A stretch of 64,000 nucleotides of DNA from Tribonema minus (lineage: Eukaryota > Sar > Xanthophyceae > Tribonematales > Tribonemataceae), in NCBI GenBank assembly GCA_017506865.1, contig JAFCMP010000279.1, positions 744,001 through 808,000 of the forward strand, read 5' to 3'. Positions 1-64,000 of the stretch are shown here, in pieces. How positions within the stretch are numbered: position 1 is the stretch's first letter; every line of letters begins with the position of its first letter. The notes beneath the pieces were generated by a model. The model made no database searches. It had not been told where the DNA came from and saw only the letters and a program-made list of their open reading frames with translations. The translations under genes and the position numbers were made by a program.

Positions 1-850
1 TGAGGTGCGTCAAGTTACAGTACATCTCTTGCTGCTGGTGGCGTGTGCGGCGGCGGCGGCGGCGGCTGGGCAAGCAGGAGGCCGATGTCGCAGTGAGCGC
101 GCGTGACGATCCATGCTGCTTGTGATGTATCACACGTGTATTGTTTATCACGAGACAGTGATGTTTGAAGTGCGTCAAGACATGGTACACCTCCAGCTAC
201 TGGGGCTGCGCGCTGCGGCGGCGGCGCGGCGGCTGGGCGAGCCGGAGGCGGATGTCGCGGTGAGTGCGCGCGTGAAAAACCATGTGCTGCCTGTGATGTA
301 TGGCACGTATTGCTTTGTTCGCATAACAGTAAGGTTTGAAGTGCGTCGAGATACAGTCACCTCCAGCTGCTGGGGCTGCGCGCAGCGGCGGCAGCGGCGG
401 CGCCGCGGCTGGGCAAGCCTGATATGGACGTCGCGGCGAGCGCACGTTTGTCTTCAATGTACAATGTTTCTGATGTGTCACGTGTGTTTATCGTGAAGCA
501 TTAGGACTTGCGGTGCTTCAGGATGCACCATACCTGAGGTCTGGGGGGCGGGGAGGTGCTGCTGGAGGCTGCGCGCGGCAACGGCGGCACAGGCGTTGAG
601 CGAGGTAGAGGCGGACGTCACGACAAACACTTGCGCGGGTGTACTACTTTTTGTTGTTCACTTGCAGCTTTCATATTCTATCATTGTACGGTAGGGTCAA
701 TTCTATAAAGTTATTGTACTACACACGAGGTGTATGGCAGGAGGGGAAGGGGGGGGGGGGATAGGGGCTAATGGGGAAGGGGGGGGGGGGGGGCTAGCTG
801 GGGCCGCGCGCAGCAGCGACTGGGCGGCGAACGTCGCGGTGAGCGCGTGC
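1..850 (+). repeat. Degenerate tandem array of exon 3'-edge copies
   Basis: Five decaying copies of one exon 3' edge lie at about 5-105, 171-285, 340-455, 530-640 and 790-850, with a period near 165-170 for the first three. Each has a CTGCTGGGGCTGCGCG-like core, a GCGGCGGCGG stretch, GGCTGGGC, and a GA(C/T)GTCGCG end. The splice donor after that end reads GTGAGC, GTGAGT, GCGAGC, ACAAAC and GTGAGC in turn. The DNA between copies also repeats (TGTGATGTATCACACGTGT at copy 1; related text at about 290 and 470). Copies 4 and 5 are interrupted by G runs (741-795). Confidence 0.7.
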
Positions 851-1678
851 GCCGCGTAGCAACCTGCGCCATACGATCTCTCGTGTACCGTGACCGCACC
901 ACATCATGCTGCTCCAGTGAAATACACTGCGCGCTGTCGTCGCCGCGCTGCGGGAGTGATCAACCTGTGCGCGCCGCCTTGCATGCCTTCGCGGTGTCGC
1001 AGGGCGAGCTGGCGAGGCTGTGGGCAGCAGCGCTCAGCAAGACGCTGCTCGATGACAACAATGCGCGGCTCGGGACGCTGATCCAGGACCTGCAGCGGGA
1101 TGGCGCGGCATGCCTGGACTACTACAGCGACTCCTGGCTGGAGGTGGGTGCCCTTGAACGTTGGCAAAAGCCTGCAATTGCGAGTGGCTGCGTTGCGAAG
1201 CGGTCTACGGCAACGCTCGACTACTATTGCTAGCACATGCTGTGCAGTGCGTGTTGCTCTTGCTCGTCACTTCAGCAACTTACACCATGTGTGTGCGTCT
1301 TGTGACTCCTTAACCACCAATCCCGTTCATCAGTGATTCGTTGCTTCAGTTGCGTACGCCAGCAACCTGTGCGCGTGCATGTATAATTATACTTGCGTAT
1401 TTGAAGTGATGTCGTCGTTCACTGGCCAATCGAAACACGGCGCCACGCAACACCGCCACGCGCAGGACCTCCTCCGCACGACGCCGCTGCACCGCGTGCT
1501 CGTCCGTGCGGCGCACGAGGGCCCCGGCGGCACTGGCGCGGGCTCTCTCGCCGACGACCTCACGGAAACGGTTTTGGAAGAGGCGCTGCGGCTGGCCTCG
1601 GGAGGGATCGTGTGTGACAACAGGGACCAGGTCATGCGCGGCCTGTTTGAGGTGTTGCGCAAGTGCCCGCGGGAGTGA
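1..1678 (+). CDS. 3' part of an unrecognised intron-containing gene (left edge cut)
   Basis: Two exons are well supported. Exon 1003-1143 follows an acceptor ending in cag and has donor GAG|GTGGGT; it encodes 47 residues beginning GELARLWAAALSKTLLDD and ending YYSDSWLE. Exon 1466-1678 follows cgcgcag, begins DLLRTTPLHRVLVRAAHEG, and ends at TGA 1676-1678 with LRKCPRE. Both are in phase 0. An upstream exon edge coding LLGLRAAAAARRLGEPEADVA lies at about 197-261 with donor GTGAGT, but it belongs to a repeat array, so I cannot tell which copy is spliced. The product looks helical and I recognise no family. The 5' end is outside the window. Confidence 0.55.
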
Positions 1679-2080
1679 AAGCGCCAGCTGATGGGGTGTG
1701 CGTGGGTGGGGGCGAAGGGGGGGGGGGGGGGGGGTAATGGCGTGCTGTGCTGCGTGTCGGGCGCAGAGCCCTCCCTTGAGAGCGTGTGTGGGGGAGCAGT
1801 CAGAAGGCGCGCCCAGGAAGCGGCGACGATGCGTTCAGTGCTCGCCATTGCGACAGATGCGCACGCGGCGGCAGCGCTCAGACGCTGACATGACAGGTTG
1901 CGCCCCGCCCCATGCCTGATTGTCTCGCCTTGCCTGCTGACAGCAAGTAGCTATGGCGCAGCCAAACGTTGGAGGTGCATGCAAAACAAAATGCGATGCT
2001 TCAACCTCTCTGTGCCCTGGTGTTGCAAGAAGCTGTGTGGTGGTGCTGCATCATTTGCCTGTTGTACTTGGGATATCTTT

Positions 2081-2400
2081 GTAGTATGCTGCAAGTGGCG
2101 TGTGTGTGGTCCCTTTCAGGTGCAAGTGGCCGCTCACAGACTGCATCAGTACGTGCGGCTTTGCGTATCTGCGCGTTGCTCAATCTGCATTATCGCGCAT
2201 CTGCGCGTTGTAGTATGCTGCAAGTGGCGTGTGTGTGGTCCCTTTCGGGTGCAAGTGGCCGCTCACAGACTGCATCAGTACGTGCGGCTTTGCGTATCTG
2301 CGCGTTGCTCAATCTGCATTATCGCGCATCTGCGCGTTGCTCAATCTACGTTGTCGTTCATCTGTGCGTTGCTCAATCTGCGTTGTCGTGCATGGTGTTC
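2081..2400. repeat. 130-base tandem repeat with shorter decayed units
   Basis: Positions 2081-2208 and 2211-2338 are nearly identical: both contain GTAGTATGCTGCAAGTGGCG, GGTCCCTTTC(A/G)GGTGCAAGTGG and ACTGCATCAGTACGTGCGGC. A shorter unit, GTTGCTCAATCTGCNTT.TCG, then repeats several more times to about 2395. The near identity indicates a recent duplication. Confidence 0.85.
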
Positions 2401-3671
2401 TTGTTGACCTGCTGGACCGCTGTTTCAGCACCAACGGCAGTTGCTTCAAGCACGCATGTAATGAGATGGTCTGCTCCAATCACAGAGCCACAAGCTGATT
2501 GACTTTGATATTCTGATGCGGCGCTGAACTGGCTGCGTCCCTAAAATGGAGTCCTCCCTTAGCCCCCTTCACCCATTCCGCCTACCTCGCGCATCGTCAG
2601 CGCATACATGCACGTGAGTGGCAGCATGTGCTCCTGCGAACACAAAGTGCGCCTGCATGGCAAGGTGCACAAGTGCACGTATCCTCTGCACAGCCCGCAG
2701 AGTGACATCACCTCTCGGCAAGCTCAATTTTTGGGTGATAGAAATACCAAACCAGGTCCAGTTGTCAAGTGCCTGGGTTAGGATGCCCATTGGGTCAACA
2801 AAACACAGAAATGAAAAATCAGTTCAGGCGCCAAAGCACGGGCGCCATGCCAACTGACGTAGCCCAAATGCGGTGAGCTACCATGCAAGCAGACGGTCAG
2901 AACCCATAGCCGCATCACGCGTCTGATTGCATTGCGTCCAGCTAGCGCAACAACTTCAAAAGTAGTATACCTTGATTTTAATACTTGTATCTCTAGAGCA
3001 GTAGACCTCAATATTGTGATCCTTCAGGAGTAGTAGACCTCGTTGTTGATGCAAGTATACCGATGATGCAATTGGCTATGAGTGGTCATGTGCGCAACAG
3101 AGCATTCATAGTCTTTAAGAGCAGCAGCCCACAGGTGAAATGGGTTGCTGTCCAGCTGTCGTCTGGGCGACCTTGCCTTGCGCCATCACGGCATGACGAT
3201 AAACAATGCCAGCAAGATTGTGCAGCTTTGGTATGAATCGCATTAAAGGGAGGCAACGCACAGATGATCATTTCGCTGAGCAGTGCTCAGCAGGAGTTGT
3301 AACATGCACACATCTTCATGTAGAACGCGTCGTCTGTGGCGTCTCTCCCATTCGGCCAGCAGCGACACCTGCACTTCCCTGACATGGTGTCCCCTGAACT
3401 CCAATCTATCTACTCGCAAACGCACACCATGTCGCGCGCCCGACATGCCACTCTTTGGACAACACTTTCGCCGCAGCAAGACCGTCCGGCCAACATTTCC
3501 CCAGGGGCTCAGACGCAAAGCACAGGTGCTTGCAGGACAAGATGCCGTTTTGGGACTCACCCTGCAAAGCGTCTGCACTCTGTGCTGGTTGTTGACTCAC
3601 GCTCTCGCTCTGTTCAACTCGATACATGCCCCCCCCCCCCCACCCCCCCGCTCTTCTGTCAAGATCCACCA

Positions 3672-3940
3672 CGAAGCTCAGCGGGGGAAAACTGGCTTCA
3701 GCACTCGCACACTAGCAATTTGTTGGATGACAAACGCTCTCTATGACCTTAAGTCCGACACAAAGAAGCTCAGCCGGGGAGAACTGGCTTCGGCGCTCGC
3801 ACACTGGTGGCAGGTTGTTGGATGGCAAACCCCCTGAACCCCCTCTCTGACTCAAAACATGTACCCCCGGTCTTTTGTGAAGGATCGCGAGAAAGCTCAG
3901 TGCGGGGAAAACTGGCTTTGGTACTCGCGCCGCGATTGGT
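3672..3940. repeat. Three-copy diverged direct repeat
   Basis: A GAAGCTCAGC.GGGGA(A/G)AACTGGCTT unit followed by CTCGCACACT or CTCGCGCCGCG occurs at about 3672, 3770 and 3890. Partly shared flanks (GTTGGATG(A/G)CAAAC at 3722 and 3818) suggest a unit of about 95-120 bases. Confidence 0.6.
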
Positions 3941-4530
3941 CTGGACTGTGCGCCCCAAGCTATGGGTACCACACTGCGATGCTGATAGGGATTACAGTCT
4001 GAATGGCCATTGCTTGTCTGATATTTTGCGCATGCGTAGCCTCTACACGGTACGCGCGCTGCATTGCAGCAGCAGCCGCCGACAACTTGCTCTTGGGCAC
4101 ACGGGGGTGGGACTTGAAATCGGTCAGCTTGGTGACCCTCTCCTGAAAACGCGAAGAGCAGCACAGCACAAAGCAGCAGCCCGGTCAGCAAGAGTGCCAA
4201 CCTTGAAGTTCGATATTGAACTCGCCAACACTGCCAAGAGGGCAGGCAGGCAGTCGCAGCAGCGGCGAGCAAGGCTGTAACTTCAGCACCGCTTGCTGCT
4301 ACGTCTACATGTGCGGTCAGGTGGCACGTGCACAATGTCACAAGCCTGGAGGTGCAGGACTGTGGACGACCCAAAAATGAACACTCATCAAGTATGATAT
4401 GGTGCAATGCCTGCGTCAACGACACTCGCGCTGGATGCAGCAGCAAATCCACGCATCGACGAAAAGCTCACCGGCAATCGACGGTGTCTAGTGTTGTTTC
4501 GTATGTCGTATCTGGAACGCCGTGGCGCCG

Positions 4531-7396
4531 TCACAGAGCGATGAGCGCGCTGCCGGCAGTGTCAACGGCGGCAGGGCTGGCCTCAGCGCAATTGGCCGCA
4601 GTGTCGTCGCCGCCGCCGTCGCCCACATTAGCGGCAGTGGCAGCGGCGACGGCAGTGGCGGCGGCAGATTCATCGGCGGGGGCGGCGGTGGGAGCAGCGG
4701 CAGCGGTACCAGCTGAAACGGGTCCGGCAGGGGGGCTGAGTGGTTGCGCGCTGCCATTGGAGCTGCAGGGGAAGCGCGGCAGCCAACAAGTGGCAGTGAG
4801 GCATCGGCTACAGTCTCATGCAGAAATGCGTGGGCACTGTTTGCCGGAGAAAGCCAACTTCAACAATACGTGCGTGTTTACCGTGGCCGGAAAGGGGCGA
4901 CCAGTGGTGCAGCGCAAAGGGCATGCTTCTACGATCGCAATATGCGCACGCGCGTGATTGTTGAGCAGTGCAGCTGCGCGAGCCAATGCGTGTGTTGGCC
5001 AATGTGGGTGACAGCTGCGTGTGTGCGTCACGGCGCCGCTAGCGCAGTCACAAGGGCTCATGCATCTCAGAGTGATCAAGCATTTCTGATGTGCCTCTGA
5101 GGTTCTGGTCAGTGCGAACGTACCTCGCGCGCTGCTCGGAGGGCACATCAGCAGCCACTGCGGAGTCCGCTGATGGCACCGCCGCAGTCTGATGAAACGC
5201 GCCCATGGCTTCATGGATGACGGCCATGGGTCGTGCCTGCCGAGTCAACGAGGCAATCAGCCCCACTGCCACTGGGTGCACCGCAGACGCACGGACCTGC
5301 GCAAGCAACGATGCAGCAGTGCGGTCAGTAGCGCCGCCGAGATCGCTGAGCAATGCTGCACATGACTGCAGCGGCAAACCAGCACGTAGGCGTCATGAAA
5401 TCAGCACACGTTGGTGAGTAGCGAGCACGGGGGATCTGTGCAACCTGCATGACCATTGCTCGTTATCATTCTGAACATTGTGATACCCGTAGGGATAACG
5501 TGGGTATGCCTGCACTGCGTGCCCACTACTACAGCGGGACGCTCTGCAGTACACAAGTCATGACAGATTGCGGTCACAGCATTGTAGCATCATCACACAC
5601 CTCGGAAGCATGACGACCAATGATCATTGACCACGACTGGCAGATACGCATCAGTACCAGCTGCCACAGTGCGCGCCTCTCAACTACATGCCTCAAAGCC
5701 GACCCTAAGCAAGTAGCTGCCGTGTGGACAAACGGACCGCCAATGGCTTTTGCACAGCAACACCCAAAAGATCAGGCTGCAGTACTCACCAGATCTGCGT
5801 ATCCAGTCAGCGCCTCTTTTGCCGTTGCAAAGTCCGTGCACACGGCGCCGATGGCAGCCTGTGCGCGGTGTGCCAGCTAAGTAGCTGCCGTGTGGACAAA
5901 CGGACCGCCAATGGCTTTTGCACCGCAACACCCACAAGATCAGGCTGCAGTACTCACCAGATCTGCATATCCAGTCAGCGCCTCTATTGCTGTCGCAAAG
6001 TCCGTGCACACGGCGCCAATGGCAGCCTGTGCGCGGCGTGCCAGCTCTGCAGCAGCGGGAGGCAGCTCTTGGGCCGACGCAGCCGGGGGTGCGACGCCGT
6101 CGTTCACCGGGCCGACAAAAGGGTGCTCTTGAACCACCGCAGACGTGCCGCCGCTGTCGCCCTCAACGAGACGCTCAAGAGGCTCTCTGCCAGGCGTGAA
6201 GGGGGGTGCGCTGCCAACAATGGGGGGCTCTCGGGCTGAGGCAGAGGAAAGCGTGCTGCCGTCACGTTCGGCGGAAACGGGCTCGTAAGCCGGCACAGAA
6301 CCGGGCGCGCTGCCGTCAGCTTCGAGGCGGCGCCTGTTGTCAGCGCGATCGTCTGTGCCGTCAGCAGTTGGTGAAGCCGCGCGCTTGGCTTGGGTCAGCG
6401 CAGGCACTCCTGCTGGCTCCTGGGAACCTGACGGCACACGCGCCGCAGCCCCCGGCGCACCTGCGGACGCCGCTGTGGCCTTGCTGCTGCTGCCACCACG
6501 CCGGCCGCGGCTGCTATCTCGACTAGAGCTGCCGCCGCCGACGCCATCGCCGCCGGTACTGTTGCCACCATCACCGCCACGGGTGCTCGGGGCTTGCATG
6601 AGCACATGCGCAGGGACATGTGCCCGGGTGGCGCGCTGCTGCTTCGAGTGACGGGTCAGCCATCTGTACCAGACGCAATAATCAATTGTACATGAATTGT
6701 CAGTAGATGCTTGTGATCATCAATGAGAGGTAAAACACAAAGCGTGAAATGAGCCGGCCAGGTGTGCCAGACGCAATAACCAATGTACATGAATACCCCT
6801 TGCGAAGCGAAATTAATAAAAGTACATGAATAGTAAGAAGGATGCTTGTGATCATCGTTGAGAGGCGGCCAGGTGTACCAGACGCAATAAGCAATGTACA
6901 TGAATACCCCTTGCGAAGCGAAATTAATAAAAGTACGTGAATAGTAAGAAGGATGCTTGTGATCATCGTTGAGAGGTAAACACAAAACGTGAAATCAGCC
7001 AGGTGTTCTGTGTGTCGAACAAGTTCTCGAACCCTCGATCGACAACACTTGCCTTTCGTCGGCCCGGAGCATGTTCAGGCTGTCGAAGACGTTACGGCTT
7101 GGCAGGTAGTTCAGCCATGGACGCAGGTCGCAGGCGCGCATACTGCCGCTGCTGTCCGGCCAAAGTAGCTTGTACTGCGTGATTTTGTCACGCCTGCCCG
7201 GTTCATCGAAGCGAAGGCATCCCCACACCCAGCTCTCCGCCCTTTCCTCATTGGGGTGTGACCACTTGCGAATGTGGCAGAGAATCCACTGCTGCCCATC
7301 GCTGCCTGCTTCACAAGCGTCCAGCGAGTACTTGGAGGCTTCGGCACGATCCAGCGCCTCAAAATATATAGGGGAACGGCGTGCCGGCTCGCGCGG
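4531..7396 (-). CDS. Unrecognised four-exon gene, C-terminal part
   Basis: Exons on the minus strand are 7396-7053, 6663-5958, 5365-5124 and 4762-4531 (TGA 4533-4531). Phases agree at every junction: AAAG|GCAAGT to TACAG|A, CTG|GTGAGT to GCAG|TCA, and GAG|GTACGT to GCAG|C. The first exon encodes a compact aromatic-rich segment (QQWILCHIRKWSHPNEE, ESWVWGCLRFDEP, QYKLLWPDSSGSMRACDLRP). The second is Gly/Ser/Ala-rich and ends AIEALTGYADL. The last is low-complexity Ala/Pro/Thr. The Trp-rich part could be a small reader-type domain, but I cannot name a family. The intron after 7053 uses a GC donor. The true start is not found; further exons probably lie between 7400 and 10600. Confidence 0.55.
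5709..6050 (-). repeat. Tandem copy of exon 3' end plus donor
   Basis: Positions 5709-5879 repeat 5880-6050 with few differences. The right-hand unit contains the real 3' end of the exon and its donor (exon end 5958, GTGAGTACTG). The left-hand unit repeats the same coding end and the same donor (GT at 5789-5788) inside the intron. Confidence 0.9.
6661..6990 (-). repeat. Tandem copies of an intron 3' end (acceptor region)
   Basis: The acceptor stretch that on the minus strand reads TTGCGTCTGGTACAG just before 6663 recurs in the intron at about 6768-6790 and 6880-6900. The units are about 118 bases long (GAAGCGAAATTAATAAAAGT, GGATGCTTGTGATCATCGTT). The two intron units are almost identical. 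In the copies the AG is altered to AC (GG(C/T)ACAC). Confidence 0.85.
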
Positions 7397-10300
7397 CTAG
7401 CTTGAGGTGTTCGGCTAGAGGAAGCGCAGCCATGATGCTGTCGGGGCGTGCGTGCCCAATATCGCTGCTTTTGTGTCCCACACTTCAATGCACGAACCCC
7501 CATTTTTTTCCATCGGCGTTCTATTTTTGAGCCCTCGGGCGTCAGCGGTTGTGACGCCCTGACAACTTCGATTCCCGTTGATGGCACGACACAGATGCCG
7601 ACGACAAACAAACAGACAGACCTGGTAGTCAGCATGCTGTACCTTTCCGCTACACACACTGCATCGCGAGCTGCGCGGGGGGGGGGGGGGGCCCTAATCA
7701 CCCGTCGTCGCGCGAAGCCATGCACGGATAGAAGCTGCCCAGACGGACTGCATCCATGCGGCTTGGATGATAGTGATAGTGCTTGAAGTAGAAGCGTCCC
7801 GTTCATTTCGCAGCACGACCTGAATCCCGAAGCGCGACGAACGAAAACTACTCCAGATTGCTCAAGCAGCTAAGCTGGAGACGAGAGGGCAGTGCCGCAA
7901 TGTTCTGAAGCTGTCGTGAGCTGGGCCATTCATCTAGATGCCCGATATCTGGCCATCCATGTCAGGTGAGCAAGCATATATTATGGTAGCTGGCAATTCC
8001 TGAGTATATATGAGGTTAGGCATCGCCAATGTGTCCTCCTGGTCACAATACCTGGCGCTGTCTGACAGCGTCTTGTATGCATGCATTTCAGTATGCGAAG
8101 GCGGAATGACTGGGACGTCGGACGAGGCAGTACGCAGGCCAGACTCACGTTCGCGCGGATGGGTACTTTGAGACCGGTTCCACAATCAGCGCGCGGGCCC
8201 GGCCGCGCGTGTGGGAGTCTGTTTTGGCTGCTGCGTTCGCGCGCCTCTGCATGACTCAAAGCTTACTCATATAGTGAGTTGGTTGCCGCTCCGAGCACCC
8301 GCCGCTGCGCGTTGCTGGCCAGGTGGAGAAGTTACACACAAGGTTCACGCCACTCCCTGATGCGCTGAATCCCCCGATGTCTTACTCGCAGTCACTCTGT
8401 CTGGTGCCATCTGGCTGTGTACTTCACGGCTGATCAGTTGCGGCGCAACCTGTGCTTGGCAAGATGACAGAACGCAGGTCCAGGCTTACGTCAGCAGTAT
8501 GAGAGGCGCCTGGATACGGTTTCATGTCAGCGCGCGGTGCAAACCTCGGCCTGCTGCATGGGAGTTTTGCTCAGGCTGCAGCGTTCGCGCGCCTGTGTGT
8601 GCTCAAAGCCGACGTGGTCATTCGGTTGCCTGTCCCAGCGCCCCGCCTGCTGCGTTCTTGGCCAGGTGGAGAAGTTACACACAAGGTTCATTCCACTGCA
8701 TGATGCGCTGCGTCCCCAAGTGCAGGTCGCTCGCAGTCTGGTCGTAGGTGGCACCTGGCCTCGCCATTGGACACTTGGGATGAAGATGCAATCCTATCTG
8801 CATAGGCTCTCGCAGAGTTTGATGCAATGGAGGTTCTGATTGCATCGCCTTGACGCGAATGCTGTACTGGTACCCTCATAATATGTGCATGCTTTCTGCC
8901 TGCCGCATGCCCCCTCTCGCCCCCTGTTCTGGGGGTGGGAGGGCGCTACAGGTTGTGGCAGCACTCGTCGACGTGCTGCATTGCCTCCTGACGCTCTCAA
9001 GGGTGCTCGCTGTCGTCGGAGGTGAGCGATGCTGCATGACTGCTCACTGTTGCGTATGTCTCACGATATTGTCAGGGCTAATCTGAAGGGCCACATTACT
9101 TGATGTCGCTATGAAATGAAGAACTTCATAAGGGCGAAGTAGTTGGGCCATCAGCATGGGATTCAAAGAGGCAGCGTGCAGACCAGTCTCTCATTTGTGG
9201 CGCCAGGGCAACCATATTGGTTCCTCAACCACTTCGTAACTGTGCCTAACACGAGTGGCCCATGCGCAGCTGCTTCGCATTATGCGCCCTTCTATACCCC
9301 ATCCAGCGCACATTGAGCAGGTTACCGGCACTGCCTGGTTCACAGCTGTGCACGTACGCATGCATGCACGACAGCTGCTGGCAGCATGTCATTGTAAACC
9401 GCTGTGCGTTGTGTGCGCCACTGTCAGGCAAGGTCAGCAAAGGTCACACGCCTTACAGGATTAGTTTTTGTGTCAGTGCTCACCAACAAATTTTCCCCAA
9501 GCACCTAAATGCTCAAGCGCTGACCCACCACCGTCTGTTGTGCGCGCTTTCTGTGTGTGCGTGCAGGTGTTCCGGGTCGTTGCCCTGACATATTATGGAG
9601 TACAAGCTACTAATCTGCTACCGAACAGGATGCAAGAGTGCTCAGAATGAGCACAGATGTTATTTGACAGGAGCGCGTGCTATTGGATCGCATGGAAACA
9701 GTTCATCCACGAAGTGTTGAGTGCTGATGCAGTCTTTGCTGAGTTCTCTGCATTTGCCCCGGAGTGCAATGTGAAGCACGCCTTTAAGCTTTTCCTAATG
9801 TTGAGCAACGCCCTTTTGAGTGTCTTGATGCGCTGTCTGACTGTTGTGCATCTGAGGAAGGCACACGCGTTGCGTGTCATAATCACACGCATTGTGATGA
9901 TTGTATGGATGCTGTGGGCATGCGAGGTACTTGCATCATGTTTCCATGCATCAATTCACGCATTGCGTGTCACGATCACGCTCATTACGGCTGCTATGGG
10001 CATGCGAGATTATGTGCTTTGCCGCAGTCCACACATCGATGCTCTGGAAGCATGCAATGCCAGCGGTATGTACATTGAAAGAGAGCATATCAGCTGCTGA
10101 CAACAGCTGCCTTGCTCATTTGCAAATGGATAATGCATACATGCACAGACACAGCACAGACACCTCACACGCAGAGTCAGCGGAAGCACGTTCATTCCAG
10201 TATAGTGATTCCATGTGCGTCACTGGGCAGCAATGCTGAGGACACTCATTGGTACCTGCGCTCAATGTCATGTGGGCTCCTTGCAAATGATCACTCTGCT

Positions 10301-10690
10301 TTGTTGCTGCGCCGGCCAAGAACTGACTCAACAAGCAAATTATGTACTTGCTGAGACCTAATTGGAAGTACATCTGCTGCGCTTGCGTCACGGTGTCCGT
10401 GACCCTGCTTCCCTCTTTGCGCAAGGAGCGCTACGCGCTCTTGCGTGCTGCTCGTGAACACTAGATTTGAACAAGAGCGTGGTGCTATGCCAGCGCCTGC
10501 GGTTACGCCCACAATAATGCAGGGCAACATCGCCCTGCATTGCCTGTTGGCTTTGAAGCAATCATTTGAGGGGGATGCAAGAGCGCAGCAGCATTGCCGA
10601 CGACCCGTGTCTGCGGCCGCGTGAAGCTATCCTCCTTCAGAAGCCTCTGAAATGCCCACATCTGAGCAAATGCGCCAACCAAACATTCTG
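7397..10690. other. Mostly unassigned stretch between two - strand genes
   Basis: Upstream exons of the gene ending at 4531 are expected here, but none can be fixed. A plus-strand exon-like piece at 8952-9021 (cag acceptor, GAG|GTGAGC donor, peptide VVAALVDVLHCLLTLSRVLAVVGG) is possible but isolated. Two diverged copies of a segment of about 190 bases lie at about 8180-8370 and 8515-8715 (shared GCGTTCGCGCGCCT and GCCAGGTGGAGAAGTTACAC). A tandem unit of about 100 bases is at 9862-10060. An open frame at 9657-10100 has hydrophobic stretches but no recognisable family. Confidence 0.4.
9862..10060. repeat. Tandem repeat of about 100 bases
   Basis: ACGC(G/A)TTGCGTGTCA(T/C)(A/G)ATCACGC, followed by GGGCATGCGAG and CATC-rich text, occurs at about 9866-9960 and again at about 9958-10055 with moderate divergence. 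Confidence 0.6.
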
Positions 10691-13600
10691 CTATCGACTC
10701 TCTTCAAGAGCCTCTCTATGCGCCTGCAGCAGGCTCTTGGCGGCCCACAGGAGGCCCACGTCGTCACGCGTGAGGACCAGCTCGTCGCCCTTGCGCTCCC
10801 ACCCAGCAGCGCTCAGCACCTGCAGCGCAGCAGGACTGGCCGCACAGTGTCGGGGACCCCAGGCAGGGTCGGTCGGGCATGCGTGGGTGAGGTGTATGCA
10901 CAGGAAACTACATAGAAGTACAAATGTGGATTTGGGTGCAATGAACAAGAGTTTATGATGGTGCGACATCAAATGTGGTTCAAGCGCCGTTTCTACAGGT
11001 GTGCTAGCGTCCATTCAGTGGCACTTGTCAATGATCACTTTGGCATGTATGATAAAACACTATATCGTAGTAGGGGTTGAAGTATGCTGTACATGTCTTT
11101 AATACTCTGAAGTAATGTGGTAAACATTGGTGGTCATGGATTCAGGTACATGTAGCCTGCACACAAGGGGAGTGCTGACTGCTGTGCCCAATGGCAGACT
11201 CTGCTTGCTCAGGTTGTGATTTGGTGAAGGCGGACACATCTTGACATGTCGACACATGTGGAAGCAAGCGCTCAGCACACAGTGCGCCGCAAGAGCAGCC
11301 CAGAATATTGCATACTACAACTGCGACAGGCGAAATGCACTGCAACCATCAACCTGCCATTTGCCTGAAAGCGCATTCCAGGTCTTTCAATCCAAGGCTC
11401 AACCACCAAGCCACCACAGCTAACACTGTATCACCATTCCAACACAGCGCGCGAAGTGGCCGAGCATCGTTCACCTGTGCAACAGAGTCCGCTGAAGGCG
11501 CGGGTTCGCTAGGCGCACGCGGCGGAAGCGCGCCTGCCCGGGGTTGTCCATGACCATCTGTGAACACCGCACGGGGCCGCAACAAATGAGCAGCTGCACT
11601 AAAGCATAATTTAAAGTACTTCACAAGACACATATAGATGCTGGTTGCAAGCTGGACATCTACCATCTGGGCTTTTTGGTGCCTTAAGTGAGAATGAGCA
11701 ACAAGTACATCACATTGCGGTGACTAATGGCTATGCCAGAAGGGAAAGGCTACCCCATAACTCTTGCCATAGACTTTTGAGCTCAGCGAGAAAGCCAAAG
11801 TCACCAAAGTCCTCGCACCCTGAGGTACCGCATTCCATTTCTCTGCCTTGAGGGCACTGCTGCATGTGCGTGTGCTGATGCGAGTGCCAGTGCAGACTAC
11901 GCACAACCTGCGCATGACTTCATTGCATCACACGGTACAACTTCATTGCGTCACACGGTTCATGGCACGTATGGCGGTGCTCGTTTCGCTGGTAGGGCAA
12001 GTGAGTTTGGCTAATGACTGTATGGCACTATGCTGTTCACAAGGAGCGCTGCCACAGATGCGCGATTTCTGTGCTGCCGCAGCCCGCATATTCCAGTTCA
12101 AAAAGTACTGAGTGTTAGAAAAAAATACCAGAGTGTTTCAAGGTGAACGCTGCCATCACAGCACTCAAGACACATGAGTGTGACAGTGCACGTGCTGCAG
12201 GCGGATGCACATGATCTTAGTAAATCACCAGCTGTACCTGTATCATGCTGATGAGGAGGTCCAGCGCTGCTGCTGCAGGTTCTCTGCCGCCCGCTGCCAC
12301 CGCGGCCGCTGCTGCACGCAGCTGCGCGCACGAGACAGTGGGAGTGCGGGGGGTGCGTGAGTCTCACAGTACGGCATTAAGGGCACAGTTCAGACATCAA
12401 CAACAGACGTAGAAGTATTTCAGAGATAACATAGTTGTGAACGACAGCAGTCGTTGATCCCATAGCGCAAGTGCGCGCAGCTTCAGCCAAGCCTGCATTG
12501 TAAACTCGCCTCAACGACCTGCTGGACCGGAACACCAGACCATGCCGACACCGACATTTGGCATGTGCGGGGGAATCGCAGAGCCAGATTGCGCCAGTGC
12601 TGCTGATTGATTTTATGAGGAAAGGTGTCAAGCCCTGCCGGCGCGTTGTGCCAGCGCTCGACGTTGCGTGCAACTGAGCCGTGCTGCACCGCCAGCTGTC
12701 ATCTGTCACACATGAGCATGCACGACCCATGTCTCTGCATGATGCAGACAAAAAGAGCACATCCGTGCGCACGCGGCGCACATCACCAGCTGCAGAAAAG
12801 TACGCAGACGCAAAATCCCATGCAGCGATTTTTTTTAGCAAGCAGAACTTTAAAGACATGCAGTACTGTACCTGCGCTTCTCGACTCATGTGCGGCTGCG
12901 CCGCTGCGGCGCTGTCTGATGCAGCACCGCCCGGGTCCCCTGACGCAACACCCGCTGCCGCCGCCGCTGCCGCCACCGCCGCTGCCGTGGCGGCAGCGTC
13001 CTCCTGCTGCTGCTGCGGCGGCAGCAGCAGCGTCTGCACCGCGGCAGCAAGATCGCCACCGCTGTCGGCTAGTGCGCGATGTGCCGCTGCTTCCTCGAAG
13101 CCCATGGAGAGCAGCTCATTCAGCGATGACTCCGATGGCAGTGGCGGCAGCGCTGCTGCTGCTGCTGCTGGTGGTGGTGCTACTGCTGGTGCTGATGCTG
13201 GTGCTGGTGCTGCTGCTGGCGTTTCAGGTTGCGTCGCTGGCGCTGCTGGCCAAGCTGGCCGTGATGATGGTGGCTGTGCTGCTGCTGCTGATGCCGCTGC
13301 TGCTGCTGCCGCTGCTGCTGCTGCCACTGCTGATGCTGCTTGTGGCAATTCAAGCGGTGCAGCAGCTTCACTTGGTGCTGTAGCTGCTGCTGCTGCTGCT
13401 GCTCCGGAATCAACCACTTTCGTGGTATCAGTTACCAGTGGTGGCACAAAGGTTTCGACGTCCATGCTGGCCACGCCACTCAAAAATGCTCCAGTCGCAT
13501 CCGGAGCTGCTGCTGCTGGTGCTACCGCCGCAGTTTCTGCTGCGCCATAAACCTCCACGTTCATCGCATCACCATCAGCGCTGCCCGCCCCTTCACCATG

Positions 13601-16600
13601 CATGTGATCACGCATTTGCAAGTCTTCACGTGGCCCTGGGCTGTGTGGTTGTTGCCGTGCGTTGCTTCCCCCCAAAGCGCCTGCCGCCCCCGCCGCATCG
13701 CTCGCATGCATCGGCAGCGCCGCGTCTTCTGCTGCCAGCAGCGGCAGCGACAACGGCGGCGGCGGCGGCGTGGCCGTAATGACCGTGCTGACGCTTTGGG
13801 TGGCGACGTCGACAGGCGGGGCCGTCTGCGAGTGCGGCTTGGCGTTGTGGCAGCCGCACGCGTGTTCCACTTCCTCCTCCTCTGGCGTCAAGCGCAGCAG
13901 TGCCGCCTGCGCAAGCGACGTCACGAGCGGCAGTTTTGAACTTAGTCATGCTGAGCGGTGTCTGCGAAGACAGGCACTGCGAAGTCTCACAGCACGCCTC
14001 CGTTGACAAGACGCTAAGCAAAAAATAATGTTTTGAGGGTGATGTGCTGCTGGTGCACAGCAAGTATTTGTAAAGAGTAGAGGTCCGTGCTGGAACAGAT
14101 CAGTGCTGCTGGTGGTACGCCAGACCTCCACCCCCCATGCGCTGCCGTCAAGCGGGGGACGGGGGAAGTATGCAGTCTAGATGAACAATGGCAGATTTGT
14201 TGTACAGTCATGGCCCGACGCCCAAGAGGATCGCATCGATGCCGAGCAGCAATCAATCTGCTGGTGAGAGTTGGGGGCCAACCGGGGAGCAATTGGAGGT
14301 TGGACGCGCGTGGTCATACATCACGGCTACCTACCCCTAGAGGTGCTAGAGCAAGACGATAACTGATGTTACGCTGAGCGATGCTGCTCCTGGCAAAATG
14401 CAGCAGCGCTCAATGACGTCCGCCTCAGGCGCCGGGCGCAGCACGCATACACAACCACGTGTCAGCGCTGTCACACTGACGTCACGGCAGTCGTGCAGCA
14501 CTACGCTGCGTGTGATTGCATGCCGCAAGCCGCTGAAGAAGAGGGGTATGTAGGCATCATGTAGTTGAGAATACGTGGGGATGACTGGCAGATCACCTGC
14601 ACAGTCACGGCGCGGCGGCGGCGGCAGCCTGCACGGGGGCAGTAGCGTGTCACGGGCCGGTCCTGTTGCTCACAGAGTGCGCGCCGCGACGATGATCAGC
14701 GAGTGCAATCAGCGCCGCGCCCCCGCTACCCCGGCTGCCAAGCTACTCAAAACATGGTGCTGGTGCTGCCGACATTGCCAAACCTATCCCCTGGACCCCC
14801 GTTCCCCTTTTCAGGCCCCTGAAATATATATACGGAGTATGTAGAGGGGAGTCCCAGGGGAAAACTGCCGTACCAGTGCGCCTCGCGCTAAGGTCTCAGG
14901 TGTCAGCGCTTCACGCCTCAACACCGTGTCACTAAAGCGCTACACGCCACCGTGTACTTATGTCACACCTCCATTGTACGGGCACCAGAGAAGTACAGAC
15001 GCGTACCTGTCAGTTCTGGTGGCAAGCTGAACGCCCACATCTGGGCTTTCTCACGCCCTCAGCAAGAATTGCTGAAAGTGGCAAGCTTGACGACCACATC
15101 TTGTTTTTTCCCCGCCCTAAGCTGAGTAGAATTCTAATAAAATCACGGAAGTGGTGCGTGCCTGAGCCGCCATTGTCTCTTTTGTCGCGCCCTGAGCGAG
15201 AGTTTGAAAAGGAAGTACAGAAGGCATGCGTGCCTGAGCCGCCGTCTCCCTGGCGGAGAGCACGCTCGCGAGACCGGCGCTGTTGCTGCATTATCAATAG
15301 GAAAGTGCAGGAGTGGTGCGTGCCTGAGCCGCCGTCTCTCTTTTTTCGCGCCCTTCATGAGAATTCTGATTTTCTCTTATTTTCTTTCAAGTTTTCCTAA
15401 TGTTTTGAATCTGGCCGAACTACTGAAAACTTTTTTTTGTTTCAAAGACACGGTGCTAAAAAACAAAAAATAAATCATGAATACAAAATACGTGAAGTAC
15501 AGAAGTGATGCGTGCCTGAGCCGCCATCTCTCTGGCGGTGAGCACGCGCGCGAGGCCGGCGCTGTCGCCGCCGAGGCGCTGCGCGCCGCCGGCGAATGCC
15601 TCGCGCACCAGCACGTAGCCGCCGCTGCAGTGCACAAAGCGATAAGAGGTGGAGTGAGGTCCATGTGTGCGGGATGCTACTGACATGGGAGTGATGCAAC
15701 TTCAACTTTGCAGCAGTCTGTACGTAGACGCCGCTGCGGAGCCCGAAGCGACGAGATCGAGTGTGGTCCATGCTCGTGTGTGTGCGGGATGCTGCCGACA
15801 AAAAGTGATGCAACTTCAACTTTGTGAACAAGTCTGGACGTAGCCGCCGCTGCAGCGCACGAAGTCATGAGATCGAGTGTGAGATCCATGTTCGTGTGTG
15901 TACGGAGATGCTGATGACATGGAGTGATACAGCTTGAAATCGGTTTGAATAGCGCTGAACAGAGCGGCTGCGTTTTCATATGCAGGGCGCGACGGGGCGA
16001 ACTGCCCGGGAACAGAAGCACTCCCTCTGATGATGTGCAGGGTGATATGCCGCTGGCCACGCACTGTGAGCGGCAGCTCGGTCTTGCTGCACATCATTGT
16101 ATGCGGGCAGGCAGGCAGAGAGCGGCTCGGCATTATTGTGCAACGCAGGGCCTAATGTAGATAATAAACCTGCTTCGGTGAGCACCACACAGAAATGCAG
16201 TACGACTAAACACACTCGACGGCGCTGCGCATTGTGGCTCGAGGAACACGCTGCATGCGGGCGGCAATTACATGAGCCACGAGAGCCACCCTAACCCTAA
16301 CCCTTAACCTTAATTCAGCACAGCAAAGTTGAAGTTCAATGGGAACGAATCAAAAGATCGTAGAGCTCTAGGTGACAAGGTGTGGTCGGCCGCAAGTGCG
16401 TTCCATCAAACACCGCGGTCGCCGCTGCTGCAGCCATTGGCCACGAGTCGCACAATCAATGTTTGTCTAGCTCACCTCTGGGGGCCCTCCGCGCGGTGGA
16501 CGCTGCGCGCGCCGCTGACTGTCACCCTAACTCTAACCCTAACCCTACCCTACTGCGAGCACAGCAAAATTGAAGTTCGAGTTCACCTTTGGGGGCCCTC

Positions 16601-19600
16601 AGCGCGGTGGACGCTGCGCGCGCCGCTGACTGTCCTGCCCGCCGACTGGGCAAAGTCAAGCTCATTTGCCTCCCGCTCGATCTGCGATAGCACGCACAAG
16701 CGCGGCAGGGCCGACCATGAGATGGAGGTGAGTCACAAGGGGCGATGACGCTGATGCTCACATGCTGTGTATCGGCTGCAGCTGAGCTGCGCAACGGCTG
16801 CCATGGCGCACGCATGTGGAAATGTAGGAATGTGTCTCTTTCTGCACATGGCAGCAAGGTGCACGAGGCAAAGCCAGGCGACTGTGTGCCACTTCAGGCA
16901 CCTTTCCAAGGGTGATTGCCCAAATTCCTCACGCAGCACTGGTGCGGCGCTTGCCAGTCTCAAGCGCTTTCACTGCATGCAGGCGAGCCAGGGCCGAGTG
17001 CTCATTGCCTGCGGCATTGCTGCTCACGGCGCGCTCAGCATGCGCTCGTTGACGCATTCGCGCAACCGTCGTGCGCATCAGCATCAGCGGGGGCTTGCGC
17101 CGTGCAGCGTGCACTGATGCTTTCATAGCACTGACCATTCACACACTTTCTTTGCAGTACTCGGTACGCTCGCGTCATGCGCGGTTGACTGCGCACGTCG
17201 GCGCATTATTGAAGTGCAATGATCATACTTTAGAAGTGTGCTTTGAAGTAATTCAAACGTAGTATGTATATATACACTTCGGAGTTGCAAACCAAACAAT
17301 CATCATCGCCGACTCACGGCTCACAACGGCTGATCTCATCAGCCACTATCCTGTGACCACTGTCATTCATTCATCGTACTTGCTGGTTGGGCGCAAAAGA
17401 ACCAGCGAGCTGCTGAACAACATCGGGCTTTGCTTTTGTCAAACCCAATGGCTGAGGCTCATGCTGGCGCATTTGAACACCCTAGATCTGACTAACATAG
17501 TGTGCACACATGACCGCGCGCAATTAGAGGTGACACACAGAAAGAATTTGCGCCTAGCTAGAGTATTGTGACTTTTCTCAACACTTCATTTGACATTGCG
17601 CAGACATGGCGCAATGCTGCGCCCAATGCGATACCGCCATGACAACTGATTATGTGGCAATATCACACGCACACACCTGTCGCATCAGCATGTAGAAGTC
17701 GTTGTCGTGGTCGCCGTACACGTTGTGCGCCAGCTCGTGGTAGAGAACCTGCAGCAGCACGCGCGCGTCATGCAGCACATGGGAACGAGCGTTGGTGCCA
17801 TCGGTACCTAATGAACCAGGTACATTTTTTGGTTACGAGAGAAACGGCGCCAAAAGGAACGCCGACTCTTCTTCGCGCGCTCGTGCTCACGGGTACAAAG
17901 GCTGCAGTCATGTACAGAGAACGGCAGAGTGCTTCTACATTTTGAAGCCGGATGTTGCCTCACGACGGCACATGAATCAAGCGGACGCTGAGCCCACAAG
18001 CCTTCCAGCGCAGACAGGCGTCCACTGCAAGCGACACCAGTAGCTTGCAGAAACCACGCGCGCTGCGGCGAAGGCGTGTCATCTCCTTCTTACAAGGCGA
18101 AGCCAAAAAACATTAATCGGCAACCACAATTACTGGTGAAAGGCACTGGCGGCTAGCCACACCTTGTCGCCTAGAGCACTACGATCTCTCGACGATCTTT
18201 TGAACCGTTTCCATCCATATAACAAGAATAATAATGAATAAATGCGGCGCCCACCTTGAGCATAGAGAGGGGCTTGCGGAACCCTTGGAGGTCGTCCGTG
18301 CGCACGCGCAGGCGTATGGTCTGCCCCCTGTTCTCATTGAGCCCCATCAGGCAGGTCTCGCTCACGCCGACCTGCAGCGTCAAAGGTATAGGCGCGCATT
18401 GTGAGTAACAGGGAGTTGTGAGGGGCTGGGTGTGTGGGTGCTGCCGAGTGGGCTTATAGAGAGGTGCTGCGTGCAAGGCTGGCTAGGCGAGTACTGCTAG
18501 GCCAGAAGTTATGTGGGTTTCAAGTGCTACGTGAGAGGGCTGCGCAGCGGTAGTGTAGGCACTGCTGCGAGGGTGGATAGGCAGAACCTGTGGTGCAGGG
18601 CTCGCGTGACGCAAACGTGCATGGTCTGAAGCAAAAACAGACACAAGGACCGTTTACAGATATAATTGTTGCGCCGACCTGCAGCTGTGATTGTGTAAGC
18701 TGAGGCGTGCCACAGAGCTGCGGATTATGATCACATGATCACGGCAGGCGGTGCCTGCACCCGCAGGCAGGGGAAGGGGGGGGGGGGGGCAAGCGCGCAC
18801 GCTAGTAACCGCACAAAGAGTGTACAGTACAGCAAGCAGGGGTTCATCGTGGACACACGCAGGGCGAGCTCCAATAACTGTGATGTGTGTCACAAGCAGG
18901 CGACGCGTTTGTACGTCGTGCAGCAAGTTGATTTCCCACATTTGAAGCGTGCGGCACTCATCAACGGCGCGGAGCAAACGACGTTCGGCACGTGTGGCGT
19001 GTTGCCCACCCTCCAATGCAGCGGTCAACACAGCCACGCAGAAAGGCGACCAGAAGGGGATATGCTGCAGAAGCCATACGTTCGGCACGTGTGGTGCGTT
19101 GACCGCCCTCCAATCAGCAGTCAACACAGCAGAAAACTTTCGACCAGGTCTCGCGCGACGCAACATCTGAGAGCCACCTGCGCAAACTCTACAGACCCTT
19201 CGCACAAGCCATGAGCACTGCTACACTGCACCGCTCACCTTCCCCTCCGGGTAGAGCTCTGTGAGCAGCCCCACTGTCCACTTGTGCTTGGCCATGACAG
19301 CGCGCACGCCGCACACTCGAGCAAAGAGACTCCTGACATGACATGTGACGCTTCCATCAAGGACCCTCCAAAGGTGCCAGGAGCACCCCTACACTGCAGC
19401 ACCCACCTTCCCTTCCGGGTACAGCTCGGTGAGCAGCCCGACGGTCCACTTGTGCTTGGCCATGACGGCGCGCACGCCGCGGTTCGCGGCAAGGCCCTCT
19501 AGAATGGCCTGCGCCTCGGCCTGGCGCGGCAGGCCTGGGAGGGCCTGGACAGGGCGGGCAGCGCAGGCACACGATGCAGCCGGTGATGGGCGTGCATGCT

Positions 19601-22600
19601 TCGGGTGCCTGTGGGTGATATGTGGTGACACTCACAAAGGAGCTCCACAAGGTGCGTAACTATTTCCTGCAGTGAATCTTCATAACATTATAGCAGGTGC
19701 CGCGGTCCGCGGCAAGTTCCTCCAGAATGGCCTGCGCCTCGGCCTGGCGCGGCAGGCCCCGGAGCGCCTGGGCGAGGCATGAACGACAGGAGGCTGATGT
19801 GAATGCGTGATTGAGTTAGTAGGTCACCAACTTTTAGTTGATATATCGTCAAGCAGGTGCCGCGGTTCGCGGCGAGGCCCTCTGAAATGGCCTGCGCTTC
19901 AATCTGGCGCAGCAGGCCTGGAAGGGCCTGGACGAGGTGGGCAGAGCAGGTACGCAATGCAGGCGCTGACGTGAGTGCATGCTTTGGGCGAATGTGTGAT
20001 GTGTAGTGTCGTTCACGAAGGAGCTTCAAAGTTGCCCACTTTTGCTCGTGGTGCAACTTTGAAGTATCAGGTCAGTTAGTGGAGCAGGTACCGCGGGCGG
20101 CGGCGCTGATGCGAGTATATGCTCAGGTGAATGTGTGATGCGTGGTGAGGCGAATGTGTGATGCATGGTGACACTCACGAAGACCTTCTGAATGTGCACA
20201 TGTCTTAATTAAGTGTATCGTTCAGATCAGGAAGCAGACACCGAGTTCGGCGGCCAGGCCCTGGTCTGCGCGTCATACTGGTCTGGCAGGCCTGAGGGTC
20301 TGACGGGGCAGCGCTCCTCACAGCGGTACGAATGTAGACAAGGAACATTGTGATAGGCCTTTTCATTCAGAGCACTTGCATGCGGCAGAGCAAGCTGGCG
20401 CAGCGCGTGTCGCAAACACTGGCGTGGTCGCTTCGTCGGGCATGAAGTCAGCCTTTGGTCGGACATACGGACAGGAGTTAAATGGTATAGACTCGGGCGC
20501 GTACTAAATGTGCAGTAGAATCAACCCACGGTGTCCGACACGCACGTGTGCCAATGTGTCCAGGGCCTGAGTATCCCTGGCGTGGTCGGTCAGGGTACAT
20601 TTTGTACAGCTGGCATGAAGTTCAAAAGGATACAGCACGCCCCCGCACCTGCACTCTCTCGAACACGTAGGGGGACCTGTCGCGGGGGTCGGTGCCCCCC
20701 ACGCCGAGTGGCACTTTAACGTACCCCTTCGGCACCACCTCCTCGCCGGTCAGGTCATCGCGAACCCTGTCGCGTGCAGAGCAATGCCACATAGGGTAGG
20801 TATTAGAGGGCAGGCTATATTTGACCAGTGCTGCAGCAAGTGAGCGTTTCTACTTGCACAACGTGAGAACTCCACGAGGGTTAGGTATGGGATGTGGCAT
20901 CACAAAGGCCATGCGGCAGCGCGACACTCTTTGTGCGTAAACACAACCCAGCACTTCCGCGTGCCCCCTTCTCTACAGTTAGCATGCCAGGCAGTCATTA
21001 CGTGAAAGTCTGCTTCAAGGTATATAGCCAGCATGAGCTGAATTTGCTTTACAAGCTGCTGTTATTGCAATGTAACAGGGAAACCTATACAGGCATGACA
21101 CCTGTGTGCGGTCGGTGAATGCTTTGAAGTACGAGATTGGACCAGTGCAAAAGCGGAGGTGCCGATAGGACCAGCAGACACCGTTGTTGCCAACCTCCAT
21201 GCCAGCTTCAACACGCTTCTTGATGACTGCATTGGTGGCATGACGCTGAGACGAACGCCATAACAATGCTGACAGCTGCTGCATGTATAAGCTGCCATAT
21301 ACATAACATGCAAAAACACGCATGGCAACTTCGATGCAGAGCGACGCCGCACACGCAGCGGCCGTACCTACATACCTGACATGAGGCGCCGGCTGAGACA
21401 CGGCCACAACGTCTGCCGCAGTGCTCCCGATGAGCATCAGCTTGGCGCTGCGGATGGGGTGGGCAGCCAATGTGGGATCACATGTCAGTACATGCGGACT
21501 GGCGCTGCAAGGAACAACAGCACGCTGGCCCTTGCTTGTTCTGATGAGCATACCTCGGGTCTCGATAAAACTTGCAATGGGGGAACAAAAGCAGAGGCCT
21601 GTGGGGCACACTACTTGTTACACGCTCTCACTTCAGCGCGGCATGCTGTGAAGCTTGTTGCTGTGTAGAGACCATTACGCATATCCATGCACACTTCCAA
21701 AACCCATCAGAGCTTCCACTTCGTGACCCATGATACGCCATACGCCATTGCCCTGCGAGTGTACTGCGTGTGTGCGACAGCAGAGGCAGCAAAACCACCA
21801 CACGTGGAGCAACTGACTTGACGGCAACACCAACTTTTGTTCTTCAATTGGTGAAGGCTGCGACCTCCGTTTCTGTGTTGAACGCAGGACACTGATGCTT
21901 GACAGGTTGCGGGCACGCGTCCTGTCATGTATTTTTGCTGCACAGTGGCGATGCTGCCCAGTACATGTGAAGTATCGGGACAGTAGTCCCGCTGCTGTGC
22001 AAGCGCGTATGGACGTGGCTAACATGCATACGAGCATCGTGATACTGGCAAAACGCTATGCTGGCCGCCGGCCCAAATCATGCCCATGCACATTGAGTCG
22101 GTTCGCGAACCACTTACGAAGTGCCTCTCCATTGTCACCCGCACAATGAATCGTAAATGAGACTCGTAACCCATACTGTAGCAGTACATGCCCGTGCTAA
22201 CGGCTGAGCGTTATTGTACATCAATGCACCAATGTGAGGAGGTGCCTCAGCGCCAGCCTGACTGAGGTCCGCACCGCAAGCACAGCAAGGCTGTATGGGG
22301 ATGACACAGTGTGCAGGCGAGCCCTGTATGACATCACTTGGACGTACGATGCATGCTGAGTATTCTACTACCGACACCGGCTTTTGCTGTCCACAGCACG
22401 CACCGGCGCACAGGCATAGACTCTCCACGCCAGGCACGTCCACAGCAGCAACTTGAAGCCACTGGCGACAATGCATGACACTCACCAGCTGTTGTCAGAT
22501 GCGACGCCCTCCGCAAGGGCAGCACACCAGGTGCGCCCATTCCAGCTGCAACATGCTTGAAGCAAAGCAGGACACATGCAGCAACACACGCAGCAGTTTG

Positions 22601-23313
22601 CGGTACGGTAATACTAGCACTTCAGTCGTCGTCGACCTCTAGTCTTGTGTTTGACTCACCGTCCAGGCACCAGCACCCCCGTCTCCTCAAGCGAGTCGTA
22701 TGGCTCTTTGAGCGTTTTCCCCTTCCAAACCAGCTTTTGGTTTAACACCGGCACCGCCGTCCGCTGCTCCAGATGCTCTTTCAGCAATTGCACGGTCCAG
22801 TCCGGTTGCACCTGTTTGCAGAGAGAGTGTGCAACACTTGAGCATGACAGAGGGTGGAGCAACGTGGAAGGCGCACAGCAAGCCCTGTTGTATGTACTCG
22901 TCCGAACTGCAGTGGCTGTGACCAGTTCTCATCTGCGGAATGCTCAAGCCACAGCGGCGTGTAGAACGACTGCGTGCACCGCCAACAAGGGGCACTGCCG
23001 GCATCAATGCATGCAACTAAAACAGTCATCAACTGAAATGTTATGTGCAAGCTATCGCAGCAAAGGCACTGCCAAAGCTGCGCGCACTGTACGACCTCGA
23101 CGAAGGGCGTGCTCTCCTTGAAAACATCAACTCGTGTACATAGTGCGTTCAAACCATTTAGGCCGCTACGGTCGACAAAGGGCGGGTCGCCATCAAAGCA
23201 AAAGAGATGCGAGCAATTCATCAGCTGACCTGCAGGCTAATAGTGGATCCCTTCCAGGCCACATCCAGCTGCACAAGCCCTCGTGCTGATGATTCCTGTT
23301 TGCTCTCCTCCAT
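10691..23313 (-). CDS. Ubl-WLM-UBA-PUB metalloprotease (Wss1/SPRTN-like)
   Basis: Thirteen exons give 767 codons plus TAG: 23313-23230, 22811-22660, 21447-21376, 20766-20649, 19544-19407, 18371-18255, 17748-17677, 16681-16587, 15624-15516, 13906-12872, 12321-12238, 11557-11475, 10835-10691. All phases match. Residues 1-100 form a ubiquitin-like fold (LVQLDVAWKGSTISLQ, QKLVWKGKTLKEP, AKLMLIGS). The WLM protease domain follows, with LPRQAEAQAILEGLAANRG, KWTVGLLTELYPEGK, GLNENRGQTIRLRVRTDDL and zinc site HELAHNVYGDH (about 231-241). GGAQRLGG closes it. A UBA-like segment (LLSMGFEEAAAHRAL) lies near 575-615, and a PUB domain (DNPGQARFRRVRLANP) at about 677-765. WLM proteases cleave DNA-protein crosslinks and SUMO/ubiquitin conjugates; PUB binds Cdc48/p97. 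The donor at 15516 is probably GC (CAG|GCACGC); a GT 21 bases later is an in-frame alternative. Confidence 0.92.
12872..13906 (-). other. Large low-complexity exon with UBA motif
   Basis: This 1,035-base exon of the WLM protease is far longer than its neighbours (72-152 bases). It encodes TPEEEEVEHACGCHN, then Ala/Pro-rich linker sequence with poly-Ala and CAG/CTG-type triplet runs (about 13150-13400), the UBA-like helices at about 13140-13020, and more Ala/Gln runs. It connects the WLM core to the PUB domain. Open frames on the opposite strand here are by-products of the triplet bias. Confidence 0.75.
15130..15865 (-). repeat. Partial copies flanking WLM exon 9 on both sides
   Basis: Exon 15624-15516 has diverged copies of its 5' edge upstream in the intron, at about 15716-15745 and 15835-15865 (minus-strand GCAGCGGC.(T/C)CTACGT). 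Copies of its 3' edge lie downstream, at about 15229-15285, 15315-15345 and 15158-15180 (plus-strand GCGTGCCTGAGCCGCC(G/A)TCTC). The units extend into intron sequence (CGGGATGCT..TGAC, CAACTTCAACTTTG) with a period of about 105-120 on the acceptor side. Confidence 0.75.
16290..16634 (-). repeat. Partial copy of WLM exon 8 ending in telomere repeat
   Basis: The 3' edge of exon 16681-16587 with its donor (16570-16634) is copied at about 16463-16521. The copy stops exactly where CCCTAA-type repeats begin (16523-16550). A second CCCTAA stretch lies at 16290-16313. Both telomere-like stretches are followed by AGCACAGCAAA(A/G)TTGAAGTTC, so the duplicated unit included the telomere-like DNA. Confidence 0.85.
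19229..20315 (-). repeat. Partial copies flanking WLM exon 5
   Basis: Exon 19544-19407 has a copy of its 3' half with donor downstream at 19229-19315 (same peptide VMAKHKWTVGLLTELYPEGK, donor GTGAGC). Copies of its 5' half with acceptor lie upstream at 19694-19776, 19856-19936 and, more decayed, about 20240-20315 (LPGL.RQ.EAQAI.E.LAA.RGT). None of the copies carries both splice sites. Confidence 0.9.
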
Positions 23314-23577
23314 GTTTGCCTATGCTGCTCGTGCAGGTACGAAGTGGAAGGCACTCCCGGCCACTGCAGAATGAAATGTTGCGTTGTGTTCTGGAATGAA
23401 TATATGCCGGCCCAAGACGGTGCTGCAGCGGCGTTCTCTCGAGCTCGAGGAAACCTCAACCTGGTGACGCTCCTCTCCCAAAGTTCAAGATCTCGTCTCT
23501 GTGGTTCTCATGAGACGCGCGTGCACTCCATGACAGCGCCGCTTGTGACGGCTTGAGTCCCGCAAAAAGCTGGAGAT
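23314..23577. promoter_or_regulatory. Short shared region between divergent genes
   Basis: Only 264 bases separate the ATG of the WLM protease (minus strand, 23313) from the proposed ATG of the THADA homologue (plus strand, 23578). Both 5' UTRs and both promoters must fit here or overlap the first exons, which suggests a bidirectional promoter. I see no clear TATA box. This is inference from spacing; the THADA start is the less certain of the two. Confidence 0.5.
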
Positions 23578-26500
23578 ATGCGCAAGAAGAGGAAGCCCGA
23601 GGCACTGCTGCTGGCGAAGGCGCCTGCTGTGGATTCAGTATGCATCGCCTCCGTCTTGCAGCTCACCAGGGAGACAATGCCTCTCGACAGCGCGCAATCG
23701 GATCCAGCTGACTCCGCGCTGCACTTCTATGCTGTCGTCACGGAGGCAGATGCAGTCGGTGCTGCGTCTGCTGAGAAAGGCTTGTACGATCAGATCATGA
23801 TGCTTCAGCGGTTCAGGCACAGGGTAAGGCTGGCGATCACAGCTCAAGCTAAGGTGCAGCCAGTGCAACACGACGACCCTGTGCGGCTTGCACTGCTGAC
23901 CGATCTGCGTCTCGGCTATGAACTTTTCATCAGACTGGCGGTGTGTGCAGCTGGCAACAACCTTCGCAAAACAGCCCTAGGCCTGGCACAGGTGTGCGAA
24001 GACGGCCTGCAAGAACTGGACGCCTCGGGCGCATCACACGCCGTCACCACGGTCCGCTCCCTGCTGCGCGCACTCGCCACCACCGCCGAGTCCTGGGCCC
24101 TGATGGTTGCAACAGCGGACATCGACGATGAGACCGCAGCCAGAGCCGCCAGCTTCATCGACACCCTGCAAGAGCTGCTCGACCTCCCCGCAGGGCGCAC
24201 CGTCGCCACCGCCGCGGACGCATCAGACTGGTTCCCGCCCTGCGCGCGGTCTCTGTGTGCGCTGCTCCGCGCCTTCGCACCGCGCGTCAGCAGCGTCACA
24301 GGCCTCCACATCGCCCCCCACCCCTGCCTGAGCGATGCAGTGCGCGTCGTCGTCCCCCTGATGCCCCCGGGTTCCCCCCTGCGCCCCCCGCCGGAGCTGG
24401 AGCGGGACTTCGCCGCGGCCGTCGGCGCGTGTGCCGCGGGCCTCGCGTCGCCGCTGCTGTCGAAGGACGCGCGCACGCAGGTGTCGATGGCGGCGCTGTG
24501 CCTCGCGCGGCAGCGGTGGCGCGCGCGCGGCGAGTGGTGCGAGTCTGCCGCCACTGCCGCCACTGTCAGCGACAGCAGCAGCGGCAGCAGCGGCATACTG
24601 AGCAGTGCTGCGCGCCGCATCAGCGCAGTGCTCAGCAGCATCACCGATGCCGGCGGCGACGGCAGCAGCGCGTCCGACGGCAGCGGCGGCGCCGAGGGCG
24701 GCAGCAGCGCCGAGTCGCCAGATGAAGTCGTTCAGGTGCTAGTGACAGCGCTCCGCGGTGCGTCGACAGTCGCTGCCGCTGCATTTGCGCGCGCCGCCGT
24801 CAGCGCCATCGAGCCCGAGGTGCTGGTGGCGCCGCTGCTGGCGGGTCGTGACGGGGGGGCGGCGGGGGGCAACAATCTGCTGTGCGGAGCTGTGGCGCCC
24901 GTGCTGCTGCGCGGGTGCGAGGACACGCTGCCGGCATCCCGTCTGTACAGCTTTCAGGTGCGTGGGCAAGTGGAAGTGTTGAATGTGTACACGTTTCCAC
25001 ACGCTGCCCGTGTGACCGCGAACTCTCAGTGAGCGGCAGCTTAAGCGCATGCGTGGCTCTGCCGGAACTGCAGTGCAGGCAGTACGCCTGCACATTATAT
25101 TGGACTATACAGTTGTTTGCCTTTCGGTATGCCTGACTGCATAGGTACTCTGCACCGCAGCAGGCTCATTTTCTGCCTTACAACGCAATGTGCAGATTGA
25201 GCACCCCACCGCTCATGATGTGGCATTATTTGCAGAGCGTCAAAGAAGTATATCCCATTGAGTTTGATGGAGGCTTCAAGGCCATCTGGTGAACGATGTG
25301 CAGGTGCAATGCTGCAGGTGTGAGAGCTGAAAAGTGTATTCAGCCACCCACTGGTCCTTCGCCATCAGCTGGGCCATACCACAGCAGCGCGCTCCTGCGA
25401 GTGCCTTTCACGGCCGTTCCCTGCTTTCTATGACATGAACATTGCTTACAACTTGTGTCATAAAAGTACACAACATGTTGCCATGTCCTGCACTGAGCAC
25501 TGACACAACCAACTGCTGCTCTCTCAGGCTTTGGAGGCATGGCTCACTCGCGCAGAGGCATGCCTGCGGAGCAGCCACATGGACCAGGACTGGTGGAAGG
25601 AGGGTCCGGGGGAGGGGGGCGCGCAGGGGTACGGGGACGGGGGTTTGAGGGGGCTGCTGAGCCGCGCCACAGATCTGGTGATGGGGACATGGGAGAGCCC
25701 CAATAAGCAGGTCGCTGCCGTGGCGCCACGCGTGTTTGAGCGACTGGTGACATTGCAGCAGGTGCGTGGGGGTGAAAAATTGAATTTGAAGTAGTTTGTT
25801 GAAGTAGAAGCTCTGTGTGTATCTATGTGGCTCTTTGCATTTCTGAGGGAACTTCAAGTTGATGGCAAGGTTTGTGACTTGAAGTTGAAGTTGCAGCTGT
25901 TGCACCTGAAGGACAAGCCAGCGGCGCACCGCTTGCTCACTGGCACAATATGGGCGTACCCAAAAATGTTAGAAAGCGTCTATAACCTTTCAATACCAGG
26001 CAAAATCTTAAAATAAGTAACACCAAACTATTACTGCAACTTCTGTGATTTGGCGAAAGCTTCTGAAATAGGCAATTGACGCTGTTGAAAAGCGAATTGC
26101 GTCTGTGGCGGTCCATGCGCGTGATGATCTGACACCTCTTGTTGGATGGGACGCGTGCGCGGGCAGCTATATAGGCCAAAAAGGTCCGCAGCCTGTGCAT
26201 CGACGCCCGATGAACGCACCTTTTTTTTCCTCCGATGCATGTGACACGCCCAGACGCAACTGACTGCTGATTAAACCTGAATTTTTGAGAGAAAAATAAA
26301 CGTTGATTACCAATGGCTCCATCTATGTTTACCAATGGTTCCATCTATGTTTACATCCTGGAATACAATGGCAATGAGTGCTTAGAGTGCTGGCACCTGC
26401 CCAACAATTCATGCAATCACCACTCCATGTCCAATTTTGAATGCAGTTGCCTACCTGATCTCAACAATTGTTTCAGGCAGCCTCCACAGTCTCATCACAA

Positions 26501-29500
26501 CTAATGTGGCGATTGGTTGACTGTACTTATCTAGAGGAGTTGCCAGGCCGTTGGTAATGTGGTGCAAGTGATGAGCTCTGAGATCTGACACCTCTTGTTT
26601 GACGGGGGGCTGGATGCCGAGTTATGTCTATGCAGCCAAAATGGCCCGCATACACATGCACAACGCTCAGCAACCCGATGAACGCAACGCTCATTAGCCT
26701 GATGCACCGCATTGTCATGTTTTTCAATCAAATAGAAGTAATGTTATCCATATCCACTATATTGGGGTTTACCTGTCCATTGTACAGGTTCCACCTGTGT
26801 GCTGAGCGTCATTGTGGCAAGTGCCAAAGGATGCAGCAGGTGCACTCTGCTGCGATCTATGGGCATTCTCCAGCCGCATACCTTAATCAAATGGCGCATG
26901 CCACCATGGTTCAATTGTGTCATGCAGGTCTGTCGGTTTGACTCTTGTCCATGTCCCTCATCCTGCAACATCTGATTTCAACGATTCATTCAGTTCTGCC
27001 CACAACAAAATCACTGCAGATTTTGTGGTGAGGTGGAAGCTCCAGCAGCCCTTTCTGTCTGAGCAGTACTAGTGTAACTTAGTCCAAGTGCCCGAGCTTC
27101 TGAGACAATGGCGCACGTGATGAGCTCTGAGTTCTGACACCTCTTGTTTGACGGGGGGCTTGGTGCAGAGTCTCATGTATGCAGCCAAAATGGCCTGCAT
27201 ACATGTGCACAACACTCAGCAACCCGATGAACGCAACGCTCATTAGCCTGATGCACCACACTGTCAAATTTTCCAATTAATTTATTTGATCCAATTAACC
27301 GGGCTTTACCAGTGCATCGTACAGGTTTCGCTTGTGTGGTGAGCATCGTTGTGGCAAGTGTCATGGTATGCAGCAGGTTTGCTTTGCTGCTAATCATGGG
27401 GCTTCTCCACCCGCATACCTTAATTAGCTGGCGCATGCCATTAAGGTCCAACTGTTTCATTCATGTCTCTTGGTTCGACTCTTGTGCATGTCTCTCATCC
27501 TGCAATAACACCTTATTTCAACAATCCGTTCAGTTCCGCCCACAACAAACTCATTGCAGATTTTGTGGTGAGGTGGAAGCGTATGCTCAAGTAGCCCTTT
27601 GCATGGCGCACGTGATGAGCTCTGAGTTCTGACACCTCTTGTTTGACGGGGGGCTAGGTGCCGAGTCATGTGCATGCAGCCAAAATGGCTTGCACGCATG
27701 TGCACAACGCTCAGCAACCCGATGAACGCAACGCTCAAACAGCCTGATGCGCCTAACTATTGTAGCGGTGGCCGCATGCCCCCCCCCCCCCCACACACCA
27801 CACACCCTGCCCACTTGTTCACAGCAACGTGAAGTAACCCTGACGCGAGTGCGCCTCCCCGTTGCCGCCATGCATCCCTCTGATCTGCAAGCGCAGTTGG
27901 TGATGCAGAAGAGCGGGGGCAGCACCAAGGCGGATTCCGGTGACGCTCCATCACTGAGCGCTGACATGTGGCAGCCTGTGGTGGAGCAGATGCTCAGCCA
28001 GCCCGCAGAGCAGAAGGGCAAGTACATGGTGAGTGCTCGACGCACGAAGAGTGTGGCAACGCTCATTTGTCTTCTGTCGCGCCAGTTCCGCGTGCTGCGG
28101 AGCGCTCTCGGAGGAGAGCCAGAAGTACTTGCTGCGTTTTTGCATGCACCCAGCCACGCCGCTGCCGCGCGTCGCGGCGCCGCTGCGCTCTATGGCTGTT
28201 GCGGTGGCTTACCATTCTGCCTTTGATGTTTACATCACTACGCAATGTGTGCAGACCCCGCGCCTTGTTTCAGTTTATCACCTCCCGACCGGGGCTGCGG
28301 AAGTGATGGCATGCCTGATATCTGACCACTTCTGAATCTCCACTGCATCATGCCTCGACGTAGGACAGGTACCGCTTGTTTGTCCCTGGCACACAGTCCT
28401 CTGACCAGTGTTGCCTGGCCCGCATGCTACGTACGCTGTGTGCCGCAGGCGCTGTCCACGCTGCTGCCGCGCGTAGGCGCGCTGCGGCTGCTGCCGCTGC
28501 AGCCGGACCTCGTGGAGCGCCTGCTGGATGCGGTGGGGTCGCACGTCGGCGTCGCCAGCCAGGTATGCATGCATGCTCTTCAACGATGCAATGCTCAGAT
28601 ATGCATACTCAACTGTTTTTCGCGACCGCCCAGTGTCAGACTTAGCAGTTGTTGTTCAGCCCATCACAGCGCAGACCGCCCATTGTGAGACCATGAAGAA
28701 CTCTCAGTGTTGTTGCACGCCGTATGATCAATGATTGAACTTCTTGAGGCATGCGAGTGTCTCTGCCATGGCACCGGCTGCACTTTGCTGAATAATCTAG
28801 ATCATAAGGCGAATGGTGTCCGGCTGTGGCCTTGTCCTGCTGGTATGCGATACCAGCATGTACTACTGCTGTACTGTGAACTTCACACTGTACCATGAAA
28901 CTGTCAATCACTTGTGCGCCGTCGCACGGCGCCGCCATCAGGCGCACGCCTCGCGCGCACGCAGCACGCAGTGAGTGCAGCTGTTCATCCGCCCGCTAAC
29001 AGCCACGCTCCACCATCCTTCCACTGACGACGTGCCTCGCCCCCCTGTCTACCACATCATGCCCCTCTCACGCCCCCCCCCCCCCCCCCCCTCCTGCCCC
29101 CCCATGAGCAGGCGGTGCAGCTGCTCATCCAGCTGCTGACGGCGGTGTGCGACGAGCACTGCGCGCAGCTCGCGCGGGACGCGCCGCCGCCCGCCGCTGC
29201 TGCCGCCGCCGCCGCTTCCGCCGCCGCCAAGCTCACCGCCGCCGCGACGCGCCGCAAGAAGGCGGCGGCGCAGCCGCAGGACCCGTACGAGCGCGTGCGC
29301 GCGGCGGCGCTTGCGCAGGCGCGCTCTTGCTGGTGCGTGGCGATCTGCCACTTGTGCGCGCACTGCGCAATGGCTGATGATACCCTCTAGAGCAGCGCAT
29401 CCCGCGCGTCAGCGATGCTCAGCAGTCCTGCGTTTTGCTGTCGTGGTGCCGGACGCGGACGAGCGCGTCGATCGCCGCGCCTGTCCATGTAGGAAGCAAG

Positions 29501-32500
29501 CGTACCTGCGGGAGCTCTTTGTGATAAGCAAGCGACGCCGCATCGCCGCAGAACGCCGCTCCGCAGCACCCGTGACTTCGGTTATTCGTTCTTTTGCCGT
29601 GTCGTGTCTGCTGCGCTAGCACACGCGCGCGGTTGCTGCGCGCCGCCGCAGCACGCGCGCGCTCGCCTCGCACACCTGCACCTTCAGTAAATCTGCTCGG
29701 GGTGCCGCCCAGCGCCAGCACACTGTGTGCGGCCGGCACCACGCGCGTTTGCCTCACACGCACGCGCCGTTACGCATCGCGCACGCCCTCTGCGCTGCCG
29801 CGCTCGCCTCGCACATCTGCCTACATCTTCACTGATCACATTTGCTCCGGATGCCGCGCGCAGGACGGCGGCCGCTGCAGCAGCGCTCACCCGGCGCGAC
29901 AGCGCGCACGCGCGGTGGCAGACCGCGGACCTCTTCCTGCCGGAGGCGCTGCGCTACGACCCCGGCGCAGTCGTCGAGCTGTGCGCGCGCATTCGCGAGC
30001 GCGGCGGCGCCTTCCAGGTGAGCGCAGGCGGTGCCTTGTAGTGTGGCAACCCAACGAAACTTCTTGATGTGTCGGCATTAAAAAATACCCGAAAATGGGT
30101 TTGTGCGCGAAGACGTGTGCGCGCAGCGCGCTGCGGCAGCGGGCGTGTGCATCAGCGTGGTGGTCTCTGAGCAAAGGCGTGTTGGGAAGCTAGTTGTTGC
30201 GGGACCTCGGTGGTATACGTCGTCGCAGTGACGCCAGTGTTGACGAAGAATGTTCATGGCACGTTCGGGGGGGGGGGGATGAGCGCTGTTGCGAAGTGGT
30301 GCGAGAAGTCAAGGTGGCACCTGCCAGATATCTTGAGCATCAGTCGCTTTCATTGTGATTCATCATAGCAGTCATGTGTGCTCTCAGCGTCACAGCCATC
30401 AGGCGGTACCGCTCCTTGAATGGACAGACGAAATGCCTCAAATTGACTGTGTGTTGCTGACATATCGCAAGTGCAATTCAAGAACACCTTTTGAGCAGCA
30501 GTGCTGTACAGCAGAAGTAGCTAACTCAGTGTTCTGTGTGCACACAACTTCAAATTATGACGCGGCCATTTCTGTGCTATCGGTACTTTGGTGGTGCTTT
30601 CAATATATTCTACTCATGCCTGATGTGCTCATAGCTTGTGATTTTGACCACTGTCTCGCACACTCTCCCGTTTCCCTGCAGGCAGATACATCAAGTGGTG
30701 ACTTGCCCACTCCGGCCGATCAGCCCCTCTCAGGGCCTGAGATCCGCATTGCTGCCATCATCGAGGTGAGCATTCTCACTCACAAAGACGCCCGTACAAT
30801 CTGGCTTGCCTGATTACCACCCTATCCTACAGTATACCAACAGGTTGTTGTCATGGCACACGCATGTCAGAGCGGAAGTGAAGGCCACACGCAGCAAAAT
30901 AATTCACGAGTGGGTGAGACCGGCTGCATCTTCTTGGACACGGATGGTGCGTGTGCAGGTCACTCTACGTTCTCAATGGAGGCGCCTGCAGAGCGTCGCC
31001 CGCGGCGCGTGCGGCAGTTGCAGGGATCAGCGCGAACGTTTCAGAGCAGAAGTTTCAAAGCAGCATATCTGCGGTACCAGTGCACTCGTCTTGATACGGG
31101 GCGACGTGATTGTCTTGGTGTAGCGTCGGAATGCCCTTTCCCGAGAGCATCATGATTTGCATTGAGCTGACCTGAGTCCTAGCACCGCAGGTAGGCTCAG
31201 TACGACGGCGGCGCCGCGTGTCACGTTCGCTCCGCCCTTGAACGCGTTGTCCCGCTCTGTCGTACTTTCTTGTTGATTCTCGCTGAGGGAGATGATTGAC
31301 ATCAAAGCTTATAGCAGAAATCAACATGTCATGTGACGATCTGACTGCGTCTCAACGGTAGCAACATCTCTGTCGTACTGGTAGTTGCGCCCGATGGCAC
31401 GGGTGGCAAGGGACCCCTTCTAGTGACCCACCCTCTGCGACCTCTGTTGAAATGCAGCCCCCACTGTTTGAGCAGTGTGATACCTCCCTACGCCTGTGCA
31501 CATCGCCCCTTTCAAAGCGCGCATCGCTGCCCTGCCCTCTGTGCGCTGGTGTCTGCATCAGGTGGCGCGGCGGGCACGAGATCAGGCCCTAGCGGTAGGG
31601 CTTGCCATCGTCAGCAACCCTGCTGCCGCCAGCCCTCAAGGTGCGCAACACACTCTGCTGGCAGGCCAATGCTTGACAAACATCATGAAAACATTGTTGG
31701 TGGAAGGCACTTGCGGCTAACCACTCCTTGTCATCTAAGTGGAGCTCTACGATCTTTGTGTGCCCTGGACGCTGACTCTGGGTGATGACAGCAAAACTTC
31801 AATACGCCTCATCCCATTCTCAATCTGCTCGGCTTTCCAGATCAATGAGCAGAGAGTCACCAATGCATCAATGACACCTGGTTGCAGCAAGCACTGCGAC
31901 ACAGATTCTGACAAGTATCTTGTGCTCGTGCTGCAGCTGGGGCGTCAGGCCTGCACACGCTCCCTGCGAGCACGTTGAGCATCATCATCAGCAGCAGCCT
32001 TCTCTGCACCGGTCTCGCTGGGCCCTCTGTCATACGCTCCAGTGCGATGGATGCACACCTTTTCATGCACAGGAGCGCGCGGCCGGGCTCCCACAACACT
32101 TTGACCACCTCCCCACAGAAGCGATGCACGTACGTGTATTGCACTTTCAAGGCGCGCAATGACCCTGCAGGTGCAGCACGAAACGCGACGTGCGCAATGC
32201 TCAGCGCTTAGCCCCCCCCCCCCCCCCCCCCCTTGCGCTCCCTTAATCACCCCCCTCCCCCCCGCGCTCCCTTAACCCCCACCCCCACCCACCCCCCGCC
32301 CCCGCCCCCGCGCAGGCGCGCTGCTGTCGTACGAGGAGGTGCGGTGCGCAGCGCTGCACTACGACGCGCGCCTGCGCCTCGGCGCGCTGGGCCTGCTGGC
32401 GTGCGACGCGCGCACCGCCACGCTGCCGCCGCCGCACGAACTGGCGCTATTGCAGGAGGTACGTAGGTATATCAACACTATACGCTGAGCCTGCGTACGT

Positions 32501-34447
32501 GTGCAACACTGTACGCTGGGCCTGCTCGCGTGCGATGCGCATGCCGCCACACTGCCGCCGCCGCACGAGCAGGCGCTGTTGCAAGAGGTACATAGGTATA
32601 CAACACTCCATGTTCACACTTGTGTATGTGTGTGTGTGTATATACGGCCCTGTGTGTTCGTGCACGCTCTACGGGACAGCGTTCAGCGTCGGTTAGCAGT
32701 GTGTGCTGCAAGGTTTTAAGACAGGCCATCTGTGCTGCCTGTAGCCCACTCTGAACTTTGAGGCAGTTTTCTGGGTACTACTATAAGCAGGAATCATGGA
32801 TGTCAATGCACGATACTGCACTGCACGCACTCATTGGCCTTCGATGTGGCGCTGCGATGCTGGACATGCGTTAGCGACAATGGTGTGAAGTTGAAGTGTC
32901 GCAGCTGGCACGTGCGCAGTGACGTGCTCGCGTGCAAACTTCAACCAGCGCATCTTCCGAACGCGCTGCGACCTGTGCTCTTAAGCGCCTCTTACAGCCC
33001 TGCCGCACCAATTCGCACGTCTTCTATGCACGTGCAGAGTGTCATCAGCCTTCCGCTGCTCGTAACCGCCGCAGACACTCCCCTACAGCCTCAAGACCGC
33101 GCAGGGCGAAGAGCAGGCAGTGCTCACCAGGTCCATACAGGTATGTAGGTATATATGCCTTACTCACAACGGCCCTGGCTGCCGTGTCATCTCGTCGCCG
33201 CTCCGCATGGCGTCACTTCGTTGCGTTGACTGCACGAGTGCCAGAATGTTCACAGTGTATGTCGTGTTTGTCGCACTCACACGGGCCTAGCTGCTGCGTC
33301 ATCTCGTCCCATGACGTCGACGTCGTGCTGCCGCAATTGCGTGAGTGCTAAAACTCCTCCCTCAGCGAGTGTAGGATGTGTCGCACTCACAACGGGCGTG
33401 GCTGCCGTGTCATCTCGTGGCCACGCCGCATGGCGCCAGCGTCGCGCTGCCGCAACCGTGCGAGTGCTAGACCCCTCGTAGCGCAGCCGTGCAGTTGATC
33501 ACCACTTGTCATCGGGCCATGCTTGGCGTGCGTCGATTCGACATCATGCAGCACTAACGAGCGATGACAAGAATAGCACAGCATAGCTGCCTCACTGTGT
33601 CCAGCGTCAGTGCTCATCTGCCACGACGCGTGCGCTGCCGCGCCGCAGGTGCTGGCGGCGCGCATCAGGGACACGTCGCGCGGCGCGGTGCGCGACATTG
33701 AGCACGCCGCAGCCACTGCTGCCGCCAGGGCGAAGATCGCGGCGGGCAGCAGCGGCGGCAGCGCCGCGCCGCCGCAGGACGCACAGTCAGAGCCCAGTGC
33801 TGGTGAGCAATGCTGAGCGGAGTTGTTCACAGCAGTGGCGGTGATCGCTTGTTGATGTGGCAGTAACGCTGGCCAGTTGCTAGCCATGAGCGAATTGCGC
33901 TCCTGCCTGTTGTCGTCGTTGGTCGGTCCATGTAAGCGGCGCTGCACCAGCATCGCAGCAGCAGCTGCATACATCGCAGCAGCAGCTGCGTACCTACCAT
34001 AGTAGATGCTTGTGCAGCTGTGCCAGCTGCAACCTTGCTCCGCCCCCCCCTCCCCCCCCCCCTTCCCCCCTCATCGCTGTTGCGGTGTGTGCCAGCCCTG
34101 ACCCCCCCCCCCCGCCCCCCCCCCCCCTCACCTAATAGCAGCAGCGGCGCACGCCGAACTCGCCCGCGCCTCCGCGCTCACCACGTGGCTCTGCACGACG
34201 CTGCTCGACGGCATCTACCCGGGCGCGCCCTTTGCGCGCGAGGTCCTGGCGGGGGCGCTGCTGGGCGCGCTGGCAGCAGCGCTCGCGCCGCCGCACCCCC
34301 TCGCCGGCGCCGCGGCGGCGGTGCTGCTGACGCCCGCCGCGTCCGTGGCGCTGCTCAACCTGTCCATCTCGAGCTGGGACAGGAGCCGGCGCCTCGCGCA
34401 CGTGCTGCTGGGCCACTTCCCGCCGCCGCTCGCGCTGCCCGCCAGCA

Positions 34448-34480
<33 letters not shown>

Positions 34481-37400
34481 TGGCGAACGGGCTGCGCCTC
34501 GCGCGCTGGGGGCTGCTGATGACGCGGTCGCCGCGGCAGCGCGAGAGCGACGCCGGCGCGCTGATACTGCGCCTGCTGCTGCGCAGCTACGCGTGCGGCA
34601 GGGGCTGGCTGGTGCCGCTGGCGGCCGTGGAGGCCGCTGCTGCTGCTGCCGGCACCGCTGCAGCAGACCCTGCACCTGCTGCGCCAGCAGCAGCAGCAGC
34701 GACACCGGCCGCTGACGCCAGCGCTGGCACCGCGGCAGTGGTGCAGCCCGCACTCGCTTCACCAGCAGCAGCGGCGGCGCCGGCGCCGGCGCCCGACGCG
34801 CAGGGCGCGTTCGGCGAGCCGGGCGCCGCCGGCGGCGCGGCGGCGCACTTCGTGGCGGGCCTCGTGAGCGTCCTGACGGCACGCCTCGTGGGCGTGCGCG
34901 CGGCGTACGAGTCGCTGCCCGGCGATGGCGTCGGCGGGCTTGGCGCGGCGCTGTCGGCGTTCCACCTGGGGGCAACGGCGGCGGCAGCGGGCGGCGGCAG
35001 CAGCGGCGGCGGCGGCGGCGGCGGCGGCGGCGTGGGGCTGAGCCTCGCGCACGGCGTGCTCGCGGCGCTGTCGTACGCGGTGGAGGACGTGGACTGGGCG
35101 GCGGCGGCGGCGGACGGCGCGCGGTGGCGGCCCATCGCCGCGGACCTGCTGGGCGCCGTGCAGGTGACGTGCCTATGCCTATTGAAGTGCGCTGAGCGCT
35201 GCTGCCGATGTCCATGGAAGGACGTCTGATATTAACTGTGCGGTACGCAATGAGCAAGTGCCGCGCTTCGCGCCCCCAGGAGCACGGATGCGTAGTCTGA
35301 GAGCGTGTCATCCATAGTCTTGGGCGCATTGCGGTGCCATGATAGATAGTTGAAGACACCTGACAAATAATCGTGACCTTGACTCTGATCCAGAGCGACT
35401 GTTTGCCTGTGCGTGCAGGGCGCCATATCGCTGGCGCTGCTCGTTGTGGCGGAGCGCGACGAAGACGACGACAGCGGCATAACTGCCGTAACTGCCGATG
35501 GGAGCGTCACCGGCGGCGGTGCCCTGAAGGGCCGCGCAACCGTCGACTGCAGGGGGCACCGCATTTTGGGCGGCGGGGGGGTGGGGCCCGCACGCGTGCC
35601 TGGGGATGCTTCTCAGGTGACAATGTACTCTTTCTGTGCTGTGTTTGTACTGCGCTTTTGTTCGATGCCATCATCATCAGGAGCGAATAGACGTCGCAGG
35701 CGGCAGCACGTCACCGTCACATACATAAACTTTGAAGTACGTAATTGCATCAAGCGTCCGACAGCACGTCGGCGTCTTGTAAATTAGGCACCTTGTGAGT
35801 TAGTGCTCGCAGTACCCTTGGCGCCACATGACGCGACCATTTTTTTTTGTGAATGCTCAATGATTAGTCATCTAGTAGAGATTGGTAACCATTTTCAAGA
35901 CTTGTGCAGTTTCTGGAGTCAAAGGGCAAAAAACGGCAACAACCATTTGAAACACCTCACCCATTCTTGCAGCACCTTGACAGCCTCTCCCTCCCGCGCT
36001 CTCGTGTGCTCAGGAGTGGACGGAGGTCGAGGGCGGCGCGGAGGCAGAGCACGTCGTTGCCGGCAGCTGGCTCATCGTCAAGGAGGCGGCGCGCTGCCTG
36101 GGTGCGCTGGTGGCGCGCGCGACGCGGCAGCTGCTGTCGGACAGCAGCGGCGCCGCGCCGCTGCTGTCGTACGACCAGGCAAGGCGTCTGAACATTTTGC
36201 TGCATGTGAAAACTTGAAGTTAGCTGTACATGAGGTAGCTGAATTTCAAGACTGCTCCCTCGGCAGAAGACCTTGTTGTCGGTGTCTGGGCATGCTGGTG
36301 GCGCGTGCGACGCGGCAGCTGCTCTCCGGAGCAGCGGCGCTGCGCCGCTGCCCCCGGACGACCAGGCAGGGCGTCTGCACGACATGATATCTCTGTCGTA
36401 AAAAATGTTTGTGTGGGTGCGGGCCTTGACACGAGTTGATGTCACTGCCCCGACATGCTGGTGGCGCTCGTGACGCGGCAGCTGCTGTCGGACAGCAGCG
36501 GCGCCGCGCCGCTGCTCTCGTACGACCAGGCGAGGCGTTTGAACACATGTGTTTGAATACCACCAGTCAGCTCATGTGAGGCAGCAGTCGAAGTTCGAGA
36601 CTGCGCCCGCGGCATGACACCTTGTTGTTGGTGTCTGGGCGTGCTCGTGGCGCACTCGACGTGACAGCTGCTGTCTGACAGCAGCGACGCCGCGCCGCTG
36701 CAAACCCTAACCCTAACCCTAAACCTAACCCTAACCCTAACCCGTACGACCAGGCAAGGCATCGGCATGTCACGATCTCTCTGTGGTGAGGAATTCATGT
36801 GTGGGTGTATATCACCTCGTTCCTTGACAACGTGCGAGGCATGGGTGTATATCGCTTTGCTCCTTGGCACAGTTTGTCGTAGATGCCCGGGCATGGTGAT
36901 GGCGTGTGAGATGCGGCAGCTCGTGTCCAACAGCAGCGGCGAGGCGCCGCTGCTCGCATACGACAAGGCAAGGGTCTGACCTCAGGTGGTGCTGTCAATG
37001 CAGACAAACAAGGTTTCCATAGATGCTCGGTGCAGGTACGAGGTTGACATTAATAGCAGTTCAGTTTGATATTGAACTGTAGTTTGCGAGGAGCTGTTGG
37101 ATTATGAGTCAAAGTACTCAGGTTTTGTAGTTGAAGTTTGACGCTCTGCCCTTGATAGCGACACTGTATAGTGCAAGTTGCACAGCGGCGCAGCCCGCTC
37201 AGTTTGATCAGGCTTTGACGGCTAGGGCTGAAGGCACCTAGTGCTGCAGGCCAGGGTGCAAATGATGAGACAAAGTCGTTTGTGATGGGCGGCTTGAGTG
37301 CCATTGGCCTCTGCCTTCCCCCCATGAGCAGACAAGATTAGTCTTTCTGATGCACCATCTTAGAAGTATTCAACAGCAAAGCCGCTCCCCGTCTCTGACT

Positions 37401-40400
37401 TATGGGAGTTGTGACTCGCCATTTGTGCCCATCACACGATGACAGCCTGCGTGCTCGCGGCGATTGGCCATTAGAAGTACTTGCATAGCAAGAGAGGGTC
37501 TGCAGCAATATGCAAATATGCGGTTGCTGCTGCATGGTGTGTTTGGCTCTAACAGCCAGTTTACCAGCTTACCCACCGGGCGGGGCGGGTGCAACTGGTG
37601 CGTGCGTGCTCAGCGTTCATTTACGACTACACGAGCGTTGAGTACTCGGCTGTTAAAATCCTGCGGCCCGAAAGTGCAAATGATGAGACAAATTTGTACG
37701 TGCGATGGGCGGCTGGAGCGCCGTTGGCCTCTGCCGCCCTCCATGAGCAGACAAGATTAGTCTTTCTGATGCACCAGTCCCGTGAGGAGGAGACTCCCAA
37801 TTGGCCAACGTAAAGGTATCGATGTTCAGTGCACACAGGAGTAGTGACTACAAGCGTGACCGAGCACTGTAGTGAGCCCCCACCCCGCTCCGCAATGTGA
37901 GGCGCCAGGCCAGGCTGCTCGCGAATGCAGCTGGTTGATCCACACTTCTACTTCGGAGTACCTCCACATTGACACGAGTATGCACAAAGCTCTTTATGTA
38001 GCACGGCGCACAGCTGCATCAACACAGCACCGACCCCCCCCTCCCCCCCCCCCTCCCACCTGACCCCCCCATAAAACAGATCCGCGGCGCCGGGCAGCAG
38101 CTCGCGGACGCGCTGCTCGTCCTCAAGCACCAGGGCGCGGTCGCCATGGCGGCGGCGGGCTTCCAGGCGGTGTGCGAGGCGCTGCTATGTCAGCGCTCGG
38201 CGGGCGCGGCGAGCGGCGGCGCGCGCCTGGAGGACGGCGCCGCGCTCGCGGCGCTGCCGGCTGCGTGGATGGACGCGCTGCTGCGGCGGCTCGGCGGCAG
38301 CGGCCAGGAGGTGCGCCGGGTGTGCGCGCTGCTGCTGCCGCTGTGGCGCGGCACGTGTTTGTGCGTGTGCGCAGGGGCCGCGGGATGCGGCCTTGTGCAA
38401 CGGCTGCGCTCTGTGTGTGTATGTGTGTATGGCCTGTTGCGCGACAGTGTGCTGCCGCAGTCATGCCTGTGAGGCCCTCCTGCCCGTCTCAGAGCCACCT
38501 ACACATAGCATACCCAGCGCAGTTGCTGTCGCCCTTGCCGTCAGGCAGAGGCGGAATTGACGTTGCAGCAGCGGCGGCGTTCACATGGCAGACCCAGCTT
38601 CGCCACTGCCGCTCTTGCCGTCAAGCGGAGGCAGCCTCGGCGCCGCAGCAGCGCCGTCATTCGCGCTCACAGCCGCGGCCTGCGCATCACCATCAGAACC
38701 GCTGGTGTCTCGCTGCAGGCGCGCAGCAGCAGCAGCGGCGGCGGCGCCAGCAATGCCTGATGCCCTAATCTGTGCACTGCCCACATACAAGCCCTGTGCC
38801 AACCTCATACAACCTTCCCCCCTCCCCCCCGGACTGTCTCCATGCGCAGCTGCTGCTGCGGCGCAGCGGCGGCTTCGCGGCCGCGTTCCAGGCGCTGCTG
38901 CGTGCGGAGCCGCGCAACTGCGCCCCGGTGCTGCTGCCGCGCGCCATGGCGCGGCTGCTAGCGCTGGCGCGCCCGACCGCCGATGCGCTGCCGCAGCGCT
39001 CTGCAGCTGCCGCCACCGGCAGCGGCGGCGCATCTTCCGCCACGGCCTCTACGCTCATTCACTCTGCAGCAGCAGCAGCACCGGCAACGGCAGTCAGCGG
39101 CTCGGCAGCGCTAGCGGCAGCGCAGGCGCCCACTGAGGATGTTGGCAGCGGCGGCGGCGGCAGCGCGGCGGCGGAGGCGGCGTGGCGCGCGCAGGTGCAC
39201 AGCCTGAACGTGCTGCGGCTGGCGTTCATCGACTCCACGCTCGCGCGCGACGTCATGCCGTACGTGGCGCCCGCCATGATGGTGAGTGCGCGCGCGGATG
39301 CGCATATTAGGAGGTCCGGTTTGCGGGTTGAGATGCTGCGCTCGGGGCCGCTTGCGGCTCTGTTGTGTGTCGCTCTCAACTTCGCAAGCTGTTGTTTTGT
39401 ACATGCAATGTGGCTTGGGCTTGGTTCACACGAGTGCGCCTGTTGACTATTACCTGCGGGAGCGCTTTGTTCTGCTGCAGCGATGACATCGCTTGCGGCC
39501 AACTCCTTCCTATAGAACTTGCAGAAGATTTGCAATCAAGGGTCTTTTGAGACCTTTTTGTGCCACAGGTCATCATGGTGTCGTACACATGAATGGGATG
39601 AAGCAAGTGGTCACCAGCAGCTGACATTTGGACTTGCCACGTGATGGGCGTGCGGGCATGCGCACCACATGTCTATGCATGCATCATGCGGCTCGTTACA
39701 GCGCGCCATACAGTATGTAGGCGCACTTGAAGTACCAAAGCTCGGCCGTCGCTTGCTCATATCTCAAACTTCAACTGCGTCCTCCGCGCCGCAGGCCGCC
39801 ATCGACGCCTTCGAGCACCCCCAGTTTGCGGTGCGCAACAGCGGCATGATGGTGCTGAGCGCTGTCATCCAGCGCGCGATCTGCAACCAGAAGAACGACG
39901 CCGGGAGGGACAGGTGACCCCCTCGACGCGCGTGCATGTGAAAAAGCTTGCGCACAGAGGTGTTTCTGACTACCGTGGAGAGGATGACACTGTCTGACTC
40001 GTGGCCAACGACTGCAGCAGCGGCGACAACGGTTATCGGTGGAAGGCATTTGCGGCTGATCACGCCTTGTCACCCTAGAGCGCTACGATCTTTTGATTCG
40101 TTTCCATGTGGTGTATGTTTACCACAAGTGAAGCTGGGCCTTGCAGTGCGTCACGGAGGTTGTTGATTCCTCTAGCACACAAGCGTCGCCGCGCGCTACG
40201 GAAAATGCCACCTTTTTCCCCATCAGCTGTGCCGGGCAACGCCATTTCAGGCAGCGACTCTGCCAGCGGCACAACAGGGGGGAGAGGAGGGGGGGGAGCA
40301 AGTGGCTTTCATTGCGGTATTGGCTTGCAGAGACTTCGGACGCTGTGGACTGTGTCACGACTGTTGGCATGCCTTAGAAGAGAGTGCCACTGCCTAGACC

Positions 40401-43400
40401 GTGGAGCGTTCCTGACATGCACAGCGTGGCGCAACCAACGATGCGAGCGAACCAGCAGGGGTCCTGGCCTGCTTCGTGCCGCCACGAGCGCCAGCGCTGT
40501 GTACGCACAACCATGCTTTCCTTGCGTTGCCAGGTGACCAGGGGTGAGAAAAACCCTCCGGTTCCAACCAGGCGTGACGATCGGTCTTGCGCAGATTACA
40601 TACAACACAAAGATCCCGGAGCAGTGGTAGACCGGTGAAGGAAGCACTGGAGTTGAGCCATGCCACGCCTCCCATACATGCGGTCATTCCGCGACCTTTA
40701 TGCATCGCGCCACGCACCCCCTGTCACCCCCCCTTCCCCCCCCCCCTTGCGCGGCGTTCTGCATCCTGCCGTGCGCCCCCACTTAACCCCCCCCCCCCCC
40801 CCCCCCAACCGCTGCAGCACGGTGACAGTCCAGGGCTTCTTCGACCTGTACCCGGCGATGCATACCTACCTGCTTATGCAGCTGGCGCGCGCGTCCGCGC
40901 ACGCGGCGAGCGGCGGCCTGCACCCCCTGCTCCACCCCACGCTGCTGCTGCTCAGCCGGCTGCGCCCGGCGCTGCACGCCGGCAGGTGAGGCTCAGCGGC
41001 GCGTTTGCGCGTTGAGAAAATGGTGTGTGTGTGTGTGGTTTGACGTGGGCCAGCGGCGCTGTTGCGTTGAGGAAAGGGTGGTTGCGTGTCCGCGCAAGCG
41101 GCGAGCGGCGGCCTGCATCCTCTGCTGCACCCCACGCTGCTGCTGCTCAGCCGGCTGCGCCCGGCACTGCACGCCGGCAGGTGAGGCTCCGCAGCGGCGC
41201 TGTTGCGCTCAAATAATCGTTGCGTTCCGCATTGCAGCGACGTCATGCGGTCAGCGAGCGCCCCGTGCTCTTCCGATTGATGAGAGGACTTCAATCGCCC
41301 TTCGAATGCTGAGTGAGACGTCAGTGAGGCTTAGCGGCGCTGTCGCGCGTTGAGAAAGTGGTCATTTGTGGTGCGCCGGTAGTCTGCGGTTCAGGAGGAC
41401 GCGGAGGTGTGTTGCGCCAGAAGTCTGCATTCAAGCGGCGTCATGCGGTCAGCGAGCTTAGGGTTGGGGTTGGGGCTCTGATCATCCGATACCTTGATCA
41501 GAAGTTTGCATCGAGCTCGCAAGTGCTGGGCGAGACACTGGAAACATCCGCTGCGTCGGCCCGTCGATTGTTCACCTTCGCGGGGCGCTTTCGCGCGTTG
41601 AGGGGTGGCGGTCCTGGTACGCTGGCGTGTGCTCCAGGAGGTTGCGGGGACGAAGTCCCCGTGGGCAGTCGAGTGAGGTGTGGGGGCGCGGCGGATGCGG
41701 ACGACGCCCCCCTGCGTCCTCCCACATCGCTGATGCTCAGCAGGCTGTGGCTGATCGCTACTTGCTGGAGGGCACGATTGTCTAGCAGCGGAGCGCTCCT
41801 GCTGGCGTCGTGGGCCTGCCGCTCGTAAACTGTGCTAATGAAGCAACTTCAAAGCAACTTGAGTTTGAAGTTGATGCTTGAGTTGAAGTTGATGCCGCAG
41901 TCTGTTCATTCCGCGAACACCCTCTGTGGGTCACTGCTCCGTAGACCACGAACAGCCTTACGTCACTTAGATGACCTCTATGAAAACATCTTAATGGTGA
42001 TCCCCCCCCCCCCTTAACTCGCTGTTCGACGCGCAGGCAAGGCGCGCCTCAGAGCGATGCTGAGGATGCAAGCAGCAGCGCTCGACCGCAGCCGCAGCGC
42101 GACGGCGCATCAGCGGCTCAGGCGGCGTCGCCGTACGCGTCGGACTACGCCGCGCCGTTTGTGCCGCTGGTGACGGCCACACGCGGCAGCTCGCACTGTG
42201 AGTCATCTAGCGCATCGCCGCGCATGCCAGAATGCATCACCTGCTACAGTGGAAGCAGTGACTAGGGGGATGAGGACCCCCCTTCGAAATAAAGTCAATG
42301 TTCTCCGCTGCTGCTGATGGTGTTCAATAGCTCAAATGAATAAGCTAAATGAGCCCTTTGAAATGCACCTAGCCTCGAGACTAGCAATTTCGAACTTCAC
42401 AAGTCATAGGCGAAACAGTGGCCCAGTCTGTGGTTGAAGCTACTAGGGTTAGAGCTAGGGCTTGGTCTAACTCGGCACCAACAAGTTTGCGAGTCTCAAG
42501 GCCTCCACCAATGAACGCCTGACACGTAGGGCTTTCCAGCGGACCGATCAGTTTCAGCGAAAACAGCGGTAAACATCGATTGCTTTTCAATAGAAGGCTG
42601 CTGCCGAAAGCTTGAAAAGAGCGCTCGCTGCTGTCACCTAAGCGGCCGCTGTCTTGCTACCCAGCCCATACAGCCGTGTTGAGAGACTCGTCAGCACGTG
42701 CCGAGCAATTGCCACATGCAGCATGGCCTTTCAAGTGTGGGTTCCTGCTGCCAGCAGCTACAGCTGCAGCAGCGCGCGGTCACCAGTGCTGCTCACCCTG
42801 CTATGTACACATGACGAGCAGTATGGTGCTGGAAAATGCTCACATGCATGTGTACTTCCTCTGCACAAGCCTCATTTTCTCGATGGGGTCGAGGTTTCGT
42901 CATATAGGCGGTGAAAGCCGGTCGCGATCGCCAAAAATCGACTAAACGGCGTTCGTAAGCGGTTTTATGTGACTTTTTGCGACTTAAGTCGCCTAAAGTC
43001 GGACAAACTGTCACCTATCCTGCTCCTCAATGAGGGGATTCTTGTCCTTGTGGTTTGAGATTGCAACTCCCTCCCCATGAAAAGTTATCCCATATCAACC
43101 CCCATCCCCCTAGTCATTGCTTCCACTGTAATTCTGAAGCACCGTCTGTAGACTCTGGCACCGCTGGCTCGTCCTGCGGCCCCCCTTGCACCCTGACGGC
43201 TCTTGAACGCCGCCCAATACGTCTTGCATGTCTCGGCGACCTCACAGCACGGAGCGCGTGTGCGCTGAGCGCGGGCGTGCTGAACTCGCCTGTCGCCGCC
43301 CTGCAAGCCCTGTGCCCTCACCTCGCTGCTCTCTCTGCCACGTTGTTCGTCCGCAAACTCATTACATGCAGGGATGGCGCGTGCAATGGGCGCGCGCGCG

Positions 43401-46400
43401 CTCGCGTCGCTCGTCTCCGCCGCGGAGGCGCCGGCACTGATCGGCGCGCTGGTGCGCGGCCTGCCGGCGTCGCCGCGGCGGCTGGCGCGCCACAACGCGG
43501 CGCACGGCACGCTGCTGCAGGTGCGCTCAGTGTTGCTCAATGCAGTTGGCGGCGTTGGCAGCGCACTGTGCAACGGACGCCTGATACGCCATTGCCCTGT
43601 GTCGTATGATGAGGTCATGGGCTGAAGCAGGAACACACGCTTGTCTGGCGGATATGGTTATGTAGGGTCGTGGGTCGATCCCCCCCCCTTCACCCCGTGC
43701 TCCACTGTCTTTCCCTGTGCCTGCTGCCTGCGCAGATCACCGAGCTGCTGAGGGTCGCCGCGGCGCAGGGCGCGCGTGCGCACGCCTCCGCCGCCGCCGC
43801 CGCCGCGCCGCTGCTCGGCGATCGCGCGTGGCTGCGTGACGCGCGCCACATGCCGTGCCCGCCCGTGCGCATCGCAGCGCTCGACGCCGCTGCCCTCGTC
43901 TCCGGCGCTGCCGCGGCGGCGCGCAGCGGCAGCGGCGGCGGCGGCAGCGGCGGCGGCGGTGCAGAGGCAGTTACGGGTCTGGCGGAAGCGGACGTGCTGG
44001 CGATCAGCGTACCACTGCAGGGGGTGCTCGGGGGAGCCGCAGAGGTGCGCAGCTTGCGGGCATGACGTGCTGCAGTAGCTGGTAAAGCTTGGTGTGGACT
44101 GTAGCAGCCGCCGCGAAGCGCGTAGGTAGCACTGCGTTCGTATCAGGGGCAGCGGCGCTGAGCATCTCCCTTGTGCATACATAACTTGGGTCGCATGCTA
44201 ATCATTATGGCACACTGGTCGCTTGCTGGGGGTGTGCTCTGGTCATCGGCAGCGCCGCGGCTCCGCAGCGCCGCAGCGACTCTCATCACGCATCGTGCGC
44301 ACGTACATGCGGAGGCCCAGCCACCAGAAAAGATGGTGTGGTGATCTCACCCCGTGCGCATTTGTTCCTTCACTTCACATCTCTGCTCACTGCGTGCAGA
44401 CTGCCGCAGCGTGCGACGTTCCGCCCGTGCCCTGTGAGGCGCTCGTCGCCGCGCGAGCTGCCGCGCTATGGACGCGCCTGCAGCTGCAGGCCTGCGCCGC
44501 CGCCGCTGCCGCCGCCGCTGCTGCCGCCCATGGCAGCAACGGCGGCAGCGCTGCCGCTGCGGATGGCGCGGTGGCGGCGCTGACGACGGTGCTCCGCGGC
44601 AAGGGCGTCGGCGGCGACGTGCGCGACGCCGTGATCAAGGCGCTCAAGCGCGCCGTCAAGAACGGCGGCGCTGCGTGCGGTGAGTACCAGTTCTGTGCGG
44701 GGCACGCAGTGCCATGTGCTGCGGGAATGAGTGGATCTCACGGTGTGTGAAGGCTGGGGGTCTCTTCTCAGCTTTGTGTGCGGGATGCTTGTCTCGCACA
44801 GCCGACTTGGAGTGCATGCGCAGCAGTACACACTGAGCCAGCTTGACGATAATGCGCATGCACCACCTCTTTTGAACAATCCAGGAGCGCCTCACTCCTG
44901 TGGCACAGGGCGCTGGCGTGTACAGCAGCTCGCGCAGCGCACGTTGCTGCCCCCGCGCCCTGCACTCTCGCACATGCGCGCAGCTCGTGCAAATCACACC
45001 CCCACCCCGCTATGATCACATCCCCACCCCGCTCTGCCTTATACTTCAGGTTAGAATGAGCAATTAGCTCTGCCCCACGCCCACGCGCTCACACAGACAG
45101 CCTTTGAACCTCAACTGCACGCACTGCCGCCGCGCGCAGGCCACAATGCAGACTTGTCTACACCTCATTGTCTTCAGCGCTGCCGTCGTGCTCAACCTCA
45201 CTCGCATCTGCGCTCGCGCTGCTGCCGCCTGCTGCCGCCGCTGCGCGCAGGCGGCGCGTCCGCGGCACTGCCCACCGGCGCCCTCCGCGCGCTGCGCGCC
45301 GCCGCCGCCGACAGCCTCGCGCGCTTCTACAATGCTGACTTTTCCACACCTCATTGTCTTCAGCGCACGCTGCCGTCGCGCTCAACCTCACTGTCATCTG
45401 CGCTGGCGCCGCCGCCGCTGCGCGCAGGCGGCGCGTCCGCGGCGCTGCCAAGCGGCGCCCTCCGCGCGCTGCGCGCCACCGCCGCCGACGGCCTCGCGCT
45501 TGAGAGCTACGCGCCCAATCGGCGCCGTTTGCTGCGGCTGCTGTGCCGCCTGGCCGCCCTGCTGGGGGCTGCAGAGCCCCCCTGCGAGGCGCTGCTGGGT
45601 CTGTGGGGGGTGTTGGAGGAGGGGGAGGGGCACGGGGACACGGCCGCCGCGGCGCTGGAGCTGATGGGGCAGTGCGTGCGGCACGGCGGGCTGAGCGTCG
45701 CACAGGTGAAGTTGTACTTGAAGTTTCGGCCAGCGTCGCACACAGTGGGCTGAGTGCCGCGCAGGCGGTATTCTTTTTGCCTGGAGTATGTGGTAGGAGT
45801 ATGTCAGGGCCAAGGTTGGTGTGTATTGTTAGCCTTAATGTGACAGTCACAGTTGAGATGTTTGCCAATCAGAAATGAGGCGACATCTCCGCCGCGGCCT
45901 TGGACGTCATGGACTAGTATGAGGATCGTGGCGGGCTGGCTGAGCGCGCTGCACAGATCAGTTTTTACGTGAAGTATTTGCGCTGGGATTGACATCACTG
46001 TTAGCGCAATGCTCTCAGTAATACATGATGCCATCATGATCACCTCACTTGGCGTCGCCCCGCGTGCCATTCGCCGACCTCGACGCATTCGGTCTTTGTA
46101 GGATTCTGTCGGAACCAGGTGGAGCACTGGGTCGCGGCGGTGAGCGCTGCTGCGCAAACGACGGCGATGCCATCATGATTACCTCAATTGGTGTTGCCCC
46201 GCGCGCCATCCGCTGACCTCAAACGCATTTTGTCTTCCTGCGATTCTGTTTTGACCAGGTGGAGCACTGGGTGGCGGCAGTGAGTGCTGCTGCGCAGACG
46301 ACGGCGCCGCTGGCGGCGCGGCAGGCCGCGTGCGCGACGCTGGCCGCGTCCGGCGCGCTGCAGCGGGAGGGCGACGCCGTGGCGGTGCAGCTCTGGTTTA

Positions 46401-48238
46401 GCATGCTGCTGCTGCTGCAGGTGCGCAGCGGCTGCGGCAATGCCAGTTGCAGAACGCGCGGCAGTGTACTCGCAAAGCTGTCCGGAATAGCTCAGAAATT
46501 CAGTGAACCATAACAGGTCGTCCCATGCTCTTTAGCTGCATGGCTGCGGATGCTGTGAGGCCGCAGTGGCGCGGCTGGGGCTTAGCGGCCCTGCTGCTGC
46601 TGGTTCGCAAGGGCCTCTGAACGGAGCTGGTGGCGTTGATTACAATGATAATTGGTATTCTTGCGGCAGTATGCGGCACATTGACGTGTGGCACATGCAT
46701 GTTTGAACTATTCACAAACCGCTTCATTCTCATGATAGCGTGTTGCTGGCAGCCTTGGCACGGCGGAAGCATTTGACCTGCGAGTTCAAGTAGTGGGAGT
46801 TGCGTGCACAACAAAGGTGAGCAGTGGGCGTCCTCTGCTTCAGTGTGCAGTTGGGGTTTGGTTCTGCAATGACATGCGAGCAGCTGTCGCCATGACCTGG
46901 CAGCCTGCACCACTGCCTCTTAAGAGACGGTCGTCAGCCGCTGAAGCTGCTTTGCGTCTGTCCAGCTCATGCGACCGGCGCTTGCTCTAACGCATCTTGC
47001 ACTCTGCTGCAATTCACCCACCCAACAGGACGACGACGAGGGCGCGCGCACCGCCGCCGCCGCCACCTGCAGCCGAGCGCTGCCACCAGCGCCAGCAACG
47101 CTCAGCCAGCCGCCGCTGCCGCGACCCTCATGCTACGCGGGCCTCCGCGCCGTCGAAGCCGCGTACACGCAGCTAGCCCGCATCGGCGCTGCGCCGGGGC
47201 CCGCACGTGACGCCTACCTGCGCGGCCTGCTAACCCTAGCCCTGGAAGCGGGCGCGACGGCGGTTGCGTCGCTCGCCGCGCACGCCGCCGCGGCGCCCGG
47301 CGCCACCGCCGCGGCCCTCTCGCGCGCCGTCTTCGAGCCGGAGGAGAGCAACATGCACGCGGAGCCGGTGGTCACGGCGCAGCACGTGGCGGCCGCGCTG
47401 CTGGGGCCTGCCGGCCGCAGCGGCAGCGGCGGCGGCAGCACCGGCGGCGGCGGAGGGGACGGCAGCAGCCCCCTCGCTGGTCTGCTGGGGGCGCAGGAGG
47501 CAGCGCTCTGTGCGGAGCTGGTGGAGCGCGCGGGCGCGGCGGCGCGGCTGCTGCCGGATGCGTGCCGCCGGTCGGAGTGGATGGGCGGCGCCACCGCGCA
47601 CCCTGCGACGTTTGCGGGTGCGCTGACCTCGGAGCTGGGCTTGTGTGATGTCCTGCGCTGTGTGTGTGGACTGTGCGCAAATGGCGTGTGAAGTTGCGGG
47701 TGCTTGCACGCCCTGGCACTTATGTGCAGGCATCATAGTGCACTGCGCGCGCTCGTTGGTCGATCTGAAAGCACAAGTTGCCATTGCACATGGTAGTATG
47801 CAGCCACTCTGGAAGCCAAGTTGTTCCAGAGACTCGCCTGAGAATCACCACCCAAGGTGTTGCCTGGTACATGCATCTAGCGTCCCTTGGCAGCAGCGCA
47901 CAACAACAGCGCAGAGAAAGCGCTGGCTCACCATTGCAGTGCCTGAACAATTTCACAAACCCATACGTCTGATGCTGTTTGTGCGCCGTTTGTGTGCAGC
48001 CGTGTACGGAGCGCTGGCGACAGCGGCAGCAGTCATGATCGCCGGCCGCCACCACATACCGCCGCCGGCACTAGAGGAAGCAGCTGCGGCGGCGGCCGCA
48101 GCGTTGGCGCAGAGCAACTTTGAGATCCACCCTTATGTGACCGGGGTGCTGAGGTGCATAGCCACCGCTGCCAGCGGTCAAGTAGCAGGGATTGACGCGT
48201 CCAGCAAGCATGCTTTCAATTTCTTAACGCTTGAATGA
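23578..48238 (+). CDS. THADA: THADA/Trm732 homologue (DUF2428 family)
   Basis: Twenty-six phase-consistent exons give about 2,445 codons: 23578-24957, 25528-25761, 27825-28028, 28449-28562, 29112-29332, 29864-30017, 30682-30765, 31562-31640, 32316-32458, 33075-33140, 33649-33802, 34139-35163, 35419-35616, 36014-36178, 38080-38310, 38850-39281, 39795-39913, 40818-40985, 42037-42197, 43372-43520, 43736-44044, 44400-44679, 45428-45705, 46259-46420, 47029-47617, 48000-48238. THADA signatures appear in family order: TLPASRLYSFQALEAWL, LRLGALGLLACDARTATLP, LLDGIYPGAPF, RESDAGALILRLLLRSY, GSWLIVKEAARCLGALV, LKHQGAVAMAAAGFQAVCEA, LRRSGGFAAAFQALLRAEP, LNVLRLAFIDSTL, FAVRNSGMMVLSAVIQRAI, FFDLYPAMHTYLLMQL, RAMGARALASLV, HNAAHGTLLQ, VFEPEESNMHAEPVVTAQHV. 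Yeast Trm732 partners Trm7 for 2'-O-methylation of tRNA position 32; HEAT-like helical protein. It is longer than human THADA because of Ala/Gly-rich insertions. Least certain: the start codon, exon 31562-31640, and the 47617 donor. Confidence 0.92.
26090..27760. repeat. Tandem repeat of about 0.5 kb in THADA intron 2
   Basis: A block with TCTGACACCTCTTGTTTGACG, CAGCCAAAATGGC and CAACCCGATGAACGCA occurs at about 26572-26720, 27117-27270 and 27613-27740. A diverged copy is at about 26128-26230. A second block (TACAGGTT.C.CTTGTGTG to TTTTGTGGTGAGGTGGAAGC) occurs at about 26780-27045 and 27318-27580. The periods are about 549 and 496 bases. No open frame spans it. Confidence 0.85.
32505..32600 (+). 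repeat. Intronic copy of THADA exon 9 3' part
   Basis: After the donor of exon 32316-32458 the intron repeats the last 80 or so coding bases (GGCCTGCT(G/C)GCGTGCGA to TTGCA(G/A)GAG) and the donor (GTACATAGGTATA versus GTACGTAGGTATA). The copy has no acceptor. It would keep the reading frame if its donor were used with the exon 32316 acceptor only by retaining 32459-32592, so it is probably silent. Confidence 0.88.
33160..33470. repeat. Three-copy intronic tandem repeat
   Basis: CTCACA(A)CGGGC.TGGCTGC(C/T)G.GTCATCTCGT followed by CGTGCTGCCGCAA and TG.GAGTGC occurs at about 33170-33245, 33275-33350 and 33387-33472, within the THADA intron after exon 33075-33140. Confidence 0.75.
34043..34138 (+). 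promoter_or_regulatory. C-run 3' splice site of the largest internal THADA exon
   Basis: Long runs of C at 34043-34070 and 34101-34128 precede an acceptor CTAATAG|CAG|CAG. Either TAG (exon from 34139) or the next CAG (exon from 34142) keeps the reading frame, so this is a NAGNAG-type tandem acceptor that would add or remove one alanine. Similar C runs precede the exons at 29112, 32316, 38080, 40818 and 42037. Confidence 0.6.
36014..36966 (+). repeat. Four intronic copies of the 3' half of THADA exon 14
   Basis: Exon 36014-36178 ends CTGCTGTCGTACGACCAG|GCAAGG, a GC donor. The following intron holds four copies of its last 50-75 bases, ending at about 36364, 36530, 36752 and 36966. All keep the GC after (C/A)AG. 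The third copy has 41 bases of CCCTAA-type repeat inserted near its end. Spacing is about 165-220 bases, so each copy includes some intron DNA (TTGTTG.TGTCTGGGC.TG). Confidence 0.92.
36702..36743. repeat. Interstitial telomere-type repeat inside an exon copy
   Basis: About seven CCCTAA units (one CCTAAA variant) sit between GCCGCGCCGCTGCA and GTACGACCAGGCAAGG. In the parent exon these two pieces are separated only by a few bases, so the telomere-type DNA was inserted into, or filled in within, the duplicated exon fragment. Confidence 0.95.
37245..37790. repeat. Direct repeat pair in a THADA intron
   Basis: Positions 37255-37365 and 37676-37782 share GTGCAAATGATGAGACAAA, GATGGGCGGCT and a long, almost exact end (CATGAGCAGACAAGATTAGT to TGATGCACCA). 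The separation is about 420 bases. Confidence 0.85.
38511..38680. repeat. 80-base tandem pair in a THADA intron
   Basis: ACCCAGC(G/T).., GC(C/T)CTTGCCGTCA(G/A)GC and GAGGC.G followed by GCAGCAGCG recur at 38511-38590 and 38591-38675. The second half contains an Ala/Ser-rich open frame (38585 onward) that I do not regard as an exon. Confidence 0.6.
40009..40108 (+). repeat. Member of a second dispersed repeat family
   Basis: The core GGTGGAAGGCA(T/C)TTGCGGCT followed by CCTTGTCACCCTAGAGCGCT and ACGATCTTTTGA occurs at 40030-40108. Further members are at 18134-18215 (+), 31695-31758 (+) and 16340-16450 (minus orientation). The flank GCAGCAGCGGCGACAACGGT is shared by the copies at 40013 and 16450. 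The element is about 100 bases and non-coding. Confidence 0.85.
41096..41200 (+). repeat. Intronic copy of THADA exon 18 3' part
   Basis: The last 85 or so bases of exon 40818-40985 (from GCGGCGAGCGGCGGCCTGCA to CACGCCGGCAG), together with donor GTGAGGCTC, are repeated nearly exactly at 41096-41190 in the next intron. A much shorter and weaker echo (GTGAGGCTTAGCGGCGCTGT) is at 41325-41345. Confidence 0.92.
42875..43010. other. Compositionally odd palindromic patch in an intron
   Basis: This stretch is rich in TCG/CGA words (GGTCGCGATCGCC, AAATCGAC) and contains a perfect 14-base palindrome, GCGACTTAAGTCGC, at 42979-42992. It is unlike the surrounding intron. No function is apparent. Confidence 0.4.
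45147..45490 (+). repeat. Upstream copy of THADA exon 23 5' part
   Basis: The acceptor region and first 80 or so coding bases of exon 45428-45705 (GCGCGCAG|GCGGCGCGTCCGCGGC) are duplicated upstream: intron part from about 45147, coding part 45248-45325. The unit is about 180 bases. The upstream copy lacks a donor and the rest of the exon. Confidence 0.9.
46040..46300 (+). repeat. Upstream copy of THADA exon 24 5' part
   Basis: ACCAGGTGGAGCACTGGGT followed by GCGGC(G/A)GTGAG(C/T)GCTGCTGCGCA, with preceding intron text (GCCATCATGAT.ACCTCA), occurs at 46028-46170 and 46168-46310. The second copy is continuous with the rest of the exon and is the functional one. Confidence 0.9.
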
Positions 48239-49860
48239 AGCCACCATCCCTACCTACTCCGTTTATGGTGCGCCCCTTTCCGGTGCTCTGTATGTACGAC
48301 ACATGGTCTCCTGCTGTTGCGATGCATTGTTGACTGGCAAAACACGGCTGCTGCACCAGGGTACCCAATGAGTATGTATGTGATCTTGTGGGCAGGATGG
48401 AATATGACTCCACCACTCGGCGCCCAGAAGTGTCTTGCTCTGCAGCGATTCAATGAGCGGTCGGTGTGCATTGCCATGAGGTCTTGATTGTCGCACCAGA
48501 ACCTTGGCGGCAGACTTGCTTTCAACTGCATCGCAATAACTCCGCAATTGATGTACATGAACTATTGTCCGGGACTTGGCAGCACTGCTTGGTGGCCAAG
48601 ATGTGACCTGCAGTTGAAGTGACACTGAAGTTGCGAATGTGTATTGAGGTCGCGCAACGTTGCTTGCGTCCATCTCAGGCCATCGGCAGTATCGGCAAAA
48701 AATGTGATTGCATGTCACGCGATCTCAAGCAGCAACCTTCGCAATTTTAAGCCGCACTGAAGTTGTAAATGTGTATTGCACCGTACAGCCTGCTGTGTGT
48801 GCGGGCTTCTTGTCCTCGGGAAAGCTGCTGCCGTTGTATCACTAGCTCAGCAGCCATAGTGAGGCAGGTATCAGCAACGGCGCCGTGCCCACTCCAGAGG
48901 CATGAGCTGAGTACCACAATGGTGCTGGTAGGAACGCGCCGGACGGACGCAAGTTTATTCTTGTGATGCAACCATCAGCGCAGCTTCGCTGCAGCTTAAG
49001 ATGGTGCTTGGTGGAGTTGACTGTAACGCGAAACACAAAATGCACAGGAGGTGCAGGGGCCTACCCAAACGGCAAGCGTATGCCTGAAAACTCCAACACT
49101 TCTGCACATTGCTTGCCCGATCCGTGTTATCCGGCAAACAAAATGCGAAGGCTTAGCTCAAATGATCTCTCCACCAGCTACCGTCGTGCAAGAGCTCTGC
49201 TCAGAAGCTACCATTGCACGCTGGAAAGGCGCCGGGGATCGAGCGATTGGCGACTGCTAGCACATCTCGGCATCCTCATCCTCGTGGCCCTGAGCAGCTG
49301 CTGCTCCTGAGGTAGGCAGATCCGCCGCAAAGCAGCTCCACTCACATGGAGTATCGTCATCTGGAACAGTGCTCATGGAGGTCTCCCCCACCTGCCCCGC
49401 GCCCGCGAACCACGCTGAGACTGCCGCTGCAGGCCGCGACTGCAGAGATTGTCGTGTGTCCAGCTTCTTGGCCGAGTGCTGTTGTGAACACTGTTGAGGC
49501 AACTCTTGCTGGTGTTGCCGCTGATGGAACTGCTTGGGCTGGTGCACATTGAGGTGGATCTGGCCTTGCTGCTGAGGCGCCACCGCTACCGCTGATGGTA
49601 CACCTGAAGGCACAGGTTCACGGCCACGCTTCCTTTGCCGTGCAGTGGTGGTATCAGCTGCCGGTGCTGCGACGACAACGGAGCACCCGAAGCTGCTGGC
49701 GTTGGCCCACATGACTTGGCACGCGCCTGCGCTCTCTCCTTCAATTGAACACACACACTTTTAAAATCCCACAACTGCAACTGGCAGTTTGAATTTCTTC
49801 TGTTGTTTTGTCTTGTGCGCCTACGCTTCATCACGCAAATCACATCAGCAAGATCAAACC
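48239..49860. other. Gap between THADA and the LRR genes
   Basis: No convincing gene. A minus-strand open frame at 49754-49257 (165 codons) encodes a Gln/Pro/Ala-rich peptide with an acidic end (GHEDEDAEMC). It could be the last exon of a small gene divergent from the LRR gene, but there is no conserved domain. GAAGTTG.(G/A)AATGTGTATTG occurs twice (about 48628 and 48760). Confidence 0.35.
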
Positions 49861-52112
49861 ATGCAGGACCCTCAGCGCAAACGCCCCAACACCGGCAGCG
49901 ACAACCTTATCAGTGTGTTCGAAGTGCTGGCGGAGCGGAGCTTGCTTCCTCGACCCGGCTGGAGTCCGGGCAGCTCCATACACCAGCAAGCGAGGCCTTG
50001 TGTTCGGCTGCGCTTGAAGGGGCCGAGGCCGAATGCAGCGATGATTCGAGCCTTCGCCAGCAAGAGGGTCTTGGAGCTTGTCGTCCGCGGAGCCTTCGAG
50101 GCTGATATTCTACAAAGCCTGTGCACTGATCCAGCGGCTTCGAGCACGCGTACAGCACCCTTGGCATCGTCACCTGCGAGTCGTTCAGCGGGCATATCGC
50201 TCGCACTCCACGCAGTGTGCATACGCTGACCATGACACGGTGCGAACCCGCCAGCGTCCTGCAGGCGCTGCAGTCCCTGTCGCGTTCCTCGGAGCACGAT
50301 GGAGGTCAAGCACTCACCGCACTGGACCTGAGAAATTGCGGCATCACCGGCTTGCCGGAGTCGATCATCAGCCAGCTGACAGCACTCACCAGACTTCAGT
50401 TGAGCGAATGCGAGACGCTCGCCAGCTTGCCCGAGTCACTGGGCCAGCTCACGGCACTGAGTGCCCTGACTCTGGCCGGTTGCTCAGATCTGGAATGCCT
50501 GCCGGAGTCCCTGGGACACTTGGCGGCGCTGAAGGTACTAGATCTGTCGAGCTGCTGTGACCTCACGGCGCTGCCAGACTCGGCGTGCCAGCTCACGGCG
50601 CTCGTGAGTCTCAACATGCGCGGGTGCTGGGAGCTGGTGCGCCTGCCGGAGTTGCTGGGTCAGCTCGCAGCCCTCACGGAACTCAATCTGAGCGGGTGCG
50701 CGCAACTCACGCGCCTGCCGGACTCGCTTGGGCTGCTGACGGCGCTGAGGGCGCTCAAGTTGACGGGATGCGAGGCGCTCGCCGCGCTTCCGGCGTCAAG
50801 CTGGCAGCTCTCTAGCCTAACAGCGCTCGACGTCATCGGCTGCCAGGCGCTAACGGATCTGCCGGGGCTGCTGGGGGAACTCACATTGCTGAGGGAGCTG
50901 CGGATAGGCGGCTGCGGGCGCATCGCTCGCCTGCCGGACTCCCTGGGGCGGCTGGCGGCGCTGACGGCGCTGGACATGACGGAGTGCCGCGCGCTCACGC
51001 ACCTGCCGGAGTCGCTGGGCAGGCTGACAGCGCTTGCAACGCTCGACCTGCACATGTGCGACGCACTCGTGTGCCTGCCCGAGACAGTGGGCGGCTTGGC
51101 AGCGCTGACAAAGCTCAACCTCGCCAGATGCCACGCCCTCACGCAGCTGCCGGAGTCGATCGGCCAGCTCGTGGCGCTGCGAGAGCTCAGCGTGGACTCC
51201 TGCACGCGCCTCGCGAGCCTGCCCGAGGCGCTCGGACAGCTACAAGCACTCACGGCGCTGTACGTGCCCCATTGTCAAGCTTTGATGCGCCTGCCGGCGT
51301 CGCTGGCGGAGCTGACGCGTCTCACAACGCTCGACGCAGACGGGTGCACCAACCTCGTGCGTCTGCCGGAACAGCTGGGGCACATGGGCGCAATCACGAA
51401 GCTCCACCTCAGGGGCTGCAATCGCCTCGCAGGCCTGCCGGACTCGATCGGACGGCTGACGGCGCTGACGGCGCTCGAGCTGGGAGCGTGCAGCACGCTC
51501 GATGCTCTGCCGGATTCCCTGGGGCAGCTGGCGGCGCTGCGTGCTCTGCGCATGCAGAGTTGTATAGCGCTGGTGACGTTGCCAGAGTCGCTGGGGCAGC
51601 TGGCGGCGCTGAGGACGCTGGACCTGACCGCGTGCAGCGCGCTCACGGCGCTGCCGGACTCGCTCGGACGGCTGGCGGCGCTGACATCGCTCCGCGTGGC
51701 GCAGTGCGGCAGACTCGCAGCGTTGCCGGAGTCACTGGGGGAGCTGCGGGCGCTGCCTTCGCTCGACCTTTTAGGGTGCCGCGCGCTCGCGTCTCTGCCG
51801 CACTCCGTCGGATGGCTACCCGCGCTGCGGACGCTCAGCCTGAGCAGGTGCGCCGCGCTCGTGGAATTGCCGGAAACCCTGGGGCAGCTGGCGGCGCTGA
51901 CCGCGCTCAACTTGAGCGACTGCTGCGCGCTTACGATGTTGCCGCGCAGCATGGGGCAGCTGTCGGCGCTCACAACGCTCAGCATCACGAACTGCCGCGT
52001 GCTCGCAGCCCTGCCCGACACGGTGCGCTCGCTCACACAGCTGAGGAAAGTCAATGTGGAGGGCTGTCAACAAGCAGTTGCGGCGGAGCTGCGCTCACTG
52101 GTAAGACACTAA
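49861..52112 (+). pseudogene. LRR protein gene with one frame break (intronless)
   Basis: ATG 49861 opens a frame beginning MQDPQRKRPNTGSDN. The main LRR frame (50217-52112, TAA) is offset by two bases. Against the inverted paralogue, the break lies near 50128-50140, where this copy has one base fewer (GCACTGATCCAGCGGC). The remaining 631 codons are about 24 repeats of 24 residues (LPESLGQLTALTALDLS-C type), ending NVEGCQQAVAAELRSLVRH. LRRs of this type bind proteins. No signal peptide, membrane segment, kinase or NB-ARC is seen. It is either a real frameshift, a short unnoticed intron, or a sequence error. Confidence 0.75.
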
Positions 52113-53867
52113 GCAGGCACGCAGGTGGCGGAAGGCAGGCATGCGGGAGGGCCGGTCGCGGCTGTTGCGTTGACTATTGTTATTGTATAGGTGTGGCAGA
52201 CGTCACTTCACGAGGTGGATAAAGCTGCGGCGTATTTCGCAGAGCAGGGAACAGCATAGGGAAACAGCTTCACTGAGGCGGTCTGCACACATTCATTGCA
52301 GTGGCAGCATGTCATTAGAGTGAGCTGTCAACTAGGCTGAGACTATGCCAGCACTGCTTGACGTCATCATAAGATGGCAGGTAGGAGCTGCATTGTACGC
52401 AAATGTGCAGGTATGCGCGGTCCGCTTGGTGCCATTGTGAGATATGTTGACCATTGTAAATGCATTACCATGATGTTGCTGCAATTCGAGTCCACAGTGG
52501 TCTTCAGCCTACTGGCACTCTGTCCTTTCCTGATTGCAGTGCATGCCAGTGTCGCTTTGCTGAGACAGGTCTGCAGCATGGAAGCCACATGCTGCAATCT
52601 TGAGCTTACTGTATTGCGTTCGTTTTCATCCACCTGGCGCCCAAATCAGGCCTTTTGCACCATATATGTCATCAGGCCAATGAAGGCAATCCTGTACAGC
52701 AGCGACAGTATTTGAAGATGCATAATATTGCATTGATTGGCGGCATCTGGAGATGCACATACATCAACTCTAAGTACACTTGTTGTCGTTGAGACACTTT
52801 CAGAAGTCACACGACATGCAGATTCCGTACAGCAGCATCAAGTTAGACCATCATCTGGGCTTTTTCGCGCCCTGAGCGAGAATTAATAAAAAGTACACTT
52901 GTACAGGCAGCAGCCATCGTCTGAGGGATCATCACGGTCGATTTCATTCATGCTGCCTGAAAGCACGTGGATTATCGGCATGTGGGACGAGACTGAATGG
53001 CGCAGGGGGCAAGCAATGCCAATTGTAATGGCAGGATATGCACTGCCAGCATACACATCGAAGTGAGACTTTATACCTGCCACCTTCAGGCTTCATTACA
53101 CCAGGGCAGTCAAGACTATAGACTAATTTTTTGGAGCAATCCCCGGATACTAAAAGGCACCACAGGACATTAATGCAATGATCAAGTTGAAGATTGCACA
53201 ATCATTTGACTGAACAGCAACAGTTCGCTTCAGGACGCTTTGCGGATGATGGTGCAATGTTCAAACTTCAAATTGGACAAACTTGACTCGAGACGCTACT
53301 GTAATTGAAGTATAACTTCAAGTTGAAGTTTAACATCAACTGCCACGCTCAGTATTGACCATCATCTTCGATTTGAAGTTTGACGGGTGCATCACCGTCC
53401 GCACAGCGTCCTGAAGCGAACTGTTGCTGTTCAGTCAAATGATTGTGCAATCTTCAACTTGATCATTGCATTAATGTCCTGTGGTGCCTTTTAGTATCCG
53501 GGGATTGCTCCAAAAAATTCTCTCCTTAATGAGGACGCAGTAGTGGAAAATCCACTGTGCCAAGTACAGGCACTACACATCATGGCATACGCAACACAAT
53601 TGCAGCAGCACGAACAGTCAATGACAACCAGAACGTGCACTGCACAATGCAGACAAAAATGAAAACAGTCATACATTGGTGGAGGGGGCTGCATTGAGCA
53701 AGCCTGCGCAGCATTTCCAGCAGGTTGTGGGCCTTTTTGGGGCGATGCGTGGGGACATGCAGAGGGTGTACGTATACGTGGGCTCCGCCCGTGAAAGTCC
53801 TTTGGGTGAAATGACGTCCGCTGCGCCTTCACAATGAAACAAGTCCACGTGACAGCTGCGACCGGCC
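52113..53867. other. Spacer between the inverted LRR genes
   Basis: The ends (52113-52165 and 53835-53888) are inverted copies of each other (GGCACGCAGGTGGC, GGCAGGCATGCG), so the duplication extends past the stop codons. The middle holds one copy of a dispersed repeat (about 52785-52905, + orientation) and the foldback element. No gene is seen. Confidence 0.6.
53125..53519. mobile_element. Foldback/MITE-like element with 120-base inverted arms
   Basis: The left arm 53125-53245 and right arm 53399-53519 are reverse complements with one mismatch (53240). The outer ends are AATTTTTTGGAGCAATCCCC and its complement. A less perfect continuation (TCAAACTTCAAAT) carries the pairing further inward to about 53272. 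The centre is TTGAAGTT-rich and non-coding. Near-perfect arms imply recent formation or gene conversion. I see no clear target-site duplication, so the class is uncertain. Confidence 0.7.
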
Positions 53868-56332
53868 TCACGCATGCCTGCTTCCGGCCACCTGCGTGCC
53901 TCCTTGTTGACTTACCAGTGAGCGCAGCTCCGCCGCGACTGCTCGTTGACAGCCCTCCACATTGACTTTAGTCAGCTGTGCGAGCGAGCGCACCGTGTCG
54001 GGCAGCGCTGCGAGCGCGCAGCACTTCTTCAAGCTGAGCCTTGTCAGCGCCGTCAGCTCCCCCATGCTGCGCGGCAGCGCCGTCAGCGCGCAGCAGTCGG
54101 TCAGGTTGAGCGCAGTGAGCGCTGCCAGCTGTCCCAGGGTGTCTGGCAGGGCCACGAGCGCGGCGCACCTGCTCAGGTTGAGCGTCTGCAGCGCGGTCAG
54201 CTGTCCGAGAGAAACCGGCAGAGACGTAAGCGCGCGGCAGTCGGAAAGGTCGAGCGAAGGCAGCGCCGTCAGCTGCCCCAGTGACTCCGGCAACGCTGCG
54301 AGTCTGCCGCACTGCGTCACGCCGAGCGATGTCAGCGCTGCCAGCCGTCCCAGCGAGTCTGGAAGCGCCGTGAGCGCGCTGCAAGCTCCCAGCTCGAGCG
54401 CCGTCAGCGCCGTCAACCGTCCGATCGAGTCCGGCAGGCCTGCGAGGCGATTGCAGCCCCTGAGGTGGAGCTTCGTGATTGCGCCTATGTGCCCCAGCTG
54501 TTCCGGCAGACGCACGAGGTTGTTGCACCCATCTGCGTCGAGCGTTGTGAGACGCGTCAGCTCCGCCAGCGACTCCGGCAGGCGCGTCAGGGCCCGACGA
54601 TGGGGTACGTACAGCGCCGTGAGTGCTTGCAGCTGTCCGAGCGCCTCGGGCAGGCTCGCGAGGCGCGTGCAGGAGTCCACGCTGAGCTCTCGCAGCGCCA
54701 CGAGGTCGCCAATGGACTCCGGCAAACGCGTGAGGGCGTGGCATCTGGCAAGGTTGAGCTTGGTCAGCGCCGCCAAGCCGCCCACCGTCTCGGGCAGGCA
54801 CACGAGCGCGTCACACATGTGCAGGTCGAGCGTTGCGAGCGCCGCCAGCCTGCCCAGCGACTCCGGTAGGCGCGCGAGGTTGCGGCACTTGGTCAAGTCC
54901 AGCACCGTGAGCGCTTGCAGCTGCCCGAGCGAATCCGGCAAGCTTGTGAGGCGTGTGCACATGTCCAAGGTGAGCTCTCGCAGCGCTATGAGCTGGCTGA
55001 CCGACTCGGGCAGGCGCGTGAGCATGCGGCATCTGGTGAGGTTGAGCCTTGTCAGCGCCGCCAAGCCGCCCACCGTCTCCGGCAGGCACGTGAGCGCTTT
55101 GCACGTGTGCAGATTGAGCGTCGTGAGCGCTGTCAGCCTGCCCAGCGACTCCGGCAGGCGCGCTAGCTTGCGGCACTCGGTCATGTCCAGCACCGTCAGC
55201 GCCGCCAGCTGCCCCAGAGAGTCTGGCAGGGGAGCGAAGCGCCAGCAGCCGCTGAGCTGCAGCTCCCTTAGCGCTGTGAGTTCGCCTAACAGTTCTGACA
55301 GGCGAATGAGCACCTCGCAGCTGCTGAGGTTGAGCGCAGTCAGGTTGGGCAGCTGACACTCCGACGCCGAAAGCGCGGCGGACGCCGTGCATGAGACCAT
55401 CGCGAGCGTTCTCAGCGCTGTCAGCCGCCGCAGCGAGTCCGGCAGGCGCGTGAGTTGCGCGCACTCGCTCAGGTTGAGTTCCGTGAGGGCTGCGAGCTGA
55501 CCCAGTGACGCTGGCAGGCCCGAAAGCCCCCGGCAGCCACACAGGTTGAGACTCACGAGTGCCGTGAGAAGGCACAACGAGTCCGGCGAGTCCGGCAGCG
55601 CCGTGAGACCGGTGCATTGCGACAGATTCAGCGCCGTCAGCGCCGTCAGTTGTCCCAGGGAGTCTGGCAGGGGCACTATGCGTGAGCGACCGGTAATGGC
55701 CAGAGCCCTCAGTGATGTGAGCTGGCCCAGCGAACTGGGCAAAGTCGCGAGCTTCCGGCACTCACTCAGCTGGAAACTTGTGAGTGCCGTCAGCTGGCTC
55801 ACGATCAACTCCGGCAAGCCAGTGATGTCGCAATTTCTCACGTCCAGTGCGGTGAGTGCTTGCCCTTCATCACGATCCGACGGAGGGGGCAGCGACTGCA
55901 GCACCTTGAGGACACTGGCAGGCCCGCACCGTGTCATGGTCAGCGTATGCACAGCGCTTGGAGTGCGAGCAAAACACCCGTTGAATAACTCGCAGGTGAC
56001 GATGCCCAGGGTCCTGTACGCGTGCTCAAACGTCACCGATCCAATGCACAAGCTCTGTAGCGACTCAGCCTTGAAGTGTCCGCTGACGACAAGCTCCGCA
56101 ACTTTTCTGCTGGCAAAGGCCCGGATCATGGCTGCACTCGGGCTCGGTCCTTCCACGCGCAGCCTCACAGATGGCCTCACTTGCTGGTGCACGGAGCTGC
56201 ACACACTCCAGCCTGACCGAGGCAGCAAGTGGTGCTCCGCCAGCAAATCGAAAACCCTGATGAGTTTGTCCTGGACTGCGTCCTGGCGTTCGAGTGGGGA
56301 GTCCTGCGTGGGTTCCTCTCACGATTTTTCAT
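53868..56332 (-). CDS. LRR protein gene, inverted paralogue (intronless)
   Basis: The frame from 56246 down to the stop at 53868 has 792 codons. It starts in the middle of the sequence homologous to the + copy (LAEHHLLPRSGWSVCSSVHQQ), then has a conserved N-terminal part (MIRAFASRKVAELV) and about 27 LRRs of 24 residues. It ends NVEGCQRAVAAELRSLVSQQ and GSRHA. The first recorded codon is not ATG. The nearest upstream ATG (56332-56330) is in another frame, and the in-frame extension (DKLIRVFDL) reaches a stop without ATG. Translation may start at an internal ATG (about 56130), an upstream intron may exist, or the start is broken. It has three or more extra repeats relative to the + copy. Confidence 0.8.
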
Positions 56333-56432
56333 CAAACTTCAACGCGCGGGCGCACATCCGAAGTTCAACAGTTCACATTGGCCCGAAAACAGGAGCGAGA
56401 TTTAACAGGGCGAGATTTGCCCACCCGCAACC
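56333..56432. promoter_or_regulatory. Short divergent intergenic region
   Basis: About 100 bases (up to 186 if the LRR frame starts at 56246) separate the minus-strand LRR gene from the GH114 gene. Both promoters must overlap here. AACTTCAACGCGCGGGCGC and GAAGTTCAACAGTTC are partly inverted to each other (56334 and 56361). No TATA box is evident. Confidence 0.4.
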
Positions 56433-57224
56433 ATGAAAGATGCCCTGTCATATGCGGCTTTGGTGTTGATAGCCAGCTTGCACTGCTGCTCCGGCTACTG
56501 GCTACCCACCAGCACGGACAAGTTTCAGTACCAGCTCGCGGCGTTGCTGAAGACAGATTCGCAACTCATCGCAGGCGTGACAGTGTACGATATTGACGGC
56601 TTCGATACCCCCAAGGCGACGGTCGACACTCTGCATGCCACCTCATTAAAGGCCGTTTGCTACATCAACGGCGGGGCCTGGGAGAACTGGAGATCGGACA
56701 AGGCCTCGTTCCCTGCTGCTGCCAAGGGCAAGAACCTCGACGGCTGGGCGGGTGAGAAGTGGCTAGACATTCGCAACACTGCGCTGCTGGGTATCATGGA
56801 AAAGCGCGTCAATATGTGCGCCGACAAGGGTTTCGACGCGGTCGAGTTCGACAACGTGGATGGCTACACAAACGCCACGGGATTTCCTCTGACCGCCGAC
56901 CAGCAACTGGCTTACAACCGGGCCCTCGCGGCACTCGCACACAAGTACAACATGGCTGCTGGCCTGAAGAACGACGTGGATCAGCTGGCTGATCTTGTTG
57001 CCGACTTCGACTTCGCGATCAACGAGGAGTGCAACCAGTACAACGAGTGCGACAAGTACTCGCCGTTCGTGGATGCTAGCAAGCCTGTCTTCAACGTCGA
57101 ATATGCAGGCACGGACGCCAATTTCCTCAAGAAAACCTGCCCCAAGGCTGCAGCGGCTCACATCAAGTCCATCAAGAAGCCCTTGACCCTCTACACCAAG
57201 CGCCTGGCCTGCCCAGATGCGTAA
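56433..57224 (+). CDS. Secreted GH114-type glycosidase (polygalactosaminidase-like)
   Basis: The gene is intronless, 263 codons, ATG in context AACCATGA. Residues 1-21 form a signal peptide (hydrophobic VLIASLHCC). The rest is a small TIM-barrel of the GH114/endo-alpha-1,4-polygalactosaminidase type: QLIAGVTVYDIDGFDT, KAVCYINGGAWENWRSD, GWAGEKWLDIR, ADKGFDAVEFDNVDGY (about 131-145, with the acidic D/E cluster expected at the active site), AGLKNDVDQL, NEECNQYNEC, and PVFNVEY near the end. Family enzymes hydrolyse galactosamine-containing polysaccharides; the substrate here is unknown. It is divergent from the adjacent LRR gene. Lack of introns among intron-rich neighbours fits lateral transfer or a retrocopy. 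Confidence 0.87.
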   Translation: MKDALSYAALVLIASLHCCSGYWLPTSTDKFQYQLAALLKTDSQLIAGVTVYDIDGFDTPKATVDTLHATSLKAVCYINGGAWENWRSDKASFPAAAKGKNLDGWAGEKWLDIRNTALLGIMEKRVNMCADKGFDAVEFDNVDGYTNATGFPLTADQQLAYNRALAALAHKYNMAAGLKNDVDQLADLVADFDFAINEECNQYNECDKYSPFVDASKPVFNVEYAGTDANFLKKTCPKAAAAHIKSIKKPLTLYTKRLACPDA

Positions 57225-59025
57225 GCAAATTCATGCTTGCACGCTCAGGCTGCACCATTGTTGTGAGCACAACCATTATATGTCCATTTACGCGGTAAGT
57301 GCCTCCCGTGCCCCCCTGATTTCAATGAGATTTCTCTTGTACGCCGTTCAAAGCCGCCGTGCGCACGTCTGTGTGTGTGTGCGTATGCGTGTATGCAGTC
57401 TGTATCAATAGTAGTCAGCACAACCATCGTAGTCGCAAGCGCACTTGACATTTTGATTCGCTTTTGAACGCAGCCACGTTGCTTGCATGAAGAATCTCTC
57501 CCTGCATGATACGCCAGCAGCTTCGACATCGGCTCTGCTACGCACCCAGCTTCCAGTACATCGCCTATGGCCACATGCATGCAGTTATTGCCTTTGATAA
57601 ATGCAACTGTACGGTATGCAACTGCGTTCATCGTGAATGTGAGTTGCGACATGAGCCATGTGAAGCGGTGCACAAGTTTGCTTGCGACTGCACACGACAG
57701 CTTGTCTCGGAATGGAATGCGACGACTTGATGCTGTTGAGGCTGAGCCGCACCTGGCCCGTGTTTGCCGAAATGGGGTTTCTGCCAACGCTGGTCTGGTT
57801 TTGTCATACTTTTATAGGATGTCAAACGCTACTGACTTCGTCAGCGGCAAGCCGGCATCAGCAAGTGTGTCGTCTGCAAGGACCGTCTGCATTAACAAGT
57901 CCAAAACCTTACGTAGAAGTACTTTTTATTAATTCTCGCTCAGGGCGTGAAAAAGCCCAGATGATGTTCTAACTTGATGCTGCTGTACGGTCTACATGTC
58001 GTGTGACCTCTGAAAGTGTCTCAACGACAACCACTCAAACGCCGCCGCCGCCAAATGGTATCTCGGGATCCTTATGTACCTTGTGTACCAGCGAGTTGGC
58101 GAGAGCCACCGAACAACGTCAGCACCCGTCCTTGCACATCCGACAGCGTGTGAAAGCGACGTCCACAGTTCTGCGCACGGTAGCTGTTAGTACAGCAGCA
58201 GCCCCCAACAGCCAATACCCAACTATGATGCACTTTTTATTGATTCTCGTTCCGGGCGCGAAAAAGCCCAGATGAATGACATCCAACTTGAAAGCTTGCT
58301 GTACGGAATCCACATGTCTCTGAGAGTCTGAAAGTGTCTCAATGACAACCACTCAACGACGCCGCCGCCAAATGGCATGCCGATACGTCCTCCTCCATGT
58401 GCCCCCCCCTGGATTCTGCCATGTGTGTCATGACACGGCCAGAGTACGCCATGTGGAGCGCTGCCGACAGTGCCGAGCTATGATGTATGTTTTTGACGTA
58501 GATAGGACGCTCCTGACATGCGAGTGTATACAACCGCATGATGCATATGCAGCGGAGGAGGCTTAAGGTGCGGCACGTTGCATTGTAAGCCCCAACCGTG
58601 GAGGGGCTGCACTTTGCCAGCTGGCCATGGCACAGCCTACCCAGCATCACGATCCCGAAGCGGCGAATCAAAAGAGCACCGGACAACAACACATCAGCGC
58701 GTGGTGAACGCGCATTGCCATCGCCGTCACAGCGGCCCATGAGCCCTTCATTCCACCTCGGTGACGCCACAGCGACAGCACAGCAGGGGCAGCACACAGA
58801 GTCTCGAGCGCAGCGCGTGGCAGGCGGGGGGGCGTAGAACACGTGCTCGTTTAGGTAGGCGCGGCGCGCGGCGCACGGGCAACGCAAAGGCGCCGCACTA
58901 CGGTGTCATGACGATGAGTGATGGCATTGCACCATGCAGGCATTGAACCATGCAGGCATTGACAGAGCGTCGCTGCGCCTGGCGCGCGCGTGCACGCGCC
59001 TGCGCACGTAGCTAGCGCGCGCGGG
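57225..59025. other. Gap between convergent GH114 and CCT4 genes
   Basis: No supported gene. It contains a GT-rich patch (57367-57390), two minus-orientation copies of a dispersed repeat (57905-58055, 58225-58372), and a GC-rich stretch next to CCT4. Open frames here lack conserved motifs. Confidence 0.5.
57905..58372 (-). repeat. Two copies of a dispersed repeat (GAGCGAGAATTAATAAAA family)
   Basis: On the minus strand each copy reads CATCTGGGCTTTTTC(G/A)CGCCC, then GA(G/A)CGAGAAT(T/C)AATAAAAAGT. The rest (AGTGTCTCAA(C/T)GACAACCACTC, GCCGCCGCCAAATGG) lies on the other side. Copies are at 57905-58055 and 58225-58372. A plus-oriented copy is at about 52785-52905. Diverged core pieces are at about 11655-11700, 15040-15125 and 15335-15365. 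This is a non-coding interspersed family of about 150 bases. Confidence 0.85.
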
Positions 59026-62000
59026 CTATCGCGTCGCGACGACGTCGTCTATCTTGAGTATCATGCCCACGCACTCCGTCGCCAGCTTGATGGCGGAGCT
59101 GCTGACGAGCATCGGCTGCACGACGCCGCTCTCGTACATGTCCGTGATCTCCCCGCTGCGCGCAGCAGCAGCGGCAGCAGTGACACGGGCAGCAAATACT
59201 AGGTCACCCATGTGCGCAGGTGTCGCGCCAAGCAGCGCTTCACGAGTTCGACACAAAGCACATGCATGAGCCTCTGAGCAGCAACAGCATCAGGTCCTTA
59301 ACTATGTGTGGAAGTGTCTGGTCAATACTTTTTTAGGATAGAATGCAACGCCGTGCCAACATGACCCTTGACTCACTCAGCGGCAGCAACAGCAGAGGAG
59401 GGAAGGGCGTCACTGCAGCGTGGAAAGCATTTTACGCACGGCCGTGCCCAAAGGCTCAAACCCCGCACAGCGCGACGCACGCCGCCATACTTTTGCTGCA
59501 CTCGTCACCACCCTACACGTCAACACCTATACATAATACACCCATCATAGCGCGACGCGCGCCGCCATACCCTTGCTGCACCCGCCACCACGACGCACTT
59601 CAACATCTGCATACACATATATACATGCACGCACACCTGCCGACGTTGATGCCGGCGCCGCTCACACCAGCGCCGTGCTTCGCGCGCAGCTCCATGACCT
59701 TCTGTACGGGTTGAGCTTTATACATACACTTCGCGAAGTACACACATACATACATACCTGCGGACATTGATGCCGGCGCCGCTCACGCCGGCGCCGTGCT
59801 TCGCGCGCAGCTCTGTGACCTTCTGTATGGGGTTGAGCCCCGCATTCTCCGCAAGCGTGTAGGGGACCACCTCCAGCGCCTCGGCGTACGCCTTGATGCA
59901 GTACGCCTGCATGCCCGTGAGGGTCTTGCTCCAGTCGCCCAGCCGCAGCGCCATCTCGGTCTACGCGGGCGCGCGGGCGGCGGCGGCGCGCGTACAATGG
60001 ATTAGCGAGTGCAACGCGGCGCAGCGGCGTGATTGCGGTAGCACTGTGAAGTGTTTTTGCAGGTGCAGAGCGTGCCTGGAAGATGTGAGGTGCGCTCTGG
60101 CGCAGTGCCATCACTGTCTTCAAATGCGCGAGCGTGACGCGGCGGCGGCGGGCGCGTTCATCAGCGAGAGCATAGCAGCGCCTGCGCGGCTCACGCTGTT
60201 GAGCGATGCCTGTGGGGGGTGCAGTTGCCTGACGCAGCCGCTGCTGGCTGCCACAGAGGTCGGCTGTGGTACAGGTTGGTCGAGTACGCAGCTGAACATG
60301 CTGGAGTAGTAAAAGTAGCAACAGAAAGCTATAAAGGACTGTACTGGTAGCTGGAGCCGACTACTGCGACGACACGTATCAACGGCAGAAGCAACGTGGT
60401 GCAGGTCACGCAGGTACAGAGGGCACTCACTTCCATCCTGACTCGACCCGTACACCTAACCCAAACCCTAGGAGCTCTCTCACCTCCGCCGCGCCGCCGC
60501 CCGCAATGAGGAAGCGCTTCTTGACGAGGCTGCGCACTACGCAGAGGGCGTCGTGTATGCTGCGCTCCGCCTCGTCCAGGACCAGCCTGCGGCGCATACA
60601 AGACACCATCGAGAGGCGCAGCAGTGAGCGCAGAGCAGCAGCACAACCCCCAGTTAGGGCTAGGGTTAGTATTAGAGCGCGGTGCAGCTGCACGCGCCCA
60701 CTTAAGAGTTAGGGTCAGGGTGAAAGCGTGTGCCGTGAAACCAGTGCGCGCTGCGAGACCAGTACAGGAGCACCGCGCGGCTGCGACTTGAGCCGCGAAA
60801 GCGAGGGGGGACGCCAAGGCGTGTGAGCGCTGCTGCGACGGTGGTTGTTGCCCTGAGCGCACGCTGTCTGCTCATGCTTTCCGTGAGCATCGTGCACTGG
60901 TGCTTGAATCATTGCAGCGCGATGGCTTTTCCAGACCTGCGCTCATGACATCTGGGGTGCGCTGGCTCGTTGCCAGCGAAATGCATGTGGCCAAGCGTGC
61001 TGCCAAGCATTCCTCTAAGCACAAGCTCTTGCCTGGCGACGGCATAGACCGTTCGCGCTGCACATCAACGGCGAATCAGCCGCAGACTGCCGGCCGCGCG
61101 CTGCTGCCGCACACATACAGGTTATGAGAGTTGTGCACAAAAGGCAAACTGCCGGCTGCGCGCTGCTGCCACACATGTACGGACTATGAGAGCTATGCAC
61201 ATAAGCCGCTGCGCACTCAGTTCGCAATGGCCCGCTCACCTGTTGCTGCCGCGCACCAGGATGGTGGTGGTCATGCCGGCGCAACAACGATAATAGTCCC
61301 AGTACAAAGTTTGAAGGTACTGTGAGGAAACTTCTCTCAATTTCAGCGCGTGACGGCCCCCGTACCTGTTGCTGCCGCGCACCAGGATGGTGGTGGTCAT
61401 GCCCGCGTTGGGTGTGCCCGTGCACTTGACCACCTTGTGGCCCGACCCCGGCATGGAGATTTCCGCCACCAGAGCCGCCGACCCCAGCTGCACAGGAAAG
61501 AAAGCCAGCAGTTTGAAATCGTCAGTTATGGTTGCGCTGACAACAAAATCTTTGCAGATGCAACTTGCAAAGTTCATGTTTGTCATGTTGAGAGCGCGTT
61601 TGTCTGCGCGGAATGCAATGGTGAAGGGCTACACCACATGACATGTCAGTTGGGCCAGCCCCCATTGGGGCATCTATCTGCGGCGAACGAGTGATCAAGT
61701 CACTTGGCCGTACAAAGTCGTCAAGTCAGACTCGCCTTCTCCGCGATGAACGAGTCGACGTGCGCAACGGGCTTGCAGCCGAGCGGCGAACGAGTCAAGT
61801 CAAGTCACTGACCGCATAGAGTCATCGAGTCAGACTCGCCTTCTCCGCGGTGAACGCGTCGACGTGCGCGACGAGCTTGCAGCCGAGCGTGCGCGCAATG
61901 AACTCAATGCATGAGTCACTCAAACTTGACAGTGTCAGTTGGGCCCTGCCCCCATGGGGCATCTATCCATGGAGAACGAGTCAAGTCAAGTCACTGGCCG

Positions 62001-63951
62001 TACAGAGTCGTCGAGTCAGACTCGCCTTCTCCGCGGTGAACGAGTCGACGTGCGCGACGGGCTTGCAGCCGAGCGTGCGCGCGATGAACTCAATGTCGTT
62101 CCTCTCTACGTCCGTGATGACCATCATGTCCATCTTAGCCAGGAAGTGCAGCGAGAGGTCGTTGTACGCGTCGCGCAGGATGGACTTCTGGATGAGCAGC
62201 ACGTTGCAGCCCGCCTTCTTGAGCTTCTTGCACTGGCCCAGGATGTACTGCAGGGGGGGGAATGGGGGGGGGGGCAAGGGGGGGCGGTGGAGGGCGTGAG
62301 GGGAGAGTGGGGGGGGGGGGGGGGGGCGAATGGGACCGGCAGAGGGCGCATGGGAAGAGTGTTAAGGGGGGGGAGAGCAGCAAGGCAATGTGGAGAACAC
62401 GGCAGGTGAGCGCGCGCTCTCGTGCGACACGCAGTACACTCTGAGTACACCTCAGCAGGTACATGCGGCAAACGCATGTTCCTCTCTTCGCGCAGGGTGC
62501 GGTGCGTGGACGCTTGCATCATCCGTTCCAGCTTACACACGCGCCCGGTGCATACGGCGAGCGAGCAACATGCGGTACACTCCGAGTACACCTCAAGTAC
62601 ATGCCACGTCTGACACACTCTTGCCGACATTGCGGCCATCAGGCGCGCGCTCCCTGCCAGGCCAAAACAATCATAGTCACACACACACATGTGCACCTTC
62701 CTCACCTCGCTCCATGGACGAGCATTTGCTGATATGGACACGTGAGTACACTTCAACAAGTACACGCACACAACCGCACCTTCCTCTCCTCGCGCAGGAT
62801 GCGGTCCATGGACGCGTAGTCGCTGACCACGACGTTATTCTCCATGTCCGTCTTGGGCGCGCTGAGGCAGAACTGAATGAGGCCGATCTTGGCATTCTCG
62901 ACACGCGTGGGCGCGCCGGGCGTCTTCTTAAGGCCCTTCTCGAAGACAAGACCATCCACGAGCTCCGTGTCGTCGATGGTGCCGCCAAGCTGCTTGCAGA
63001 TCTGCGGGCAGCGGGGGCCGGAGGCGGGGGGGCAAGGGGGGAGGATTGTGTGGGGGTCATGCTAGCATTCACTGCTTTTGTAGACTCCTTAAATCCTTCA
63101 CACTCAACTCTGCACGTGCACTAAGGTCTGGAATGCGCATTTCTTCAGGTCAGGCTGTGTTGCAGCACCAACGTTCAAGCTCTTGGGGCTGCTGCATGGG
63201 ATCCTAACCCTAGGATAGGCATACACGAAATACCTGGCCTCCCTTGGGCCCGTTCTTATAGGATTACTTCTATTAAACATCAGTATGCTTGATCATCATC
63301 ACCTTCATGTCGTGCAGGGGGCCCTTTATCATATCATAAGCAAGTGTGTATGATGATTGTTACCTTGATGTCGCGCAGGTCGCAGTTGGTGGCGGTGGCA
63401 GCGTCGATGACGCGCAGCACCGCGTCCACGGCGATGGGGCTGATTACCTCGGAGTTCTGCCCGACAACCTGTGCGTGCACAGACAGGGAACATCATGCAT
63501 CGCACGTCAAGATACTTGTTCTAGTCGACCATAGCTGACTTTTGAATCATGAGCATGTTGGAGCTGTACGCTTGTTCCTCAAGCGACCAGCGCGGGTTGA
63601 GGGTAGGGTAGGGTGCTGGCAGGACATGCACTCTACGAGAGACTTGCATATTGCATGGCCAACCACACGCTGCCAATGAGCATGCAAGGCCTTGCGGTGT
63701 ACAGAAAGACGTTCTTATATGTCACAAGATACACGCAGATTCCGGTAGCCAGCTCGGCATCCACCTTCCGGGCTGTTCCGCGCTTTGAGCGAGAACTCAT
63801 GATGTACACTGCGGTCTACCGAAGGGCGCGCTCTCTGCGCGCGCGCGTGCGCACCCACCTTGCTGCTGAGGCACGTGTCGACGGCGCTGATAAGCGTGGG
63901 CCGGTCCGCCAGGTCCACGGGCTTGCTCATCTCCTGCAGCACCTTCTCCGC
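59026..63951 (-). CDS. CCT4: CCT4, TRiC/CCT chaperonin delta subunit (N-terminus off window)
   Basis: Eight exons give 397 residues plus TAG: 63951-63859, 63468-63364, 63001-62780, 62247-62026, 61487-61366, 60586-60484, 59954-59758, 59155-59026. All phases match, and the order follows CCT4 throughout: [192 protein letters not shown]. TRiC is the cytosolic ring that folds actin and tubulin using ATP. About 140 N-terminal residues, including the GDGTT nucleotide loop, lie beyond 64000. The donor at 62026 is GC (GAGAAG|GCGAGT). Confidence 0.97.
59634..59835 (-). repeat. Intronic copy of the 3' end of the CCT4 VTELRAKHG exon
   Basis: Positions 59756-59835 (real exon end and donor) are repeated at 59634-59716 with few changes (GTTGATGCCGGCGCCGCTCA(C)CCAGCGCCGTGCTTCGCGC region). 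The copy lies in the downstream intron on the minus strand. Confidence 0.9.
61238..61284 (-). repeat. Intronic copy of the RGSNR end of CCT4 exon
   Basis: The end of exon 61487-61366 (GGCATGACCACCACCATCCT to AGCAACAG) is repeated at 61284-61240, again followed by a GT donor (GTGAGCGG versus GTACGGGG). The copy lies in the downstream intron and lacks the exon's 5' part and acceptor. Confidence 0.92.
61700..62100 (-). repeat. Two intronic copies of a CCT4 exon 3' end with GC donor
   Basis: The last 70 or so bases of exon 62247-62026, its GC donor, and following intron recur at about 61822-61912 and 61718-61790 (plus-strand CAGACTCGCCTTCTCCGCG(G/A)TGAACG(A/C)GTCGACGTGCG). All copies keep GAGAAG|GCGAGT. 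Intronic parts (GTCAGTTGGGCC..GCCCCCAT.GGGGCATCTATC) are also duplicated (61645-61680, 61932-61970). Confidence 0.92.
62251..62330 (-). promoter_or_regulatory. G/C-run 3' splice region of CCT4
   Basis: On the coding (minus) strand, runs of C at 62330-62251 end in CCCCCCCCTGCAG|TACATCC. The acceptor of exon 62247-62026 therefore has an almost pure C tract in place of a U-rich polypyrimidine tract, as in several THADA introns on the other strand. Confidence 0.7.
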
Positions 63952-64000
63952 CTGCAGTAGTGAGAATGCAATGAGACCAATGCCATCAGCAGCCATGTAC

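What the first reader, a model, noticed from the sequence alone, without database searches (positions are those of the whole stretch)
1..63951. Partial copies of exon edges, with their splice site, recur in adjacent introns in all five intron-bearing genes
Seen directly for at least 12 exon edges. 3'-edge copies with donor lie downstream: left-edge gene, gene at 4531, WLM exons 5, 8 and 9, THADA exons 9, 14 and 18, three CCT4 exons. 5'-edge copies with acceptor lie upstream: gene at 4531 (intron end), WLM exons 5 and 9, THADA exons 23 and 24. No copy carries both splice sites, so none can form a full extra exon. Units of roughly 100-220 bases span part exon and part intron. A local duplication process seems to run across exon/intron borders and enlarge introns while multiplying one type of splice site. 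It could be neutral, or the extra donors and acceptors could buffer or regulate splicing. I know of no description of such a pervasive pattern, but cannot search.
Basis: partly seen in the sequence, partly recalled or inferred. Interest (0 to 1): 0.88.

Follow-up and report, generated by a model that had tools for sequence, protein, structure and literature searches.

The report
Exon-edge copies inside algal introns
In the yellow-green alga Tribonema minus many introns hold private copies of the end of the neighbouring exon, splice site included, left by short tandem DNA duplications that straddle the exon border and look like neutral relics, which makes such genes a natural test of how cells pick the right splice site.

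Summary
The window is Tribonema minus (my spliced CCT4 equals the published 528-aa protein). In 15 genes (8 chaperonin genes picked by Pfam, 7 models of contig C279) 59 of 276 exon edges have a copy in the adjoining intron, 111 copies in all; a reversed-intron decoy gave 1. Copies are mostly one-sided: 3' edge plus donor downstream, 5' edge plus acceptor upstream. They are remnants of tandem duplications, spacing near 160 bases. They look neutral: differences fall on codon positions as for an untranslated copy, and splice dinucleotides survive about as often as neighbouring bases. Two arrays match nothing outside their own intron in the 158-Mb genome. Random placement may not explain all: with exons hidden from detection 23 of 68 families span an edge directly, 42 of 68 counting edge copies, against 17.7 expected. 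It is patchy: 0 of 117 edges in 100 kb of two other contigs. Best reading: neutral tandem duplications across exon borders, tolerated because true sites pair across the exon, with a likely but unproven preference for edges and for certain genes.

The parts
1..447 (+). Array (period about 171) holding copies of the 3' end of the exon that ends at position -85, just left of the window; one copy at 196-264
   Evidence: self-match 1-270 vs 166-446; TRF 46-402; exon part -148..-80 matches 196-264
5711..6046 (-). 168-base tandem duplication spanning the 3' edge (5957/5958) of exon 5958-6409; intronic copy 5790-5849, donor GTGAGTAC kept
   Evidence: (95% identity)
15234..15289 (-). 3'-edge copy of WLM-gene exon 15516-15624 in the following intron (exon end taken from a predicted GC donor; uncertain)
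   Evidence: (88% over 56 bases)
15613..15938 (-). Tandem units over the 5' edge of WLM-gene exon 15516-15624 (12 exon bases)
   Evidence: 15613-15720 vs 15722-15836 match 89/105
16450..16634 (-). 3' end of a low-scoring predicted WLM-gene exon (16587-16681) and its copy at 16450-16523
   Evidence: 63/71 match
19239..19298 (-). 3'-edge copy of WLM-gene exon 19407-19544 with GT donor
   Evidence: (92% over 60)
19708..20299 (-). Three 5'-edge copies of WLM-gene exon 19407-19544, each with AG (19708-19767, 19868-19927, 20251-20299)
   Evidence: (90, 85, 82%); matches only its own intron in the genome
32528..32587 (+). 3'-edge copy of THADA exon 9 (32316-32458) with GT donor
   Evidence: (85%); exon from published protein
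36345..36993 (+). Four copies of the 3' part of THADA exon 14, stopping short of the annotated donor at 36205; my gene finder places donors at 36178 and in two copies
41122..41180 (+). 3'-edge copy of THADA exon 18 (40818-40985) with GT donor; a weak second match, donor lost, at 41715-41771
   Evidence: (97% and 70%)
45123..45499 (+). Duplication at the 5' end of THADA exon 23
   Evidence: 146/162; exon start not covered by the published protein
46027..46306 (+). 140-base tandem duplication spanning the 5' edge of THADA exon 24 (46259-46420); copy of the exon start 46119-46166 with AG
   Evidence: (92%)
59637..59692 (-). 3'-edge copy of CCT4 exon 59758-59960 with GT donor
   Evidence: (93%)
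61240..61281 (-). 3'-edge copy of CCT4 exon 61366-61487 with GT donor
   Evidence: (98%)
61736..61899 (-). Two 3'-edge copies of CCT4 exon 62026-62247, both keeping its GC donor (GCGAGT)
   Evidence: (95 and 93%); no match elsewhere in the genome
62478..62512 (-). Older 3'-edge copy of CCT4 exon 62780-63001, donor lost (AT)

Best explanation
Short tandem duplications of nuclear DNA (spacing of successive copies mostly 130-190 bases) arise with one end in an exon and the other in the neighbouring intron. The half that stays joined to the rest of the exon goes on being spliced; the other half, an exon stub with a single splice site, is stranded in the intron, and further rounds build arrays (eight stubs in one intron, the limit of that search). 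Shown: tandem geometry, one-sidedness, privacy of two arrays, neutral-looking decay of stub and splice site, introns enlarged. Inferred: (1) the duplications are made by end joining or fill-in at staggered breaks, as small tandem duplications are known to be; (2) they are tolerated because the true site is the one nearer across the exon, so an exon-definition spliceosome keeps choosing it; (3) edges are hit perhaps 1.3 to 2.4 times more often than random placement predicts, more so among young ones, and some genes far more than others, for a reason not yet known (exon-linked breakage is my lead).
For: Copies and flanks align as tandem units in the arrays shown. 59 of 276 edges, 111 copies, decoy 1. 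Copy-parent differences at codon positions 1/2/3 are 8.4/8.4/16.3%, copy-copy 13.7/12.9/18.8%, so copies are not held as coding sequence; splice dinucleotide kept 83/99 against 0.80 expected. Where flanks can be aligned (57 of 99 copies), their divergence is 15.6 and 23.2% in the two main bins (26 and 24 copies) against 8.9 and 10.7% for the exon part, near the two-to-one expected when one side of the exon comparison is held. Nearest-copy distance median 168, successive spacing median 159. Exon-masked detection, collapsed introns: identity >=0.90 7/9 vs 2.6 expected (P 0.003), >=0.85 11/20 vs 6.0 (P 0.015); counting families that hold a true or copied edge, 42/68 vs 17.7 (P 5e-11). A simulation of neutral decay lifts the detected edge fraction only from 0.32 to 0.39, against 56/85 seen. 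Copy donors that keep GT or GC are nearly as strong as true ones (median 5.1 vs 5.5; random intron GT 0.2), yet the published CCT4 protein uses none.
Against: The direct masked test over all ages is not significant (23/68 vs 17.7, P 0.08), so the edge preference rests on young families (9 to 20) and on the looser definition. Exon-part and flank divergence do not correlate across copies (Spearman 0.16, P 0.24), several old copies have exon parts far more alike than their flanks (C135 intron 2: 0 of 47 vs 24%; one at 4 vs 34%), gaps are four to six times rarer in the exon part, and 42 of 99 copies have no alignable flank; occasional gene conversion may be missing from the model. It gives no reason for the differences between genes (chi-square 54.3, 14 df, P 1e-6; C10 and C50 zero). 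A flat profile of repeat coverage with distance from the edge does not support edge anchoring, though it cannot tell parent from copy. The true donor is at least as strong as the copy in 39 of 50 pairs (acceptors 22 of 36), so strength alone may explain much of the choice of site. No RNA or strain data; most models outside CCT4 and THADA are my predictions.
Confidence: 0.65

Rival explanations
1. Uniformly random tandem duplication in intron-rich DNA, with exon edges merely better visible because the parental exon is conserved and because duplications inside exons are purged; no real edge preference.
For: Exon conservation does bias detection: 56/85 families unmasked but 23/68 direct when exons are hidden; with collapsed introns the direct masked test gives P 0.08; the coverage profile is flat. 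Duplications outside gene models exist (2079-2339, 6751-6976).
Against: Young families, nearly all of which would be seen in simulation, are mostly edge-spanning: 7/9 vs 2.6 and 11/20 vs 6.0 expected. Simulated visibility raises the edge fraction only to 0.39. Lowering the complexity filter adds two families, one of them intron-only.
Confidence: 0.2
2. The copies are functional: spare donors and acceptors that buffer or regulate splicing, kept by selection.
For: Copy sites are often about as strong as the true site; 14 of 99 readings from a copy into the exon are free of stops against 4.9 by a naive count that ignores base composition; some exon stubs are much better conserved than their flanks.
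Against: Splice dinucleotides are lost at about the neutral rate; distances mod 3 show no in-frame excess (donors 21/19/17, acceptors 10/14/18) and 85 of 99 readings meet a stop; the six copies with the least diverged flanks show no slower stub (5.3 vs 3.8%).
Confidence: 0.07
3. The introns themselves were born by tandem duplication of an exon segment containing AGGT, and the copies are what remains of that birth.
For: Some introns are largely tandem units (C544 intron 4).
Against: Geometry is wrong: 52 of 67 best copies are 3'-edge downstream or 5'-edge upstream copies with the same kind of site as the parent. Four of six insertions in the Heterococcus CCT4 model sit at Tribonema intron positions, so those introns look old (inferred).
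Confidence: 0.03
4. A mobile element (introner-like) carries the repeats.
For: Many introns carry repeats.
Against: Each copy was found by match to its own exon; two arrays searched match nothing outside their own intron in the 158-Mb genome (that search skips very common words).
Confidence: 0.01

Closest known systems
Small tandem duplications made at DNA breaks with staggered ends (mouse and human cells, PMC8355091, passages read; it cites Vaughn & Bennetzen 2014 on rice, not held)
   Same: Short head-to-tail duplications; 0-4 bases of extra match at the ends of four near-perfect tandems here
   Different: Introduced there as short (<100 bp) insertions; the passages I saw do not speak of exon edges or of piling up in introns; the repair route here is untested
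Tandem exon duplication and mutually exclusive exons (PMC6071210, passages read)
   Same: Duplication of exon with part of the adjoining intron
   Different: Here the stub mostly has one splice site, shows no coding constraint and is not used in the published CCT4 protein
Intron gain or shift by tandem duplication (PMC2891723 in Drosophila, passages read; PMC4974935 in potato, search listing only)
   Same: Tandem duplication around a splice site or proto-splice site
   Different: There a duplication within coding sequence makes a new intron; here existing introns are enlarged and the CCT4 protein is unchanged
Splice-site choice by proximity across exon or intron (PMC9225289, abstract and outline read)
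   Same: Gives the rule by which the true, exon-proximal site would win here
   Different: Built on a database of alternative splice sites, not on natural duplicates in an alga

Membership tests
Short tandem DNA duplications | Adjacent head-to-tail copies, alignable over the whole unit | tested here: met
   Near-perfect tandems 5711-6046 and 46027-46306; six arrays shown with homologous flanks; flank homology detectable in 57 of 99 copies, not in 42
Short tandem DNA duplications | Made by break repair (end joining or fill-in) | not testable with these tools
   Only 0-4 bases of extra match at the ends of four near-perfect tandems
Tandem exon duplication / mutually exclusive exons | Copy has both splice sites | tested here: not met
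   4 of 67 best copies cover the whole exon; 231 sides of exons up to 260 bases were examined
Tandem exon duplication / mutually exclusive exons | Copy kept as coding sequence | tested here: not met
   Copy-copy differences 13.7/12.9/18.8% at codon positions 1/2/3
Intron gain by tandem duplication | Intron start copies the downstream exon start and intron end copies the upstream exon end | tested here: not met
   Upstream copies are 5'-edge in 21 of 27 and downstream ones 3'-edge in 31 of 40
Introner elements | Same element in many unrelated genes | tested here: not met
   Two arrays match only their own intron; only two tested
Exon-definition splicing | Sites closest across the exon are used when sites compete | tested here: inconclusive
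   The published CCT4 protein matches parent sites only; true sites are also often the stronger ones; no RNA data

The most novel reading that the evidence does not exclude
Exon borders are true hot spots of DNA duplication in this alga: something tied to exons (nucleosome placement, splicing-linked breakage, GC steps) breaks or re-copies DNA there in units about the size of a nucleosome repeat, in some genes and not in others, and the many one-sided, near full-strength splice-site copies that result amount to a natural competition experiment for exon definition outside animals.
Probability: 0.35. Interest if true: 0.78.

Novelty: new variant of a known kind. Interest (0 to 1): 0.62.

Why it matters
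If it holds beyond this sample, it shows introns growing by partial exon duplication, with copies from about 70% to 100% identity; gives many natural pairs of competing splice sites with a clear prediction (the exon-proximal site wins); warns gene predictors (my own called several stubs exons); and would point to a link between exon borders and DNA breakage if the edge preference stands.

Tried and rejected
BLAST self-comparison with lax gap costs lost near-diagonal repeats, so the counts (22 of 29 edge-spanning vs 7.6) were set aside, as were the first diagonal-scan counts (19 of 52 vs 10.9; 15 of 31 vs 5.3), for those. A coverage profile by distance from the edge was flat. The impression that stubs are under constraint was largely dropped after flanks were aligned with gaps and a ratio near two appeared; outliers remain. 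Growth of arrays from the exon end is not clear: nearest copy most similar in 14 of 23 multi-copy edges, rank vs identity P 0.35, edge arrays not significantly longer than others (P 0.13). Intron and exon GC do not obviously separate rich from poor genes (by eye). Genome-wide counting was not possible.

Dropped or partial data: 8 of 10 chaperonin loci fetched (C516, C51 not); two Pfam matches and one predicted C135 exon dropped as copies; no exon was found for one C235b match; on C279 I left out single-exon genes, the model at -79932..-61581, and predicted exons under score 8-9 or resembling a better exon. In one search, 12 of 111 copies do not come within 6 bases of the edge and are left out of the splice-site tests. 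By one further edge (C511, 3180) counts, mostly on intron sequence. One search had 1 decoy hit. Literature: nothing describing this pattern in the listings (open-licence papers only); the T. minus genome paper was not among them.
Full report
What it is. The window is positions 744001-808000 of contig C279 (1,057,420 bases) in a 158-Mb genome of 554 contigs. A CCT4 protein spliced from window exons and the adjoining stretch is identical over 528 aa to the published Tribonema minus protein, whose contig has that same length. THADA exons were fixed from the published 1844-aa protein, which ends before the last exons that I predict. Other genes were modelled with a self-trained gene finder: donor consensus CAG|GTGAG, acceptor GCAG|G.

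Is the observation there? Yes. Self-comparison shows local direct repeats through the genes of the window. Chaperonin genes, chosen by a Pfam search and not by repeats (8 of 10 loci held), show the same. Edges with a copy, per gene: C135 8 of 12, C544 5 of 12, C5 5 of 14, CCT4 6 of 20, C235 1 of 10, C511 0 of 10, C279a 0 of 14, C235b 0 of 10; on C279 the left-edge gene 15 of 48, the model at -59205 7 of 48, THADA 6 of 50, WLM 3 of 16, gene at 4531 1 of 6, g76381 2 of 10, g69981 0 of 2. Together 59 of 276 edges, 35 donor and 24 acceptor, 111 copies; the reversed intron gave 1 hit. (The per-gene denominators add to slightly more, since they count every intron; the total counts introns of 60 bases or more.) Predicted genes on four other contigs gave 2 of 127 edges, both on C100, with 1 decoy hit; C10 (70 edges) and C50 (47) gave none, although by the look of their translations they hold ordinary genes (no family search was run on them).

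Anatomy. For exons up to 260 bases the best copy is a 3'-edge stub when downstream (31 of 40) and a 5'-edge stub when upstream (21 of 27): the geometry of a tandem duplication straddling one border. The ungapped exon part has median 48 bases; beyond the splice site the intron aligns unit to unit in the six arrays shown. Nearest-copy distance has median 168, successive spacing median 159 (quartiles 134-193). The CCT4 exon with a GC donor has copies that keep that GC. Two arrays match nothing outside their own intron.

Do the copies do anything? The pattern is close to neutral. Differences between copy and exon are 8.4, 8.4 and 16.3% at codon positions 1, 2, 3, as for a free copy plus silent change in the exon; between copies 13.7, 12.9 and 18.8%. 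The splice dinucleotide is kept in 83 of 99 copies, 0.84 against 0.80 expected. Distances modulo 3 show no in-frame excess; 14 of 99 readings from a copy site into the exon are open, against 4.9 by a naive count that ignores base composition. Where flanks can be aligned (57 of 99), their divergence is 3.8, 15.6 and 23.2% in bins of 6, 26 and 24 copies while the exon part shows 5.3, 8.9 and 10.7% (one more copy: 33.8 against 3.8): on average near the two-to-one of one held and one free side. Against this: the two measures do not correlate copy by copy (Spearman 0.16), gaps are four to six times rarer in the exon part, 42 of 99 flanks cannot be aligned, and some copies have almost unchanged exon parts beside worn flanks; occasional gene conversion from the exon would explain those and is not excluded.

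More than random? Under uniform placement of units in present-day introns 17.0 of 85 families should span an edge; 56 do. Three biases favour edges: the conserved exon keeps old copies visible, duplications have already lengthened introns, and duplications inside exons are purged. Collapsing introns raises the expectation to 22.4; adding the visibility gain of a decay simulation (edge fraction 0.32 to 0.39) to 27.0 (P 9e-12), doubled odds to 34.0 (P 3e-7). Hiding exons from detection leaves 68 families: 23 span a true edge directly against 17.7 expected (P 0.08, not significant; 13.6 and P 0.004 on present-day introns), but 7 of 9 at identity >=0.90 (2.6 expected, P 0.003) and 11 of 20 at >=0.85 (6.0, P 0.015). 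Counting families whose aligned part holds a true or copied edge: 42 of 68 (P 5e-11), 15 of 19 and 8 of 9; this is an upper figure, since a later intron duplication can pick up an old stub. An edge preference between 1.3 and 2.4 fold is likely, not secure. Families per collapsed intron length differ between genes (chi-square 54.3, 14 df).

Why it is tolerated (inference). Copy donors that keep GT or GC have median strength 5.1 against 5.5 for their parents, acceptors 5.36 against 5.38; the parent is at least as strong in 39 of 50 and 22 of 36 pairs. By geometry the true site is nearer across the exon and the copy nearer across the intron. By the rule of PMC9225289 (abstract read) an intron-definition spliceosome would favour the copies and an exon-definition one the true sites; the published CCT4 protein uses the true ones. 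So these genes suggest exon definition, site strength, or clean-up of mis-spliced RNA; RNA data would tell.

Known or new. Small tandem duplications at staggered breaks (PMC8355091), tandem-duplication intron gain (PMC2891723) and tandem exon duplication (PMC6071210), each read in passages, are the nearest known things. None of the ten listings I searched describes one-sided exon stubs filling introns. I file it as a new variant of a known kind.

Noticed in passing
36014-36205 and 36345-36993: My gene finder puts the donor of THADA exon 14 at 36178 and gives two of its copies donors too, while the published model uses 36205; the copies stop short of 36205. The stubs may correct the annotation.
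   Followed up: partly
62026-62247: CCT4 uses a GC-AG intron (donor GCGAGT); both intronic copies keep the GC.
   Followed up: partly
L012-L021 (C10 and C50, 100 kb): No exon-edge copies at 117 predicted edges, against 59 of 276 in the other gene set: strong regional or gene-level differences without explanation.
   Followed up: partly
49856-52021 and 54139-56314: Two long single-exon LRR reading frames lie as an inverted pair about 73% identical.
   Followed up: no
53125-53519: A 395-base stretch is 84% identical to its own reverse complement.
   Followed up: no
26560-27753: A larger local duplication (offset about 540 bases, 78-88% identical) inside a THADA intron, not touching an exon.
   Followed up: no
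36703-36743: Nearly seven copies of the telomere-like unit AACCCT inside a THADA intron.
   Followed up: no
P0006 (Heterococcus CCT4 model, 848 aa): Extra residues sit at four of the intron positions of Tribonema CCT4, as if introns had been translated; suggests shared, old introns.
   Followed up: partly
56433-57224: Intronless reading frame with a GH114 glycoside hydrolase domain (Pfam E 1.7e-83).
   Followed up: no
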